Below, one piece after another: positions 1 through 64,000 of a DNA stretch of 64,000 nt. The stretch lies in contig JAGYJW010000003.1 in NCBI GenBank assembly GCA_018401435.1, forward strand, positions 124,001-188,000, in the 5' to 3' direction. Position numbers and translations under genes: made by a program. The notes below the pieces were generated by a model. It did no database searches, was not told the origin of the DNA, and saw only the letters and a list, made by a program, of their open reading frames with translations. This DNA comes from Deltaproteobacteria bacterium (GTDB lineage Bacteria; Myxococcota_A; UBA796; UBA2385). Numbering within the stretch: position 1 is the stretch's first letter; every line of letters starts with the position of its first letter.

Positions 1-225
1 GAGTGGGCCATGACCCTGGACGAGCCCGGGCTCTTCCGATCCCCCGAAGGCGGTGACGCCATCCCCGAAGACCCCGACGAGATCCGCGCGGCCTTCTCGG
101 AAGAGGTGCAGCGCTACCTGGCCGAGGTCCGCAGCAGCCTGTCCGCGGTGCGCGGCGCCCATGTGTTGGCCCCAACGGACCAACCCTTGGACCGGGTCAT
201 CGCCCGGCTCCTTCGGGGGATGTGA
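1..225 (+). CDS. DUF58-family protein, C-terminal fragment (cut by window edge)
   Basis: The reading frame is open from the first base, so this is the 3' end of a gene that starts outside the window; the first in-frame ATG at base 10 need not be the true start. The visible 74 residues end in an acidic helix followed by a short strand and a closing helix (PLDRVIARLLRGM). This resembles the last part of DUF58 proteins, whose C-terminus follows a degenerate VWA-like fold. DUF58 genes usually sit between a MoxR ATPase gene and BatA-type VWA genes, and a BatA-type gene follows here after 3 bases. The partner MoxR gene is presumably upstream, outside the window. The family call rests on the weak C-terminal match plus strong gene context. 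Confidence 0.6.
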   Translation, partial: EWAMTLDEPGLFRSPEGGDAIPEDPDEIRAAFSEEVQRYLAEVRSSLSAVRGAHVLAPTDQPLDRVIARLLRGM

Positions 226-228
226 ACG

Positions 229-2325
229 TTGACCTTCGGCCTGCTCACCCCCCTGGCCCTGGGCCTCGCCGCGCTGCTGGCGGGGCCGCTGCTGGCGCAC
301 CTCGCCCGCCGGCGTCCCACCAACCGGGTGGACTTCGGCGCCATGATGCTGCTGCGGCGGGTGCAGAAGCGCCTGAAGCGCCGCCGCCGGGTGCAGGATC
401 TCTGGCTGCTGTTGCTGCGCCTGCTGCTGCTGGCCCTGGTCATCGCGGCGGTCAGCCGGCCCGAGCTGCGCTGGCCGGCAGCCGATGTGGTGCAGGACTC
501 CGGCCCGGTGGTGGTGGTGCTGGACAACAGCCTGTCCATGGATCAACGAGATGACGGTTCCAGCCTTCTTTCTCGGGCACGCGACGGCGCGGTTGAGCTG
601 CTGCGGGGCCTGCCTTCTGGCGCCCGCGTGGGCCTCGTCACCGCAGGCGGCCGGGCAACCCGGCTGAGCCCCGAGCTGATCGCCGATCCCGGCGCGGTGG
701 CCGCCCAGGTGGCCGAGATCCAGCAGTCCAGCGGCGCCACGGATCTGGCCGGCGCCTTGGGCGAGGCCCGCCGCCTGCTGCAAGGGGCGGGCGGCACCGT
801 CGTGGTCTTCTCCGACGAAGCGGGGCCCACCGCCGTGCCCGCGGCCGAGGCCGAGCTGAAGCTCATGGGCGAACAAGGCGTGGCGCTGCGGCCCATCCGC
901 CTGCGTCCCCAGGTGGTGGCCAACGCCCTGGTCGCCGACGCCCGCTATGGCGAGGGCCTGGAGGGCGGCAGCGTGCGGCTGACCGTGCAGAATCGGGGGG
1001 AGATCGACCTGGAGATGCCCCTGGTGGTGCAGCTGCCCGATGGGGTCGAGATCACGGCCTTCGTCGAGGTGCCGGCGGGCGGCCAGGCCGAAGAGACGGT
1101 CACCGTGCCGCGGGTGGCCGAGGGCGGGGTGGCCCTGGCTCGCCTGGAGGACCCCCACCTGCCCGCCGACAACGTCTTTGCCTTTCATATGCCCCGGGTG
1201 GGCGCCAGCCGGGTGCTGGTGGTGGACGGCGATCCGGGCCCCACGCCCACGGCATCCGAGGTCTACTTCCTGGAGCGCGCCCTGGCGCCCTGGGGCACGG
1301 CCGGCGCGGTGCGCGGCGGGGTGCTACCCGATGTGACCTCCTCGGCGGGGGTGCCCGAGCTGGATCCCGAGCTTCACCGCGTCATCTTCGTGGCCAACCT
1401 GTCGGATCCCGCCCCCCTGGCCGCCCGCTTGACCGACTTCGTCCGGCGGGGTGGCGGCCTGGTCCTGGCCCTGGGCGACAACGTCACCCCCGACCTCTAC
1501 AACGGCGCCCTGGCGGCCCTGCTGCCCGCCCGGCTCAAGCGCCCCCAGTCCCTGGTGGCAAGGGGCGAAGATGGGGTGGCCACCGAGCTTCCCGACACCA
1601 GCCTCGCCCTGTTCCGCCCCTTCTCCCGTGGGGGGCGCGGCAGCTTCGCCCGCACCCGTTGGCGCCAGCTCTATGGGCTGGAACCCTATGAAGACAGCGA
1701 GGAGGTTCGCACCTTGCTGCGCACCGAAGGCGGCCTGCCCCTGCTCATCGAGCGCAAGGTGGGCCAGGGGCATGTGCTGCTGCTGACCGGCACCATGGAC
1801 CTGGGCTGGGGCGACTTTCCGCTGCAGTCGGCCTTCATGCCCTTTGTGCAGCGCCTGGTCACCTACCTCGGCGGAGAGGCCGGCGGCGGCGGAGAGCGCA
1901 TGAGCGCCAAGGTGGGGGAGGGGGTCGCCGTGCCCCTGCCCGACGGCGTGATCGAGGCCACGGTGGAGGGGCCCAACGGGCCGGTGCCCGCCCGGCTGCG
2001 GGCTGGCGAGGTGCTCTTCGAGCCCAGCGCCCCCGGCGCCTACCTGGTGGAGACCCCCGGCGCGCCGCCCCTGGCCTGGGTGGCGGTGAATACCGACCCC
2101 GCCGAGAGCGATGTGCGCCCCGGACCCAGCCTGGTCGAGACCGCCGCCCGCATCGACCCCGAACGCTACCAGCGCCGCGAGGAGCTGGCCCCCTGGCTGC
2201 TGGCCGGCGCCCTGCTGGTGGCCCTGGCCCAGGCCGCGCTGGCACTGGGCCTCGCCCTGAAGCAGGACGCGCCCGAAGTCGCTGCTGCCGAGCCCGATCC
2301 CGAGGAGCACCGCCGTGCCGGTTGA
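229..2325 (+). CDS. BatA-domain / VWA membrane protein (aerotolerance-type operon)
   Basis: This 698-residue membrane protein has the BatA N-terminal domain: a hydrophobic helix (about residues 5-23), a basic RRRP segment, then a second helix (about 57-75). A VWA domain follows with the MIDAS motif D99-N-S101-L-S103. The middle has beta-rich and GATase-like parts, and a final helix at about 650-672 is followed by an acidic tail. The family forms the membrane part of MoxR-linked chaperone-like complexes, tied to stress tolerance and envelope integrity in other bacteria. The start chosen is TTG at 229, three bases after the preceding stop; no earlier in-frame start is free. The 3' end overlaps the next gene by 11 bases, which suggests coupled translation. 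The exact substrate is unknown. Confidence 0.85.
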   Translation: MTFGLLTPLALGLAALLAGPLLAHLARRRPTNRVDFGAMMLLRRVQKRLKRRRRVQDLWLLLLRLLLLALVIAAVSRPELRWPAADVVQDSGPVVVVLDNSLSMDQRDDGSSLLSRARDGAVELLRGLPSGARVGLVTAGGRATRLSPELIADPGAVAAQVAEIQQSSGATDLAGALGEARRLLQGAGGTVVVFSDEAGPTAVPAAEAELKLMGEQGVALRPIRLRPQVVANALVADARYGEGLEGGSVRLTVQNRGEIDLEMPLVVQLPDGVEITAFVEVPAGGQAEETVTVPRVAEGGVALARLEDPHLPADNVFAFHMPRVGASRVLVVDGDPGPTPTASEVYFLERALAPWGTAGAVRGGVLPDVTSSAGVPELDPELHRVIFVANLSDPAPLAARLTDFVRRGGGLVLALGDNVTPDLYNGALAALLPARLKRPQSLVARGEDGVATELPDTSLALFRPFSRGGRGSFARTRWRQLYGLEPYEDSEEVRTLLRTEGGLPLLIERKVGQGHVLLLTGTMDLGWGDFPLQSAFMPFVQRLVTYLGGEAGGGGERMSAKVGEGVAVPLPDGVIEATVEGPNGPVPARLRAGEVLFEPSAPGAYLVETPGAPPLAWVAVNTDPAESDVRPGPSLVETAARIDPERYQRREELAPWLLAGALLVALAQAALALGLALKQDAPEVAAAEPDPEEHRRAG

Positions 2326-3085
2326 ACCCACCCGCCGCGCCCTGCTCGCCGGCCTGGGGGCGGCCGCCGCCCTGGCCCCGCTGCCGGCCCTGGCATTCGG
2401 CGACCGCTCCCGCCTGGACGTGGCCGAGATCATGCTGCCTTCGGGCACCCTGTCCCGGCCCGAGGCCTGGCGGCGCATGCTCTACGAGGTCATCCAGACC
2501 ACCAGCGTCGAGGCCCACCCCGACGCGGTCCAGGTCGAGCCCGAAGACCCCGCCCTCTTCGAGCACCCCTTCTCGGTGCTCATCGGCGATGGCGAGCTGC
2601 CCCCCCTGTCCGACGCCGCCATCGAGCAGCTTCGGCGCTACCTCGCCTATGGCGGCTTCTTGCTCCTCGACGACGCCACCGGCACCGCCGGGGGCGCCTT
2701 CGCCCGGTCGGCCAAGCGCCTCACCGAGCGCCTCTTCCCCACCCGGCCGATGTCGCCGCTCCCCGGCGACCACTCCATCTTCCGCAGCTTCTTCCTTCTG
2801 GATCGGCCGCTGGGTCGGGTGGCGGTCTCCGACGTGCTCGAAGGCATCACCGTGGGTCCGGTCACCCCGCTGGTGCTCTGCCCCAATGACCTGTCCGGCG
2901 CCCTGCACCGCGCCGAAGACGGCCGCAACCGCTTCCCGGTGGTGCCCGGCGGAGAAGAGCAGCGGCGCGAGGCCCTCAAGCTGGGCATCAACCTGGTGCT
3001 CTACTCGCTCACCTCCAACTACAAGCACGACCAGGCCCACGTGGCCGAGCTGATGCGCGACGGCAAGCTGGGGATCTCGGAGTGA
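2315..3085 (+). CDS. DUF4159 protein with twin-arginine-like signal
   Basis: This 256-residue protein is exported. Its N-terminus has RR followed by LLAGLG and an Ala/Leu-rich stretch ending PALAFG, which fits a Tat or Sec signal with cleavage near residue 27. The body matches DUF4159, a GATase-like alpha/beta fold that accompanies BatA/VWA genes: a paired HPFSVLIGDGELPPL region and a YLAYGGFLLLDD strand (about 85-120), and a C-terminal NLVLYSLTSNYKHDQAHV segment that is conserved in the family. The start is GTG at 2315, inside the end of the upstream gene; its stop shares one base with the next ATG. The role is probably a periplasmic partner of the two VWA membrane proteins. No catalytic site is evident. 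Confidence 0.8.
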   Translation: MPVEPTRRALLAGLGAAAALAPLPALAFGDRSRLDVAEIMLPSGTLSRPEAWRRMLYEVIQTTSVEAHPDAVQVEPEDPALFEHPFSVLIGDGELPPLSDAAIEQLRRYLAYGGFLLLDDATGTAGGAFARSAKRLTERLFPTRPMSPLPGDHSIFRSFFLLDRPLGRVAVSDVLEGITVGPVTPLVLCPNDLSGALHRAEDGRNRFPVVPGGEEQRREALKLGINLVLYSLTSNYKHDQAHVAELMRDGKLGISE

Positions 3086-5355
3086 TGGCCGGCGTGGGCA
3101 TGCTCCCCTGGCTGCTGGGGGGCTCGCTGGCCGATGGGGGCGCCCTGGTCTGGGAGACCCCGCCGCTGTGGATCGGCGCGGCGGCGGCGGCGGCGCTGGT
3201 GGCCTGGCTGATCTTCGCCTTGCGCGGCGGCTCGGCCGATCGCCGCCTGCGCGCTGTCGAGCTGGTCTCCTGGGCCCTGGGGGTGCTGGTGCTCGCCGCT
3301 GCGGGCCCCAGCTGGGTGGAGACCGATGGCCGCACCGAGCCCGGCAAGCTGGTGGTGCTGGTGGATGGCAGCGCCAGCATGGGCGTCCTGGACGGGGGCA
3401 AGGCCCGGGCCGATGGCGTGGACAGGCTGCTGGCGCGGCTGCGGGACGAGGGCGGCGAGGTCGAGGTCTACAGCTTCGACGAGGAGCTTCACCCGGGTCC
3501 GCCTGCCGCCTATGCCGGCCGCGGCACCGATCTGGGGGTGGCCCTGCGGGCGGTGGCCGACCGCAACCTGGGCCAGCAGCTGCGCGGGGTCGTGGTCCTG
3601 ACCGATGGCCTGGACCGGGGCAACCTGCGCCGGGATCTGCGCGAGGCGGCCGCTTCGGGCACGGTGCCCGCCTCCTTGGCCCCCGAGCTGCCGGGGCCGC
3701 TCACCCTCTACCAGGTGGGGGATCTCGACCAGGTGCAGGATCTGGCCATCGAAGACGTGGTGTCGGGGGGCTTCGCCTTCTTGCGCACCCCCTTCCAGCT
3801 GACCGCGCAGGTGCGGGGCGAGCCCGGCCGCACGGTGCCCGTCACCCTCAGCCGCGAGGGGCGCCTGGTGGCCAACCAGACGGCCAAGATCGATGAAAAT
3901 GGGCGCGCAGAGGTCATCTTCGAGGTGATCCCCCGCGAGGTCGGCCGCTTTGCCTGGGATGTCAGCGTGCCGGTGGAGGCCGAGGACGCGGTGCCCGGCA
4001 ACAACGTCTTTGCCGTGGTCATTCGCGTGGTGCGCGACCGCACCCGCGTGCTGCAGGTCTCGGGCAGCCCCTCCTATGACCAGAAATTCCTGCGCCTCTT
4101 CCTGAAGGAGGACCCCAGCGTCGATCTGGTCAGCTTCTTCATCTTGCGCACCCGGGAAGACCTCATCGCCGGCTGGCGCCCCCGGGAGCTGTCCCTCATC
4201 GAGTTCCCCTACGAGCGCCTCTTCAGCGAGGACCTGTCCACCTTCGACCTCGTGGTGCTGCAGAACTTCAACTACGCGCCCTACTTCGACCACAACGCCG
4301 GCCTGCTGCTGGGCAACCTCGCCACCTATGTCGAGCAGGGCGGCGCCCTGGTCATGACTGGTGGAGACCGCAGCTTTGACCTCGGCGATTACGCCAACAC
4401 CCCCATCGCCGACGTGCTGCCCGTCAAGCTGGGCGTGGCCGCCCGCAAGGCCGACGAGACCCCCTTTCGGCCCCGGCTGACCGACGCGGGCAAGGTGCAC
4501 CCCGTCACCCGCCTGGGGGCGGCCTCAGAGCAGACCGAGGCCCTGTGGGCCCTGCTGCCCGAGCTGGACGGCGCCAACCTGACGGCGGGCCTGATGCCCG
4601 GCGCCGCGGTGCTGCTGGAGCACCCCTTCGCCAAGGCCAGCGATGGCACCGCCGCCCCGGTGCTGGCCGTGCGCGAGGTGGGCAAGGGGCGCACGATGGC
4701 GCTCACCATCGACGCCTCCTGGCGGTGGAGCTTCTCGGAGGCGGCGGTGGGCCGCGGCAACCAGGCCTACCTGCACCTCTGGAAGAACGCGATGCGCTGG
4801 CTGGTGGCCGACCCCGAAGAGCGCCGGGTGGTGGTCTCCCCCAGCCGCGAGAATGTGCTGCTGGGCGATGAGGTGCGCATGGTCACCAAGGTGCGCGACG
4901 CCGGCTATGGCCCCATCGCCGATGCGGTGGTGCAGATCACCGTGCGGGCGCCCGACGGCAGCACCCAGCGCCTGGAGGCCCGCACCACCGCCGCCGGCGA
5001 GGCCATCGCCGCCTTTCAGCCCACCCAGCAGGGGGCCCACCGGGTGACCGCCGTCGCCGCCGCCGCCGGGGCCGAGACCGCCGAGACGGTCTTTGCGGTG
5101 ACCACCCGCGATCCCGAGATGGCCGAGATCCTGCCCGACGGCGCCTTTCTTCAGCAGCTTGCCGCCCTCTATGGCGATCGCGGCGCCTTTCGGGGGCCAT
5201 CGGACCGCAGCGGGCCGCTGGTGGATGCGACGGCGCGCCGCACCCTGCCCGACCGCCGCGAGCAGCGCCTGGGCGCCGCCCCCATCGTGGGCCTGCTCTT
5301 CGGGCTGCTCGCCAGCCTCGCCTTCTGGGCCCGCCGCCGGGCCGGCGGACACTGA
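3085..5355 (+). CDS. VWA / GATase1-like membrane protein
   Basis: This 756-residue protein has two N-terminal membrane helices (about residues 28-48 and 56-76), a VWA domain with MIDAS D94-G-S96-A-S98, a beta-sandwich linker, and a GATase1-like domain (about 320-460, strands VVLQNF and GGALVMTGGD). A second beta-sandwich and a final membrane helix (about 732-750) with a basic end complete it. This architecture is the usual last member of DUF58/BatA/DUF4159 operons. The ATG at 3085 shares one base with the upstream TGA; the GTG three bases earlier is possible but adds only one residue. Most of the chain would lie in the periplasm. The GATase-like domain shows no clear nucleophilic Cys, so it is probably structural. 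Confidence 0.85.
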   Translation: MAGVGMLPWLLGGSLADGGALVWETPPLWIGAAAAAALVAWLIFALRGGSADRRLRAVELVSWALGVLVLAAAGPSWVETDGRTEPGKLVVLVDGSASMGVLDGGKARADGVDRLLARLRDEGGEVEVYSFDEELHPGPPAAYAGRGTDLGVALRAVADRNLGQQLRGVVVLTDGLDRGNLRRDLREAAASGTVPASLAPELPGPLTLYQVGDLDQVQDLAIEDVVSGGFAFLRTPFQLTAQVRGEPGRTVPVTLSREGRLVANQTAKIDENGRAEVIFEVIPREVGRFAWDVSVPVEAEDAVPGNNVFAVVIRVVRDRTRVLQVSGSPSYDQKFLRLFLKEDPSVDLVSFFILRTREDLIAGWRPRELSLIEFPYERLFSEDLSTFDLVVLQNFNYAPYFDHNAGLLLGNLATYVEQGGALVMTGGDRSFDLGDYANTPIADVLPVKLGVAARKADETPFRPRLTDAGKVHPVTRLGAASEQTEALWALLPELDGANLTAGLMPGAAVLLEHPFAKASDGTAAPVLAVREVGKGRTMALTIDASWRWSFSEAAVGRGNQAYLHLWKNAMRWLVADPEERRVVVSPSRENVLLGDEVRMVTKVRDAGYGPIADAVVQITVRAPDGSTQRLEARTTAAGEAIAAFQPTQQGAHRVTAVAAAAGAETAETVFAVTTRDPEMAEILPDGAFLQQLAALYGDRGAFRGPSDRSGPLVDATARRTLPDRREQRLGAAPIVGLLFGLLASLAFWARRRAGGH

Positions 5356-5362
5356 GCCCCCT

Positions 5363-5403
5363 CTGCTGTGTTTCGCCGCAGCGGCTGATCCGAAACGCAG
5401 CAG
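5363..5403 (+). terminator. Hairpin after the BatA-type operon
   Basis: The 13-base arm at 5363-5375 pairs with 5391-5403, with one mismatch that can form a G-U pair. The loop holds a smaller GC hairpin. It begins 8 bases after the stop codon. There is no T-run after it, so it would be an atypical terminator or an mRNA-stabilising structure. Confidence 0.5.
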
Positions 5404-5484
5404 GGCAGGGGAGGCGATTGGGATCCTAGCCGCATCTGACCGCCGTCCCGCCGACGCCCCCGTGTTCCACGCGCCAAGGTAGGA

Positions 5485-5499
5485 TGGCACGCTCCTTGC
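5485..5499 (+). promoter_or_regulatory. Sigma-54 (-24/-12) promoter for the alpha-2-macroglobulin/pbpC pair
   Basis: TGGCAC at 5485-5490, five bases, then TTGC at 5496-5499 matches the sigma-54 consensus at every core position. It lies 33 bases before the ATG at 5533 with only a GGAGG ribosome site between. Sigma-54 promoters need an enhancer-binding ATPase, so the pair is likely switched on by a signal rather than constitutive. Confidence 0.65.
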
Positions 5500-5532
5500 G
5501 AATGCTGGTCGTGGACTTCGACCGGAGGCCCC

Positions 5533-8500
5533 ATGCGCCCACGCGCCCCCCGCCTGCCCGCGACCGTCGCGGCGCTGCTCTTTGCCACCCTCTTGTCCTG
5601 CACCGGCGACAGCGCCAGCGATGCCCCGGCTGTCGGCGACGCGTCCTCGGGCGAGGACGGTCCCCCGGCCGAGGGCGTGGTGGACGACCCCAGCGGTCGG
5701 GTGCTGCGCCTGCGCGAGACCGGGCCAGGGGACGAGCTTCCCACGGCATTCACCGTCACCTTGCGCAAGCCCCTCTTCCGCGAGGACCAGGTGGGCATGG
5801 TGGCCCCGGAGGGCAATGAGCTGGTCTTCTCGCCCCCGGTGGAGGGCGAGCTGCGGGTGACCGACCGCGACACCCTGACCTTCACCCCCAAGTCAGGCTT
5901 TCAGCCGGGCACCACCTACACGGTGCGCTTCGCGTCGCTGAGCGGCGACGAGGGCCGCTTCGACGCCCCGGTGGTGGAGGGCGAGAACCCGTGGAACCGC
6001 AGCTTTGAGACGCCCGAATTCGGCCTCGTCCGCCTGAGCTTGAACGCGCGGGACATCAAGAAGCAGACCCTGGTGGTGGATCTGGTCTTCAGCGGTCCCG
6101 TGGACCCCGCCGAGGTCTCGCGGCGCCTGTCCATGAAGCTGGATGGCGCCCGGGTGCAGCCCGCCACCGTGCTCAGCGGCCCCCGGTCCAGCGTGGTGCG
6201 GGTGTCCATCGCCGGACGCGCGGTGCTGGACGAGGGCAAGCTCGACGTCGCCCTCTCCCCCGGCCTTCCCCTGGCCACCGCCGCCGGCATCAGCGCCGGC
6301 GCCTTGAGCGGTCAGCTCGACATTGCCGCTGGGCAGCCCATTCACATCGAGGCCATGGTGGTCAAGGAGGGCGTGAACGGCCACTATATCGAGGTGGTCT
6401 GCAACGACCCCGCCGCCGGGGGCGAGCGCTGGTACTGGGACCAGGACAGCTACGACGGCTGGTGGGTCTCCTCCCGCTGCATGCCGCTGGGCGACAACGC
6501 CGCCAAGATGATCCATGTCGATCCCGACCTGGACTTCACCGTGGCCGAGGCCCCCGCCGGCTTCCGCATCTTCGGCGATTTCGGGCAGGGCAGCTACACC
6601 ATTGGCATCGACGCCGGCCTGGCCACCTTGGATGGGGGCGTGCTGACCGAGGCCTGGACCAGCACCCTGCGGGTGCCCGAGCGCAGCCCCAGCGTCGCCT
6701 TCTCCACCAAGGGCCGCTACCTGCCGCGCAGCGCCTGGCGCAACCTGCCCCTGCGCCACCTCAACGTGCAGACGGCCACCCTCACCGTGCGCCATGTGCC
6801 CGAGGAGAACCTGGTCTTCTGGCTGTCGGGGGACGAGGCCCTGAGCCCGCGCACCGCCAATGTGGTGCTCGAAAAGGAGCTGGCCCTGGGGGGCGTGGTG
6901 GACGAGGAGGCCACCACCTGGCTGGATGTGGGCAGCCTGTTGCCCCAGGTCGAGCGCGGCATCTACGAGCTGGAGCTGAAGCAGAAGGAGGGCAGCGCCC
7001 GCGATGCCGCCCGGCTGCTGCTCACCGATCTGCAGCTGGTGGCCAAGCAGGCCGCCCCCAAGCCCGGCGCCCCCTACAGCACCCAGACCCTGGTCTGGGC
7101 CTTGGACGCCCACACCGCCGCCCCGGTCTCGGGCACCGAGATCAGCCTGGTGCGCCCCAGCGGCCAGGTCCTGACGCGCTGCCGCACCGATCTGGACGGC
7201 GCCTGCACCCTGTCCGCCCCCGACCCGGGCGTGGACAAGACGCCCCCGCTGGCCATTCTCGCCCGCAAGGGCAATGACCTCACCTACCTCAAATTCGACG
7301 ACCTCCAGGTGCAGGCCGACGCCGATACCACCGGCGCCCCCTGGACCCGCGCCGACGAGGGGGCCGCGGCCGGCTACACGGCCGCCGTCTGGACCGACCG
7401 TGGCGTCTACCGCCCCGGCGAGACCGCCCACCTGGCCGCCATGCTGCGGGCCGACGACTTCCGCGCTCCCAAGGAGTCCGTGCCTGCCCTGGTCAAGCTG
7501 CACGACCCCCAAGGCAAGGAGATCCGCCGCAAGCTGGTCCAGTCCGACGCCACGGGCGTGATCACACTGGACCTGCCCTTTGCCGATTTCGCCACCACCG
7601 GCAGCTACCGCGCCGTGGTCGAAGTGGCTGAACGCACCGTGGGATCCGTTAGCTTCAACGTCGAAGAATTCGTGCCCGAGCGCATGGAGGTCAAGGCCAG
7701 CGCCGACCCCGAAGGCCGCCGCTTCACCGACGCCGTGCCCGTCTCGATCGAGGCCCGCTGGCTCTTTGGCGGCAGCGCCGAAGGCAGCCCCTACGAGGTG
7801 GACTGCCGGGTGGAGGCCGCCCCCTTCGTGCCCAAGGAGAATAGCGCCTACCACTTCGGTCTGGCCGATCTGGGTGACCGCCGCGTGCGCCCCTTGTCCC
7901 TGGGCCAGCAAGAGGGCCGGCTGGGGGTCGATGGCAAGGTGACCGCCACCTGCCCCGCCGCCAACCGGGGTGGGGCCAGCCTGGGTGCGGCCCGGCTGGT
8001 GGCCGATGTCTCGGTCTTTGAAGGCGACAGCGGCCGCACCACCCGCGCGGTGGCCACCGCCCCCCTTCACCCCGACGCCTACTACCTGGGCACCCGCGCC
8101 AACCTGGACAAGCTCAAAGCCGGTCAGACTTTGACCGTTGACGGTGTGGTGGTGGACTGGGGCGGCAAGATCAGCCCCAAGCTCGCCCCCAAGGAGGTCT
8201 CCGTCGAGGTCTTCCGCCTGGAGGAGGAGTTCGGCTGGTGGTGGGATGACGAGGACGAGTCCAGCAGCTACCGCCGCCTGCTGCGCCGGGTCTCCGAGAG
8301 CACCAGCACCGTGCCGGTGGACCAGGGCAAATTCCAGGTCAGCCTGACCCCCAAATACGACGCCGCCGGTTGGGTGGTGGTGGTCTCGGCCGGCGAGACC
8401 CTCACCGAGCAGGCCGTAGACGGCGAAGGTCGCCGCTACTGGTGGGATCCCAGCTCCTCCTCGGTGGACCAGACCCCGCGCCCCCGTCGCCCCACGGCCC

Positions 8501-11223
8501 TCAGCCTCGACCTGCCCGAGCAGATCCAGGTGGGCCAGCGGGTCGAGGTCGCCTTCAAGGCGCCCTACGCCGGACGGGCCCTGATGGCGGTCGAGACCGA
8601 CCGGGTGGTGCGCTGGGAGTGGCTGGACGTCCAGGCCGGCCAGAGCACCTGGTCCTTCCAGGTCGATGCCTTCAGCCCCAACGCCTATGTCTCGGCCTTC
8701 TTGATCAAGGACCCGCACCTGGAGTCGGCCGAGGCCTATCTGCCCGACCGCGCCTATGGCGTGAAGTCCGTCCGGATTGAGCCCCAGGCCTTCGTTCACA
8801 GCGTGAGCCTGGACCTGCCCAAGGAGATTCGCCCCTATAGCGAGCTGTCTGTGGGCCTCCAGGTCAACGGCCCCGACGGCAAGCCCGTCACCGGCACCGT
8901 GACGGCCACCGTCGCGGTGGTGGACGAGGGCGTGCTCAGCCTCACCAAGTTCGAGACCCCCGACCCCACCCGGCAGATCTTCGCCAAGCGCATGCTGGGC
9001 GTGGACAGCTTCGAGACCGTGGGCTGGACCCTGCTGATGAAGCCCCGGGGCCCCTCTTCCCGCACCGGTGGCGACGGCATGGGCGCCGGCGGCCGGGTGC
9101 AGATGGTCAAGCCCGTGGCCCTGTGGTCCGGCCCCGTGCAGGTCCAGAACGGGCGCGCCACCGTCAAATTCGACGTGCCCGGCTACCGCGGCAAGCTGCG
9201 GGTGATGGCGGTCGCCGCCAGCGCCGAGCGCATGGGCCACGCCGAAGCCAACGTGGTGGTGCGCGATCCCATCGTGATCCAGAGCACCCTGCCCCGCTTC
9301 CTGGTCTCGGGCGACATCGCCCAGATCCCCGTCTTTGTGTCCAATATGAGCGGCAAGGCCCAGGACATCACGGTCAACCTGGAGATCGAGGACTTCGAGA
9401 CCAACCGCATGGTGCAGGTCCAGCGTCCCCGCCCGGTGGTGGACCACCTCGGCGAGAAGCAGGGCCACCTGTCCCTGGCGGACGGGGCCTCGGGCACCGT
9501 GGTCTTCCAGGTCACCGCCAGCCGCGCCCCGGCGGCCGCCCGCTTCCGGGTGACGGCCAAGGCCGGGTCCCTGGTCAGCAAAGAAGAGATCGAGCTGCCC
9601 GTGATGCCGCTGCTGCCCGAAGATCGGCGCACCATCCGTGTTCCGGTGGGCTCTGACGCCATCGATCTGGACGCGATGGTGGCCTCGGCCGGCTGGCTTC
9701 CCGGGGCCGACCGCACCACCTACTGGCTCACCACCAACCCCTACGCCCAGGCCCTCACCCACCTGCGCGCCCTGGTCCGCTACCCCTATGGCTGCATCGA
9801 GCAGACCAGCAGCAGCACCCGGCCCCTGCTCTATGTGTCCAACCTGGTGGAGTTCATCGACCCCAGTCTGGTCCAGGACGACAAGATCGAGGATATGGTG
9901 CGCCACGGCATCGATCGCGTGCTGTCCATGCAGACCCCCTCGGGCGGTTTTGGCTACTGGCCCGGGTCCAGCCACCCCAGCGAGTGGGGCAGCGCCTATG
10001 GCACCCATCTGCTGATTGATGCCCGCGAGGCCGGCTTCGAGGTGCCCGAGCGCGCCTTGACCGACGCCTTGAACTGGCTGGAGAACCAGGTGCAGGGCTC
10101 CGATGGCAGCCCCGACGGCTCGGAGGCCTATGCCGCCTATGTGCTGGCCCGGGCCGGCCGGGCCCAGCCCGCCCGCGCCCAGCAGCTGATCGAGCGCCTG
10201 GACCAGGTGGACACCAAGAAGCAGCGCTGGCGCGGCCATGGCTGGGAGGTCGAGGCCCGCTACCTGCTGATGGCGTCGATGTACCTGGGCGGTGACCACC
10301 GCTACGAAGCCGAACTCAAGAAGCTGGACACCTCCGAGCTGAGCTGGACCCGGTCCAATAGCTGGGCCTTCTACTCCGACCTGCGGCGCCGCAGCCTGAT
10401 GCTGGCCGTCTACACCGACGTCTTCGGCCTGCCCAAGGGCGCAGACCCCGGCGCGGCCCTGGCCGATCTGGTGGCCAGCAGCCTGGAGCGCAGCAGCAGC
10501 CACTACACCACCCAGGAGATGGCCTGGGGCGTGACCGCCCTGGGCAAGCGGGCCCTCAGCGCGTCGGCCAAGGCCCCCGCCGCCACCGTCACCCTGGCGG
10601 GCAAGGTGCTGGAGCCCGGCCTCACCGGCAAGGGCGGCGACCGCAGCTGGACCCTCCAGGGCGCCACCGCCACCGACAGCCTGGCCATGGCCCTGCCCAA
10701 GGGGGCCCAGGCCTGGCTGATCGCCACCACCGAAGGCGTGCGGGCCCAGGACGACCTGCCCACCGGCGGCAATGGCCTGCGGGTGAGCCGCGCCTGGCTC
10801 ACCGCCAGCGGCCAGCCCCTGGACCTCAGCCGCCACACCCTGGGCGATACGGTCTTCGTGAAGGTGGTGCTGGAGAACCTCACCAGCAGCGCCGTGCGCA
10901 ATGTGGCCCTGGTGGACCGCCTGCCCGCCGGCTGGGAGATCGAGAACCCGCGCCTGGGGCGGGGCGCCTTGCCCGAGTGGGTGGACGCCGACGCCTTGTG
11001 GAATGTGGACCATATGAACCTGCGGGACGACCGGGTGGAGCTCTTCGGCGAGATCCCCTCAAAGTCCAGCAAGACCCTGATCTACCAGGTGAGGGCGGTC
11101 ACGTCGGGCAGCTTCGCGGTGCCCGAGATCCGGGCCGAGGCCATGTACGATCCCGAGCTGTGGGCCCGCGAGACCGGCCGGCCCATCGACATCCAGGGCC
11201 CCTGGGACAGCTTCCTCCTCTGA
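5533..11223 (+). CDS. Alpha-2-macroglobulin family lipoprotein (YfhM type)
   Basis: This 1,896-residue protein starts with a lipoprotein signal (LLSC lipobox, C23), so it is anchored in the periplasm. It has the order of bacterial alpha-2-macroglobulins: N-terminal MG domains, the MG2 region (about 620-720, with GVYRPGETAHLAAM), a bait-like region with a long Ser-rich, WWWDDEDESSS insert near 895-912, the A2M domain, and the thioester motif C1421-I-E-Q in YPYGCIEQ. An alpha-helical thioester-containing domain and a C-terminal MG10-like domain follow. The thioester covalently traps proteases that cleave the bait. It is 10 bases upstream of pbpC, the known pairing in which the trap protects the wall while PBP1C repairs it. 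The start has GGAGG seven bases upstream. Confidence 0.95.
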   Translation: MRPRAPRLPATVAALLFATLLSCTGDSASDAPAVGDASSGEDGPPAEGVVDDPSGRVLRLRETGPGDELPTAFTVTLRKPLFREDQVGMVAPEGNELVFSPPVEGELRVTDRDTLTFTPKSGFQPGTTYTVRFASLSGDEGRFDAPVVEGENPWNRSFETPEFGLVRLSLNARDIKKQTLVVDLVFSGPVDPAEVSRRLSMKLDGARVQPATVLSGPRSSVVRVSIAGRAVLDEGKLDVALSPGLPLATAAGISAGALSGQLDIAAGQPIHIEAMVVKEGVNGHYIEVVCNDPAAGGERWYWDQDSYDGWWVSSRCMPLGDNAAKMIHVDPDLDFTVAEAPAGFRIFGDFGQGSYTIGIDAGLATLDGGVLTEAWTSTLRVPERSPSVAFSTKGRYLPRSAWRNLPLRHLNVQTATLTVRHVPEENLVFWLSGDEALSPRTANVVLEKELALGGVVDEEATTWLDVGSLLPQVERGIYELELKQKEGSARDAARLLLTDLQLVAKQAAPKPGAPYSTQTLVWALDAHTAAPVSGTEISLVRPSGQVLTRCRTDLDGACTLSAPDPGVDKTPPLAILARKGNDLTYLKFDDLQVQADADTTGAPWTRADEGAAAGYTAAVWTDRGVYRPGETAHLAAMLRADDFRAPKESVPALVKLHDPQGKEIRRKLVQSDATGVITLDLPFADFATTGSYRAVVEVAERTVGSVSFNVEEFVPERMEVKASADPEGRRFTDAVPVSIEARWLFGGSAEGSPYEVDCRVEAAPFVPKENSAYHFGLADLGDRRVRPLSLGQQEGRLGVDGKVTATCPAANRGGASLGAARLVADVSVFEGDSGRTTRAVATAPLHPDAYYLGTRANLDKLKAGQTLTVDGVVVDWGGKISPKLAPKEVSVEVFRLEEEFGWWWDDEDESSSYRRLLRRVSESTSTVPVDQGKFQVSLTPKYDAAGWVVVVSAGETLTEQAVDGEGRRYWWDPSSSSVDQTPRPRRPTALSLDLPEQIQVGQRVEVAFKAPYAGRALMAVETDRVVRWEWLDVQAGQSTWSFQVDAFSPNAYVSAFLIKDPHLESAEAYLPDRAYGVKSVRIEPQAFVHSVSLDLPKEIRPYSELSVGLQVNGPDGKPVTGTVTATVAVVDEGVLSLTKFETPDPTRQIFAKRMLGVDSFETVGWTLLMKPRGPSSRTGGDGMGAGGRVQMVKPVALWSGPVQVQNGRATVKFDVPGYRGKLRVMAVAASAERMGHAEANVVVRDPIVIQSTLPRFLVSGDIAQIPVFVSNMSGKAQDITVNLEIEDFETNRMVQVQRPRPVVDHLGEKQGHLSLADGASGTVVFQVTASRAPAAARFRVTAKAGSLVSKEEIELPVMPLLPEDRRTIRVPVGSDAIDLDAMVASAGWLPGADRTTYWLTTNPYAQALTHLRALVRYPYGCIEQTSSSTRPLLYVSNLVEFIDPSLVQDDKIEDMVRHGIDRVLSMQTPSGGFGYWPGSSHPSEWGSAYGTHLLIDAREAGFEVPERALTDALNWLENQVQGSDGSPDGSEAYAAYVLARAGRAQPARAQQLIERLDQVDTKKQRWRGHGWEVEARYLLMASMYLGGDHRYEAELKKLDTSELSWTRSNSWAFYSDLRRRSLMLAVYTDVFGLPKGADPGAALADLVASSLERSSSHYTTQEMAWGVTALGKRALSASAKAPAATVTLAGKVLEPGLTGKGGDRSWTLQGATATDSLAMALPKGAQAWLIATTEGVRAQDDLPTGGNGLRVSRAWLTASGQPLDLSRHTLGDTVFVKVVLENLTSSAVRNVALVDRLPAGWEIENPRLGRGALPEWVDADALWNVDHMNLRDDRVELFGEIPSKSSKTLIYQVRAVTSGSFAVPEIRAEAMYDPELWARETGRPIDIQGPWDSFLL

Positions 11224-11233
11224 GGCACCCGCC

Positions 11234-13579
11234 ATGGCCACGCTGCTCCCCCCCTCCCGCCGCCACCTGCTGGGGGCGGGCCTGGGCTGCGCCCTGCTGC
11301 TGCTGGCCTTGGGCCTGGCGGCGCGGCTGCTGCCCCTGCCGGCCCGCCTGACCCTGCCCGCCAGCCAGGTGGTGCGCTACCGCGACCACACCGTGGCCCA
11401 TGTCTTTCTGGCCCCGGACGACCGCTGGCGCATCGCCGCGACCGCTGACGCGGTGTCGCCGGACTACCTCAACGCGCTGCTGGCCTTTGAGGACGCGCGC
11501 TTTCGCTGGCATCCCGGGGTGGATCCCCTCGCGATCCTGCGGGCAGTCGGACAGAATCTGTCCGCTGGGCGGGTGATCAGCGGGGCCTCCACCCTCACCA
11601 TGCAGCTGGTGCGCCTGGCCGAGCCCCGGCCCCGCACCCTGTCCAGCAAGGCCATCGAGGCCCTGCGCGCCCTTCAGATCGAGTCCCGCCTGGACAAGGA
11701 CGCGGTGCTGGCGGGCTATCTCACGCTGGCCCCCTTCGGCCGCAACCTGGAGGGGGTCGAAGCCGCGAGCTGGGCCTACTTCGGGCATGGGGCCGGCGCG
11801 CTCACCGCCGCCGAGATCGCCACCCTGCTGGCCGTGCCGCAGAACCCCACGGCGCGCTTCCCCAGCCCCCGCAACGCCGCCCGCCTGAAGGCCGCCCGGG
11901 ACGACATCGCCGGCCGCCTGCTGGAGCTTGGGGCCCTGCCCGTGCCGCCGGGCCAGGACGCCGCCGCGGTGCTGGCCCAGGTGGTGGCTGCCCCGGTGCC
12001 CACCGCCTTGCGGCCCCTGCCGCGAGAGCTGCCCCACGCCGCCCGCTGGATGGGGGCCCAGGGCGCCCGCTCGGCGGTGGACAGCACCCTGGACGCCGGC
12101 ACCCAGGCCATCGTGCAGCGGGTGCTGAACGCCCGGCAGCGCGCGGCGGTCAACGAGGGCATCCACAATGCCGCGGTGGTGGTCATCGACTGGCAGGATG
12201 CCGAGATCCGGGCCCTGGCGGGCAGCTTTGACTTCTGGCAGGACGGAGACGGCGCCCAGATCCCCGCCTTTGCCGTGCCCCGCAGCCCGGGCAGCACGCT
12301 CAAGCCCTTCGTCTACAGCGCCGCCATCGAACAAGGCCTGGCCCTGCCCGACTTCCTGGTGCCCGATGTGCCCGTTCGCTACGGGTCCTATGCGCCCGAG
12401 AACTATGATCACGGCTACGACGGGCTGGTGCGCATGGAAGAGGCGCTGTCCCGCTCCTTGAATGTGCCCTTTGTGCAGCTGCTGGCCAAGGTGGGGGTGG
12501 AGCCCTTCCTGGGCCGCCTGCGCAGCCTGGGGGTGCGCAGCCTGGATCCCCGGCCCGGCTACTACGGGCTCAGCGTGATCATCGGTGGCGTGGAGCTCAG
12601 CCCCCTGGAGTTGGCCGGCCTCTACGCCGCCCTCGCCGACGATGGGCGCCACCGCCGCCCCCGCTGGGACCAGGGGGCCGCCCCGGACCCGGGCCGCCAG
12701 GTGATCGCCCCCGGCGCGGCCTGGCTCACCCGACGGGCCCTGGCTTTGCGCGATCGCCCGGACTTTCCCAGCCGCCAGGACCTCAGCAGCCTGCCCCGGG
12801 ACATCCACTGGAAGACCGGCACCAGCTTTGGCCACCGGGACGCCTGGGCCATCGGCTCCGGCGAGCGCTTCACGGTGGCGGTGTGGTTGGGCAACCTCGA
12901 CAACCAGTCCAGCCGCCACCTGGTGGGGTCAGAGGCCGCGGGCCCTGTGCTCTTCGACATCCTGGAGGGCCTGGGGGATGGGCGCACGGGCCGGTCGCCG
13001 CCCCCGCCCGAGGACCTCAAGGAGATCGAGATCTGTGCCCTGTCCGGCCACCTTGCCGGTCCAGATTGTCCGCATCTCAAGCATGCTTTCGCCCTTACCA
13101 CCAAGGTGCCGCCCACCCGCTGCCCCTACCATGTGCGGGTGGAGATCGACGCCGAGACCGGGCTGGCTGTGGGCCCGGGCTGCCGGCAGGGGCCCACCCG
13201 CTCCGAGGTCTTCGTGTCCTGGCCCCCCAGCGTGCGGCGCTGGCTGGCCGAGGTCCACCGCGGCCTGCCCGAGGCGCCCGAGCTGGCGCCGGGCTGCGTC
13301 CCCGTCGCGGCGGTGGCCCCGCGCATCGTGTCGCCGGATCCGGGTGCCGTGGCCCTGCTGATCCCCGGCGTGCCCCCCGAAGACCAGGAGATCCCCTTCG
13401 AGGCGGATAGCGCGCGGTCGACGGGGCGCCTGGACTGGTTTGTGGACGGTGTTCACATAGGCGTCACCCGGTCCGACGAGCGGCTCTTCTGGCGGCCCGC
13501 CCCCGGCGTACACGAGATCCTCGTCATGGACGAGGCGGGCCGCCTCGATCGCCGGGTGCTGTCGGTGCGTGGCGGCTGA
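11234..13579 (+). CDS. pbpC: Penicillin-binding protein 1C
   Basis: This 781-residue bifunctional peptidoglycan synthase has a membrane helix at about residues 12-32. The GT51 glycosyltransferase domain follows with catalytic E86 in EDARFRWHPG and the motif GASTLTMQL. The transpeptidase domain has S354-T-L-K357, SRSLN (SxN) and WKTGTS (KTG). A C-terminal BiPBP_C-type beta domain (from about 690) is diagnostic of the 1C class. All catalytic motifs are present and the length is normal (E. coli PbpC is about 770). It follows the alpha-2-macroglobulin gene by 10 bases and probably shares its sigma-54 promoter. The known role is polymerising glycan, with weak transpeptidase activity, thought to be wall repair. 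Confidence 0.95.
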   Translation: MATLLPPSRRHLLGAGLGCALLLLALGLAARLLPLPARLTLPASQVVRYRDHTVAHVFLAPDDRWRIAATADAVSPDYLNALLAFEDARFRWHPGVDPLAILRAVGQNLSAGRVISGASTLTMQLVRLAEPRPRTLSSKAIEALRALQIESRLDKDAVLAGYLTLAPFGRNLEGVEAASWAYFGHGAGALTAAEIATLLAVPQNPTARFPSPRNAARLKAARDDIAGRLLELGALPVPPGQDAAAVLAQVVAAPVPTALRPLPRELPHAARWMGAQGARSAVDSTLDAGTQAIVQRVLNARQRAAVNEGIHNAAVVVIDWQDAEIRALAGSFDFWQDGDGAQIPAFAVPRSPGSTLKPFVYSAAIEQGLALPDFLVPDVPVRYGSYAPENYDHGYDGLVRMEEALSRSLNVPFVQLLAKVGVEPFLGRLRSLGVRSLDPRPGYYGLSVIIGGVELSPLELAGLYAALADDGRHRRPRWDQGAAPDPGRQVIAPGAAWLTRRALALRDRPDFPSRQDLSSLPRDIHWKTGTSFGHRDAWAIGSGERFTVAVWLGNLDNQSSRHLVGSEAAGPVLFDILEGLGDGRTGRSPPPPEDLKEIEICALSGHLAGPDCPHLKHAFALTTKVPPTRCPYHVRVEIDAETGLAVGPGCRQGPTRSEVFVSWPPSVRRWLAEVHRGLPEAPELAPGCVPVAAVAPRIVSPDPGAVALLIPGVPPEDQEIPFEADSARSTGRLDWFVDGVHIGVTRSDERLFWRPAPGVHEILVMDEAGRLDRRVLSVRGG

Positions 13580-13727
13580 ATGCCCGCCTTCTCGGACGCA
13601 TGCCGGCCGGCTATGGGTTCTCTCCGCGTCCCTTCCGGGCGTAGCGGGGCGTCGGACTCGGGCTGATGGCCGCTTCGCCGCGTGCTACCCTCAGCAGTCC
13701 CGAGATGGCCCACCCGGCGAGAGGTCC

Positions 13728-14942
13728 ATGAGCGGCAAGGTCGAGGCCCAGAGTCCACTCCTCACAGCGGGGCGCTACCGCGTGGAGCGGCTCATCGCGC
13801 GGGGTGGCATGGGCGCGGTCTACCTCGCCCGGCACATCGACCTGCACCGCGAGGTGGCCCTCAAGATCCTGGCCCCCAGCCCGGATATGGAAGAGAGTGG
13901 CAGCTTCGAAGAGCGTTTTCGCCTTGAGGCCGAGACCCTCGCCGCGCTCAACCACCCCAATATCGTCACCCTCTACGATTATGGGCAGACCGACGACGGG
14001 CGCTACTTCCTGGCCCTCGAATATATCGACGGGCCCCGCTTCACCGACCTGCTTCGCGATGGCGCCCTGCCCCCCTCCGACGCGGTGCGCCTGCTGCTCG
14101 AGGTCTGCCGCGCCTTGCGCTACGCGCACAAGCGCGGCGTGGTGCACCGGGATCTCAAGCCCAGCAACCTGCTGGTCTGGACCGACGACGAGGGCGACGA
14201 GCACGTCAAGGTGGTGGACTTCGGCCTGGTCAAGGTCATGGAGGACGATCAGAGCCTCACCCGGGCCGGGCTGATCCTGGGATCGCCGCACTGCATGGCG
14301 CCAGAACAGATCCGCGGCGACGAGATTGACCACCGGGCCGACATCTACGCCATGGGGGTCCTGCTGTTCCGGGCGGTCGCCGGCAAGTGGCCCTTCCACG
14401 GCGAGAGCAGCACGGCGACCATGATCGCCCACATCAACAACCCCATCCCGCGCATGGCGGATCTGGGCATGGGGGCGACGGTCCCGCCCCTGCTCGAAGA
14501 CACGATCCGCCGCTGCCTCGCCAAGCGGGCCGAGGATCGCTACGCCGATGTGTCCTCGCTGATGACCGACCTGCGGCGGTCGGTGGGGGCCGATGCCTCC
14601 TTGACTCTGTCCGGCGGGCGGCTGGCGGCCATGGAGAACACGCTGGCCGACGATCCCAGCGCGCCGCCGCCCCGCGATCCCGCCCTGGACGAGCCCACCG
14701 GCGTCACCCACCCCTCCATACACGCCACCGCCGTCACCCAGGCCCAGGCTGCTGCGGATCGGCCCCCAGGGGCCTTTGGGCGGCCGGCCTTGCTGGTGGC
14801 CCTGGGCGCGGCCCTGGTCTTGCTGCTGGTGGGGGGCGTGGCCCTGGTCAACGCGATGATGGGCGGCAGCCCGCCCGACCCGGCCATTGCCGTGTCCACC
14901 GATGGGCTCAGCGGCGACCCGCCGGCCCCGAGGCCGAGGTGA
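13728..14942 (+). CDS. Ser/Thr protein kinase, PknB-like, with C-terminal membrane helix
   Basis: The start chosen is ATG 13728 (MSGKVEAQS) because the kinase fold begins right after it; an earlier in-frame start would add 53 unlikely residues. Visible motifs are the glycine loop ARGGMGAVYLA, the ATP-binding Lys in VALKIL, HRDLKPSN, DFG in VVDFGLVK and the APE motif CMAPEQIR, so the kinase should be active. After residue about 290 comes a disordered linker, then one membrane helix (about 362-385, VALGAALVLLLVGGVALV). As sequenced the frame stops at 14942, but the expected extracytoplasmic Pro/Ala tail continues in other frames to 15150. With one C restored in each of two runs, the protein would be 474 residues. 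Myxobacterial kinases of this kind take part in signalling; the target is unknown. Confidence 0.9.
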   Translation: MSGKVEAQSPLLTAGRYRVERLIARGGMGAVYLARHIDLHREVALKILAPSPDMEESGSFEERFRLEAETLAALNHPNIVTLYDYGQTDDGRYFLALEYIDGPRFTDLLRDGALPPSDAVRLLLEVCRALRYAHKRGVVHRDLKPSNLLVWTDDEGDEHVKVVDFGLVKVMEDDQSLTRAGLILGSPHCMAPEQIRGDEIDHRADIYAMGVLLFRAVAGKWPFHGESSTATMIAHINNPIPRMADLGMGATVPPLLEDTIRRCLAKRAEDRYADVSSLMTDLRRSVGADASLTLSGGRLAAMENTLADDPSAPPPRDPALDEPTGVTHPSIHATAVTQAQAAADRPPGAFGRPALLVALGAALVLLLVGGVALVNAMMGGSPPDPAIAVSTDGLSGDPPAPRPR

Positions 14943-15150
14943 TCCCTCCGCCGCCTGTCGCGCCCGAGGCGGCGCCCCCGCGCCCGAGGCGGCCCCGGCG
15001 CCGGCGCCTGCCCCCAAGCCCGCCGCCAAGGCAGCGCCGCCGCCTCCCCGCCCGGCCCCTGCCCCCAGCACGGCCGCTCCCGAGGCCGCGCCGGCGCCCG
15101 CCAAGGGCAAAGGCAAGGCCGGCGACGACGGCTTCCTCGACTGGGACTGA
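14920..15150 (+). pseudogene. Frame-displaced Pro/Ala-rich tail of the kinase
   Basis: Adding one C in the run near 14929 turns the stop into PAPEAEVIPPPPVAPEAAP. Adding another C near 14981 continues as APAPAPAPKPAAK and ends GDDGFLDWD, with a stop at 15150. The two corrections give a length divisible by three, and the composition matches what follows a membrane helix in such kinases. A sequencing artefact is the simplest reading; a real loss of the tail is possible. Confidence 0.6.
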
Positions 15151-15161
15151 CCCGGTCCCAG
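15141..15161 (+). terminator. Hairpin over the kinase 3' end
   Basis: A perfect 7-base stem (CTGGGAC with GTCCCAG) has a 7-base loop that contains the TGA at 15148-15150. An alternative hairpin pairs 15156-15161 with 15174-15179. Both are GC-rich and lack a T-run. Confidence 0.4.
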
Positions 15162-15278
15162 CGCCCACGCGCCCTGGGATCCCCCGCCCCGGCTGCCAGC
15201 AGACCACTTGTGACGGGATCGCCACATGGGGCCGCCCCTCGGTGAGAAGGTCGGCGGCCAATGCCGGATCGTCCAGCA

Positions 15279-15322
15279 GGGGGGGGCCTTGGGGGGGGTG
15301 AGCCGGGCCGGCTGCGGGGGGG
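15279..15322 (+). promoter_or_regulatory. G-run cluster upstream of the TonB receptor gene
   Basis: Two runs of eight G (15279-15286 and 15291-15298) are separated only by CCTT, with a third run of seven G at 15316-15322 and shorter GGG between. This can form a G-quadruplex on the plus strand. It lies about 90-130 bases before the receptor start. A perfect 6-base stem hairpin (15369-15383) lies between it and the gene. The rest of 15162-15409 shows no gene and no riboswitch that I could confirm. Confidence 0.35.
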
Positions 15323-15409
15323 AGCGGCACCGCTGCCTGCCAGGATGGCTAGGTGTTCAGTGGATCGGCGGGCTTTCAGCCCGACAACGCGGCGTCAAGG
15401 GAGTGCGGC

Positions 15410-18100
15410 ATGGCCGGCTGTGAAGGGATCTTCTCCACCCCCCCCTCGGGTGCGCGGCGCTTTCGCCCGGCCTGGCTGGTGCTGGCCGGCCTCGCCCTGT
15501 CGCCGGCCGCCTTTGCCGACCCCGAAGACGACGCCCGCCGTCACTACCGGGCGGGCATGGATGCCGCCAAGGTCCAAGACTACGACACGGCGCTGCAGGA
15601 ATTCCTGGTGGCCCAGTCCCTCTACAGCAAGCCCCAGACCCTGTTCAACATCGGCCTGGCCTATGCCCGCAAGGGCCAGCCCGCCGATGCGGTGGCCTAT
15701 TTCGAGCAGGCCATCGCCCTGCTCGACGACCTGCCGGGGCGCTCCTTGCTCTATGTGGGGGCGGCCTATGCCTCTGCCGGCCAGCTGGAGCGGGCCCAGG
15801 CCACCTACCAGGAGGCCCTGGCGCGCGATCCCAGCGTAAAAGAGCAGGTGGAGCCCATTCTCGCGGCGCTGGCCGCGCGGCTGGAGGCCGCCGCCGCGCC
15901 GCCACCCGCCGAGGTCGCAGCCCCGGTGGCCTCGGCCCCGGCGGCCGCTGCGACGGCAGCTTTCCAAGAGAGTTCAATGGAGGCGCGTGAACAGCAAGCC
16001 GCCGAGCTGGCGCAGATCTCGGAGGATCTCGCCCAGCGCAGCCTGCAAGCCGAGCCCGACCCCATGGAGGGCACGGTGGGCCCTCCCGTCGAGGCCCCGC
16101 CGCCCGAAGAAGCCGCCCCCGAGGTGCAGGCCCCCGACGACGACGCCTTCTTTGTGGAGGCCTACCAGCGCGTGGTGGTCACGGCCTCCCGCTATGGCCA
16201 GGACCCCCTGGACTCGCCCTCCACCGTCAGCATCCTGACGGCAGAGGACATCCGCCTGTCGGGCGCCAGCAACATCCCCGACCTGCTGCGGCGGGTGGCG
16301 GGCGTGGACGTCATGTCCCTCTCTGCCGGCCAGTCCGACGTGTCGATTCGCGGCTTCAACCGCGAGATGTCCAACAAGGTGCTGGTGCTGGTGGACGGAC
16401 GCAGCGTCTACCTGGACATCCTGGCTGCCCCCATCTGGTCCACCCTGTCCATTGGCCTGCACGAGATCGAGCGCATCGAGATCATCCGCGGCCCGGGCTC
16501 TGCTGTCTACGGCGCCAACGCCATGACCGGCGTGATCAACATCATCACCCGCACGCCGGGCACGGGGGAGAATGTCGTATCGGGGGAGGGCGGCAGCCCC
16601 GGCTATGGCCAGGGCACGGCCCTGGTCACCGGGCGCTCCGGCGCCACCGCCTACCGCCTGAGCGGCGGCTTTCACCAGACCGGCCGCTGGACCAAGGACG
16701 CCGATATCGGGGATGACTCCGCCTTGAACGTCACCTTTGGTGAGACCGACCTCGCGCTGCAGACCGTGCGCGCCGACGGGCGCCTGGACCGCACCTTTGG
16801 CGACAAGGGCTTTGCGTCCCTCTCTGCAGGCTATGTCGAGGGCCTGTCGGAGTTCTTTGTCTTTGGTGCCCTGGGCGACTACGGCCAGGACTTCACCAAC
16901 AGCTATGTGCGGGGCGACATCGCGTGGGGGCCGGTGCACCTGCGCAGCTTCTGGAATGCCCTGCGCGCCCAGGCCGGGCCCTGGCTGCAATATGACGGCG
17001 GGCGCGACCTGCTCACCCGCAGCGACTCCGATGTCTTCGACCTGGAGCTGGAGACCAACGGCAGCTTTGAGACCGGCAGGCTCGCCCATCGCTTCAACCT
17101 GGGCGTGGGCTACCGCTACAAGCAGGTGGAGTGGGGCTACCTGGAAGGCGGCGGCACCCCCATCAGCGAGAACCACTTCAACGCCTTTGGCCAGGACCAG
17201 GTCAGCATCGGGCCGGTCAATGTGGTGGGGTCGTTGCGGGTGGACAAGCATCCCCTGGTGGCCATCCAACACACCATCTCGCCGCGGGGCGCGGTGGTGG
17301 CCCGGGTGGCCGAGCGCACCACCCTGCGGGTGACCGGCGGCACCTCCTTCCGCGCGCCCTCCCTGATGGAGAGCTACCTCGACCTCAACCAGCTCACCGA
17401 CGCCGACGGCGTCTTCGTGCGCACCCTGGGCGACCGGCAGCTCTTGCCCGAGCGCACCGTCACCGGCGAGCTGGGCCTGCACGACGAGTCCACGCGCTAC
17501 CACCGCGCCGACCTCGTCGGCTATGTGAACCGGGTCTCGGACCTCATCTATGTGCAGGATGTCGAGCCGCTGCCCCAGGTCTTTGACCCGGACAACAACG
17601 GCTTTGCCGCCGGGGCCACCCGTTTCGGCAACCTCACCCCCGTCTATACGGGCGTGGGCGCCGAGCTGGACACCACCTTCTTCCCCGCCGACGGCCTGGA
17701 TCTCTACGCCAACCTCAACGTGCAACGCATCTTCGAAGATGATGGCCAGGACGTTGTTCCCGACGGGTCCACATCCCTGGTCAAGGGCAATGTGGGCGTG
17801 GCCTATCGCACGCCTTGGCGGGTGGATGTCGCGGTTCACAACCACTTCATGAGCGCGCAGACCTGGCGCTTGCGCAGCTTCGATGACGCCGGCCAGCTCA
17901 CCGTCACCGAGCAGCCGCTGCCCGCCCGCAACATCGCGGTGGCCCGCATCACCGCGCGTCCCACCCCCGACGAGTCCCTGGAGCTGGGCCTCACCGCCTG
18001 GAACCTGGGCCACCTGCTGGGCGGCGACGCCTTCCGCGAGCACCCCGAGGGGCAGCTGGTGTCCTCGCGGCTCTATGGCACCCTGACCTACCGCTTCTGA
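15410..18100 (+). CDS. TonB-dependent outer-membrane receptor with N-terminal TPR domain
   Basis: The start chosen is ATG 15410, with AAGGGAG eight bases upstream and a signal peptide ending SPAAFA right after it. The 896-residue protein has a TPR region (about residues 40-150, with repeated FNIGLAYARKGQ-type helices), an Ala/Pro linker, then a TonB-receptor plug (about 250-385). The plug has VVVTASR, IPDLLRRVAGVDV, VSIRGF, VLVLVDGRSVY, IERIEIIRGPGSAVYGANA and GVINIITR. A 22-strand-type barrel follows and ends with the terminal aromatic TYRF. It would bring a ligand across the outer membrane using TonB energy; the ligand cannot be told. The periplasmic TPR in front of the plug is unusual and may dock a partner. 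The next gene, a lipoprotein, lies 14 bases downstream. Confidence 0.9.
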   Translation: MAGCEGIFSTPPSGARRFRPAWLVLAGLALSPAAFADPEDDARRHYRAGMDAAKVQDYDTALQEFLVAQSLYSKPQTLFNIGLAYARKGQPADAVAYFEQAIALLDDLPGRSLLYVGAAYASAGQLERAQATYQEALARDPSVKEQVEPILAALAARLEAAAAPPPAEVAAPVASAPAAAATAAFQESSMEAREQQAAELAQISEDLAQRSLQAEPDPMEGTVGPPVEAPPPEEAAPEVQAPDDDAFFVEAYQRVVVTASRYGQDPLDSPSTVSILTAEDIRLSGASNIPDLLRRVAGVDVMSLSAGQSDVSIRGFNREMSNKVLVLVDGRSVYLDILAAPIWSTLSIGLHEIERIEIIRGPGSAVYGANAMTGVINIITRTPGTGENVVSGEGGSPGYGQGTALVTGRSGATAYRLSGGFHQTGRWTKDADIGDDSALNVTFGETDLALQTVRADGRLDRTFGDKGFASLSAGYVEGLSEFFVFGALGDYGQDFTNSYVRGDIAWGPVHLRSFWNALRAQAGPWLQYDGGRDLLTRSDSDVFDLELETNGSFETGRLAHRFNLGVGYRYKQVEWGYLEGGGTPISENHFNAFGQDQVSIGPVNVVGSLRVDKHPLVAIQHTISPRGAVVARVAERTTLRVTGGTSFRAPSLMESYLDLNQLTDADGVFVRTLGDRQLLPERTVTGELGLHDESTRYHRADLVGYVNRVSDLIYVQDVEPLPQVFDPDNNGFAAGATRFGNLTPVYTGVGAELDTTFFPADGLDLYANLNVQRIFEDDGQDVVPDGSTSLVKGNVGVAYRTPWRVDVAVHNHFMSAQTWRLRSFDDAGQLTVTEQPLPARNIAVARITARPTPDESLELGLTAWNLGHLLGGDAFREHPEGQLVSSRLYGTLTYRF

Positions 18101-18114
18101 TCCTGGAGCCCCCG

Positions 18115-19236
18115 ATGCGTTTGCTCAGCCTCTGCATGCTGGCCACCGCCTGCGACTACCAGGCCCCCCTGGACCCCAACGCGCCGCCGGCCCTCAATTC
18201 CCTGTCGGGCAGCGTGCTGCTGGCCGCCGATGTGCCCACCGCCGACGTGCTGGTGCTGCTCTACGACGCGGCGGACCCGCCGCCCCCGGCCGGCACCGGC
18301 AGCCCCCTGAGCTTTGCCACCATCCCCGCCAGCGAATTCACCGGTGAGGGTGCGGGCGTGCAGAGCGCCCCCTTCCACCTCACCCGCGTGCCCGACGGCA
18401 GCTTCCTGGTGGTTGCCGTGATGGATGTGGACGACGACTTCTTGCCGCTGTTGACCTCCAATGCCGGCGCCACCTGCGGCGACTGGGCCGGCGCCCACGT
18501 CGCCGACCTGATCAGCCAGGAGATCGCGCCGGTCACCGTGTCCGGCGGCACCCGCATCGACCAGGTGACGGTGCTGCTGGGCCGCCAATACACCACCGAG
18601 CGCCCGGCCTTCAGCTTTGGCGACAACACGGCCCTGCTCGACTTCCAGGCCTTCACCGACCTGGACTTCGACCTGCTGAGCACCGGAATCGAGAGCGACC
18701 TCATCCAGATCGCATCGCCGGCCGAGGCCACCGAGGCCTGCTTGACCGGCTTCCTCACCCTGGTGGAGGCCGACGCCGAGACGGGCGAGCCCCTGCCGCA
18801 TTGGGTCTACGGTTCGGTCGAGGTGCCTTCGGGCTACCCCGAGGCCGCGATTCTGCAACAAGTCGCCTATGCGGTCTGGCCCCGGGTCTTCGCCAGCTAC
18901 ACTGGCGTCGGCGGGCCGCCGCTGCTGCCCGGCGAGTCCTGGACCTCGGAGGCCGTGCACGACCCCGACACCGTCACCGAGGCCTGGCCGCCCAACACCT
19001 ACTTTCCCAACAGCAGCCTCAACATGACCTTTGTGCCGGCGGCCCTGCACACGTTGCCCGATGGCAGCCAGGAATTCGTCTTTGATCGCGAGGCCTTGCC
19101 CCGGGGGGAGTGGGCGGTCACCGTGATCTCGCCTTCGGGCCAGACCTGGACCCTGCCCAATGAGATCGCGGCCTACCCGTCCACCTCGCCGGACTTCGAC
19201 CCCCTCAGCCAGGGGGCGCGGCTCTACGTTCAGTAG
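18115..19236 (+). CDS. Lipoprotein following the TonB receptor
   Basis: This 373-residue protein has a short lipoprotein signal with lipobox LATAC (C13) and GGAG seven bases before the ATG. It is probably translated from the receptor mRNA, with a 14-base gap. The first domain (about residues 28-150) is a beta-rich, transthyretin- or carboxypeptidase-regulatory-like sandwich (SGSVLLAADVPTADVLVLLYD, then FHLTRVPDGSFLVVAVMDVD). The remainder is beta-rich and ends RGEWAVTVISPSGQTWTLPNE. No catalytic motif was seen. Given its position it may be a surface or periplasmic partner that helps the receptor capture its ligand. The exact family was not recognised. Confidence 0.75.
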   Translation: MRLLSLCMLATACDYQAPLDPNAPPALNSLSGSVLLAADVPTADVLVLLYDAADPPPPAGTGSPLSFATIPASEFTGEGAGVQSAPFHLTRVPDGSFLVVAVMDVDDDFLPLLTSNAGATCGDWAGAHVADLISQEIAPVTVSGGTRIDQVTVLLGRQYTTERPAFSFGDNTALLDFQAFTDLDFDLLSTGIESDLIQIASPAEATEACLTGFLTLVEADAETGEPLPHWVYGSVEVPSGYPEAAILQQVAYAVWPRVFASYTGVGGPPLLPGESWTSEAVHDPDTVTEAWPPNTYFPNSSLNMTFVPAALHTLPDGSQEFVFDREALPRGEWAVTVISPSGQTWTLPNEIAAYPSTSPDFDPLSQGARLYVQ

Positions 19237-19269
19237 GGTTCGCCCCGACCGCCGCGATTTCGCCTGTCG

Positions 19270-19620
19270 ACTGTCAGGCCACCCGCGGGGTCGGAACCAC
19301 CCAGGTGCATCGTCGTACTCGTCGATACGGGCCATGGCTTGCACGAGTGGCCTGTTGAGAGTGTCGATACATCCAGCCTTCAAGCTCTTGAGGAATCCTT
19401 TCAGCTTCGCCCAGGCCGGCTCAGTGGGGTCCAGGTGCTGCAAACAAGAGGGCTGAATCTCGAGGGCGGCGCCACGAGCCTATACGGCCTCTCGTACCCT
19501 CGGGTCTCTGTGGTACACGACCTTGTGGAAGACGACGTCATCCCCGGGTTGCAGCAGTGGGCTGAGGGGCTGCTCGACACAGCCAGAAGACGTCGCCCGA
19601 GGTGCCACGTTCGCTTGTCA
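19270..19620 (-). pseudogene. IS630-family transposase remnant
   Basis: Reading the minus strand, the frame runs CVEQPLSPLLQPGDDVV, HRDPRVREAV, a TAG stop, ARGAALEIQ, then DPTEPAWAKLKGFLK and ends near GWFRPRGWPD. This follows the last part of IS630/Tc1-type transposases, where a typical copy has LRPGDVVVMDN, LPPYSPDLNPIEPAWAKLK and a final GWF motif. The catalytic DN and PPYSPDLNP positions are mutated and there is an internal stop, so it is dead. The N-terminal two-thirds is absent. The flank 19237-19269 holds no gene. Confidence 0.7.
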
Positions 19621-19697
19621 TCAGCAGTCCTGTATTGGCCCAGCGTGAATCCGACTCTCGGGTGGTGGGTGTAACAAACCGGGGGAGGGCTGGCGAG

Positions 19698-20007
19698 GGG
19701 TTGTCGACACGCTTGCCTCAGTGGTTGGCTGCACGCCCGCTCCAAGGGGCTCTCGTGGCGCGTAGCGCCCTACCTTCTCAACCTTCCGGGTAGACCCCTT
19801 AGTGGCTCCTCGGGGGCGCTATGGACGGCACCGGGCCTATGGACAACCCATCAGCCGTTGTTGGGGCTGCCCACGTCACCCAGGGTTGCCCACAGCCCCT
19901 TGGACAACCCCTGCGACCACCATTGCAGGGCCGCAGCGGCTGTCGGGGGTTGCCCACGCCGCCCACAGCGCTGCGGCGACGATTGAGATTGAGGATCCGG
20001 TTGTCCC
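19698..20007. repeat. Scattered GGGTTGYCC motif array
   Basis: The nonamer GGGTTGYCC or its complement occurs at 19841-19849 (minus), 19883-19891 (plus), 19902-19910 (minus) and 19947-19955 (plus). One-mismatch copies are at 19698-19706 and 19999-20007. Several are followed by CACAG or CACG. The stretch 19621-20045 has no convincing gene, and this array is its only clear content. Confidence 0.5.
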
Positions 20008-20045
20008 GGTCAAGGGGCAGCCGGCATGCGGGCGGAAGGGGGTGC

Positions 20046-21082
20046 TCAGCCGGGACTGGGCTGCGGCTCTGGGGCCAGGGGGGGCGGCGTTGTCGATGGG
20101 GCCTGTCGTGCGGCCTGGCGGTGCTGTGCGCGAAGGTCGCGTGCGGCTTCGAGCCTGCGGTCGCGCTCGGCGTGGATGGCCTTCTGGCGGCCCTGGAGGA
20201 AGTCGTAGGGGGTGATGTAGCCGATGGCACTGTGAAGACGGCTGGTGTTGTAGTGCTCGACGAAGTTGGTGACGAGGCGTCGGGCCTCGTCCAGGGTGGA
20301 GGGCGGCGAGACGCGGATCGCGTCGCCCTTGATGGTTCTATGGTAGCGCTCGATCTTGCCGTTGGACTGCGGGTAGTAGGGCGAGGTCCTCACGTGGGTC
20401 ATGCCGGTGAGCTTGATGAAGTCCTTGAAATCGCGGGCGATGAACTGCGGCCCGTTGTCGCTGATGATGCGTGGGGAGGCCTCTGGGTAGAGCTCACGGG
20501 CCTGCTGCAGGATGACCTGGACCTCCTTCTCGGTCATGGACTCGCGAATGTCCCAGTGGATGACCGCCCGGCTGCAGCCGTCGAGGACGGTGAAGAGATA
20601 GTAGAAGGTGCCGGAGATGTTGATGTAGGAGATGTCGATGTGCCAGTGTTCATGTGGCTTCAGGGGCTGATCGAAGCCGGTGCCCTTCTTCGAAGGCCGC
20701 TTGTTCCACCGGTCGATGACGCCGGCCTGGCTCAGGACCCTCCAGACCGTGGTGGGCGACGCGGCGACGATACCGATGTCGATCATCATGAAGGTGAGCC
20801 GGCGGTAGCCCTCCAGTGGATGCTTGGCTTGGAAGGCGAGGATCGCCTCGCGCTCCCACGGCTCGAGCCAGTGGTCTCGGGGGACCAGGCCGTTGTGCTC
20901 GTTGGCCTTGCCGTAGCGCTTCTGCCAGTCGTAGAACTTCCCGCGCTGGACGCCGATCCAGGTGATGAAGCGGGCGGCCGGGATCTCGGTGATCTCGGAC
21001 AAGGTGCGCACGAAGTCGACGATGGAGTCCCGCGTGTCGGGCGGGACCCAACGATTGTTCAGGGCTCCCCAAGCGTTTTTTT
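20046..21082 (-). CDS. IS3-family transposase OrfB (DDE catalytic part)
   Basis: Coding in this frame begins at the A8 slippery site; the frame above it is a shadow of orfA. It has an N-terminal HTH-like region (PPDTRDSIVDFVR, ITWIGVQRGKFYDWQKRYGK), then GYRRLTFMM. The integrase core has catalytic D in HWHIDISYI, D in IISDNGPQF and E in NGKIERYHR, all intact. HSAIGYITPYDFLQGR follows, with a basic Arg/Ala tail. The product is made as an OrfAB fusion by -1 frameshifting. All catalytic residues remain, so the element may still be mobile. The length is usual for the subgroup. Confidence 0.9.
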
Positions 21083-21376
21083 TAGCGAGACGTACTCCTC
21101 GCTGATGGAGGCGATGACGCCATCCTTCTTGGTGAGCCTCGCCCTGAGCGCGTCCACTTCGCGCTCCAGGTCCTTCTCCCGCGAGCTGGTGGTGACCGCC
21201 GGCTGGAACGCGCCGGCGAGGTTCTCGAAGGCTTGCTTCTGCCAGTAGTAGAAGACGCTGGGTTGCAGGTCGTACTCGACGCAAAGATCTGAAATCGCTA
21301 CCTTGTCCACGAAGTGGCGGCGGAGGATGGCGACCTTCTGGTCGGTGGTGAAGTTGCGGCGGGGTTTTCGGGGCAC
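21059..21376 (-). CDS. IS3-family OrfA (HTH and leucine-zipper regulator)
   Basis: This 105-residue protein starts at GTG 21376 with AGGAG seven bases upstream. It has an HTH_Tnp_1 domain (FTTDQKVAILRRHFVDKV, then DLCVEYDLQPSVFYYWQKQ) and a heptad-type coiled coil (LEREVDALRARLTKKDGVI). It binds the element ends and normally represses transposition. It overlaps orfB by about 24 bases, and its zero-frame reading ends after SLKKTLGEP. Confidence 0.9.
   Translation of the reverse strand: MPRKPRRNFTTDQKVAILRRHFVDKVAISDLCVEYDLQPSVFYYWQKQAFENLAGAFQPAVTTSSREKDLEREVDALRARLTKKDGVIASISEEYVSLKKTLGEP
21076..21083 (-). promoter_or_regulatory. A8 slippery site for -1 programmed frameshift
   Basis: On the minus strand the zero frame reads CTA AAA AAA ACG; slipping back one base gives AAC GCT TGG, the OrfB frame. 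This is the classic A-run signal of IS3-family elements. Confidence 0.75.
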
Positions 21377-21442
21377 GGGCTCTCCTGGTTGCCGCTCTTT
21401 ACGCGGCGGTGGGGAGAGTCAAGTTCCAGCTGGGGCGGTACA

Positions 21443-22506
21443 CATGGCTGATCCATTCGGGTCATGGTGTGGCTGGAAACGGGCTGTCCCCGTGCAGCCT
21501 GACGGCCCACTTGTCGCTGCCACTCGCGCGTGTCGGGGAAAAGCCGCAACTTCGGGACTTTTTCGCGGGCGGCATGATTGCGCCCAGGCAGTACTACCGC
21601 GACTGGCTCCAGAGGGCGTTCCGGATGGGCCAGCTCCTGGCCGTGACGTACCAAGGCGAGGAATGGCCCGAGTCGGTTTCCGAACTCCTGACGGTACTGC
21701 AGCTCTGGGATCGCTACGAATGGGGGAAGGTGCGGCGGCAGGCCGGCGTGATTAGCGAACCGGCAGCGGTGGTCGGCGACTTCGAGCCGCTCACCCTCCC
21801 CGAGGGCCTCACGATGCTCGTGGACTGCGGTGCGGGGACCACTGATGTATCTGTGTTCTGGCGCCGCGACGAGCGCGTCTTTCGCGTGATCGAGCACTCT
21901 GCCGTCGTCGGCGGGGACACCATCGACACGGCCATCGAGGCGGCGGTCCTTCGCCGCCACCCCGAACTCTCCGAGTTTCGTAGCAACATCATCAAGTGGG
22001 CGCGAGACGCGAAGCCGGATCTGCTGGGCAATGGGGCTATCGACTTCGACCCTGAAATCGTGCTCAACGTTCGCGGAATGCTCCCGAGCCGCATCGACGT
22101 GGCTGATGTGCAGGCGGGGTTGGACGAGTTGGGCAAGGGGGTCGAGGGGGTCGTCGACGCCGCGATTCGAGCGGCCGAGCACGCGCTCATCGAGGCACGA
22201 CCATCCGGCGTGACCCAGTGGCCCCGGATGCCAGAACTCCGACGAGCTTGGTACTCGGGCGGCTCATCCGTGGTTCAGGCGGTACCGCGCGCCATCGACG
22301 CCGCGCTCGGCAAGCACCACGTCAGGATCGGGTCGAGCCTATTGGACCCACCGCCCAGCTACTCCGCCTGGAGCGCGAACCGATACCGGACGATGTCCTG
22401 CGCAGCCGGCGCATCGCGCCGAGAGTTGCTCCGCCCGGAAGACCTGCAGCAGCATCAACCCTCCTTCGACGGCGCGCTTTCGCCCTGGGACAAAGACGCC
22501 GGGTAG
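21443..22506 (+). pseudogene. Hsp70/actin-like ATPase, 5' end missing next to the IS3 element
   Basis: The frame is open into the IS end and runs to TAG at 22506, giving about 350 residues. It contains the second phosphate motif of the Hsp70/actin fold (LVDCGAGTTDVSVF), VISEPAAVV and VVGGDTIDTAIEAAV, which are typical of divergent Hsp70 or MreB-like proteins. The first phosphate loop (an N-terminal GxDxGT-type motif) is not present, so the protein could not bind ATP normally. The missing part is not on the other side of the IS, so the insertion was probably followed by a deletion. Base composition is less GC-rich than the neighbours, suggesting transfer. Many such Hsp70-like genes belong to regulatory or defence clusters, but no partner is visible here. 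Confidence 0.65.
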
Positions 22507-22637
22507 GCATCGGACACCTCAACCTTCGCACTACCCGCGACTTCAGGCCCGCCGGTTCCAACCCGACATCGGGCCAGCCAGGCCAGGTTTGGTCATTCCG
22601 GTTAGCGAGTTCGGAGGCGCAACTCCTGGAGCCCCCC

Positions 22638-22979
22638 GTGACCCGCCACCCCACCGACCGCGCCAGCCTGGAGCGCGACTGCTCGGTCGACCTGCTGCGC
22701 GCGGGGGGGCCCGGTGGCCAGCACGCCGACCGGCGCGAGACGGCGGTGCGGCTGACCCATGGGCCCACCGGCCTGGTGGTCATCGCCAGCGAGCGGCGCA
22801 GCCAGCACCAGAACAAGGAGGCCGCCTTCGAGCGCATGGCCGAGCGCATCGAGGCCGCCCAGCGCCCGCGCAAGCGGCGGCGCCCCACCCGGCCCACCCT
22901 GGGCTCGGTGAAGCGGCGCCTGTCGGGCAAGAAGAAGCAGGGCGAGAAGAAGGCCCTGCGCCGCGGACCCACCGATTGA
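22638..22979 (+). CDS. ArfB-like peptidyl-tRNA hydrolase (GGQ release-factor domain)
   Basis: This 113-residue protein starts at GTG 22638 with TGGAG eight bases upstream. It has the class I release-factor catalytic loop GGPGGQHADRRETAV followed by VRLTHGPTGLVV and SERRSQHQNKEAAFERM, as in the RF-1 domain. The C-terminal tail is very basic (RKRRRPTRPTLGSVKRRL, ending KKALRR), as in ArfB/YaeJ, where it enters the empty mRNA channel of stalled ribosomes. There is no codon-recognition domain, so stop-codon specificity is not expected. It is slightly shorter than E. coli ArfB (140 residues). The next frame begins at the TTG overlapping its stop codon. It probably rescues stalled ribosomes without tmRNA. 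Confidence 0.85.
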   Translation: MTRHPTDRASLERDCSVDLLRAGGPGGQHADRRETAVRLTHGPTGLVVIASERRSQHQNKEAAFERMAERIEAAQRPRKRRRPTRPTLGSVKRRLSGKKKQGEKKALRRGPTD

Positions 22980-24602
22980 GCCCCCCGCAGCAGCCGGGGC
23001 CGGCGCTGGCCGGTGGCCTGCTGCTGGGTGTGCTGGGGGCGGGCATGGCCTTGCGCGTCTTTCTGCGCGGGGCGCTGGATCTGCGGGATCTGCCGGGGGC
23101 TGGCGGGGTGCAGCTGCTCTTTCGGGCCCTCAGCCAGCGGCCCGATCCACCCCTGCCGGTCTGGCTTCAGGAGCAGGCGCTGCTGCTGCTGCCCGATGTG
23201 CACGCGGCCACCGCGCTGATCTCGCTGTTGTCGGCCCTGGCCTTGCTGCTCGGGGCGGCCCTGCTGGGGGCGGCGCTGGGGGATCGCTGGTCTGCAGCAT
23301 GCGCTGCTGCTGCCGCGGGAACGTGGACGCTGACCTTGTTTCCGGCATTGGTGGTGGGGCCGGATCCCCCGGCGATGGGCCTGGCCGGCCTGGGGCTGGG
23401 CCTGGCCTTTGCCGGCGCGCGCATCGGCGCCTGGGGGCTGCCCCTGGTGGCCCTGGGCCTTCTGCTCTGCCTGGCGGGGGTGGCGGTGAAGGCCGTGGCC
23501 CTGCCGGCCCTGGTGCTGGCGGGCCTCGCGGTCTGCTGGCGCCGAGCGGGCGAGCGGGCCCTGGGGCGCTGCTGCTGTGGCTGGCAGCTGGGGTGCAGGG
23601 CTGGCCCTGGATCACCGGGGCCGAGCTGGGGCCGGCCAGGGCCCCCATCGGGCTGGCCGCCCTGGGCCGGGGCCTGCCCGCCCTGCGCGCCCTGGTGGAC
23701 CGGGGCCTGACCGAAGGCGTGGTGCACCAGGTGCTGTTGGCGGGCCTGCTGGGGAACGGCGCTGCCGGGCAAAGGGGACCGCGGGCCCTGGGTGCTCCGG
23801 CGGCTGATGCTGGGGTCGCCTGCACGGTGGCGGCCGTGGCGGTGGCGGGGCTCCTGGGGGACCGCCTGCGGCCCCTCTGCTGCCGGTGGCCCTGCCCTCG
23901 CTGGCCTTTGCCGGGCTGCTGGTGCGCTCGGTGGGGAGCTGGCTGCCGCGCGCCCTGTCGCCCCTGCCGGCCCTGGTGCTGGTGGGGCTGCTGGGGGTGG
24001 ACAGCTGGGCCTGGGTGAAGGCCTGGGATCGGGAGCGGGTCTGGCTGGCCGAGCCACCCCCGCCGAGCTGCCGGCGGCGCCGGCTGCCTGGGCCCAGCGC
24101 CACCAGCTGCTCTCCTTGCACGCCCTCAACGATCTGCAGGGGGCGGGCGCGGCGTCCCTGGAGCGCATCGTGGCGGCCTCCGACCAGGGGGTGGCCCTGC
24201 CCACCCTGCGCGACAACCGCTACCACCAGCTCTTTGTCTCGGCCTTTGCCCACCAGCGGGCTGGGGTGGTGCTGGACCGATCGGCCTGCTGTGTCGAGGC
24301 GGATCTGACCGCCTGCGCGACCCGGGTGGTGGCGGAGGTGTCGGCGGCGGGCCTGGTGCTGGCCTTGCCGGTGCGCACGCGCATGCTGTCGCGGGTGGAG
24401 GACGCCCCCTTCCACCAGGCGCTGGTGGTGGCGGCCGGGCGGCAGGCAGCCTGGATCCCGCCCGGAGAGAGGCACCAACCACCTGGTGGCGCCTGCGAAC
24501 CCCCGAAGGTGAGAGGCGCTGCCCTGCGCCCCCCCTGCCGTGGGCGGCCCCCGGGGCCCGGTGCTGCGGATCGACCAGCGGGTGGACGGGCTTTCGGGAT
24601 AG
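22976..24602 (+). pseudogene. Polytopic membrane protein split by five apparent one-base losses
   Basis: Coding sense moves through the three frames. Segment 1 (22976 to about 23557) has several Leu/Ala-rich helices, segment 2 (to about 23868) begins ALLLWLAAGVQG, segment 3 (to about 24055) has LPSLAFAGLLV, and segment 4 (to about 24455) has SLHALNDLQG and LDRSACC. The last part ends RIDQRVDGLSG. Adding one G or C in short runs near 23567, 23873, 24058, 24460 and 24550 joins them into 543 residues, divisible by three. The result would be an inner-membrane protein with roughly nine helices and a C-terminal soluble domain with a Cys pair. It resembles integral-membrane glycosyltransferases in outline only. 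The start is TTG 22976, overlapping the ArfB stop, or ATG 23045. Confidence 0.6.
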
Positions 24603-24685
24603 CTTGGCGCGCTGCGACGGCCAGGGCTCTTGAAGCTGCTCCTTCGATCCGTTCGACGGAGTGACCGTCGCACCCGAGGCTCCTG

Positions 24686-25228
24686 ATGTTGGCGTTTTTC
24701 CTGCTTCTTGCTCCAGCCTTGGCCACCGATGCCTTCCGCTGCGAGGCGGTGATGACCGGCCCCACGCCCGCCTGCGAGCTGCCGGGCACCTGGTCGGCCA
24801 CGGGCACCGGCAAGACCGAAGTCGCCGCCGGCAAGGCCGCGATTCGCCGCCTGGAGAACCTCGTCGTGAATGTGGCCGAGGAGCGGGCCCAACGCACCGC
24901 GGGCACCCTGGCCCAGGGCGTGGCGGAGCGCGCGGCCGACGCCTGCAGCCAGAGCGCCAGCACCCAGGCGCGGTTGCATTGCTACCCGGAGCCGGCCCTG
25001 GCCGACAAGAAGATCTGCTTGATCAGCCTGGCGGATACCGCCTGTTGGCGCGGTGCGCCCCTGGACCTGGAGGGCCCGGCCTGGAAGGTGATGGAGCAGG
25101 GCCGCGACCTGCTGTGCTCCACCATGGACGCCAACCTGGAGGCCGCGGGGGCCTCGGATCTGGAGCGCCTGAGCTGCCAGGTCTCCTGCCTGGAAGACAC
25201 CGCCGCCAAGTGCATCAGCCTGGATTGA
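24686..25228 (+). CDS. Secreted Cys-rich protein of unknown function
   Basis: This 180-residue protein has a clear signal peptide (MLAFFLLLAPALA, cleavage after residue 13) and about ten cysteines in the mature part, several in pairs such as CLEDTAAKC near the end, suggesting disulfides in the periplasm or outside. Its middle is helical and charged. The ATG at 24686 has GAGG upstream. It is convergent with the minus-strand gene ending at 25250. I do not recognise the family. Base 24603-24685 shows nothing else. Confidence 0.7.
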   Translation: MLAFFLLLAPALATDAFRCEAVMTGPTPACELPGTWSATGTGKTEVAAGKAAIRRLENLVVNVAEERAQRTAGTLAQGVAERAADACSQSASTQARLHCYPEPALADKKICLISLADTACWRGAPLDLEGPAWKVMEQGRDLLCSTMDANLEAAGASDLERLSCQVSCLEDTAAKCISLD

Positions 25229-25249
25229 CGGCGGCGTCGCAGCCCGGCC

Positions 25250-27450
25250 CTATTCCAGGTCGGCTTCGCGTTCGGGGCGGGTGAGCCACAACAGAGCGCT
25301 GCCAAGCTGCTCCATGGCGGCGCGAAGCTCGCCGCTGCGGCTGTCGAAGGTGGCCTTCATCGGGGCCGGGAAGCGGTCGCGGTAGTCTCCGTGGCGCTCC
25401 AGCACATCCGAGGCCTGGCGCAGGGCCTGGGCGGCGGCCACCCCGTCGGCGGCGATGTCGCGCAGGGCGGGGCCCACGCTGTCGCGGCCTTCGGCGGCCC
25501 CGCTGGTCGGCGGCGTCCGGGTCCTCGACCCCGGCGGGGGGCGCCGCGGTCGCGCAGGCGCGGTCCAGCTCCAGCTCCAGCAGATCCTGCTGCTCACCCC
25601 AGTCCTGCAAGGCCCCGGGCAGGGACAGCTCCGGCAGCTCGAAGGGGGTGCGCGCCGCCATGGGCGGCCCGCTGGCGGCCTTCTTCCAGGCGGCAGCGGC
25701 GGCCTCGGCGTCGGCGCACGTCGGCCAGGGCCTTGGCGGCGTCGGCGGCCTCCTGCGTCGCGGTCACCGCAGGCAGGTCGGCGCTGCCGGCGCTGCCCCC
25801 AGGCCGCCCGGCGCGGGGCCCGGGTGCGGGCTCGGGCCGCCTCCAGATCGGCGCGCAGCTCCAGCCAGCTCTCCACCTGCAAGGACAGGGCCTCCAGGGC
25901 CTTGCCCAGGGCCTTGATCTTGACCGGGACGAGGTCGGCGCTGGCGGCCAGGGCCGCGCTGAAGGCCTCCTGGCAGGGGCGCAGATCGTGGCGCAGGCCG
26001 TCCAGGGCGCCCCGGGCGCCCGCGAGGTCGTCGGATTGGGGCAAGGTGGCTGCGGCCGGCGCCGGCGCGGCTGCGGCGGGCGCAGGAGCCGCAGCAGGGG
26101 AGGCACTGCGGCGGCGCGGAGAAGTGCGGCTGGGGCTGCCGCTGGGCCAGCTCTGCTCGACAAGACGTTGCCCTGGGGGCTGACGTGCTGAAAACGCGAC
26201 CCCACCAGGCCCTCCAGGCCGGGGCTCTGGGCCGCCGCCTGGGCCATCCAGCGCTGCAAGGACTCGGTGAAGCCGGGCATCAGGGTGAGGGCTTGAAAGA
26301 CGAAGCGGCCATCGGCCATCTTGCGGCCGCGGCCCACCGCCTCTTCCAGGGTGCCCGCCTCGGGCAGGGCGTCGCGGGCGCGGGCGCAGGCCGGGTCGAA
26401 GTCCTTGCGCTTGGGGTCGGCCTCCACCGCCCGCAAGACCAGGCCCACGGCGTCACCCTTGCGCCCCAGCCAGAACCAGAACTGCGCTTGTTCGGCCAAG
26501 GTGGGCAGCAGCGCGCCGATCTGCTCGGCCTCGCCGGGCGGGGGCCCGCTGGCGTCGGGGGTCGCCACGGGGGCGGCAGCCGGGCGGCCTGCGGGGGGCG
26601 CGGCGCTGGCCTCCCAGGCCTCGGCGTCCACCTGCCGGTCCACCACCTGGTTCTGGGCGTCCACCTCGGTGTAGACGGCGCCGGTGATGCGCTGGGCTGC
26701 GGGATCGGCCGACCAGGTCTGCCGCCAGGCCACCAGGGCGGCGATGCAGCCGGCATAGGCCGACCGGGCCACCAGGGAGGGCGGGCTGCCCTCCTTGAAG
26801 GTGGCGATGCCCCGGGCGGCCCCGGCGGCGGGGGCGCCGGCCTCCACCGCGTCGCGCATGAAGCCGCCAAAGGCCACGCCCTTGGGATCTGTGGTGCGAT
26901 CGATGAGAATGAAGGTGGGTACTCCATTGTCATCGGGTTGACTCAACCAGAACCAGCAGCTGGCGGCCCCATCTTGGAGGGCCAGCAGGGTCTGGGCGGT
27001 GGCCGGATCGGGCGTGGGCGTGGGCGCGGGTGCGGCTGCGGGTGCCGGCGCGGCGTCGAGGCGGGCCCAGGCCGCGGGGTCCTCCTGGGTCTCTACCACC
27101 TGGTTCTGGGCGTCCACCTGGGTGAAGCGGGCGTCGCGCAGCGCCTCCAGCCCAGGGGCGCGGGCCAGACCGGCGGCCGCCCAGGTGGCCAGGCCCTCAA
27201 TCAAGCCGGGAAAGGGGCTGCGGGAGATGAGGCTGAGGGTGCCCCCCGCCTTGCGGGTGGCGATGCCGTTGGTGGCCGGGCCCTGGGCGGCGAGGGCCTT
27301 GGCTTGGGGTCCGAATTCCACCCCTTTGGGATCGCTGGCGCGGTTGACCAGCACAAAGCCAGGGGCGGCGGGGTCTCCCCCGAAACAGAACCAGAGCGAC
27401 GCGTCGGCGCCGGCTTCGGAGAGGGTCTGGGCGACTTCGATTGGGTCCAC
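25250..27450 (-). pseudogene. Three-repeat WFWL protein, frame-broken in its 3' third
   Basis: The start is GTG 27450 with GGAG about eight bases upstream. The first 460 residues are intact and hold three copies of a domain of roughly 115-150 residues. Copy 1 has SLWFCFGGD, FVLVNRASDPKGVEFG and FTQVDAQNQVVETQEDPAAW. Copy 2 has SCWFWLSQP, FILIDRTTDPKGVAFG and YTEVDAQNQVVDRQVDAEAW. Copy 3 has QFWFWLGRK, VLRAVEADPKRKDFD and FQHVSPQGNVLSS. An Ala/Pro linker and a helical C-terminal domain follow, ending RPEREADLE at 25250. After about 26060 coding sense changes frame at least four times. The first joint is fixed by one added base. Family not recognised. It follows two minus-strand genes, so it may share the EF-G transcript. 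Confidence 0.65.
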
Positions 27451-27508
27451 TGCTGCTCCGGCGACCGGTGGGGGCCGCAGTGTAGCGCAGGCCGTCGCGC
27501 CCCCCCTC

Positions 27509-28480
27509 TCAGCGGCCGCGACCCCGTCCGCCTTCGTCGTCCTCGTCGGTCTTGCGGCTGGTCGCAAAGACCGGCGCAACCGAAGGCTCGAAGACCGGGC
27601 CGGCGCCCACGCCCACTTGCACGCCCAGGTGGACCACCGGCTGCAGCGGCTTGTTCAGGGCGCGCATGACCTCGGCCGTGTCATCCGAAGGCAGGTCGGG
27701 AAAGGGCAGCAGGGCCACATTCATGTTGAAGTCGCCCCGGACGCCTTCGAGCAGGCGGTTGAGTTCATCGCCCTTTTCGCCGCCCACCGCCCGGGCCATG
27801 GCCTCGATATAGCCCAACAACGCGGGATCGCAGGACATGGGCGGAACCCGCACCTGCAGCACCTTTTCGGTGCCAATGCCCAGGATGATCACCGACAGGG
27901 CCGACAAGCCGAAGGGCAGGCCCGAGTGCATGCCGCTGGGGCTGTCGCTGTCGTTGGCCAGGACCAGGTAGAGGTGACGGATGTTGAGCGGGCGGCGCCA
28001 GGCCAGGCTGGGCAGGCGCCCGGACAAGACACCGCGCCGGCCCTCGATGGTCCAATTCTTGGTGCTGCCGTCATCGACCTGCTGGGCATACCACTCGGCC
28101 AAGGGCGCGGGCAGCTCGTCCAGGGGCACCGTCGGGCGCACCCGGGCCGGGCGCGTGCCCCGCTGGGGGTCTACCGGGTAGAGGTCCACCATGCACTGGG
28201 TGAGCAGGCCCGCGATGCGGGTCCAGGCCACGGGCACGATGTCGCCCTCGGGCGGCTTGCCGAAGATGGGGATGTCGCCGCTGACCTCGACCATCTTGGG
28301 CCAGGCGCCCAGCTGGTAGGGAAAGACCGTGACCGTGGGCCCCGAGGCGTCCTCGTCGGTGAAGCGCCCCTTGACCGCCACCGAGTCCAGCCCGGCCCGG
28401 ATGAGGATGTCCCGGATCCACTCCATCAGGCGGGCGTGGACCAGGCGGGTGACCTCGAGGGTGTGGGCGAACTGGTTCAC
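27509..28480 (-). CDS. Conserved-looking protein of unknown function
   Basis: This 323-residue soluble protein starts at GTG 28480, 28 bases after the EF-G stop, and ends 58 bases before the three-repeat gene, so an operon of three genes is likely. The N-terminal half is mixed alpha/beta with a helix EVTRLVHARLMEWIRDIL and strand PTVTVFPYQLG. The middle has RRPLNIRHLYLVLAN, and the C-terminus is charged and disordered (RKTDEDDEGGRGRGR). There is no signal peptide, membrane helix or catalytic motif. The layout faintly recalls Pvc16/DUF4255-type proteins, but I could not support that. It is probably cytoplasmic. Confidence 0.7.
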   Translation of the reverse strand: MNQFAHTLEVTRLVHARLMEWIRDILIRAGLDSVAVKGRFTDEDASGPTVTVFPYQLGAWPKMVEVSGDIPIFGKPPEGDIVPVAWTRIAGLLTQCMVDLYPVDPQRGTRPARVRPTVPLDELPAPLAEWYAQQVDDGSTKNWTIEGRRGVLSGRLPSLAWRRPLNIRHLYLVLANDSDSPSGMHSGLPFGLSALSVIILGIGTEKVLQVRVPPMSCDPALLGYIEAMARAVGGEKGDELNRLLEGVRGDFNMNVALLPFPDLPSDDTAEVMRALNKPLQPVVHLGVQVGVGAGPVFEPSVAPVFATSRKTDEDDEGGRGRGR

Positions 28481-28508
28481 AGTGGGCTCGGGTCTGGGTT
28501 GGGCGGCG

Positions 28509-30596
28509 TCAGCTTACGTCGAAGCGGGCGAATTCCATCGTGAACTGACCGCGACCCTTGGTGAGGCTGCGCAATTCGGTGGTGTAGCCGAGCAGGGCCT
28601 CGAGGGGGCAGTCGCCGATCACGGTGGTGGTGCCCATATCGGCTTCCTGGCCGGTGATCAGCGCGCCCCGCGACTGCAGATCACCCAGGACGGTGCCCAG
28701 GTTGTCGTCGGGCACGACCACCTCGATGCGCATCAAGGGCCGCAGCACCTGGCCGCCGCCCTTGACCAGGGCCTCGCGCACGGCCTGGCTGGCGGCGATG
28801 CGCAGGGCCTGGGGCGTGCTGCCGCTGTCGAAGACCTCGACCTCGACCAGCTCGACCGCCACATCCTGCAGCAGGGCGCCCTCGATGGGACCGGCGATGG
28901 TGCCATCGTTCACGCCGGCCTTGACCGCGTCCATCTGGGCGGCGGTGAAGGGCGCGCCGGGGGGCAGGATCGTGGGGGTGCAGCGCACCTCGATGCCGCC
29001 GTCGCGGGGCTGGGGGCGGGCCTTGGCCAGGCAGCGGGCGTGCAGGTGAAGCTCCTTGTCTTCGCCCACCTTGAAGCGTCGGTCCACCACCACATCGGCC
29101 GTGCCGGGGCCGCCGATGGTCTCGCGGGTCATCACCCGGGGGCGTCCCGCCCGGACATCCAGCCCGTATTCGCGCTGGATGCGCTCGAAGATGATCTGCA
29201 GGTGCAGCTCGCCCATGCCCTTGAGCACGCGCTGGCCGGTCTCCTTGTCCTCTTCCAGGCGCAGGGTGGGGTCCTCTTCGCAGAGCTTCTCGAGCACCTC
29301 GACCAGCTTCTCCTCCTCCTTGGCCGAGGTGGGCTCGACCGCGAGGCCCAGCACCGGTTCGCGGGCCTGGATGCGCTCCAGGCGCAGGTCGATCTCCGGG
29401 TCGCAGAGGGTGTCGCCGGTGCTGGCGTGGCGAAGGCCGGCCAGCAGCACGATCTCGCCGGCGGTGGCCACCTCGATGCGCTTCTTGCGGTGGGCGTCCA
29501 CCTCGAAGATCCGCGCCACGCGCTCAACCTGGTCGCTCCCGCCGATTCGTACGGCGTCGCCGGCATTCAGCACGCCCTGGTAGATGCGCACGAAGACGTG
29601 GCGGCGGCCCTCCCAGAGCTGGATCTTGAAGGCCAGGGCCACCAGGGGGCCCTCCGGCGTCATCTCCACAAAGGTCTCTTCGGGCTCTTCGCCTTCGACC
29701 GCGCGCTTGCGGGCGATGGCCGGGGGGCGCTCCAAGGGGTTGGGCATGAGCTTGAGCACGCCGTCCAGCAGGGGCTGCACCCCCCAATTGCGAAGGGCTG
29801 AGCCCGCAAAGACCGGGTGCGCCCGGCCGCCCAGGGTGGCCCGACGCAGGGCCGCCCAGATGCGGTCGGTGGGGATGTCGGCCTCTTCCAGCACCAGGTC
29901 TTCGAGGTCGGGGTCTTCTTCTGCGCAGGACAGCAGCATGCTCTCGCGGTGGTGCTGCAGCAGCTCTTGGAGGGCTTCGGGCACGGGTCCGCGGGTGATC
30001 GTCTCGCCGTTGTCGCCCGAGAAGGTGATCAGCTCCTGGTTGACCAGGTCGATCAGGCGGGTGCCGTCGGGTTCGGGCACGCAGACGGGTACGGGTTTGG
30101 CGTGCAGCCGGCGGGCCAGGGACTTCAGGCAGCGGTCATAGCTGGCGCCGGGGCGATCCATCTTGTTGACGAAGATGACCCGGGGGATCTCGAAGCGGCT
30201 GGCCTGGCGCCAGACGGTCTCGGTCTGGGGCTCGACCCCGCGCACGCCGTCCATCACGATGACGGCCCCGTCCAACACACGCATGGCGCGCTCCACCTCG
30301 ATGGTGAAGTCCACGTGTCCGGGGGTGTCGATGATGTTGATGGTCATGCCATCCCACGGACAGCGGGTGACCGCGCTGCCAATGGTGATGCCGTGGGCCT
30401 TTTCCTCGGCCATGAAGTCCATGGTCGCGCTGGCGTCGTGGACCTCGCCGATCTTGTGGGAGGCGCCGGTATAGAACAGGATGCGCTCGGTGAGCGTCGT
30501 CTTGCCGGCGTCGATGTGGGCGGCGATGCCGATGTTGCGGACCTGGGAGAGGTCGATGCTCTTGGTCGCAGTCTTCTGCGGCTTCTTCTGGGCCAC
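28509..30596 (-). CDS. fusA: Elongation factor G paralogue
   Basis: This 695-residue translational GTPase starts at GTG 30596 with GGGAG six bases upstream. Motifs are G1 AHIDAGKTT (residues 26-34), G2 HGITIGS (68-74), G3 DTPGHVDF, G4 NKMD and G5 GSALRNWG. Domains II to V follow, with the EF-G C-terminal MGTTTVIGDCPLEALLGYTTELRSLTKGRGQFTMEF. In canonical EF-G the switch reads RGITITS; here it is HGITIGS. It is not next to rpsL, rpsG or tuf, so it may be a second EF-G (EF-G2 or spdEFG type) rather than the main one. The known roles of EF-G are translocation and, with RRF, ribosome recycling; some paralogues do only one of these. It heads a likely three-gene operon. Confidence 0.9.
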   Translation of the reverse strand: MAQKKPQKTATKSIDLSQVRNIGIAAHIDAGKTTLTERILFYTGASHKIGEVHDASATMDFMAEEKAHGITIGSAVTRCPWDGMTINIIDTPGHVDFTIEVERAMRVLDGAVIVMDGVRGVEPQTETVWRQASRFEIPRVIFVNKMDRPGASYDRCLKSLARRLHAKPVPVCVPEPDGTRLIDLVNQELITFSGDNGETITRGPVPEALQELLQHHRESMLLSCAEEDPDLEDLVLEEADIPTDRIWAALRRATLGGRAHPVFAGSALRNWGVQPLLDGVLKLMPNPLERPPAIARKRAVEGEEPEETFVEMTPEGPLVALAFKIQLWEGRRHVFVRIYQGVLNAGDAVRIGGSDQVERVARIFEVDAHRKKRIEVATAGEIVLLAGLRHASTGDTLCDPEIDLRLERIQAREPVLGLAVEPTSAKEEEKLVEVLEKLCEEDPTLRLEEDKETGQRVLKGMGELHLQIIFERIQREYGLDVRAGRPRVMTRETIGGPGTADVVVDRRFKVGEDKELHLHARCLAKARPQPRDGGIEVRCTPTILPPGAPFTAAQMDAVKAGVNDGTIAGPIEGALLQDVAVELVEVEVFDSGSTPQALRIAASQAVREALVKGGGQVLRPLMRIEVVVPDDNLGTVLGDLQSRGALITGQEADMGTTTVIGDCPLEALLGYTTELRSLTKGRGQFTMEFARFDVS

Positions 30597-30665
30597 GACG
30601 GGCTCCCGGGGTGGCGGCGGAGGGCCGTGAGCTAACCCCACGCCGCCCCATCGGCCGCAAGCGCG

Positions 30666-30695
30666 TGCGGCCGCCGGGTGGCTCCGGCGGCCGCA
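30666..30695 (-). terminator. Perfect 12-base GC hairpin after the DUF6174 gene
   Basis: TGCGGCCGCCGG at 30666-30677 pairs perfectly with 30684-30695 around a 6-base loop. It begins 20 bases after the lipoprotein stop, before the EF-G start. There is no T-run. It probably separates the two minus-strand transcripts. Confidence 0.6.
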
Positions 30696-30715
30696 GCCTG
30701 GCTTGGGGCGGCTGC

Positions 30716-31423
30716 TCAGTCGTTGCTGCGCACCGCGTACTTCTGGATGACGATGCCCGGCGCGCCCTTGACCTCTTCGTGGGTGACGACCATCGTGGGG
30801 TAGCCGGTGCTGGGGTCGAATTCGATCTCGACCAGCTCAGCGCCCTTGACCACGCGGCGGGCAATGCTGTCAAAGACCTGCTCCACACTGGGGAAGTCGC
30901 CGATCTTGCCGGCGTCGCCACTGTGGACTTCGCGGACATCGGCGACGTGTCCATCGCAGACGATGGCCTTGAGTTCGGCGCTGTCGCTGAAGTCGCCATT
31001 GCCGATGCTGAGCGTCATGTCAGCCAGGTAGACCACGGGGCCCTGGTCGGCCCACAGGCCGCAGGCCTTGTCCAGGGCGACCAGCTCGGGGAAGGCCGCC
31101 AGCACGCCGTCGGCGTATTCGGGGCAGCCCTTGGGCGCTTCGGGCACCTGCTCGCAGTACTTGTCGATCTCGTCGGGGCGCAGGCCCTCGCTCGGGCCCT
31201 TCCCGTCGCCGGCGCCCTCGTCCTTGATCTCCTCCTTTTCGCCCGCTTGTTCGGCCCTGTAGGCGCCGAGGTCCAGCGCAGGCGCCTTCTGGATGCGCAG
31301 GGGGCGGCCGGCGATGCCCTTCTCGTCTGCCTGCACGCTGTCGTCGGCGACGTCCTGGGCGCCTTCGGGGGCGCAGGCGACGGTGGCGGCGGCGGCGATG
31401 CTGAAGAGGATGCTGCGGTTCAT
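30716..31423 (-). CDS. DUF6174-domain lipoprotein
   Basis: This 235-residue protein starts at ATG 31423 with AGGAG six bases upstream. It has a lipoprotein signal with lipobox TVAC, then a charged disordered segment (residues about 20-75). A small Cys-containing region follows (CEQVPEAPKGC), and near the end is the DUF6174 signature: SVEQVFDSIARRV, then VEIEFDPSTGYPTMVV (about 185-220). DUF6174 proteins are small secreted or lipid-anchored proteins of unknown function. It is transcribed away from carA and ends at a strong hairpin. A candidate shared control region lies at 31588-31616. Confidence 0.8.
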   Translation of the reverse strand: MNRSILFSIAAAATVACAPEGAQDVADDSVQADEKGIAGRPLRIQKAPALDLGAYRAEQAGEKEEIKDEGAGDGKGPSEGLRPDEIDKYCEQVPEAPKGCPEYADGVLAAFPELVALDKACGLWADQGPVVYLADMTLSIGNGDFSDSAELKAIVCDGHVADVREVHSGDAGKIGDFPSVEQVFDSIARRVVKGAELVEIEFDPSTGYPTMVVTHEEVKGAPGIVIQKYAVRSND

Positions 31424-31587
31424 GGGGGCTCCTGGGGGTGATGTCGGGTGGACACACACCCATGGAGCAAGGCCCGTGCCAGGCTGGATCGCGCTGGGGG
31501 ATCGCCGCAGAGAAGGCCGTCGAGGTGACGCTTCTGCTCTTGCAAGGCGCCTTTTGGGGTGGGCGACCTGAAATCGGCACCGTGTCG

Positions 31588-31616
31588 CTCAAGAACGCTT
31601 GAGTTTCAACTTGACA
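31588..31616. promoter_or_regulatory. Palindrome and TTGACA box upstream of carA
   Basis: CTCAAG-AACG-CTTGAG (31588-31603) is a perfect inverted repeat and is followed by TTGACA at 31611-31616, an exact -35 consensus. No good -10 box follows at the usual distance. It sits in the 264-base gap between divergent genes (31424-31687), which otherwise shows nothing. It may be an operator for one or both genes. Confidence 0.4.
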
Positions 31617-31687
31617 CATTTGCGCCAGCGTCGCGCCAGGACGGCCGGGCCGGTTAGATGCGGCCGCCCGCGGGCCCTGGAGGTGAG

Positions 31688-32782
31688 ATGGGCGGCATCC
31701 TGCTCCTCGAAGACGGCAAGAGCTTCACCGGCGAAGCCTACGGCGCGAAAGGCACGCGCGTGGGCGAGGTCGTCTTCAACACGGCCATGACCGGCTACCA
31801 GGAGGTCCTCACCGACCCCTCCTACGCCGAACAGATCGTGGTGATGACCGCCGTTCACATCGGCAATACCGGCGTGAACGACGAGGACCCCGAGAGCGAC
31901 CGGGTCTGGCCCTCGGGCTTCGTGGCCCGGCGCTTCTCGCGGGTGCACAGCAACCACCGCGCCCAGGCGGGTCTCGACCAGTATCTGCGTCAGGCCGGCG
32001 TTCCCGGCATGCACGGCATCGACACGCGGGCCCTGGTCCGCCACCTGCGCGACAAGGGGGCCATGCGGGCCGTCGTCTCGACGGATGGCACCCCCGCAGA
32101 CGAGCTCTGGCGCCAGCTTCAGGCCTGGCCGGGCATGGTGGGCCGCAGCCTCGCCCTCGAGGTGGGCACCCGCGAGCGCATGTTGCTCCATGACCCCGCC
32201 TCTCCGCGCCTGCGGGTGGCCCTGGTCGATGGCGGCGCCAAGCGCAACATCGGGCGGCTGCTGGCCCAGGCGGGCTGCCGGGTGGAGCTGCACCCCATCG
32301 ACGCGCCGGCTGAAGCGTGGATGGAGGGCAACGATCTGGTCTTCTTGAGCAATGGCCCTGGCGACCCCGCGGCCCTGCCCGGCGTGGTCGAGCAGGTGCG
32401 CCGCTGCATCGGCAAGCGGCCGGTGGTGGGCATCTGCCTGGGCCACCAGCTGCTGGGCCTCGCGTTGGGGGCCCGCACCTTCAAGCTGCCCTTTGGCCAC
32501 CGGGGCGCCAACCACCCCGTTCGCGACGAAGAGACGGGACGGGTCGAGGTCACCAGCCAGAACCACGGTTTTTGCGTGGACCTCGACGGGCTGAGGGCGG
32601 CGGGGGGCCAGGTCACCCACGTCAACCTCAACGATGGCACCCTGGCGGGCTTCCGCCACGACGCCAAGGGCGTGATGGGGGTGCAATTCCACCCCGAGTC
32701 CTGCCCCGGCCCCCGCGACAGCGCCCACCTGGTGCTGGACCGCTTCCTGGAATTCGCCGAGGCCCGGCGCCCGGCCTCCTGA
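31688..32782 (+). CDS. carA: Carbamoyl-phosphate synthase small subunit
   Basis: This 364-residue glutaminase supplies ammonia to CarB for carbamoyl phosphate, the precursor of arginine and pyrimidines. The start ATG 31688 has GGAGGTGAG directly before it. The N-terminal CPSase_sm domain has LEDGKSFTGEAYG, FNTAMTGYQEVLTDPSY and IDTRALVRHLR. The class I GATase domain has FLSNGPGDPAAL, the nucleophile C250 in GICLGHQLLGLALG, and H335/E337 in FHPESCPGP. All catalytic residues are present and the length is normal. carB is not adjacent: the next gene, on the opposite strand, ends 13 bases after carA. Confidence 0.95.
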   Translation: MGGILLLEDGKSFTGEAYGAKGTRVGEVVFNTAMTGYQEVLTDPSYAEQIVVMTAVHIGNTGVNDEDPESDRVWPSGFVARRFSRVHSNHRAQAGLDQYLRQAGVPGMHGIDTRALVRHLRDKGAMRAVVSTDGTPADELWRQLQAWPGMVGRSLALEVGTRERMLLHDPASPRLRVALVDGGAKRNIGRLLAQAGCRVELHPIDAPAEAWMEGNDLVFLSNGPGDPAALPGVVEQVRRCIGKRPVVGICLGHQLLGLALGARTFKLPFGHRGANHPVRDEETGRVEVTSQNHGFCVDLDGLRAAGGQVTHVNLNDGTLAGFRHDAKGVMGVQFHPESCPGPRDSAHLVLDRFLEFAEARRPAS

Positions 32783-32795
32783 ACACCTGGTCGCC

Positions 32796-33623
32796 TCAGT
32801 CCAACAGGGCGTCCAAGGCTGACTTTGCGCCACCCGCATCCCATAGGATGTCGTTGTGGCCGGCGCCGGGCACCGCGATCAGGCGGGAGCCCGGCAGGGC
32901 TGCGGCCAGCTCCCGGGCCTGGGCGATGGGCACCACCGCGTCGGCCTCACCGTGGATGATCAGGGTGGGGATGCGCACATGGGGCGCCCGGTCGATGGAG
33001 GGGAAGGGGTTGGCCATGAGCAGCTTCACGGGCAGCCAGGGGTAGCGCGCCGCGCCCACCTTCCATGCCGCTGAGAAGGTGCTCTCCAGCACCAGGGCCC
33101 CAGGCCGCTGGCCGGGTGGCAGCTGGCTGAGGCGCTCGGCCAGGCCCACCGCCACACCGCCCCCCAGGCTCTTGCCCATGATCACGATGTCCCGGGGTTC
33201 GTGGCTCTCGAGGGCCTCGCGCCAGGCGGCGGCAGCGTCGTCGATCAGCCCCGCCTCGTCCGGGGAGCCCGCGCTGCCGGGGTAGCCCCGGTAGTTCACG
33301 TGCAGGATGGCGAAACCCGCGTCCAGCAAGCTCTGGTAGCGCGGGTCCTGGGCGCCCACCGACGACCCGTTGCCGCTCAGCAGCAGCGCCAGGTGGGGCC
33401 CCGCGCCGACGCGCCATCCATAGAGCGCCGTGCCATCGGCGGATCGGATGCGCAGCTCCTGGGCCTGCCAGGCCCGGGCCCGCGCGGCCAGGGTGGCGTC
33501 GTCCAGGCTGGGCCGGGGAAAGATCAGCCGGCTCTCCATGGCCACCATGGCCACCAGGACCAAGCCATAGACCAGGCCGAGGGCGCCGGCCAGGCGGCCG
33601 AGCCCGCGCGACAGGCGCCTCAT
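32796..33623 (-). CDS. Membrane-anchored alpha/beta hydrolase
   Basis: With ATG 33623 as start the protein has 275 residues; GTG 33677 would add 18. An N-terminal helix (about residues 12-30, LVYGLVLVAMVAM) anchors it. The hydrolase fold follows: NYRGYPGSAGSP (oxyanion loop region), nucleophile Ser in GKSLGGG (S152), the acid in IHGEADAVVP and His in GAGHNDIL. This order fits the Bem46/ABHD13-like group of serine hydrolases. The substrate is unknown; lipids or small esters are usual. It is convergent with carA and divergent from the MopE/FG-GAP gene. Confidence 0.85.
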   Translation of the reverse strand: MRRLSRGLGRLAGALGLVYGLVLVAMVAMESRLIFPRPSLDDATLAARARAWQAQELRIRSADGTALYGWRVGAGPHLALLLSGNGSSVGAQDPRYQSLLDAGFAILHVNYRGYPGSAGSPDEAGLIDDAAAAWREALESHEPRDIVIMGKSLGGGVAVGLAERLSQLPPGQRPGALVLESTFSAAWKVGAARYPWLPVKLLMANPFPSIDRAPHVRIPTLIIHGEADAVVPIAQARELAAALPGSRLIAVPGAGHNDILWDAGGAKSALDALLD

Positions 33624-33697
33624 CGGTCTGCGCTGGGTCTGGGGGTGGCCGGGGCCGCTTGCTGCAGGATGAGACACCGCCGGGGAGAGGGCTGTCG

Positions 33698-33703
33698 TAT
33701 AGT
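33698..33703 (+). promoter_or_regulatory. Possible -10 box for the MopE/FG-GAP lipoprotein gene
   Basis: TATAGT stands out in a GC-rich gap, 35 bases before the ATG at 33739. No convincing -35 box is present. Confidence 0.3.
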
Positions 33704-33738
33704 AGTCCTGCTTGTTGACCGCCGCCCCGAGAGGATGG

Positions 33739-36700
33739 ATGCGCCTTCTCCTTGCGACCGCACTCCTCGTGGCCTGTGGCGATCCGGCGCCTCCCCGGCC
33801 CGATCTCGGCGCCTTGGATGGCGACGGTGACGGCTATGCCAATCGCTATGACTGCAATGACGACGACCCGACCATCCACCCGGGCGCCGACGAGTATTGC
33901 GATGGCATCGACAATGATTGCGATTCCCGCGTGGACGAGGACGCCGTCGGCGCGCCGCGCTGGTACCCGGATCTGGACCGCGATGGCTGGGGGGACGCCA
34001 CCGGCGGCGGCAGCTTCCCCGTGGCCTGCGAGGCCCCCGGGGACGGTCATTATGCCAGCCGCAAGGGCGACTGCGATGACCAGGACGCCGGCGTGAACCC
34101 CGCCGCCATGGAGATCTGCGGCGATCGCGTGGACAATGACTGCGATGGTCTGGAGAGCGAAGAAGACGCCAACACCGATCCGGCGTCCTTTGGCACCTGG
34201 TACCTGGACATGGACGGCGACGGCTGGGGTCAGGGCGACGTCGCCCTGCGGGGCTGTCGCCGGCCCGCCTATGACGAGCCCCTCGACACGGCTGATCCCG
34301 ACTTTGACGAGGCCTACCCGCCGGGCTGGGTGGGCGTCGCCCGGGACTGTGACGACAGCGACCGGCGCACCTACCCCGGGGCCGGCTTCCGCGAGAACAG
34401 CCCCATCGTCGCGGCTGCCTGTGTGCGCGACGCCGACGAGGATGGCTTCGGCGACGCCACGGCCCTGGACCCGATCACCCGCGGCACCGACTGCAACGAC
34501 AACGCCCCCTGGATCTTCCTGACCAGCCGAGTGGACGTCGAGATCTGCGATGGGGCCGACAGCAACTGCAACGGCGGCCCGGCGCCCGAAGAACGGGATG
34601 AAGACGGCGACGGCTATGTGGGCTGCGACCTGGCCGTGGACATCGGCGCCTGGCTGGGCAGTTCGACCATTGTGGGCGGAGGGGACTGCGACGACACCGA
34701 TCCCCTCAAGAACCCCGCCGCCGCCGAAATCTGCAACTTCCTCGACGACGATTGCGACGGGCTGGTTGACGAGTCGGACGCGGTGGACCAGACCACCTGG
34801 TACGAAGACGGAGATGGCGACGGCTATGGCAACGCCGCGGTGCTGGTGCAGTCCTGCAGCCAGCCGCCGGGCTTTGTCGATCTCGACGTGACGGGCTTCT
34901 ACGACTGCGACGACAGCAATGCCGCCATCAGCCCCGCTGCCTATGAGCGCTGCGCGACCGTGGGGATCGATGACGACTGCGACGGGCAGGTGGACGAGTC
35001 CGACGCCTTGGGGGCCAGCACCTGGTACCAGGACTTTGACGCAGACGGCTTTGGCAACCCTGGCGTCTCCGCGGCGGCGTGCACCCAACCCACGGGCTTT
35101 GTGAGCAGCGCGACGGATTGCAACGACCTGGTCGGCGCGATCAACCCCAGCGCCGTCGAGACCTGCAACGGCATCGACGACGACTGCGACGGAGCCATCG
35201 ACGCCGCCGACAGCAATGTGGTGGGCGACATCTGGTACGCCGACGTGGACGGCGATGGCTATGGCAGCCCCACCGGCCTCACCCGGGCCTGTGGCCAGCC
35301 CACGGCCTATGTGGGCAATTCCGATGACTGCGATGACGGGGCGGCGGACATCAACCCCGATGCAACCGAAGTATGCAGGGACTACGCCGACAATGACTGC
35401 GATGGCAGCGCCAACCAGTGCTCCTTGGAGGTGCAGATCAGCCTCAGCGCGGTGGATGGCGCGCAGCATGGTGCCAGCAGCGGCGCGGCTGCCGGGAGCG
35501 CCCTGAATGGCATGCCGGACCAGGACGGCGACGGGCTGCGGGAGCTGCTGGTGGGCGTACCCGGCGACAGCACCGGCGGCACGGAGGCCGGGGCGCTCTG
35601 GCTCACCTTTGGGGCCTTGTCCACCAGCTTTGATGCCACCCTGCCCGATGTGATCTACACAGGCAGCACCGTGGGCTACCGGGCGGGCGCATCCATGGTG
35701 GGGGCCTCGAATCTGGCAGGGGGCGCCACCGCCGACCTCGCCATCGGGTCCTGCCCGGGCTCCAGCGCCGCCGATACGCGAGGCGCGGTGCACTTCTTCT
35801 TCGACATCTTCGCCGCTGTGGACGAGAGTCTGGACGACGCGGACCTCGCCCTGGTGGGCCAGAGCAGCTCGGATCTCTTTGGTTGCAGCATGGCGCTGGG
35901 GGGGGACTACAATGGCGACACGGCGGTGGACCTCATCATTGGCGCGCCGGGCTCCTCTGCGGGCATGGGTGGGTTCTGGGTGCTCAGCGGGCCGGTGAGC
36001 GCCACCACGACCCTCAGCACTAGCGGCGTGCGCATTCTGGGCGTGACCACCTCCGATGCTGCAGGCAGCGTGGTGGCCGCCAACCAGGATGTGGATGGCG
36101 ACGGGAGCGTGGACATCCTGCTGGGTGCAGCGGGCGCAGGTGGCACAAAGGGCCGCGGCTATGTGGTGCTGGGGCCCGTCACCACGGCGGGGCAGCTCTC
36201 GTCGCTGGGCATCGGGCTGCTGGGCCAGAGCAATGGGGACGCCGCCGGTACAGGCGTGGCCTTTGGCGACATCAATGACGACGGCTATGCCGACATCCTG
36301 GTGGGGGCGCCGGGTCGGGACGACGCAGGCGTCGATTCGGGTACGGCCTACCTGGTCTATGGGCCGGTCACCGCCGACCGCACCCTGCTGCTGGCCGACG
36401 CCCGCTTCGACGGCAGCGGCGCGGGGGCGATGGCCGGGCAGTCGGTGGCCAACGCCGGGGACCTGGATGGAGACGAGATCCCCGACTTCGCGATAGGGGC
36501 GCCCGGCGCCACAATCAACGGCGTGGCAGGCGGCGGCGCCTACCTGCTGTTGAGCAGCCAGAGCTTCAGCGGCACCTATGGCCTCGCCACGGGCGCCACC
36601 GGGCGGCTGTCGGGCATCACGGCGGGGGATGCCGCCGGCAGCGCGGTGGTGGGCCTCGGCGACCTCACCGGCGATGGCTTTGGCGACCTGGGCATCGGCG

Positions 36701-36768
36701 CGCCAGCGGTAGATGGCAGCTTCACCGACGAGGGCGCGGCCTATATCCTCTTCGGCAATTCCTACTGA
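33739..36768 (+). CDS. Lipoprotein with MopE metal-binding repeats and seven FG-GAP repeats
   Basis: This 1,009-residue protein has a lipoprotein signal (lipobox LVAC). The start ATG 33739 follows GAGAGG. From about residue 25 to 560 it has seven full putative metal-binding units of the MopE type (DxDxDGxG followed by NPxAxExCxGxDxDCDG), plus partial ones, each with an Asp-rich loop and a Cys pair. From about 570 to the end are seven FG-GAP-like units such as GDLDGDEIPDFAIGAPG and GDINDDGYADILVGAPG. That number makes a closed seven-blade integrin-alpha-type beta-propeller with Ca-binding loops. It is presumably a surface-exposed adhesin or sensor. It is convergent with the large minus-strand cluster. 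Confidence 0.9.
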   Translation: MRLLLATALLVACGDPAPPRPDLGALDGDGDGYANRYDCNDDDPTIHPGADEYCDGIDNDCDSRVDEDAVGAPRWYPDLDRDGWGDATGGGSFPVACEAPGDGHYASRKGDCDDQDAGVNPAAMEICGDRVDNDCDGLESEEDANTDPASFGTWYLDMDGDGWGQGDVALRGCRRPAYDEPLDTADPDFDEAYPPGWVGVARDCDDSDRRTYPGAGFRENSPIVAAACVRDADEDGFGDATALDPITRGTDCNDNAPWIFLTSRVDVEICDGADSNCNGGPAPEERDEDGDGYVGCDLAVDIGAWLGSSTIVGGGDCDDTDPLKNPAAAEICNFLDDDCDGLVDESDAVDQTTWYEDGDGDGYGNAAVLVQSCSQPPGFVDLDVTGFYDCDDSNAAISPAAYERCATVGIDDDCDGQVDESDALGASTWYQDFDADGFGNPGVSAAACTQPTGFVSSATDCNDLVGAINPSAVETCNGIDDDCDGAIDAADSNVVGDIWYADVDGDGYGSPTGLTRACGQPTAYVGNSDDCDDGAADINPDATEVCRDYADNDCDGSANQCSLEVQISLSAVDGAQHGASSGAAAGSALNGMPDQDGDGLRELLVGVPGDSTGGTEAGALWLTFGALSTSFDATLPDVIYTGSTVGYRAGASMVGASNLAGGATADLAIGSCPGSSAADTRGAVHFFFDIFAAVDESLDDADLALVGQSSSDLFGCSMALGGDYNGDTAVDLIIGAPGSSAGMGGFWVLSGPVSATTTLSTSGVRILGVTTSDAAGSVVAANQDVDGDGSVDILLGAAGAGGTKGRGYVVLGPVTTAGQLSSLGIGLLGQSNGDAAGTGVAFGDINDDGYADILVGAPGRDDAGVDSGTAYLVYGPVTADRTLLLADARFDGSGAGAMAGQSVANAGDLDGDEIPDFAIGAPGATINGVAGGGAYLLLSSQSFSGTYGLATGATGRLSGITAGDAAGSAVVGLGDLTGDGFGDLGIGAPAVDGSFTDEGAAYILFGNSY

Positions 36769-36804
36769 AGACGGGTCCGCCTTTCTCCTTGTCCAACGCA
36801 AGCA

Positions 36805-36825
36805 GGCCCGCCACCTGGGCGGGCC
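36805..36825. terminator. Hairpin between convergent genes
   Basis: GGCCCGCC (36805-36812) pairs perfectly with 36818-36825 around a 5-base loop. It lies in the 81-base gap between two genes that end facing each other, so it could terminate both strands. Confidence 0.5.
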
Positions 36826-36849
36826 CGAGGGCGGCGGCAGGGGCCAGGT

Positions 36850-37803
36850 TCAGGCGGCGAGGTCCTTGGCCACCGCGTCGATGCTCTTGAGCAGCGGGGC
36901 CTGGACCTCTCCGGCGCCATAGGGGCTGACGTCGATGTGGGCCAGCACCTTGCTGCCGGCCACGAAGGTGCGGAAGCTGCGCGCGGCGTCCAGGGCGTCC
37001 TGGCGGGCGGCCTCTTCGGCCTGCTGCCGCTTCTCGGCGTCCTGGATGTTGCCGGCGTTGGTGATGGCGTCCAGGGCGTCTTCGAGGTCTTCGGACAAGG
37101 CGGAGAGGGCGCTCTTGACGCCGTTGGCCGTCTTGATCTCCTCGGGGAAGTCCGTGAGGATGGCCTTGGCCAGGGTGTCCAACACCTTCTGGGCGCGGTT
37201 GCGGGATTGGACCCAGGCGAGGCGGGCCTGGGTGGCCTTGATCTTCTTGCCCTTGGGCTTCTCGCTGTCCAGATCGCCCAGGAAGTCCAAGCCGCCCATG
37301 CCGTCCAGGGCCGACAGGTCGCCCAGCTCATCGCTGCTGAGGCCGGTCAGGGCCGTGGCGGTGCCCGGACTGGAGCTGCCGAGGCCGTCGAGACCGTCGA
37401 GACCGTCGAGACCGTCGAGACCGTCGAGACCATCCATTCCATCGAGGCCCTCTGTGGGGCTCTCCGGCGTGGTGCTGACCGGCCCGTCCTCGACCTCGAT
37501 GGTGCTGGCTTCGACGATGAGCGGCTGCAGGGGCAGGTCCAGCTCATTCTTGACCCGACGGATGAGATCGCTGTTCAAGGGCATGGTGCCCTTGCGCTTG
37601 GTGATGGTGAAGGTGGTATTTCCGGCGGAGAATTCCCAGCTGCCGGCAATGGCCGAACCCCGCACCGCCTGCACCAGGGACTTCAGGCGGGGCACGTCCT
37701 TGGGGGGGTAGATCTCCACCGACCAGCTCGACCCGTCCTTGCCCACGACGAAGCCGCCGCCCCGCGACTTGAGGTTCTTGTACTCTTCCTTGGCGTTGCC
37801 CAT
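36850..37803 (-). CDS. Gly-Leu-Asp repeat protein, last gene of the large cluster
   Basis: This 317-residue soluble protein has no signal or membrane helix. Residues 1-100 form a small alpha/beta domain (RGGGFVVGKDGSSWSVEIYPP, WEFSAGNTTFTITKR, LPLQPLIVEAST). Residues about 120-145 are tandem Gly-Leu-Asp triplets from a 9-base repeat. A GLSSDELGDLSALDGMGGLDF segment follows, then a helical, coiled-coil-like C-terminus (about 200-317). ATG 37803 has AGGAG six bases upstream. The gap of 108 bases to the upstream gene is the longest in the cluster, so it may have its own promoter. It is probably cytoplasmic. Family not recognised. Confidence 0.75.
   Translation of the reverse strand: MGNAKEEYKNLKSRGGGFVVGKDGSSWSVEIYPPKDVPRLKSLVQAVRGSAIAGSWEFSAGNTTFTITKRKGTMPLNSDLIRRVKNELDLPLQPLIVEASTIEVEDGPVSTTPESPTEGLDGMDGLDGLDGLDGLDGLDGLGSSSPGTATALTGLSSDELGDLSALDGMGGLDFLGDLDSEKPKGKKIKATQARLAWVQSRNRAQKVLDTLAKAILTDFPEEIKTANGVKSALSALSEDLEDALDAITNAGNIQDAEKRQQAEEAARQDALDAARSFRTFVAGSKVLAHIDVSPYGAGEVQAPLLKSIDAVAKDLAA
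37387..37431 (-). repeat. Five perfect copies of a 9-base tandem repeat
   Basis: GTCGAGACC is repeated five times without error, plus partial units on either side. It keeps the frame and encodes Gly-Leu-Asp, so copy-number change would alter protein length without breaking the gene. Confidence 0.85.
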
Positions 37804-37911
37804 GGAGATCTCCTGCGGTGGGTTGGAGGCCAGTGGTGGCTGCGGGTGGCCCTTAGCCCGACCGATTGGCTGCGGCGAGTCAACGCGCGTCCAGGTGCGG
37901 GCTGTCTGCAG

Positions 37912-39552
37912 TCAGGGTGCGAGGGATTCGCCCCCTCCCTCTTCGACCTGCGCCAGGCGGGTAGCGGCAGAGAATGCAGCCTGGGCGCCCTTTTCCATGG
38001 CGTCGGGTGCCCAGGGGCAGCTGGGGCTGGGCCGCAGCTTGAGGGTGGTGACGCCTGTGGCCACATCCACCAGGTCCGGCAGGATGGGGTCGCCCTTCTG
38101 GCCGGCAGGTGCGTTGGCTGCGTACTCGGTGATCAGCTGGTTCACGCAATATGCGGCGGGCTCGTTGAGCACCCCGTCAGCCATGCTGGGCAGCCGGTTG
38201 ATGGCGGCGAAGAGGGCCAGCGACCAGGCCTGGCTCTGGCTGGGGAGCACCGAGGGGCGCCCCTCCATCTCGAAGTCCAGCAGCGCCTCTTGCACGGCCC
38301 GCAGGCCATTGGCCAGGGTGTCGGCGCTCCAGCGATCGTTCATGCGGGGGTCGCTCATCAGCTCGGCGATGGCCCCCCCCTTGGGCGCGTTGGCCAGGGC
38401 GGGTTCGGGTCGGCCGAACTCCGCGGAGATCCGCGGCGACAGGCCCCAGCGACCGGCCAGGGTGAGCCCATCCATCAAGCCCACATAAGACAGGGGGCAG
38501 GCCAGCTCGGGGTCGGGGTGCCAGAGCATGGCGTAACGCGGCAGATCCTCGCCCAGCACCGGATCCTGGTCCAGGCAGGGGTTGGCGTCCTCGGCGCGGG
38601 GGGCGGGCATGGAGCCCATCAGGCTGACCACATAGCGCTTCATGTGGTCTACGGCGGCGACGTCGAGGGCCATCAAGGCGTCCGCGCGCATGCGGGCGCC
38701 CGCCACGTCGATGGCGGCCGAGCGGGCGTCGGTCACATCCAGGACGTTTTCGGCCAGCAGCAGCCGCTGTTCGTCGATGGCGCCGAGCTTCTCCACCAGC
38801 TTCTGGCGTTCGGACAGGCAGGCCATCTCCCCCAGCAAGGAGGCCTCTCGGGCCGCGTCGGCCCGGGCCACGGCCTCTTCGGCGGCCTCAGCCCGGCCCT
38901 CGGCCTCGGCCTTGGCCTTGTATTGCATATAGAAGCCGATGCCTGCCGCGACGCTCAAGCCCACGAAGATGAAGAGGTACTGCATCGTCTTGGCGTCGAT
39001 GCCGAGCCGCTTTCCGATGGCCCGGATATTGCCCATGACGAACTGCTGCTGGTCCATATAGACGGTCCAGAGCGTCGGCACGAGCCACAGGGCTCCCTTC
39101 TCTTGGATGCGGCCCTTCTTGAGGGTGGTGCCGCTGCCGGCGATGGCGGCACCCATGGTGGCCGCCCCCGCCGACGCCCGCCGCAGGCTGAAGCGGAAGC
39201 GCCGCAAGGTGGGCAGGGCCACCTCGTAGTCCCCCGACGGGGGCAGGGCCGCGCCTGCGGTCAGCTCCCTCCAGTTGTCGGCGTCTTGCAGGAAGACCGT
39301 CAGCTCGGGCCCGATGCGCCGCACCCGCGTCGTGACGCGGTTGGCGCCCATCACCTGCACATCCACCCAGAGCACCAGCATGGCGCCGGCGGGCGGGTCT
39401 TCGCCGGCCCGACGCAGCACGGTGTTGCGAAGCGGTCCGGCCCCCTCCAACGCGTCGGGAAGCAGCCACACCAGGAAGTCCTGGCCCTCCAGGGGCAGGC
39501 TCACCCGGGGCGGGCGGCCCTCGGCTTCGATGCAGGTGATCGTCTCGTTCAT
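37912..39552 (-). CDS. Single-helix membrane protein of unknown function
   Basis: This 546-residue protein has a cytoplasmic N-terminal part of about 185 residues with beta strands (LPLEGQDFLVWLLPDAL and MLVLWVDVQVMG). One membrane helix follows (about 191-211, YLFIFVGLSVAAGIGFYM), then a long charged coiled coil (about 214-250, AEAEGRAEAAEEAVARADA). The periplasmic domain has four or five cysteines (ANPCLDQD, ELACPLS, SPSCPW). The start ATG 39552 is 25 bases after the stop of the upstream gene. The coiled coil next to the membrane suggests an oligomeric stalk. No family was recognised. Confidence 0.75.
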   Translation of the reverse strand: MNETITCIEAEGRPPRVSLPLEGQDFLVWLLPDALEGAGPLRNTVLRRAGEDPPAGAMLVLWVDVQVMGANRVTTRVRRIGPELTVFLQDADNWRELTAGAALPPSGDYEVALPTLRRFRFSLRRASAGAATMGAAIAGSGTTLKKGRIQEKGALWLVPTLWTVYMDQQQFVMGNIRAIGKRLGIDAKTMQYLFIFVGLSVAAGIGFYMQYKAKAEAEGRAEAAEEAVARADAAREASLLGEMACLSERQKLVEKLGAIDEQRLLLAENVLDVTDARSAAIDVAGARMRADALMALDVAAVDHMKRYVVSLMGSMPAPRAEDANPCLDQDPVLGEDLPRYAMLWHPDPELACPLSYVGLMDGLTLAGRWGLSPRISAEFGRPEPALANAPKGGAIAELMSDPRMNDRWSADTLANGLRAVQEALLDFEMEGRPSVLPSQSQAWSLALFAAINRLPSMADGVLNEPAAYCVNQLITEYAANAPAGQKGDPILPDLVDVATGVTTLKLRPSPSCPWAPDAMEKGAQAAFSAATRLAQVEEGGGESLAP

Positions 39553-39577
39553 GAAGGGCGGGGCTCTCTTCTTGGAG

Positions 39578-42500
39578 TCAGGGGGCGGCCGGCAGGGTGG
39601 GCCCCTGGGACTTGATGCGCAGGTTCACCCGCACGCCGGCCAGCACCGTCCAGGCGTGGTCCAGGACCTCGTGCCCGACGGCGGGTTCGGAGAAGGGCAG
39701 GGGAGTGGCCAATTGCCCCCGCACATAGGGCCCGACCAGCAGGGCGGGGTGGTAGGGGGTGAAGCTCTGGTGGGCGGAGCGGATGCGCCGGATGGAGCGC
39801 CCCATCCAGGCCTCGGTGACAAAGGTGGTCTCGAGGCCGCTGAAGCCGGGCCCGAAGAGCACGCCGCCGCGCAGCCCCCACTGGGTGCGTCCCACCTTGT
39901 TGCCGCCTTCGGGGCGCTGGGGTCCCCAGGTGTTGCCGTCGCGGCCGTGGCGCCACAAGCTGGTGGGGCGGGGGGCGAAGCGAAGCCCGAACAAGGCGCC
40001 GCCGGCCCAACGGAAGGTCCAGGCATAGCTGGGATCGTTGGGGTAGAGCGCGCTCTGGCCGCGGGGCACCACGTCGAGGCGGCCTTCCAGGCCCGACTCG
40101 AAGGCCATGCGCGGCCGGTGCATCAGCCACCAAGTGTACATGCCGCCCAGGTCGATGCCGACGCCCTGGGAGAAGTAGCTGGGGGTGCTGTTGAGGTCGC
40201 CGGTGGCCGCCAGCTTGTTGGCGCAGGAGGCCACGGTGTCGAAGGTGGTGGGGTCGTCGGTGCAGGTGGTCTGCACATGGCGGTAGGGGAAGCTGGCCAC
40301 CGAGGTCATCAGCGTCCAGTCGCCGGGGCGACGGGGCTTCCAGCGGGGCACCGGGTGGGCGGCGTTGGTGGCCAGATCGGTCTCGCGCCAGCCGGGCCCG
40401 ACCGACGCGACGGGCGCGCCGGCTTCGGGGGGGACCCACAAGGTCCAGCTGGCGGTGCGCACCTCGACCGGATCGCCCGCGCTGTGGCGGTGCCGGCGCT
40501 TATAGGGCGTTCGCGGCCGAAAACCATCCCCCACCGGCCGGTTGTCTGCGGCCAGGTCGTGGTCGAAGACCATCAGCAGCAGGCCGCCGTTCTCCTTGGA
40601 CAGGCCGCGCAGCTTGGGGTGCACGATGCTGTGCAGATAGGCGGCGGTCTCTCCCGGGCTGAGCTCTTTGAGGCGCTTGGATTCGAGGATGGACACCCGG
40701 TTGCGCGTCTCGATCTGGGCGGCGGCGCCTTGCACGTCGCGGCCCCGGAGTACGCCCACGCCCTCGGTCTTCACCGCGGTCACATCCGTCTGGGCGGACT
40801 TGGCGGCCATCGCGCCGCCCGTCACGCTATTCGCCAGGCGGCTGCCCAGATCCGAGGTGCCTTCGATGGTGCCTTCCAAGCGCAGGTTGCGCTTGGCTTC
40901 GCGGCGTTCGGCCCGGGGCAGGTCCGTCCAACGGAAGGGCTCGGTGGGGAAGAGCTCGCCCGCCAGCAGGCCCCCCCGCACGACGGTGGGGACGAGATCA
41001 CGCTGGGTGAGCACCATATCGTCGCAGATGGCGGCGGTGCGCACCGCGAGGCGGGTGCGGCCATCGCCCAGGTCCTGGGGGGACCACAGCAGGTGCCAGC
41101 CGCTCCAGAGCCGCCAGCGCAGGCGGTACAAGGAGTCGGGGCCGGGCAGGTCGCTCAGTCGGGTGACCGTGGGAACCGCGGCCTCGGGGTCGTCTACGGC
41201 AAGAAAGGGCGCTTGCCCCCGCGCCGCCCACAGCACGTCTGCCGGGCTGATATCGGCGCCATCGCCACGGGGACCGGGGTCGGGGCCTTGCACCACCAGG
41301 TCCAGGGTCACCGGCTTGAAGGACAGCTCGCTGAGGGCGGCGCGGCCGGACTCCCGGGTGCAGATGGCCAGCGGGTCCACCGACTGCAGGCCCTGGGGAA
41401 CGCGAGAGGTGGTCTTGCCGTGGGTGGCCAGCACCTTGGCGAACTGGACCTGGCCCACGGCGCTCACCGCGGCGGGGGGCTGCTCGGCGCCGCCCTGGGC
41501 GCGCAGGTTGGTCGCGATGGCGTCGTCGATGTGGTCCAGCAGGATCCAGGTCTCGTAGGCGTCGCGGTCTTCGATGGACAGGCCGTTGAGCACCGCGCCC
41601 AGGGTGACCGCGTGTGCATCGGCAAAGACAAAGGGCCGCAGGCGGCTCTTCTGGGTGACCGCGCGGTTGATGAAATCGTCCACATCGGCGCTGCGGAGCC
41701 CGTTCAGGCGCTCTTTGGGGTCGAGGCCCAACGGCCCGATGACCTCGTCGTTGCGCAGGCGATCCTCGGCGTCGGAGCGGATCTCGTCGGCGCTGCTGCG
41801 CAGCCGGGGCTTGTCGGTGGCGGTGCTCTCCAGCGCTTCGGCCACCACGCGGTTGAGCCAGTCGGCGCGGACCTGGGGCGGCAGCAGGCGCAGGCGCAGG
41901 GCGACACCGCCCGAGACGCCCCCGATGTCGCGCTGGGCCGAGAAGCCGAGCTGCTCGTCGCTGTCGGTCTCGCCGCGGGCCGCGGCCACGAGGCCCCGGT
42001 AGCGGCCCTGGCCCATCGCGTCGGCGTCGGGGGGGCTGCGTTGGGCCGTCAGCGCGGTGAGGATGCGCATCTGGTTGTCGGTGTGGTCGCGCAGGGCGTA
42101 GCGGGCCACCGATACCCCGATCAGCCGGCTATACTCTTCGAAGCCCTGGCTGGCCCGCAGCTCGAATTCCGCCACATCCCCGTCGTCGAGCAAGATGGGG
42201 CGCTGGGTGTCGCCGCCGGGCAGGTCGTCGAGGTTCTTGGCGCCAAGGATCTGCCCGGGATCCTGGAAGCGGGCCAGGGGGCGGATGGCGGTGGGCCGAT
42301 CCGCCCGGCGCTCGGTGTTGTAGGGGAACATCTGCTCGAAGAAGGGCCCGGAGCTGTCCTCGTCCCCGTCCATGATCTCAAAGGGGAAGGCCTTGCTGTT
42401 GAAGCCCAGGCGCTCTGCAAAACGCCCCTTGAGCAGCGCCATCTCGGGCAGGTCGGGCAGGGTGGGCCGCTGCGGGTCCGGGCTGCCCGCCGCCGGCACG

Positions 42501-43257
42501 GGGTGGAATTCGACCAGCGGGAAGAAGGGGTCGGCCCGGGGCGTGTCGCGGTCCTCCACCCAGGTCGCCGCCGCCAGCAGGCTGTCCTCGTGGGGCAAGG
42601 AGATCAGGCGGCGGTCGGTGGGGTGGGCCTGCTTCCAGGTCTTGCTGGGCTGGGGCAGCGCTTGCACCGCGCTGCTGGCCAGGATGGTGGTGGCGATGGG
42701 GTCGTCGTCTCGGAACCAGCGGCTGGCGATGCCATCCAGCTCCCAAAGGTAGAGCTCGGCCGTGTTCTTCATCAGGGCCTTCCAGGCCTCGCCCAGATCG
42801 CCGGCCGGGGTGAGGCCCGAAAAGGCCATGGGCAGGGGCGCAAAACGCACGCGCTCGGTGCATTGACCCCGGCGCGCCAACAGCAGGTTGCAGTCTGCGT
42901 TCTCGCCGGAAACGGACGCGCTGTCCGTGTTTTCGGCAAGGTAGGGGTCGAGGAAGGACACGGTGCGAATGGCGGGGCTGGGCAGGCGCGCGGCCCGGGG
43001 CAGGGGCTCTTCGGCCTGGGCGGCTGCGACCTCGGGGCCGCTGGGGCCTTCGGCAACGTCGCCGCCCGCCGGCGCAGGCGCCTCTGCGTCGGCGCCCTGC
43101 CGTCGGGCGCTTCTGCTGCGGGCTCGTCGGGCGCAGGCGCGTCCTGGGCGCCCACCGCCGACAGGGCCAGGGCGCAGGCCAGCAGGCTGCTGGTCCGAAG
43201 CAGACGAAGGCCCAGCGGGGCGGCGCGGTGCAGGTGCAGGGGGGAGGGGCTGCGCAT
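39578..43257 (-). CDS. Large secreted protein with beta-barrel-like C-terminus (one apparent frameshift)
   Basis: ATG 43257 shares one base with the upstream TGA. A signal peptide follows (LLRTSSLLACALALSAVGA). Near 43110 coding sense shifts frame; adding one G in the run AGGGC continues as GADAEAPAPAGGDVAEG and gives about 1,226 residues. From about 43090 to the stop the frame is open and protein-like throughout. The large middle (about residues 70-900) has no known motif. The last 300 residues have repeated aromatic, Gly-rich amphipathic strands (GIDLGGMYTWWLMHRPRMAF, RWAGGALFGLRFAP, WGLRGGVLFGPGF, AWTVLAGVRVNLRIK), which suggests an outer-membrane barrel. The last residue is Pro, not aromatic. 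Confidence 0.7.
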
Positions 43258-46200
43258 CAAAGCTCGCGAATCCTCTTGAGGTAGCGGAGGTCCTCGACAT
43301 GTCGGCGGAGCTCGGCCATCAGGTCCATCGCTTCGGGTTCGCGGAGGGTGAGCTGGCGGAGGATCTCCAGCAGCTCTCCTTCGGCGAGCTGGCTCACGGT
43401 CGCGCTTCTGTCTTCATGGCGTCTTCCGACCTGGGTGGCGTGCCGGACCGCAGCGCTGCGGGTCGAATCGCTCCCTCGCGCAGCGTACCGCTCGGCGGTT
43501 GAAGTTTCGCCCTCGGGTGGGGTGAAGAAGCCATCGGCGCCCTGCCCCGGACCCAGTCCGGGGGCCTGCCAGCTGCGCGGAGCCTGCGCTCCCCCTGCCG
43601 ATCCTGGCGTTGATTCGGGGGCCTGCCAGGAGAGGTTGGAGGCGCCTGGCCGAGAGGTTCTGGCGGCGCGTCGGCGAGCCGCCGCTGAGGGGGTGACGGT
43701 GCGCGCGCGGTCCGAGCCCCGAGGGCCTGGCGCCACTGGCGCTCCTGTCGCCGCCCCTCGGCCGAGGTCAGAAAGCGGCTGCAGCACGGTGGGCGGGGCC
43801 GCCGGGCCGCGCTGGCGGCGGCGCGCTGCAGGTCGCGGCGCAGCTGCAAGCGCTCCATCGAGCGGCGCAGGCTGGGCCCGCCGCCACCCAGGCCGGGGCT
43901 GCCCGGTGGTCGGCTAACCGCGCCGCGGGGGCGCGGGGGCGGACCGCCGCGGCGGAATCTGGCGCCGTCCACCGGCAGGCCGGTGGCCTAATTGCGCGGT
44001 GAAGCTGGCGTTGGTCGAGGTTCTCGGAAAGCGCCCGGCCCTGTTCCCGGCGCAGCGCTGCGCGGCGGGACGCGCGGGCGTCCCGGGTGCTGGAGCAGGC
44101 GGCTGTGGGCGGCGAGCCCCGGCCCTTTGAGGGTGGCGGGCGCGGGCTGTATTGCCCGAGAGGGGGCGGCCAAAGCCGAGCTTGCGCTCGGCGATGCGCG
44201 CGAGGCTGCGGCGCAAGGCGGCGCCGCCGTCGGTCCGAGCGCCTGCGGCCTCGCTGCCGGAAGCAGGGATGGCGCGGGGCGAAGCTGGGGCGGAGACTGC
44301 CGGGCTGCCGGTGCGGGTCGTCTCGGCCGGGTCCACCCAACCCTGGTCCGTCCAGTCGAATTTGCCAGGGCGAACGGGCAGTTTGACCGGTGCTCGGGTG
44401 GGACTGCGGGAGTCTGCCGCCGCAGCTCCGGGCGCCTGCGTGGCCTTGGGCTTCACGCTGTGGCGAACGGCGGGGGCGCGCCCGCTCTCACGGCGCTCGG
44501 TGGACTCGCGGCGCTATGCGGGCCTCGGTCTTCGCGGCTGGCCAGGCGCGGCGGCGGCCTGCACCGCGCAGCTCGATCTTGCGGTGGACCAGCTCCTTTC
44601 GGTGCTCTTGAACCAGGGTGCGCTGCACCGCACGGACCGATGCCCGGGAGCCGGTGCCTTCGGCTGCGTGCACCTTGCGCATCACCTTGGCGATGGCGGC
44701 GCCGCTGCGTCGGCGGCCCTGCCGCATCGGGTCGATGCCGGCCCGCGCGCTGGGACCGGCGCTGGACCCGCGAAGGGCGCGGACCACCCGAAGTCCAACC
44801 AAGCCCACCGGGCCGGTCGCCGGGGTGGGGTTCTGCGGGCTGCCGCCGCGGCGTGCTCCAGCTCACGGGCTGCTGGGTGCCGGCGCGGGCGCGCGCCCGA
44901 CGGGAATCTTGCGGACGACATCTTCCAGAATGCGCGCCTGGCACTCATCCTGACGCTTTTCGCGGCCGGACTGGCGGGCCCGCCCAGGGCGGTCGCCCCG
45001 TCGCCTGGGTCGGACTTGGGGGGAAAGAAGGGGCGACGCTGTGCTTCGGGCTGCCGCAGCTCGCGAACGCCGGGATCTTCCAGCCAGGTGAGGGGGGCGG
45101 CAGGGGTCGTGAAGCGACGGAAGCCCGCCCGCGGCCCGGAGGGCACCGGCGCGCCACCTGGGCTGCCCGGTCGGCGCAAGGCCTCCAGGGCAGGGCGGGG
45201 TCGCTGTCGAGGGGCCGGGCGCCGGGCCGGTCCAGTCCGGTCCCGCCGCCCGCCGAACCCGGGCGGCTGCGCTCGCTGCGGCCAAGGGGGAGTCGCCGCG
45301 GAGATCGAAGGGCGGGGGCGCGCTGTCGCGGGTGGGGGTCGGGCTGCCCCTCCGCGCCCGGGGGCTGCGCTCCAGGGGCGACCGCTCCGGTGGTGCCGCT
45401 TCGGCGCCGGGGTCGGTCCAGCGGCGCTGCTGGGGGGCCACGGGCCCGGCCTCCGGCCGCCAGGGTCGGCTGATCCCTTGCAGCTGGGGGCCGCGTAGGG
45501 CCCGCGCAGGGCGCCCCCTTCGACCGGGGCGGTGTGGGGTCGGTCGGGCGGCCGCTGCGGGTCGGGGCTTCGGGTGCGGGGGCTGCACCGGAGGCGCTGC
45601 GGTGGAAGGGTGGCCGCTTGACCGGGGCCTGGGGCTCGCCCCGAGGGCGGGCGGGCAGCGGGGGCAGCTCCATGCGGCGGTGGGTCGCGGTGGCATCGGA
45701 GGGCGGGGCCATGCCGGGCCCGCTCTCCAGGTAGAGGGCGCGCACGGGCGACCAGCCGCCCAACGATGCGCGGGCGGCTTGCCGCCGCCCGGATCGGTCC
45801 CGGTCCCCAGCCCGACGGGCGCGCGCGCCGCCGCCGTCGGGGGTGGAGGCCGGCGAGAAGGCCGCGGAAAGGGGGCTGGCCGGCGCGAGGCCGGGGGGCA
45901 GGGGCCCCAGCGGACGCAGGCCCACATGCCCCGGGGCAGGCGGGGTCGGCTGCGGCTGGCTGCGCTGGTCCCGGTGAGGCTGTCGGAAGGCCTCGGGGAG
46001 GGCTCACCTGGCGGCCGGGCCCGGCGGGGGGCCGCCTTGGCGACGGCGACCGGGCAGCGCCTCTTCGGCGGCGGCCCAGGCGGCGGCCTCCCGGAAGGGA
46101 GGGCGCGGGCGGCGCAGGCCCATGGCCGGGCTGCTGCGCCCCAGGTCCGGCCTCTGCGCTGCGGGGCACCCGCGGGCCCCCACTCGCGCAAGGCCCGCTC

Positions 46201-48026
46201 TGCTGCGGGATTCCACGGGAGTTCAGCGCCTTCGGCGCGCCGGGGGCGATCTCCCCGGATCTGGCCGAAGATGGGGTCCTGGGCGCCCAATCGGCTTGAA
46301 TTGCCCTCGCCCTGCGGGCGCGCTGGCCGGGCTCGCGCTGCCGCGCCCCCTCCGACCAGCCCCCGCCGCTGCGGCTGTCTGGGCTGCGGCGGGCTTCTGG
46401 GCTGCGGCGGGCTTCTGGGCCGGCGCGGCTGGGTTGGGGGTGCCGCTCTGGTAGGCCGCGATGGCGTCCCAGCCCTTGCGAGCTGGCTGCGGGCGGCGCG
46501 GTGGCGGGCAAGGGCGGGGGCGGCCTTGCCGGTCGCTGGCAGAGGCGGGGCAGCGCCGCCGGTGGTGGGCGCAGACGGCGCGCCGCTGGCCCGTGGTCCG
46601 CGGCCGGTCGATTGAGGCCCCGCTCGACCGCCCGTTGCCCCCGCCGCACCGGGGTCGCAGCGGTCGGGCCACGGGGGCTGGTGGCGCCTGCGATGGGCTG
46701 GGGCGCTCGGTGGGGGCGAGGACTCAGGGGCCGCCGGCGCCGCGGGTGGGGGGTGGCTTTGGGGCGGGTCGGGGCTGCGGCGGCGGGTCGTCGGGCCGGG
46801 GGTCGCTGCCCCGCTGTCCCGGCGGGGCGGCGGGGCCGGTGCGCGCTGCACCACGGGTCGGGTTGACCCGCCAATAGCGTCGGGGGACGTGGCGGGTGTG
46901 GGGCGGCCGGCGGTCGCCGATCGGGTCTCGCGGCGGGGCGCGCTGCCGGTGGTCGCGCTGCCGGTGGTCGCGCTGGCCGGTCGGGCCCCCGGCCTGCCAC
47001 TGCCCGCCCGGTGGAGCAGCCCCCTTGCTGCAAGGGGCCGCGCGCCCCTGCCCTCGCCCGAAAGCGCGGGAGCTGCGGCGCCGGCGGCCTGGCTGATCCC
47101 CTCCCGGAGCTGCGGTCGGCTGGGGTGCTGCCGCGACGGCTGGTGCTGCGGCGGGGGTCCCCGGCCCCGGTCTGCGGCTTGCGGCGCGGGGCTGAAGCCC
47201 TGCGCCGAACGGCTGGCCGTCGGGCGTCTCGGTCCCCGGCGGGGGATGGGTCGCTGCGGGCCCCGGAAACGCGGCGGCTGGACCCGGTCCCGTGGGGCGG
47301 TGGGGCCCCTCTGGCCCCGCGGGTCCGATGCCTTGCGGGGGCCGTCGGTCGGCCCTGTCGGGGCCGGCCTCCCGCCGTCGGCCATCGGTGATCAGCTGCT
47401 GGCTGGGGCTCTGCAGGCGCGCCCGCTGGGGCTTGCCGGTGCTGCCAGGGGCGGCTGTCGCGCGCGGGTCTTTCGGCGGGCAGGCCGCTGCGGGCGGCCG
47501 CTCGGGCAGGGGCGGCAGGGTGTGTTTGGCGGCACCGGCCGGCCCGGGCCCACTTTGGGGTCGATGGGAAATGGCCCCACCACCCGGCGGGCTGGGCTTC
47601 GGCGGGCACCAGCAGCCAGACCGACAGCGCCTGCAAGCCCATGCGGCCCCAGCCGCCGATCCACCCGGTTCGCAAGGCGGCCCAGTCCGGGGCGTCCAGG
47701 CTGTCGGGGCCGCCCATCAGCAGGCCGGTGCGCCAGCCTCGCCGCTGCGCCAGGCCGGTGTCCAGTCCGGACCCTCGCGCCAGCTGGGCCCTCGCTCGGA
47801 GGCCAGCCCCGCTTCGGGGTGGGTTGGGTTGGCGGCGCCTTCGGTGCTCAACGGCGGCGCCCCGGGACAGGCCGCCCGCCATGTCGCGCAAGGATGATCG
47901 GCGTTCATCCTCGGTTTCCATCTCCACAATCAAGCGTGCCAACGCCCGCAGGACACGGGTGCGGTCGGGCCCGCGCACCAAGGCGGCGAGGGCGATCTGC
48001 TTGTCGTGGGAGGGGAGGTCGGCCAC
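43257..48026 (-). pseudogene. Very long Pro/Arg/Ala-rich protein, multiply frame-broken
   Basis: The start is GTG 48026, one base after the upstream stop. The first 55 residues are a credible helical region (MADLPSHDKQIALAALVRGP). A membrane helix follows near 47615 (LQALSVWLLVPAEA). From about 47600 to 43800 every frame is Pro, Arg, Ala and Gly, and no frame is consistently protein-like. Islands of plausible sequence change frame: QDPIFGQIRGD near 46270, WSPVRALYLESGPG near 45750, DECQARILEDVVRKIPVGR near 44920. The final 175 residues (from 43787) end in helices SQLAEGELLEILRQL and RRHVEDLRYLKRIREL. The simplest reading is a disordered protein of about 1,590 residues with many base losses in C runs; a truly decayed gene is the alternative. 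Confidence 0.5.
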
Positions 48027-48027
48027 C

Positions 48028-49720
48028 TCAGCTCTCCGTGGGGACCGTCGACGAGGGCGAGTCGGCGGTCGGGTCGGGCGCTGCGGCCTGGTCCAGGCCG
48101 GCCCCAGGCCAGTAGTCTGCGCGTTCGCGGGGGATGGGAGACCACAGGTCGCGCACCCGGCGCATCCCAGTCACGACAAAGAGCCCCAGCACGGACAAGC
48201 CCACCAGGAAGCCCCCTTGCAGGTAGGCGCGCTGGGCGAGCTGGGCCATCTCCCAGCTGGGGTCCTCGGTGGATGGGACGAAGATGGGTTGGCGGCCGTG
48301 CAACAAGCCGACGGTATAGCCCCAGTCGCGCAGCCCCTTCCACTCCCGACCGATGGCGGTGGCGAGCAGATCGGGCCACTGGCCCTTGTCTTCGATGGGC
48401 AGGGCGGCGAGATCGGCGGAGTGGTGCTCAGCGTCGGGGGCCACCTGCACGCTGAGGAATTCCGGGTGGGCCAGGATCCAGGTGAGGCCCGAGCGGGGCC
48501 GGCGCGGCGGCGGGCAGGCCGCCGGTCCCGAGCTTGGTGATGCCCTGAACCAGCTGCCAGTCAGGGATCAGCAGGATGGTATACCAGCCGCTGCCGGGCG
48601 CGTCGGGGTTGTCCAGCGGGCTCGCGCCGTCGCGCACCATCGGGTAGCGGTGCGGCAGCAGGGCGAGCACATCGGTGAGGTCGGTGCTGCCCTCGGGGCG
48701 GTCGGCATTGGGAAAGAGCGGCGCGGGCGCGTCCATCAGGGGCGTGGTGCGCTCCTCCCCCCCCTCCATCTTGACCTCCATCAGGTCGAAGAGGTCGCGG
48801 CCCTGGGCGTCCCGGGTGACGTCGATGGTGATGCGGCGCGCGGGCGGCGGCTCAAAGCGCAGGCTGCCCCAAGGCGTGCTGGACCGAAGCTCGAGGAGAT
48901 CGGGCTTCTTGAGCGCGTCTTCGGGGTGCTTGGGGTCGCGGGAGGTGCAGGTGCGCAAGCCCGCGCCCCAGATGTCGCTGGCCACCATGCGGGAGGCGCC
49001 GGCACCGCTGGTGCCGTCTTCGGAGCTGCGCCGGGCCTTGCCATCCAGGCTGATGGCGCAGGCGTCGGGTGGGCCCAGCAGGGCCGGCACCGGGTCGCGC
49101 TGCCCCACAAAGAAGCGGCGGTCTTCTCCGACGCCGCCTTCGCCCGACGGTCGGTCGAGCATGAAGGCCTGCCGCACCCGCTCCGAGTCGCTGCCCAGCC
49201 AGGCCCGCCCCACCTTGTGTTCCAGGCACAGCTCGATGGAGAGCTGGGTGCGCACCAGCTGGCGCACCTGCTCGCTTTCGGCGTCCCCGCGCACCTCCAG
49301 GGCCAGGCGCCGGGGCAGCAGGGCGGGCTCCAAGGCGAAGCGCCGCTCCGGGTCCTCCAGCCCGTCGGGGTCCACCAGGGCCACCTGCAGGGTGGTGGGG
49401 GTGAGGGGTTCTGGGCGGCCGGGCCCGCCGTAGCGCAGCACCAGCGCCAGGGTGGGGGTGAGGCCGTTGCCCATGGCCTCGGTCTCGAAGATGCCCATGC
49501 CCAGCGGACCCTTGCTGGGCCCACAGGACCCGGACATGCCGGGTGCAGAGGCCCAGACATAGCCGGCGACCGGCTGGGCCTTGGCGGCCAAGGCGGCGGA
49601 GGCGTCATAGGCGCCCACCAGCTGCCACTCGGTGGCGGCCGTGTCGCTGGCGCAGCCCAGCATCCCCGACAGGAGCAGGGCGGACCCGGTGAGCGAGAGC
49701 GTGGCAGGGAAGCGGATCAC
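48028..49720 (-). CDS. Lipoprotein with C-terminal membrane helix (frame change near 48500)
   Basis: GTG 49720 overlaps the upstream stop (GTGA). The signal has lipobox GMLGC (C23). Residues 24 to about 405 are open and well formed, with beta-rich segments (LALVLRYGGPGRPEPLTPTTLQVALVD and RRITIDVTRDAQGRDLFDLM) and several Cys. In GWYTILLIPDWQLVQGITKL the chain enters a region where coding sense moves to another frame near 48500. It then continues EFLSVQVAPDAEHHSADL, GLRDWGYTVGLLHGRQP, a membrane helix (GGFLVGLSVLGLFVV) and ends SPSSTVPTES. Net correction is two added or one removed base; total length then fits 564 residues. The C-terminal helix beside a lipid anchor is unusual. Family unknown. 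Confidence 0.65.
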
Positions 49721-51525
49721 AGCTTGGTATAGTCCTGGACCTGGGGTGGCCGCGAGGTGGAGAGGGGGCCCCACTCCAGCAGGGGGCTGCCAATCTCGAA
49801 GACATAGGCGCGGGCGACGCCTTCGCTGGACAGCACCAGCACGTCGCCGTCCCGAAGCTCCAGCTTGCGGGTGTTGGGGTCCACGATCTGCATGCTGCCG
49901 GGCGGCAGCCGGTGGTCATCCCAGCGGTAGGTGACGGTCTGCTGTCCCTTGCGCCCCTCGCCGTGGGGGTAGGGCCGCAGCACGACAATGCGCTTGCTCT
50001 GCACATCTCCGCCGGACAGGGTGGTCACGTCCTCGGGCGCCCGCAGGTGCAGGGTGACCACCTCGGTCTGGGGCTGGCGGGTCTCGGGGTGGGGATCGAA
50101 GCTGGCCTCTCCAAGGATGTGGTGGTCGCGGGGGCGGTTGGGGCGGCCCCACAGCGGGCGAACCGGATCGTCGAGATCTTCGATGCGGCCGAGCTTCACC
50201 GGGATCAGCCAGGGGTGCAGCGCCCGGGTGGCCCGCATCTCCACCGGGTTGATGCGCAGCGCACCTTCGGGCACCTGGTCGAAGTCCAGGGCCGTCTCGC
50301 CGCCCTTCTCGTCGCGCCCGCTATAGGGGCGCACCTCGCTCAACAGGCAGTGCACGGCCACCGGCGCCTTGCGGGGCCAGATCACCGCCACCCAGGCCAG
50401 GATGTGGCAGGCGCCCACAAAGGCCTGCTCGAAGCCCGGGCTCTGCCCCTGCAGCGCCCGCACGCCCTGCATGAGCAGCCACAGGCTCAGCGCAGGCCCC
50501 AGAAAGGCCAGGGCCAGCCGGAAGCGGGCGGGCTTCCAGCGATCGCCATTCCGCTGTCCCGCCGCCAGGCGCTGGCGCAGGTTGCGGGTGCTGCCATCGA
50601 TCAGGCCGACGGCCAGGAAGACCACCCCCACCAGCAGGCTGGCACCCACCCACTCGGCCCAGGCCAGCCCGCCCGGGCGCAGGCCCGTGTCGGCGCGGGT
50701 GTCCAGGGCCGACTGCAGCAGCCCATCGTAGAAGCCCGCGCTCAGGCTGAGCAGGATGAAGAGCAGGATGCCGGGAATCCAGAACAGGGCCGAGGCGGGG
50801 CCGGGCGGGTTCCAGGCCGTCAGGCGGTCCTTGCTGCTGACCAGCCGGAAGAAGAGCCCGGCGAAGCCGGCCCCAAAGCCCAGGCCCAGCGCCTTCAAGG
50901 TGTCGGTGCCCACGGTGAGTTGGAAGAGGCCGAGGTCCAGGCGGGCCAGGGGCGGCAAGGCGCCGGGGACCGGGTCCAGTAGCCAGCGCGTGCTCAGGTA
51001 GAGGCCGCCAGCGGCCAGGGGCAGGCTGGCCCGCGCAAGGCGGCGCATCAGGATGTCGAAGCTGGTGGTCCGCGAGCGCAAGGCCGGGTGCGGGCCCTCG
51101 CCCAGGGCCTGCCCCTGCAGCGTGGCGGCGATGGCCAGCACCATCAGCATCCACGGCACCAGGCCCTGCTGGGCGAGGACATGGCCCACCGGCACGGCGG
51201 ACTGTGCGCCTGCCACCAACACGAAGATGGCGATCAAATCGGAGTTTTCCCCGATCGCGTCCAAGATGCGGGCCGCCGCGACGCCCAGGATGCTGCCGCC
51301 TTCGCGTGGGGGCCTGGGCTTGCGGCGCCGGGTGTCCTTGCGTTTGCTGCCGCCACCGCCACCGCCCAGCTCCTGCTGGAGGGGGGGCAAGGCGGCGAGG
51401 GGATCGGCGGCGGAGATCGACCCGATGGCGCGGCCCTGGGGCGCGTCGAGGGGGGCGTCGGGGTCGAGGTTTCGCTCGGCCAGGGCCAGCGTGTCGGGCG
51501 GCGTCTGGGGGACCCGGGGGCTCAT
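49717..51525 (-). CDS. Eight-helix inner-membrane protein with soluble C-terminal domain
   Basis: This 602-residue protein starts at ATG 51525, in an ATGA overlap with the upstream gene, and ends in a GTGA overlap with the next. A disordered, cytoplasmic N-terminus (residues 1-85, with GGGGGG and KRKDTRRRK) precedes about eight membrane helices between residues 90 and 390 (for example LIAIFVLVAGAQSA, PWMLMVLAIAATLQG, LFWIPGILLFILLSLSAGF, WVGASLLVGVVFLAVGLIDG). The last 200 residues are beta-rich and end RKLELRDGDVLVLSSEGVARAYVFE. It is the only strongly polytopic protein of the cluster and a good candidate for its channel or scaffold. No transporter family was recognised. Confidence 0.8.
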   Translation of the reverse strand: MSPRVPQTPPDTLALAERNLDPDAPLDAPQGRAIGSISAADPLAALPPLQQELGGGGGGSKRKDTRRRKPRPPREGGSILGVAAARILDAIGENSDLIAIFVLVAGAQSAVPVGHVLAQQGLVPWMLMVLAIAATLQGQALGEGPHPALRSRTTSFDILMRRLARASLPLAAGGLYLSTRWLLDPVPGALPPLARLDLGLFQLTVGTDTLKALGLGFGAGFAGLFFRLVSSKDRLTAWNPPGPASALFWIPGILLFILLSLSAGFYDGLLQSALDTRADTGLRPGGLAWAEWVGASLLVGVVFLAVGLIDGSTRNLRQRLAAGQRNGDRWKPARFRLALAFLGPALSLWLLMQGVRALQGQSPGFEQAFVGACHILAWVAVIWPRKAPVAVHCLLSEVRPYSGRDEKGGETALDFDQVPEGALRINPVEMRATRALHPWLIPVKLGRIEDLDDPVRPLWGRPNRPRDHHILGEASFDPHPETRQPQTEVVTLHLRAPEDVTTLSGGDVQSKRIVVLRPYPHGEGRKGQQTVTYRWDDHRLPPGSMQIVDPNTRKLELRDGDVLVLSSEGVARAYVFEIGSPLLEWGPLSTSRPPQVQDYTKL

Positions 51526-54500
51526 GGGGTCCCCTGGGCGACGGTCCGGCCGCTACCGGCCAGCTGCTGCAGCACGCCTTCGACCTGCTGGCGGGTCTTT
51601 TCGACGCCGCTGGCGCAGGGGAAGTCCAGCTGGCCCTCGGGCAGGCCGCCATCTCCGGCCATATAGGGCTGGATCAGGCGGCACCAGGGGGTGGCGCGGG
51701 CGCGCTCATTGCCGTAACTGCGCTCAGCATCGGCATTCTCGGCCTGCTGGGCCAGGCGGATGCGCTCCTTTTCGGTGGCCTCCAGGGCGCGGTCCAGATC
51801 GTCGGTGCCATCCCCCGACGCCAGGCGCGTCATGCGGGTCTGCCAGGCGGCCATCCACCGGTGGGGCTGGTCGGGATTCGACGAGATCGAGGCCACCATC
51901 TGGGAGACGAAGCACTGGGTCGCCGCGTGGCCGCAGGTGCTGCTGCTGCGGGCCCGTCCATAGCTCTCCAGGTTCATGGCGGCCTCCCAGGCCGCTCCCG
52001 GCTCGCTGCTCACCCAGGGAAGCTGCTGGTTGGGGCGGTCATAGCCGAGCTTTCGCAGGTCCACACCGCCGGCCAGGGTCTCACCCTTGCCCCGCGTGGT
52101 GCGGTAGTCGATGGTCTCGCCCGCCCAACGCGGCGCCGGCGTGCCGTCGCTGATGACCTCGCCGATATCCCCGGACAGGTAGTCCTCGGCCACCAGGTTG
52201 AAGGCGCAGATCTCGAAGGGGTAGGGCTCCTCCCACTGCTTGTCGCGGGTGAAGTTCCAGGGCAAGCGCAGGGCCGAGAAGGCCGCGCCCGAGGCGCTGC
52301 GGGTGAGGCTGTCGGGGCCCCGGCGGTCCACGCAGCGGCCGAGGTCCGTACCCCGGGTATACCAGTCGTCCCGGTGCGGGCTCTGGCGAACCCGGTAGAG
52401 CACCGCGCAGACCTGGGCGCAGAGCTGCTGCTCCTCGGAAGGCCAGGGCAGGACCTCGCGTTCGGGCAGCAGCGGGTGAACGGGTCGGTAGCGTACGAGG
52501 CGCCGGGCCACCACGGGCCAGCAGGCGCCCAGATCGGGGCCGCCGCCCTCCAGATCGCTCAGCACGGCGTCAAGTTCGAGCTGCCGGGTCACCGCCCCGG
52601 CGCTGCGGTCGGGGTAGCTGGACGGGACCGGGGCCGTGAGGTCCCAGCGCACCGACACCGACCCGTCAATATAGCCGGTGCCGCCGGCCATGGGCATGGG
52701 CAGCTTGGGATCGGCCAGGGCCATATGGCACTTCCAGAGGTCCGAAGCGCCCTGCACGACCTGCTCGTAGGCCTCGCTGGGGTGGTTGAAGGGGCTGTAG
52801 CGGGCCATTACATAGCGGTCGACCAGGGTCTCCCCTGGGGCCGGCACCTGCGGGTCCTCTGGGTTGGGCGTGGCCACCAGGGCGGCGAGGGGGTCAGGAC
52901 CGGCCTCTGCAGGCGCGCCCAGCAGATCCTCCAGATCGTCGCGGGCCAGCCGATCCCAGGCGCTACCGGTGGCGGGGGCGGCCGCGCCGGTGCACAGGTC
53001 GCCATAGCCGCTGGCGGCATAGGGCCCATTGCTGGCCCCGTCGTTGAGGCAGATGCGCTCGGTGGGGGGCAGGGCCTCGGTGGCCTTGATCAGGGCGAAT
53101 TGACGGAGCTGGGCGGCCTCGGGCAGGGTGCGGTCGACGGCGCGGGCCGGCTCGGCCGCAGCACCGACATGGGTGGCCAGAACTGCGCCTTCTACCTGTC
53201 GTTCCAGTCTGGGCCGGAAGGCGTCGCAGGCTCGGTCCAGCTCGCGCACCAGCTCTCCGAGGGCCTTGACCTCATAGACCGGATCCTCCAGGAAGCGGTC
53301 GGGGTTGGGCAGGTGGTAGAGGTCGGGTTCGGCGGGGTCCAGACGGTAGTCTTCGGGGTGCTGGAGCACATTGTAGCAGGAGCGTGCCGCCACCAGGTCG
53401 GCATAGCCCCCGTGGCGCAGGGGCTCGCGCACCTTGACCTGCTCTGGGCGTGCTTCTTCGGGCATGCCAAAGGGCCGGCGCTCGTCCAGATCACGGTCGC
53501 GAAGGCCGCACCACGTGGCTTGCAGATCTGCAGAGATGGGCTGCACACGGCGGTCACGGGTCTCGCCTTCTTTGGCCCGGTCGCCGCAGGCCCGCTGGTC
53601 CAGGGGCAGGTTGTCGCCGGCCTGCTGAATCTGGCAGCGCAGCTCCTGCACGAACTGTTCGTTGTCCACGCTGCAGACGGACAAGGCGGGCTGGGCCTCG
53701 GTCGCGGGGGCGGCGGGGCCTGCGTGGGCGCGGGGGCGGGTGAATTCCTGGACCAGGGCGGCCAGGGCCAGCACCATCACCACCACGGTGGTCACCACGC
53801 TGGCGGTGGTCCGGGCCTGCACCTTCCAGCGGCTGCCGACATCCCGGCCCAGCAGGACGCCGGTCTCGCAGGCGCTGGGGCGCTGTGGGAAGACGTCGAG
53901 GGCCGCGGTCAGCCAGCCACCCAAGGCGTAGCCGACGCGGTCGCCCGGCAAGCGCAACGGGACGCCGGCCGCCTGGTAGTCGTCTTCGGGGGGCGCGCTG
54001 CCGCCGCCGAAGGCGTGGTCCATCCAAGCGGGCAGGTGCACGCCCCCGGGCCCGGCTCCAAGATCCTCGGGCAGGTGCACCAGGGCGTAGGAGGCCGCGT
54101 GCTGGTTGCCTTGCAGGCGCAGATCGCCCTGGATCACCGCGATGAGGGAGCGCGGCTCGATGGGCGCTCGGGCGGGACCGGCGGGACCCGGATCGGGCAG
54201 GTTGCGGGCCAGGACCGTGGCCTGCTCTTCGAAGTCCTCCAGGGCCAGCCAGTCGCCGCCGGGCTCCTTCTCGATGTGGTTCTCGTCGTTCTGGTCGGTG
54301 GGCACACCCGGGGGCGGGCAGGCCGATCGGTTGGCCAGATCGCTGGGCCATTCAAAGACAAAGAGGGGGCGCCAGCGGGGGTCTGGATCCCGGGGCACCA
54401 CCCGCAGCCCCTGCCACCAGACCTCTTCGGTCAGGGCGTCGAGGATGGGCTGGCCAAAAGGGGGGTGGCGGTCCAGGGGCTCCTGGGGGCCCCCCTCGAC

Positions 54501-54743
54501 ATAGCTGGGCCCGAAGGTCAGCCAGAAGCCGGCGACGCTGGGGGCGGCGCTGGCACCTCCCCCCGCCGGATCATCCCAGAGCAGGTAGAGGCCCGGCGTC
54601 GCGCCCGTGCCTTCCATCGCCCGCAGCCGCGCCGCAAAGTCGCGCTCGCCCATCGCCGCCCGCGCCTGGCCCAGGGCCACGCGCACGCTGGCCCCCACTG
54701 CCTGGAGGTCGAGGGGAAAGGGACCTTGAAGCCGGAAGCTCAT
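51522..54743 (-). CDS. Large single-helix membrane protein of unknown function
   Basis: This 1,073-residue protein is intact. The N-terminal 308 residues are cytoplasmic and mixed alpha/beta (GLYLLWDDPAGG, VAGFWLTFGPSYVEGG, SLIAVIQGDLRLQG). One membrane helix lies at about 309-331 (SVVTTVVVMVLALAALV). The remaining 740 residues are periplasmic, with many Cys spaced as if in disulfides (CSVDNEQFVQELRC, LCAQVCAVLYR, STCGHAATQC) and Trp/Tyr-rich strands. The start ATG 54743 is in an ATGA overlap with the repeat-protein gene. The topology of a cytoplasmic sensor or dock, one helix and a big periplasmic domain recalls envelope-complex subunits, but no family was recognised. Confidence 0.8.
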   Translation of the reverse strand: MSFRLQGPFPLDLQAVGASVRVALGQARAAMGERDFAARLRAMEGTGATPGLYLLWDDPAGGGASAAPSVAGFWLTFGPSYVEGGPQEPLDRHPPFGQPILDALTEEVWWQGLRVVPRDPDPRWRPLFVFEWPSDLANRSACPPPGVPTDQNDENHIEKEPGGDWLALEDFEEQATVLARNLPDPGPAGPARAPIEPRSLIAVIQGDLRLQGNQHAASYALVHLPEDLGAGPGGVHLPAWMDHAFGGGSAPPEDDYQAAGVPLRLPGDRVGYALGGWLTAALDVFPQRPSACETGVLLGRDVGSRWKVQARTTASVVTTVVVMVLALAALVQEFTRPRAHAGPAAPATEAQPALSVCSVDNEQFVQELRCQIQQAGDNLPLDQRACGDRAKEGETRDRRVQPISADLQATWCGLRDRDLDERRPFGMPEEARPEQVKVREPLRHGGYADLVAARSCYNVLQHPEDYRLDPAEPDLYHLPNPDRFLEDPVYEVKALGELVRELDRACDAFRPRLERQVEGAVLATHVGAAAEPARAVDRTLPEAAQLRQFALIKATEALPPTERICLNDGASNGPYAASGYGDLCTGAAAPATGSAWDRLARDDLEDLLGAPAEAGPDPLAALVATPNPEDPQVPAPGETLVDRYVMARYSPFNHPSEAYEQVVQGASDLWKCHMALADPKLPMPMAGGTGYIDGSVSVRWDLTAPVPSSYPDRSAGAVTRQLELDAVLSDLEGGGPDLGACWPVVARRLVRYRPVHPLLPEREVLPWPSEEQQLCAQVCAVLYRVRQSPHRDDWYTRGTDLGRCVDRRGPDSLTRSASGAAFSALRLPWNFTRDKQWEEPYPFEICAFNLVAEDYLSGDIGEVISDGTPAPRWAGETIDYRTTRGKGETLAGGVDLRKLGYDRPNQQLPWVSSEPGAAWEAAMNLESYGRARSSSTCGHAATQCFVSQMVASISSNPDQPHRWMAAWQTRMTRLASGDGTDDLDRALEATEKERIRLAQQAENADAERSYGNERARATPWCRLIQPYMAGDGGLPEGQLDFPCASGVEKTRQQVEGVLQQLAGSGRTVAQGTP

Positions 54744-57700
54744 CTACGCTCGCGCCGTCGGGCAAGCACCGCGGCCACCCAGAGGAAGACCACCAGAGCC
54801 GCGCTTCGGCCCTTCTGATCGGGGGCCGACGCTACCGCACAGCCGCCTCCTTCGCACGGAGAGGCGGAGCTGCAGCCGGCACCCTGACCCACGAAGCATG
54901 CCGCACAGGCTGGATCTGCGCAGTCGATGCTGCCGTCACAGTTGTTGTCGAGACCATCCAAGCAGGTGGTGCAATCGGCGGGGCCGTCGGCGTCGAGCTG
55001 ACCCAGCAGGTCGCCGGGGCCCTCTGCCCGATCCCGGTTGGTCAGCGTGTCGGCGTCGTCGCAGTCGCCGCCCACCTCGCGGCCGATCTCGTCGGGGCCG
55101 CTGGTGGGATCGCCCCAACACCAGGCCACGGTGCCAGCGGTGTAGGCCCGGGCCTCGAAGCGCAGCAGCTCATTCCACTGGCTGCGGCCCAGGGCGTCGC
55201 TGGTGTCCACCATGACGGTCCAGCTGTCCAGCAGGGGGGTGTCGTCGCCCACCAGCGCGCAGGTGCGGCCGAATATGCGCAGGCACTCGTATTCGACCAC
55301 GGCCTCGCGGGATTGCAGGATGCGCTGCCGGGTCCAGGTGGACCGGGCGATGAGCTGGGCGTCGTTGGTGGCCTCTCCGCACTCGCCTTCGCGGTGGTAG
55401 ATGTAGCTGTCCCACAGCCCATCATCGGCGTTGGACTTCAGCTCTATGGCCACGATGCCGCAGGTGCCGCTGCCGTCGGTGCAGGCGTCGAGCAGCATGG
55501 AGGCGTCCCCCGCGCAGAGGGCCTCCCCCAGCCGATCTTCGCCCACCATGCCCGCCAGCGTGTCGTAGAGCAGCTCGTCGCAGGCGTAGACCTGCAGGCG
55601 GGTGTCGCCGCCATGGTCGCTGCATTCGATGACGAGGCGGTCCAGGGCGCTGCTCTCGGGCGGCCAGATCCGTTTGCCGTCCTCGTCGAAGCGCATGTCG
55701 AAGGTGCGGGGCAGTAGCAGGGGCACGAGGTCGCCCGCGCCGGCGGACACCGCGTTGTTGCCGGTGTCACCGGAGTCCCGGGCCGCTGTGTCGGCGACGC
55801 CGGAGTCCCGCCGGCCCGAGTCGGTGGGCAGGCCGGAGTCCACGGTGCCCGCGCCCGGCTCGGTGGCCTTGACCCAGCTGACCAGCAGGATGTCCTCGGG
55901 CATCTCGTCGCCCAGGGGGGCCGACCAGGCGCCGCAGCTGCGCTGGTCGTCGGCGTCGCGATCCGTGCCTTCCACCTCGCCCCCGCAGAGGTCGAGGAAG
56001 CCGTTGCAACGCTCCTCGGCGGCGGGGTTGCTCAGGGAGCAGAGGTTGTTGCAGTCGCCATGCAGGCCCTCGTCCAAGATCGCCTTGTCGCAGGACGCGG
56101 CGCTGATCTGCACCTGCAGGTCGAGGGTGGAGAAGCTGTCACAGGCCAGGAAGCCGTCCTGGTCCACGTCCAGCTCGTCCACCGACACCGTGCCGGCGAC
56201 GGGCTCCGCGCTGACCATGGACTCGGGCAGGCCGTCGCCATCGGCGCCTTCGAGGGCCACGGCGCTGTTGCTGCAGTCGTTGTCCAGGCCATCGCAGACC
56301 TCATCCAGATCGGGGCAACGGGACGGGCACTGGTCGTCACAGTCGCCGGCGGTGCGGCAGGCGCGGGTGGTGTAGACCCGTCGCCCACCCTGGTAGCGGC
56401 CGGCCCAGTTGTCGTCGCTGCCGTCCAGGCGCAGCATCCACAGGCCGGTGCCCACGGGGGGGGCGGTGGCGTCTTGGGGGTTGGGGGCCAGGTCGCAGAC
56501 CACCTGGATCTCGTCCTCTCCCCAGCACTCGATCAAGCGGGTCTCGCCCTGGCGGCAGTCGGCCAGCCCCACATCCGCTGCGGTGGCGGTGGTGCTGAGC
56601 TGAATGGGCAGCAGGGGCAGCGAGCCGTCGTCGTCGCAGTCCAGCTCGATGGCGGGGACGCGCCCGTCGCAGTCGTTGTCGTGGCCGTCCACGTATTCGA
56701 GCGCGACTTCGACGGCGTCGCCCCACTCATCCAGGCCGGCCTGGCAGTCGGGGTCATCGTCGTCGGTGGTGTTGTCGCCGTCGTTGTCCCGTCCGTCGCG
56801 GCAGCTCAGGGGGCGGGTGTCGCTGTTGAAGTCATCGCAGTCGCCGCCGGTGGTGACATAGCGATCGTCACGGTAGAACGCGCCTTCTCCGTCAGATCCC
56901 GTCAGACAGAGGCAGAGGGTCTCGGCGTAGTCGCCATAGCCGTCCTCGTCCGCGTCCCGGTACATGTCCACGCAGCCCGACACCGTGGAGTCCAGGTCCA
57001 CGGCCTCGTCCACCTCGTCGTCGCAGTCGTCGTCCTGCTCGTTGCAGACCTCAATCGCGCCGGGGTGCTTGGACGGGTCGCTGTCGTTGCAGTCGCCGCC
57101 ATTGCTGGAGAAGCCGACGCCCAGCTCGCAGACCACATAGACCACGAAGCTGCCGTCTTCGTTGGGGTCGGTGGTGCCGTAGCCGTCGCCGTCGCCGTCC
57201 ACATAGGCGCTGATGGCGCCATCGGCGTTCTCGTCCACGGGCGCGCCCCGGTAGGTGTTGGGGCTGCCATCGCAGTCATTGTCGATCTGGGTGCCAGTCT
57301 CGCAGACTTCGGGGGCGTCGGGGTAGACCGAGGCCAGGGTGTCGTCGCAGTCCGTGCCCGCCCGCACGCCGTCGGCCGGGTCGATGTCGCCGTAGCGGTC
57401 GCCGTCGGCGTCGGTCAAGCAGGCCGATGCCAGGGCCCCGGCCTCCAGGTAGCTGTTGGGGCTCAGGCCAAAGCCGGCCCGGTAGGGCGGGTGGGTGCCC
57501 GGGTCCGTGTCGTCGCAATCGAAGCAGTTGGGGTTGCCCACCGGGCACTTGAGCAGGGGGTCGGGCAAGGCCGAAATGGAGGGGTTCCAGGTCACGCTGG
57601 CGAAGCGCACGCACTCGATGAAGTAGTCGCCGTCGTCGTCGTACTCGTCTTCGGGTTGGCTGCTGTCGTCATAGGCGGGGTCGTCACAGTCGTTGTACTG

Positions 57701-60700
57701 CCCGTCGCACTTCTCGGGTGCCGAGGGGAAGACGGTCCGGTCGCCGTCGTCGCAGTCGTTGCCGCCCAGGATGCTGGAGAGCCCCTGCCAGGTGCCCGAG
57801 TTGTAGTTGCATTCGACATAGCGGTCGCCGTCGATGTCCCGCTCGTCATCCGGCGCGATCTGCACCGCGATTAGCGGGTCGCTGCAGTCGTTGAAGCGCC
57901 CGTCGCACTGCTCGGGAGCCAGGGGGTAGACCTTGTTGTCGCTGCCGTCGCAGTCGTCCCCACCCAGCACCGTGCTTGCGCCCACCCAGGTGGTGGCGCT
58001 CCAGCCGCTGCATTCGACATAGCGGTCGGCGTCGGTGTCCTGCTCGTCCGGCGGCGCGCTGGTGGTGCCGAAGAGCGTGTCGTTGCAGTTGTTGAATTGC
58101 CCGTCACACAGCTCCGGGGCGCCCGGATAGACGCTGGCCCGCGTGTCGTCGCAATCCAAGCCGGTATAGGGCAGGGTGGCGGGCACATCCCAGGTGGTGC
58201 TGCCGTCGTAGCACTCGACATAGCCGTCGCCGTCGTTGTCGGTCTCGTTGGCCGGCGCCGCTGCCGTGCCGCCGCGGCCATCGCAGTCGTTGAAGGTGCC
58301 GTCGCAGACCTCGGGCGCGGTGGGGTAGCTGGTGGGGTCCCGCGGCTCGCAGTCTTCGCCCACGTTGATGGTGCCCGTGCCCTGCCAGGCCACCGTTCCA
58401 TCAAAGCCGCAGGCGACGTAGCGGTCGTTGTCGAGGTCGATCTCGTCGGTGGGGATGCCCGAGGTGATGCGGTTGCAGTCGTTGCGGGCACCGTCGCAAA
58501 CTTCGGGAGCGCCGGGGTAGGTGTTGATGTCGGCGTCGTTGCAGTCGGTGGCGTTGAGCACATAGCCGCTGCGGCTGCTGGAGCACTCCGTGCTGGAATC
58601 CCCGGCGTCGCCGTAGCCGTCCGTGTCGGCGTCGCGGAAGAAGGTCGTGCCACCGGACAAGGAGGGGTCGTTGGCGTCGGTCAGGCCGTCGCAGTCGTTG
58701 TCGATGCTGTCGCAGATCTCGATGGCGCCGGGGTTGATGGCCGTGGCGCCGTCGTTGCAGTCGGTGTTGCGGGAGCTCCAGCAGGCGGTGCTGGTCACCC
58801 CATCGGTGCAGCCGTTGGCCACCGATGGGTCGTTGCAACGGAAGGCCAGGGTGCCCGAGCCCGTGGACGAGGTGCCATAGCCGTCCTCGTCCACGTCGGC
58901 ATACCAGGTGAAGAGTGTGCCCTGGTCCACGCCGCTGTCGTCGTCGTCGGCCAGTCCGTTGCAATTCTCGTCGATGTCGGCGGCGTCGCAGATCTCGATT
59001 TCGGCCGGGTTTACCGCCGAGTTGCTGTCATTGCAGTCGGTATTGTCCGCAACATAGTTGGCGACCGCGTTGCAACGCTGGATGGGCGTGCCCGAGATGT
59101 TGCCGTATCCATCCGAGTCGGCGTCGTTGTAGAGGAAGATCCCCCCGCCGGTGGCCACGCTGTTGTCCACGGAGGTGTCGGCGTCGTCAATGGTGCCATC
59201 GCAGTCGTTGTCGACGCTGTCGCAGACCTCTTGCGCGGCGGGATTGATCAGAGGGGCTGCGTCGTTGCAGTCTGAATTATTCGTGACATAGCAGATGGTT
59301 GCGGTGTTGCTGTCGCTGCAGGCGCCCGAGGCCGACGGGTCCGAGCACTGGGCGATGGACGCGCCGCTGGAGGCGCTGCCATAGGTGTCCTCGTCGTTGT
59401 CCCGGTACCAGGTGTTGGTGGTCAGCCCCTCGTCCGTCGCGCCATCGCAGTCGTTGTCGATGCCATCGCAGGCCTCGGAAGCACCCGGATTGGCCGCCGC
59501 CACGGCGTCGTCGCAGTCGTTGCCCCGGCTGACATAGCCGCTGGGTTGCAGGCAGCGGGCCAGGGTGACGCTGTTGTTGCCGTAGCTGTCGTTGTCTACG
59601 TCCTGGTACCAGGTGGTGGTGCCGCTCAGCGGGCTGTCGGCGTCGTCGGCCAGGCCGTCGCAGTCGTTGTCCACACCGCCGTCGCAGGTCTCGGTTGCGT
59701 TGGGACGGATGTTGGGGTCGCCGTCGTCGCAGTCGGTGCCGGCCACGGCGGTGGCCGAGGAGGGCGTGGTGGAGCCCCAGCCATCGCCGTCCACATCGGT
59801 CATGCAGGCGGTGGTGGAGTCGTTGGTCGCGATGCCCGGCCGCGTGGCGGCGCTGCTGTCGTCGCAGTCGCTGTTGTTGGTGACGTAGTTGGTGGGCTGG
59901 CTGCAGGCCAGGGAGCGCACCGAGGGGTTGCCGTAGCCGTCGCCGTCCAGATCCCGGTAGTAGGAGGTCTGCACGCCGTCATCGACCACGCCGTCGCAGT
60001 CGTTGTCCACCAGGTCGCAGGCCTCGGTGGCCCCCGGGTGAATGGCGAAGCCCGTGCTAGCGTTGTCGTCGCAATCCGAGCCGGCCGTGACGCCGGTGGC
60101 GGGGTTGGCGCTGCCATAGCCGTCGCCGTCGAGATCCGTCATGCAGGCAGTGGACGAGTCGTTGAATGCGATGCCCGGATGGGTCAACGCCTGCGTGTCG
60201 TCGCAATCGGTCTGGCTGCGCACATAGCCGGTGGGCTGGGTGCACTGCTGGATGCCGGTGCCCGCCTTGCCGTAGCCGTCGCCGTCCCCATCGAAGAACC
60301 AGGTGATGAGCACGCCATCGTCCACCGTGCCGTCGCAGTCGTTGTCTACGCCGTCGCAGACCTCGGTGGCGCCGGGGTTGGTGGAGCTGTCGCTGTCCAG
60401 GCAGTCGGTGCCCGCCGTGCCGCCGGAGGGCGCCGTTGTCGCGCCGTAGCCATCGTTGTCGTCGTCGGCCATGCAGGCCGTGCTGCTGTCGTATTGGGCG
60501 GTTCCCGGGAAGGTCGAGGCGACCGCGTCGTCGCAGTCGGAGCCGGCCGTGGCGCCGCTGCGGGGCGATGTGGACCCGTAGCCGTCGTTGTCCCCATCCG
60601 TCATGCAGGTGGTGGTGGACTGCCGTTCGGCCGCGCCGGGGAAGGTGTCGGCGAAGCTGTCGTTGCAGTCGCCTGGGTAGATCCCGTAGCCGGTGGGCTG

Positions 60701-62599
60701 AGTGCAGCCGGTGGTGCTGCTGGCGGTCAGGCCATAGCCATCGCCGTCGCCGTCCAGGTAGTAGGTGCCCCGGACGCCCTCGTCGATGGTGAGGTCGCAG
60801 TCGTTGTCGACGCTGTCGCAGATCTCGGTGGCGCCGGGGTGGGTGGTGACCACCCCGTCGTCGCAGTCCGTGCCCGCCACGCCGCCGGAGGGCGCGGTCG
60901 TCGAGCCATAGCCGTCGTTGTCGGCGTCCCGCATGCAGGCGGTGGTGGAGTCGTTGTTGGCGGCGCCGCGGAAGGTGAAGATGTCGCTGTCGTTGCAGTC
61001 GCCCGTGCTCAGCACGAAGCCGGTTGGGGGAGTGCAGGCGCTCTGCCGGTTGGTGCTGCCTGTGGCGGTCGTGCCCTGCCCGTCGCCGTCGGCGTCCCGG
61101 TAGTAGGTGGTGGTGACCCCCTCGTCGATGAGGCCGTCGCAGTCGTTGTCGATGCTGTCGCAGGTCTCGGTGGCGCCCGGGTTGCGGGTGGCATCGCTGT
61201 CGGCGCAGTCCGTGCCCGCCGACCCGCCGCTGGGGGCGGTGCTGTCGCCGTAGCCATCCGAGTCGTCGTCGTTCATGCACGCGGTGCTGGACTCGTTGAA
61301 GGCAGCGCCGCGGTAGGTGCGGTTGTTGCTGTCGTCGCAGTCGCCGCTTGGGGCCGATTCAGTGGCTTCTCCGCTGTCGGTGCAGTCGGTGTCGGCGCTG
61401 AGCACCGTGCCGGAGTTGGGCCGATGGCCATCGCCGTCCACGTCGATGTAGCAGAGCTCCTGGCTATCGCAGTTCTGGTCGATCTGGTCGCCGACGATCT
61501 CGGTGGCAGCAGGGTTCCGACTGCTGTCGTTGTCGTCGCAGTCGGTGGTGGGGTCGGTGCTGGTGCCCTCGAAGGTGTCGTTGCAGTCGGTGTCCACCGA
61601 CACCCGGGTGTCGCCGCTGGTGTCGAGGTAGCCGTCGTTGTCGGCGTCGTCGTAGCAGGTCTCCAGGCCGTCGCAGTTCTGGTCCACACCGTCGCCGACG
61701 ATCTCCGTCGCGCCTGGCTTGATGGCGCTGTTGCTGTCGTTGCAGTCGGTGTTGGTGGTGCGGTAGCAGGTGTTGGTGGTGGCACCATCGCTGCAGGTGA
61801 CCGTGGGGTTGTCGCAGAACAGGCTGCCCGACGAGCTGGAATCGCCGAAGGTGTCTTCGTCAAAATCGAGGTAGTAGCGGGTCTTACCAGAGGCGAGTGT
61901 GCTGCTGTCGAGGTCATCTGCGAGGCCGTCACAGTCCTCGTCCGTATTGCTGGCGTCGCAGATCTCTACTGCGCCGGGGTTGATGGCCGCCGCCGCGTCG
62001 TTGCAGTCCTGGCCCACCGAAGGCTGTGTGCCCACCACATCCCAGGTGGTCGAGCCGTCATAGCACTCGACATAGGTGTCGCCGTCGTTGTCGACCTCGT
62101 TGACGGGCAGGGTGGCCGTGTTGCAGTCGTTGATCTGCCCGTCGCAGATCTCGGTGGCGCCCGGGTAGATGGTGTTTTCGGCGTCGTCGCAGTCAAAGCT
62201 GGTGATGCTGCTGAGGGCGCCGGTTCCGCTCTCCATGCGGTAGCTGCCCTGCATGACCGTGTTGGCGTTGCCTGGGGCCGGCGTCGCCGTGGTCGGGTAC
62301 TCGAAACAGCAGATGTGGGCGCTGTCGCCGTAGAGGTCGGCGTCGCCGTCCCAGATGGCGGTGAAGACGCTGTTGGTCCCCACGCTTGGCGTGCAGGCGG
62401 TGGCGCCGTTGTAGACGCCGTTGACGTTGGCGCCGCCGGTGCCCGTGGTCTTGAGCACGCTGCTGGTGCAGTCCGAGGCCACGGTGGCCCCCACCTTCAC
62501 CGCGACCACCACCCCAAGCAGGGCGGCGGTGAGGGCAGCGGCGATGCGCTTGCGCTGGCTTTGGCGTCGGGGGGCTTCGGGCCTCAGCTTGGGGCTCAT
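54740..62599 (-). CDS. Giant MopE-repeat surface protein with MYXO-CTERM-like anchor
   Basis: This 2,619-residue protein starts at ATG 62599 (the second of two ATGs), with GGAGG six bases upstream. A basic N-terminus and membrane helix (about residues 16-36, IAAALTAALLGVVVAV) form the export signal. From about 40 to 2000 there are roughly two dozen MopE-type metal-binding units (DxDxDGYG, CxxPTGY, DCxD, NPGATExCDxxDNDCDG), each with Asp-rich loops and Cys pairs. A Cys-containing region and a DSG-rich linker (about 2270-2300) follow, then a tail with GGGCAVAS, a hydrophobic stretch and RRRERR. That end resembles the MYXO-CTERM sorting signal cleaved by myxosortase, which implies surface anchoring. 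Probably a metal-binding adhesin or scaffold. Confidence 0.9.
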   Translation of the reverse strand: MSPKLRPEAPRRQSQRKRIAAALTAALLGVVVAVKVGATVASDCTSSVLKTTGTGGANVNGVYNGATACTPSVGTNSVFTAIWDGDADLYGDSAHICCFEYPTTATPAPGNANTVMQGSYRMESGTGALSSITSFDCDDAENTIYPGATEICDGQINDCNTATLPVNEVDNDGDTYVECYDGSTTWDVVGTQPSVGQDCNDAAAAINPGAVEICDASNTDEDCDGLADDLDSSTLASGKTRYYLDFDEDTFGDSSSSGSLFCDNPTVTCSDGATTNTCYRTTNTDCNDSNSAIKPGATEIVGDGVDQNCDGLETCYDDADNDGYLDTSGDTRVSVDTDCNDTFEGTSTDPTTDCDDNDSSRNPAATEIVGDQIDQNCDSQELCYIDVDGDGHRPNSGTVLSADTDCTDSGEATESAPSGDCDDSNNRTYRGAAFNESSTACMNDDDSDGYGDSTAPSGGSAGTDCADSDATRNPGATETCDSIDNDCDGLIDEGVTTTYYRDADGDGQGTTATGSTNRQSACTPPTGFVLSTGDCNDSDIFTFRGAANNDSTTACMRDADNDGYGSTTAPSGGVAGTDCDDGVVTTHPGATEICDSVDNDCDLTIDEGVRGTYYLDGDGDGYGLTASSTTGCTQPTGYGIYPGDCNDSFADTFPGAAERQSTTTCMTDGDNDGYGSTSPRSGATAGSDCDDAVASTFPGTAQYDSSTACMADDDNDGYGATTAPSGGTAGTDCLDSDSSTNPGATEVCDGVDNDCDGTVDDGVLITWFFDGDGDGYGKAGTGIQQCTQPTGYVRSQTDCDDTQALTHPGIAFNDSSTACMTDLDGDGYGSANPATGVTAGSDCDDNASTGFAIHPGATEACDLVDNDCDGVVDDGVQTSYYRDLDGDGYGNPSVRSLACSQPTNYVTNNSDCDDSSAATRPGIATNDSTTACMTDVDGDGWGSTTPSSATAVAGTDCDDGDPNIRPNATETCDGGVDNDCDGLADDADSPLSGTTTWYQDVDNDSYGNNSVTLARCLQPSGYVSRGNDCDDAVAAANPGASEACDGIDNDCDGATDEGLTTNTWYRDNDEDTYGSASSGASIAQCSDPSASGACSDSNTATICYVTNNSDCNDAAPLINPAAQEVCDSVDNDCDGTIDDADTSVDNSVATGGGIFLYNDADSDGYGNISGTPIQRCNAVANYVADNTDCNDSNSAVNPAEIEICDAADIDENCNGLADDDDSGVDQGTLFTWYADVDEDGYGTSSTGSGTLAFRCNDPSVANGCTDGVTSTACWSSRNTDCNDGATAINPGAIEICDSIDNDCDGLTDANDPSLSGGTTFFRDADTDGYGDAGDSSTECSSSRSGYVLNATDCNDADINTYPGAPEVCDGARNDCNRITSGIPTDEIDLDNDRYVACGFDGTVAWQGTGTINVGEDCEPRDPTSYPTAPEVCDGTFNDCDGRGGTAAAPANETDNDGDGYVECYDGSTTWDVPATLPYTGLDCDDTRASVYPGAPELCDGQFNNCNDTLFGTTSAPPDEQDTDADRYVECSGWSATTWVGASTVLGGDDCDGSDNKVYPLAPEQCDGRFNDCSDPLIAVQIAPDDERDIDGDRYVECNYNSGTWQGLSSILGGNDCDDGDRTVFPSAPEKCDGQYNDCDDPAYDDSSQPEDEYDDDGDYFIECVRFASVTWNPSISALPDPLLKCPVGNPNCFDCDDTDPGTHPPYRAGFGLSPNSYLEAGALASACLTDADGDRYGDIDPADGVRAGTDCDDTLASVYPDAPEVCETGTQIDNDCDGSPNTYRGAPVDENADGAISAYVDGDGDGYGTTDPNEDGSFVVYVVCELGVGFSSNGGDCNDSDPSKHPGAIEVCNEQDDDCDDEVDEAVDLDSTVSGCVDMYRDADEDGYGDYAETLCLCLTGSDGEGAFYRDDRYVTTGGDCDDFNSDTRPLSCRDGRDNDGDNTTDDDDPDCQAGLDEWGDAVEVALEYVDGHDNDCDGRVPAIELDCDDDGSLPLLPIQLSTTATAADVGLADCRQGETRLIECWGEDEIQVVCDLAPNPQDATAPPVGTGLWMLRLDGSDDNWAGRYQGGRRVYTTRACRTAGDCDDQCPSRCPDLDEVCDGLDNDCSNSAVALEGADGDGLPESMVSAEPVAGTVSVDELDVDQDGFLACDSFSTLDLQVQISAASCDKAILDEGLHGDCNNLCSLSNPAAEERCNGFLDLCGGEVEGTDRDADDQRSCGAWSAPLGDEMPEDILLVSWVKATEPGAGTVDSGLPTDSGRRDSGVADTAARDSGDTGNNAVSAGAGDLVPLLLPRTFDMRFDEDGKRIWPPESSALDRLVIECSDHGGDTRLQVYACDELLYDTLAGMVGEDRLGEALCAGDASMLLDACTDGSGTCGIVAIELKSNADDGLWDSYIYHREGECGEATNDAQLIARSTWTRQRILQSREAVVEYECLRIFGRTCALVGDDTPLLDSWTVMVDTSDALGRSQWNELLRFEARAYTAGTVAWCWGDPTSGPDEIGREVGGDCDDADTLTNRDRAEGPGDLLGQLDADGPADCTTCLDGLDNNCDGSIDCADPACAACFVGQGAGCSSASPCEGGGCAVASAPDQKGRSAALVVFLWVAAVLARRRERR

Positions 62600-64000
62600 C
62601 ATCTTCCTCCGGGCACGACCACCTGGACCAGGCACTGGCGGCGGAGCAGCTCAATTTGCTCCCACTCCAACCAGTCCCATTCTGCTACGGACTCGCCCGG
62701 GGTGGGAACCATGATCGGCTCGTCCGTCTTGTCGTCGATGGGGCGTCGAACGAGGTCAATGACAGCATTGGCGGGCAGGTCGGCCCCATCCACGGGCATC
62801 GAAGATGTGACAGGATGGTACGGCAGCGGCATGGGGACACCGGCCGCTTCACGGGGCGGAATTCGTGCGGTGGACAGCCAGGTGCGCAGGCCGGCACCCT
62901 CGATGCGGTCCACCCAGATGCCCTTTCCTTTGGCCTGGGGACCCAGGGGGCCCACAGGCACCCACACGTCCCGCTTGCTGTTCTGGAGCAGGGGAGGACG
63001 GCTGTTGTTGGCGAAGCCCTGCTTGTAGGCCGTGCGCACTTCGAGGGGCAGCAGGCCGATGTCGAGCTGCAGCATCAGCTCGCGCCCGGTGTCGGGCAGG
63101 ATGTCCCGCAACCGCGTGGGCCCCGAGGCAAAGACCACATCCCGGGTGGGGCGGGCAAAGGTCAGGCGGCTGACGTGGCGGCCATACCAGACCCAGGCGC
63201 ACAGGCGGCTGGCGCGCTCTTTGGCCAGCCGGGCCGCCTCCTTGACGCGCTCGTCCTTGCTGCCGGCCCAGGAGCCCAACACCTCGTGTACGAAGGCCAG
63301 GGCCTGGGACACGGTGAGCACATCGGGCAGGTCGATGGTGCCCAGCACCACCCAGCGCTCCTGGCCGCTGATGCGGGGATCCTCGTCCATGGGGGCGCCG
63401 CAGTCCCAGGACATCGTGTCCTGGCGCTCCAGCCCGTTGAGCACGTCCAGCTCGGCCGTGAACAGGGACACCACGGTGAAGCGCAGGCTGCGTTCGGCCG
63501 GGCTGAAGCCCTGCTGGCAGCGCACACACCACTCGCCCGGAAGGAAGACCTTGTCTTTGCTATAGGTCTGGGCGCAGGGCTCTCCCCACAGCGTGGGGTT
63601 CTTGCAGGCCTGGATCTGGGCGAGGGTGGGGGCCGGGGTGCCCGCCGCTCCTGCCGAGCCCGCCGCGGCCGCCAGCCGCAGCAGCTCATCGACCTGGTGG
63701 GGCACGCGGGTGCGGCGGATGCGGCGCTCGCGCAGGCCCAAGGCCCCCATCACGCCCAGCGCGGCCATCAGCAGCCACTGAAAGACGCTGAGGTGCCCAT
63801 TCCAGGTTGGCAGGATGACGGTGCCCTGCAGATAGGCGTTGCCCGGGACCGCCCGCGTCTGGCAGGCGGTGTGGCCCAGGCTGTCATCGACCAGATCCAC
63901 CAGCTCGACCAGGTTGCCTGCCAGCGCGTCGGTGCAGAGATTCCCGAATCCCAAGCGCACCACCGGCCCCATGCCCGCCAGGGCGCCCAGCGCAAGCAGG
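62599..64000 (-). CDS. Membrane protein with two helices, start beyond the window
   Basis: The frame is open to the window edge; at least 467 residues are visible and the true start lies outside. The first visible residues (LLALGALAG) are part of a membrane helix. A second helix lies about 65 residues further on (VFQWLLMAALGVMGALGL). A basic segment (RERRIRRTR) follows, so the rest is probably cytoplasmic. A CxxC pair (GEWCVRCQQ), FTVVSLFTAELDVLNGL and WVVLGTIDLPDVL suggest a folded domain of about 350 residues. The stop overlaps the start of the giant repeat gene (ATGATGA). Family not recognised. Confidence 0.75.
   Translation of the reverse strand, partial: LLALGALAGMGPVVRLGFGNLCTDALAGNLVELVDLVDDSLGHTACQTRAVPGNAYLQGTVILPTWNGHLSVFQWLLMAALGVMGALGLRERRIRRTRVPHQVDELLRLAAAAGSAGAAGTPAPTLAQIQACKNPTLWGEPCAQTYSKDKVFLPGEWCVRCQQGFSPAERSLRFTVVSLFTAELDVLNGLERQDTMSWDCGAPMDEDPRISGQERWVVLGTIDLPDVLTVSQALAFVHEVLGSWAGSKDERVKEAARLAKERASRLCAWVWYGRHVSRLTFARPTRDVVFASGPTRLRDILPDTGRELMLQLDIGLLPLEVRTAYKQGFANNSRPPLLQNSKRDVWVPVGPLGPQAKGKGIWVDRIEGAGLRTWLSTARIPPREAAGVPMPLPYHPVTSSMPVDGADLPANAVIDLVRRPIDDKTDEPIMVPTPGESVAEWDWLEWEQIELLRRQCLVQVVVPGGR

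Follow-up and report, generated by a model that had tools for sequence, protein, structure and literature searches.

The DNA analysed here (the window) is a 64,000-nucleotide slice of a 249 kb contig from the draft genome of a deltaproteobacterium assigned to the Myxococcota. One end of it is occupied by a run of genes on the minus strand (Table 1), joined by 4-base start/stop overlaps at 62599-62602, 54740-54743, 51522-51525 and 49717-49720, by a 1-base gap at 48026/48028 and by an overlap at 43257-43260, with gaps of 25 and 108 bases thereafter. Both the run and its junctions, as described in an earlier sequence-only reading, were confirmed when the window sequence was re-read. That reading had counted nine genes; they are indeed contiguous and on the same strand, but the first (c8) is cut by the window edge and the run begins further upstream. 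As a single set the nine hold together only in part: their order is co-conserved in relatives, but for the ninth gene, which encodes a Gly-Leu-Asp repeat protein, none of the relatives has a linked ortholog, and it was rejected as part of the module. Converging on the end of the run is a plus-strand gene (33739-36768) for a second, shorter MopE-repeat protein of 1009 amino acids with a lipoprotein-like start, a relative of which lies in the equivalent convergent position beside c0 in genomes G002, G008 and G003. Two ORFs at 20046-21376 on the minus strand resemble an IS3-type transposase pair and lie in a patch of lower G+C content (64.7%).

Table 1. Genes of the envelope module and their neighbours, in window coordinates
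Gene or product	Position	Strand	Description
c8	62599-64000 in the window; whole gene 62599-64263 on the contig	-	inner-membrane protein
Giant MopE-repeat protein	54740-62602	-	PF11617; slot between c8 and c9
c9	51522-54743	-	one-helix protein with Cys-rich periplasmic part
c5	49717-51525	-	polytopic inner-membrane protein
c6	48028-49720	-	lipoprotein; frameshifted near 48430-48450
Pro/Ala/Ser/Arg-rich giant	43257-48026	-	several frames here; single ORF in relatives
c2	39578-43260	-	secreted, C-terminal barrel; frameshift near 43.1 kb
c0	37912-39552	-	one helix and coiled coil
Gly-Leu-Asp repeat protein	36850-37803	-	last gene of the run as first counted; membership doubtful
c3	27509-28480	-	about 10 kb downstream of the run here; between c2 and c0 in other families

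Beyond the window edge, immediately upstream of c8, the same strand carries fourteen more genes (64282-77904) that belong to a contractile injection system (CIS). They encode a Phage_base_V spike, the sheath, three gp19 tubes, a gp41-like product, a DUF6760 product, an unnamed conserved protein, a CIS_tube protein, a spike/hub, gp25, a protein of baseplate size, and the products of c17 and c18, two small conserved genes on the baseplate side of c8. The best matches of the sheath are contractile sheaths of the Afp3/Pvc2/tCIS type (E 1e-53 to 1e-27), and sheath, tube, spike and baseplate genes stand together in one cluster, the combination by which the extracellular CIS (eCIS) lineage is recognised; by its gene content, the CIS itself is a member of that known lineage. 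With these genes in view, what had been described as the run turns out to be the latter half of a CIS locus, and the earlier opinion that no known apparatus was involved has to be abandoned. An AAA ATPase gene (Afp15-type) belongs to or adjoins the clusters of G017, G021, G026 and G031 and lies near the spike gene of G002; the 91 kb examined in the window's genome (G000) did not show one. In the window c3 is preceded, at a distance of 28 bases, by an EF-G-like gene (28509-30596); it is also missing from between c2 and c0 in G002, G005 and G008, which belong to the same family as the window's genome. From its position only, c3 may encode a tail-terminator-like (Afp16-type) protein; a profile search against solved structures in the PDB gave no match. 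A prophage was rejected, there being no capsid or terminase gene among the neighbours scanned, and so was a gliding, pilus or type IX apparatus, for which family matches are absent while the linkage to the CIS accounts for the locus.

Three neighbouring genes within 43-48.5 kb, where G+C content reaches 79%, are broken by frameshifts. The lipoprotein gene c6, one ORF in relatives, is here divided into ORFs at 49720-48428 and 48450-48028; the Pro-rich gene, which in relatives forms one ORF of 738-1726 aa, is spread over several frames; and the frameshift in c2 lies in the linker behind the signal peptide. All three disruptions are likely to be assembly errors. Because the Pro-rich gene is frame-broken in the assembly, its protein cannot be read directly in the window, and a 3.3 kb Pro-rich ORF (48026-44682) was rejected as the true frame throughout, both by comparison with relatives and by frame-wise G+C content. 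The very long Pro-rich protein with a helix, as first described, therefore survives at its ends, where the start and the last ~45 residues match the architecture in relatives, but the remainder is unreadable here.

Transmembrane helices were called across homologs with a simple hydropathy script, and by this measure single-span and polytopic topologies recur among the homologs of the module proteins. The product of c8, which in relatives lies between the baseplate-side gene c18 and c9, was initially taken for a two-helix protein; the whole gene yields 3-4 predicted helices followed by a cytoplasmic domain with conserved Cys. The topology first proposed for c9 was upheld: a cytoplasmic domain of ~310 residues is followed by a helix at residues 313-331 and a periplasmic part of ~740 residues with many invariant Cys. 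Likewise c5 is polytopic as reported, but the hydropathy script gives 4-7 helices instead of eight, ahead of a conserved soluble C-terminal domain of ~200 residues. The assignment of c6 as a lipoprotein holds despite its frameshift; the protein has a signal peptide, a periplasmic domain, a C-terminal helix and a basic tail, and a lipobox is present in about half of the family, the window copy included. In c0, again in agreement with the first description, an N-terminal cytoplasmic domain precedes a helix at residues 189-207, a coiled coil and a Cys-containing periplasmic domain.

The uncharacterised status of these envelope proteins was borne out by profile searches. In Pfam and NCBIfam scans of the module proteins, MopE was the sole match over the curated cut-offs; weaker matches, to DUF5059 (ninth gene), Lambda_tail_I and YcaO (c9), LtrA (c0) and Bax1-I (c5), were set aside. 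Profiles of c0, c2, c3, c5, c8, c9 and c18 searched against solved structures returned only a chance match of RodZ to the c0 helix, and a structure model of c9 (mean pLDDT 53.9) had no fold match.

The c2 protein has a signal peptide (seen in relatives), a large periplasmic part and a C-terminal barrel encoded at about 39614-40324. The barrel-like end noticed at the outset appears in the structure model as eight long strands (residues 888-1124); in a fold comparison these come closest to the transmembrane domain of OmpA (E 5e-4, probability 1.00). Mean pLDDT of the model is 49.6 overall, and the confident parts of the c2 and c9 models are limited to the barrel strands and some helices. Together with the signal peptide, this predicts that the C-terminus of c2 forms an eight-stranded, OmpA-like beta-barrel in the outer membrane. 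In its relatives the Pro-rich giant is Pro/Ala/Ser/Arg-rich, with a Trp-rich N-terminus and a conserved C-terminal helix motif of ~45 residues.

The giant MopE-repeat protein has a signal peptide, 23 MopE stretches (PF11617, E=1.7e-140), a conserved C-terminal region of ~640 residues and a MYXO-CTERM-like tail consisting of a GC motif, a helix and RRR, which agrees with the surface-sorting tail first noted. The MYXO-CTERM tag sorts proteins to the surface; it is common in Myxococcota and has its own sorting protease (PMC11980579). With this protein included, the predicted topologies bear out the suggestion that cytoplasm, inner membrane, periplasm, outer membrane and surface are all represented. 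The C-terminal region (family A11) is conserved beyond the repeats, at 43-44% identity. Strong matches (E below 1e-40) were found in 11 of the 13 c0-positive genomes, the two others being incomplete drafts (72% and 85%), and in none of the other 50 genomes of the order; c0-negative genomes and G046 all scored at most about 35 bits. Fisher's exact test gives p about 1e-10 for this association, a value without phylogenetic correction that overstates the evidence because the genomes are related. The distribution nevertheless favours the earlier placing of the giant with the envelope complex.

Gene order at the locus is conserved as follows, parentheses marking genes absent from some clusters: CIS baseplate, c17, c18, c8, (MopE giant), c9, c5, c6, Pro-rich giant, c2, c3, (ATPase), c0. 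The stretch from the baseplate to c2 is found entire on a single contig in five genera, which belong to three families of one Myxococcota order (G000, G016/G041, G017, G021 and G031, the near-identical G016 and G041 being counted once). Split over contigs, the order is seen in G026, G002, G008 and G054, and in this form it is present in two more families. Proteins of these relatives are 27-49% identical to those of the window, and such identities combined with a kept gene order indicate old conservation. The gene-neighbourhood search that the sequence-only reading had proposed as a check thus reveals more co-conservation than chance would produce. Wherever the contig permits a check, the baseplate genes are joined in order to the module. 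Among the 63 genomes of the order c0 occurs in 13, and c9 and c5 in 12 each, c5 being found also in one further genome of the same class (379 genomes sampled from the phylum). A pattern scan for c8 across 84,980 species genomes located ten loci, every one of them in a record whose title gives uncultured Deltaproteobacteria, Proteobacteria or Myxococcota, and the genomes that carry the module are all uncultured and mostly MAGs. In G046 a strongly diverged module (c5, c6, c8 and c9, with lower scores) lies beside CIS genes at L059:877-8877 (minus strand), in a genome with no match to c0 and no giant C-terminal family. A DUF4280 (PAAR-like) gene (L032:6410-6802, minus strand) follows c0 in G043 and is itself followed by a TerB-FHA gene; a TerB-FHA gene follows c0 in G016 and G041 too.

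A second type of CIS in the same order provides an internal control. The CIS_tube family is present in 55 of the 63 genomes, mostly as one copy in a locus other than that of the module, and none of c0, c2, c5, c6, c8, c9, c17, c18 or the Pro-rich C-terminus was found at thirteen such other CIS loci. The window's own genome carries a second, different CIS (L057 and L058; G000:C172) without envelope-module genes. In a tree of spike proteins the two types fall on opposite sides of one branch (support 100/99); counted there as module type is L056, a sequence from a distant contig where the module genes found end with c8. The envelope proteins are therefore encoded beside one CIS type and conserved specifically with it, as would be expected of a cell-anchored system. 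The run is contiguous with sheath, tube, spike and baseplate genes of the eCIS lineage and, in the genomes compared, is conserved with that CIS type only.

These observations make it likely that the locus is a cell-anchored CIS and that the run supplies its envelope-anchoring half. By analogy with the systems compared below, the module probably anchors the CIS in the cell's own envelope for the injection of neighbouring cells. The baseplate would dock, via c17 and c18, on the cytoplasmic domains of c8, c5, c9 and c0; c9, c6 and c0 would form a disulphide-rich periplasmic scaffold, which the c2 barrel would tie to the outer membrane; and the MopE giant, sorted to the surface, could act as an adhesin, a sensor or a collar around the firing site. 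The Pro-rich giant occupies the slot of the tape measure in other eCIS loci and may, judging from this position only, set the length of the tail, which is the weakest step of the scheme. Contact with prey or a competitor would then make the sheath contract, and tube and spike would be driven out across the envelope of the producing cell and into its neighbour, in the manner of the type VI secretion system (T6SS).

Membrane genes near a CIS could instead serve lysis, regulation or assembly. Most eCIS leave the producing cell by lysis, and a sheath and tube of that lineage would sit well with an extracellular particle for whose exit the envelope genes provide a means of lysis, export or quality control. 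Myxococcota eCIS at a seamount have also been treated as released particles, although this was assumed there and not demonstrated (PMC11937823). However, the other CIS type of the order dispenses with these genes, which are thus not generally needed for release; Pfam and NCBIfam scans found no holin, endolysin or pore family among the module proteins; and lysis does not call for as many as six conserved envelope proteins, an outer-membrane barrel among them. We regard release as unlikely. Still less probable is an anchor that serves stress-triggered firing at the cell itself and not neighbour injection: eCIS-lineage systems with membrane partners do behave in this way in Anabaena (tCIS) and Streptomyces (CisA-dependent) (PMC8894136, PMC12237407), but they need only fibre or baseplate extensions or one membrane protein, whereas the co-occurrence here of periplasmic, outer-membrane and surface parts points outward.

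The sequence-only reading had taken the complex for an apparatus that builds or displays the giant MopE protein; with export added to these roles, and the linkage to a CIS regarded as incidental, this explanation must now be thought very doubtful: the giant's C-terminal family does track the module and the giant fills the c8-c9 slot in five genomes, but the slot is without it in five clusters (G016, G041, G017, G021 and G031), where CIS genes are always present, and MYXO-CTERM proteins are common in the phylum. Where it is outside the slot, the gene for the giant shares a contig with CIS genes in G016, G017 and G043, whereas G021 and G031 have it on other contigs. The giant makes better sense as an accessory of the CIS than as its purpose. 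In G026, a long-repeat lipoprotein starts behind c8 (L072:11156-12427, plus strand) and may begin the giant of that genome, where the contig breaks.

What makes phage-tail-like syringes change between release and use within the cell becomes a testable question here, because two CIS types, one with and one without the envelope module, occur in the same genomes. An anchored CIS at this locus would represent another solution for anchoring such a device across a two-membrane envelope, would give uncultured, possibly predatory Myxococcota a concrete candidate weapon, and would set in context one family among the MopE-repeat giants, which are poorly understood. The chances seem evenly balanced for the more specific proposal that a trans-envelope complex, made of Cys-rich single-span proteins and an OmpA-like barrel, evolved independently of TssJLM and TssNQOPR and turned an eCIS-type tail into a T6SS-like weapon, with the giant as contact sensor or docking collar.

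The sheath, gp19 tubes, CIS_tube protein, spike, gp25 and DUF6760 gene of the locus are homologous to those of the eCIS-lineage systems Afp, PVC, AlgoCIS and tCIS, but unlike these the locus adds a six-protein envelope module and two giants, without database relatives. Tails of this lineage work inside cells when anchored, as in the thylakoid CIS (PMC8894136), the haloarchaeal T6SS (PMC11566945) and the CisA-dependent Streptomyces CIS (PMC12237407). In the haloarchaeal system the tail stands on the cytoplasmic membrane, and its putative anchor is polytopic with a cytoplasmic domain, like c5; the system differs in being without an outer membrane or periplasmic complex (PMC11566945). T6SS subtype iv (Amoebophilus and Aureispira) also uses an eCIS-type tail from inside the cell, in a phylum other than that of the locus, and a large trans-envelope complex has been reported for Aureispira (as cited in PMC11566945). 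To our knowledge the envelope module has no earlier description in the literature searched; the main risk to its novelty is a possible homology with the Aureispira complex.

T6SS of subtypes i-iii would work in a similar way, with a polytopic inner-membrane hub, single-span periplasmic proteins, a lipoprotein and an outer-membrane link, but the tail of the locus is of the eCIS type and not TssBC. No window protein matches the TssJLM or TssNQOPR families in Pfam. The IcmF/TssM-type family PF06761 is absent from the 13 module genomes, with E. coli as positive control, TssJ and TssL having been sought among the window proteins only; PF17555 (TssN) gave nothing over cut-off in the nine module genomes scanned, TssQ, TssO, TssP and TssR being covered by the Pfam scan of window proteins only. 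A canonical T6SS was rejected, since TssM-type and TssN genes were not found over cut-off. The T6SS membrane complex of Bacteroidota (TssNQOPR) is assembled from a lipoprotein, single-span proteins of the periplasm and a polytopic hub, which are unrelated to TssJLM (PMC10781749). All these kinds of component recur in the module, which has in addition a surface giant and what is predicted to be an outer-membrane barrel. With eCIS-type tails known to work when anchored, and parts of the same kinds in Bacteroidota, the best reading of the locus is a trans-envelope anchor for contact-dependent injection.
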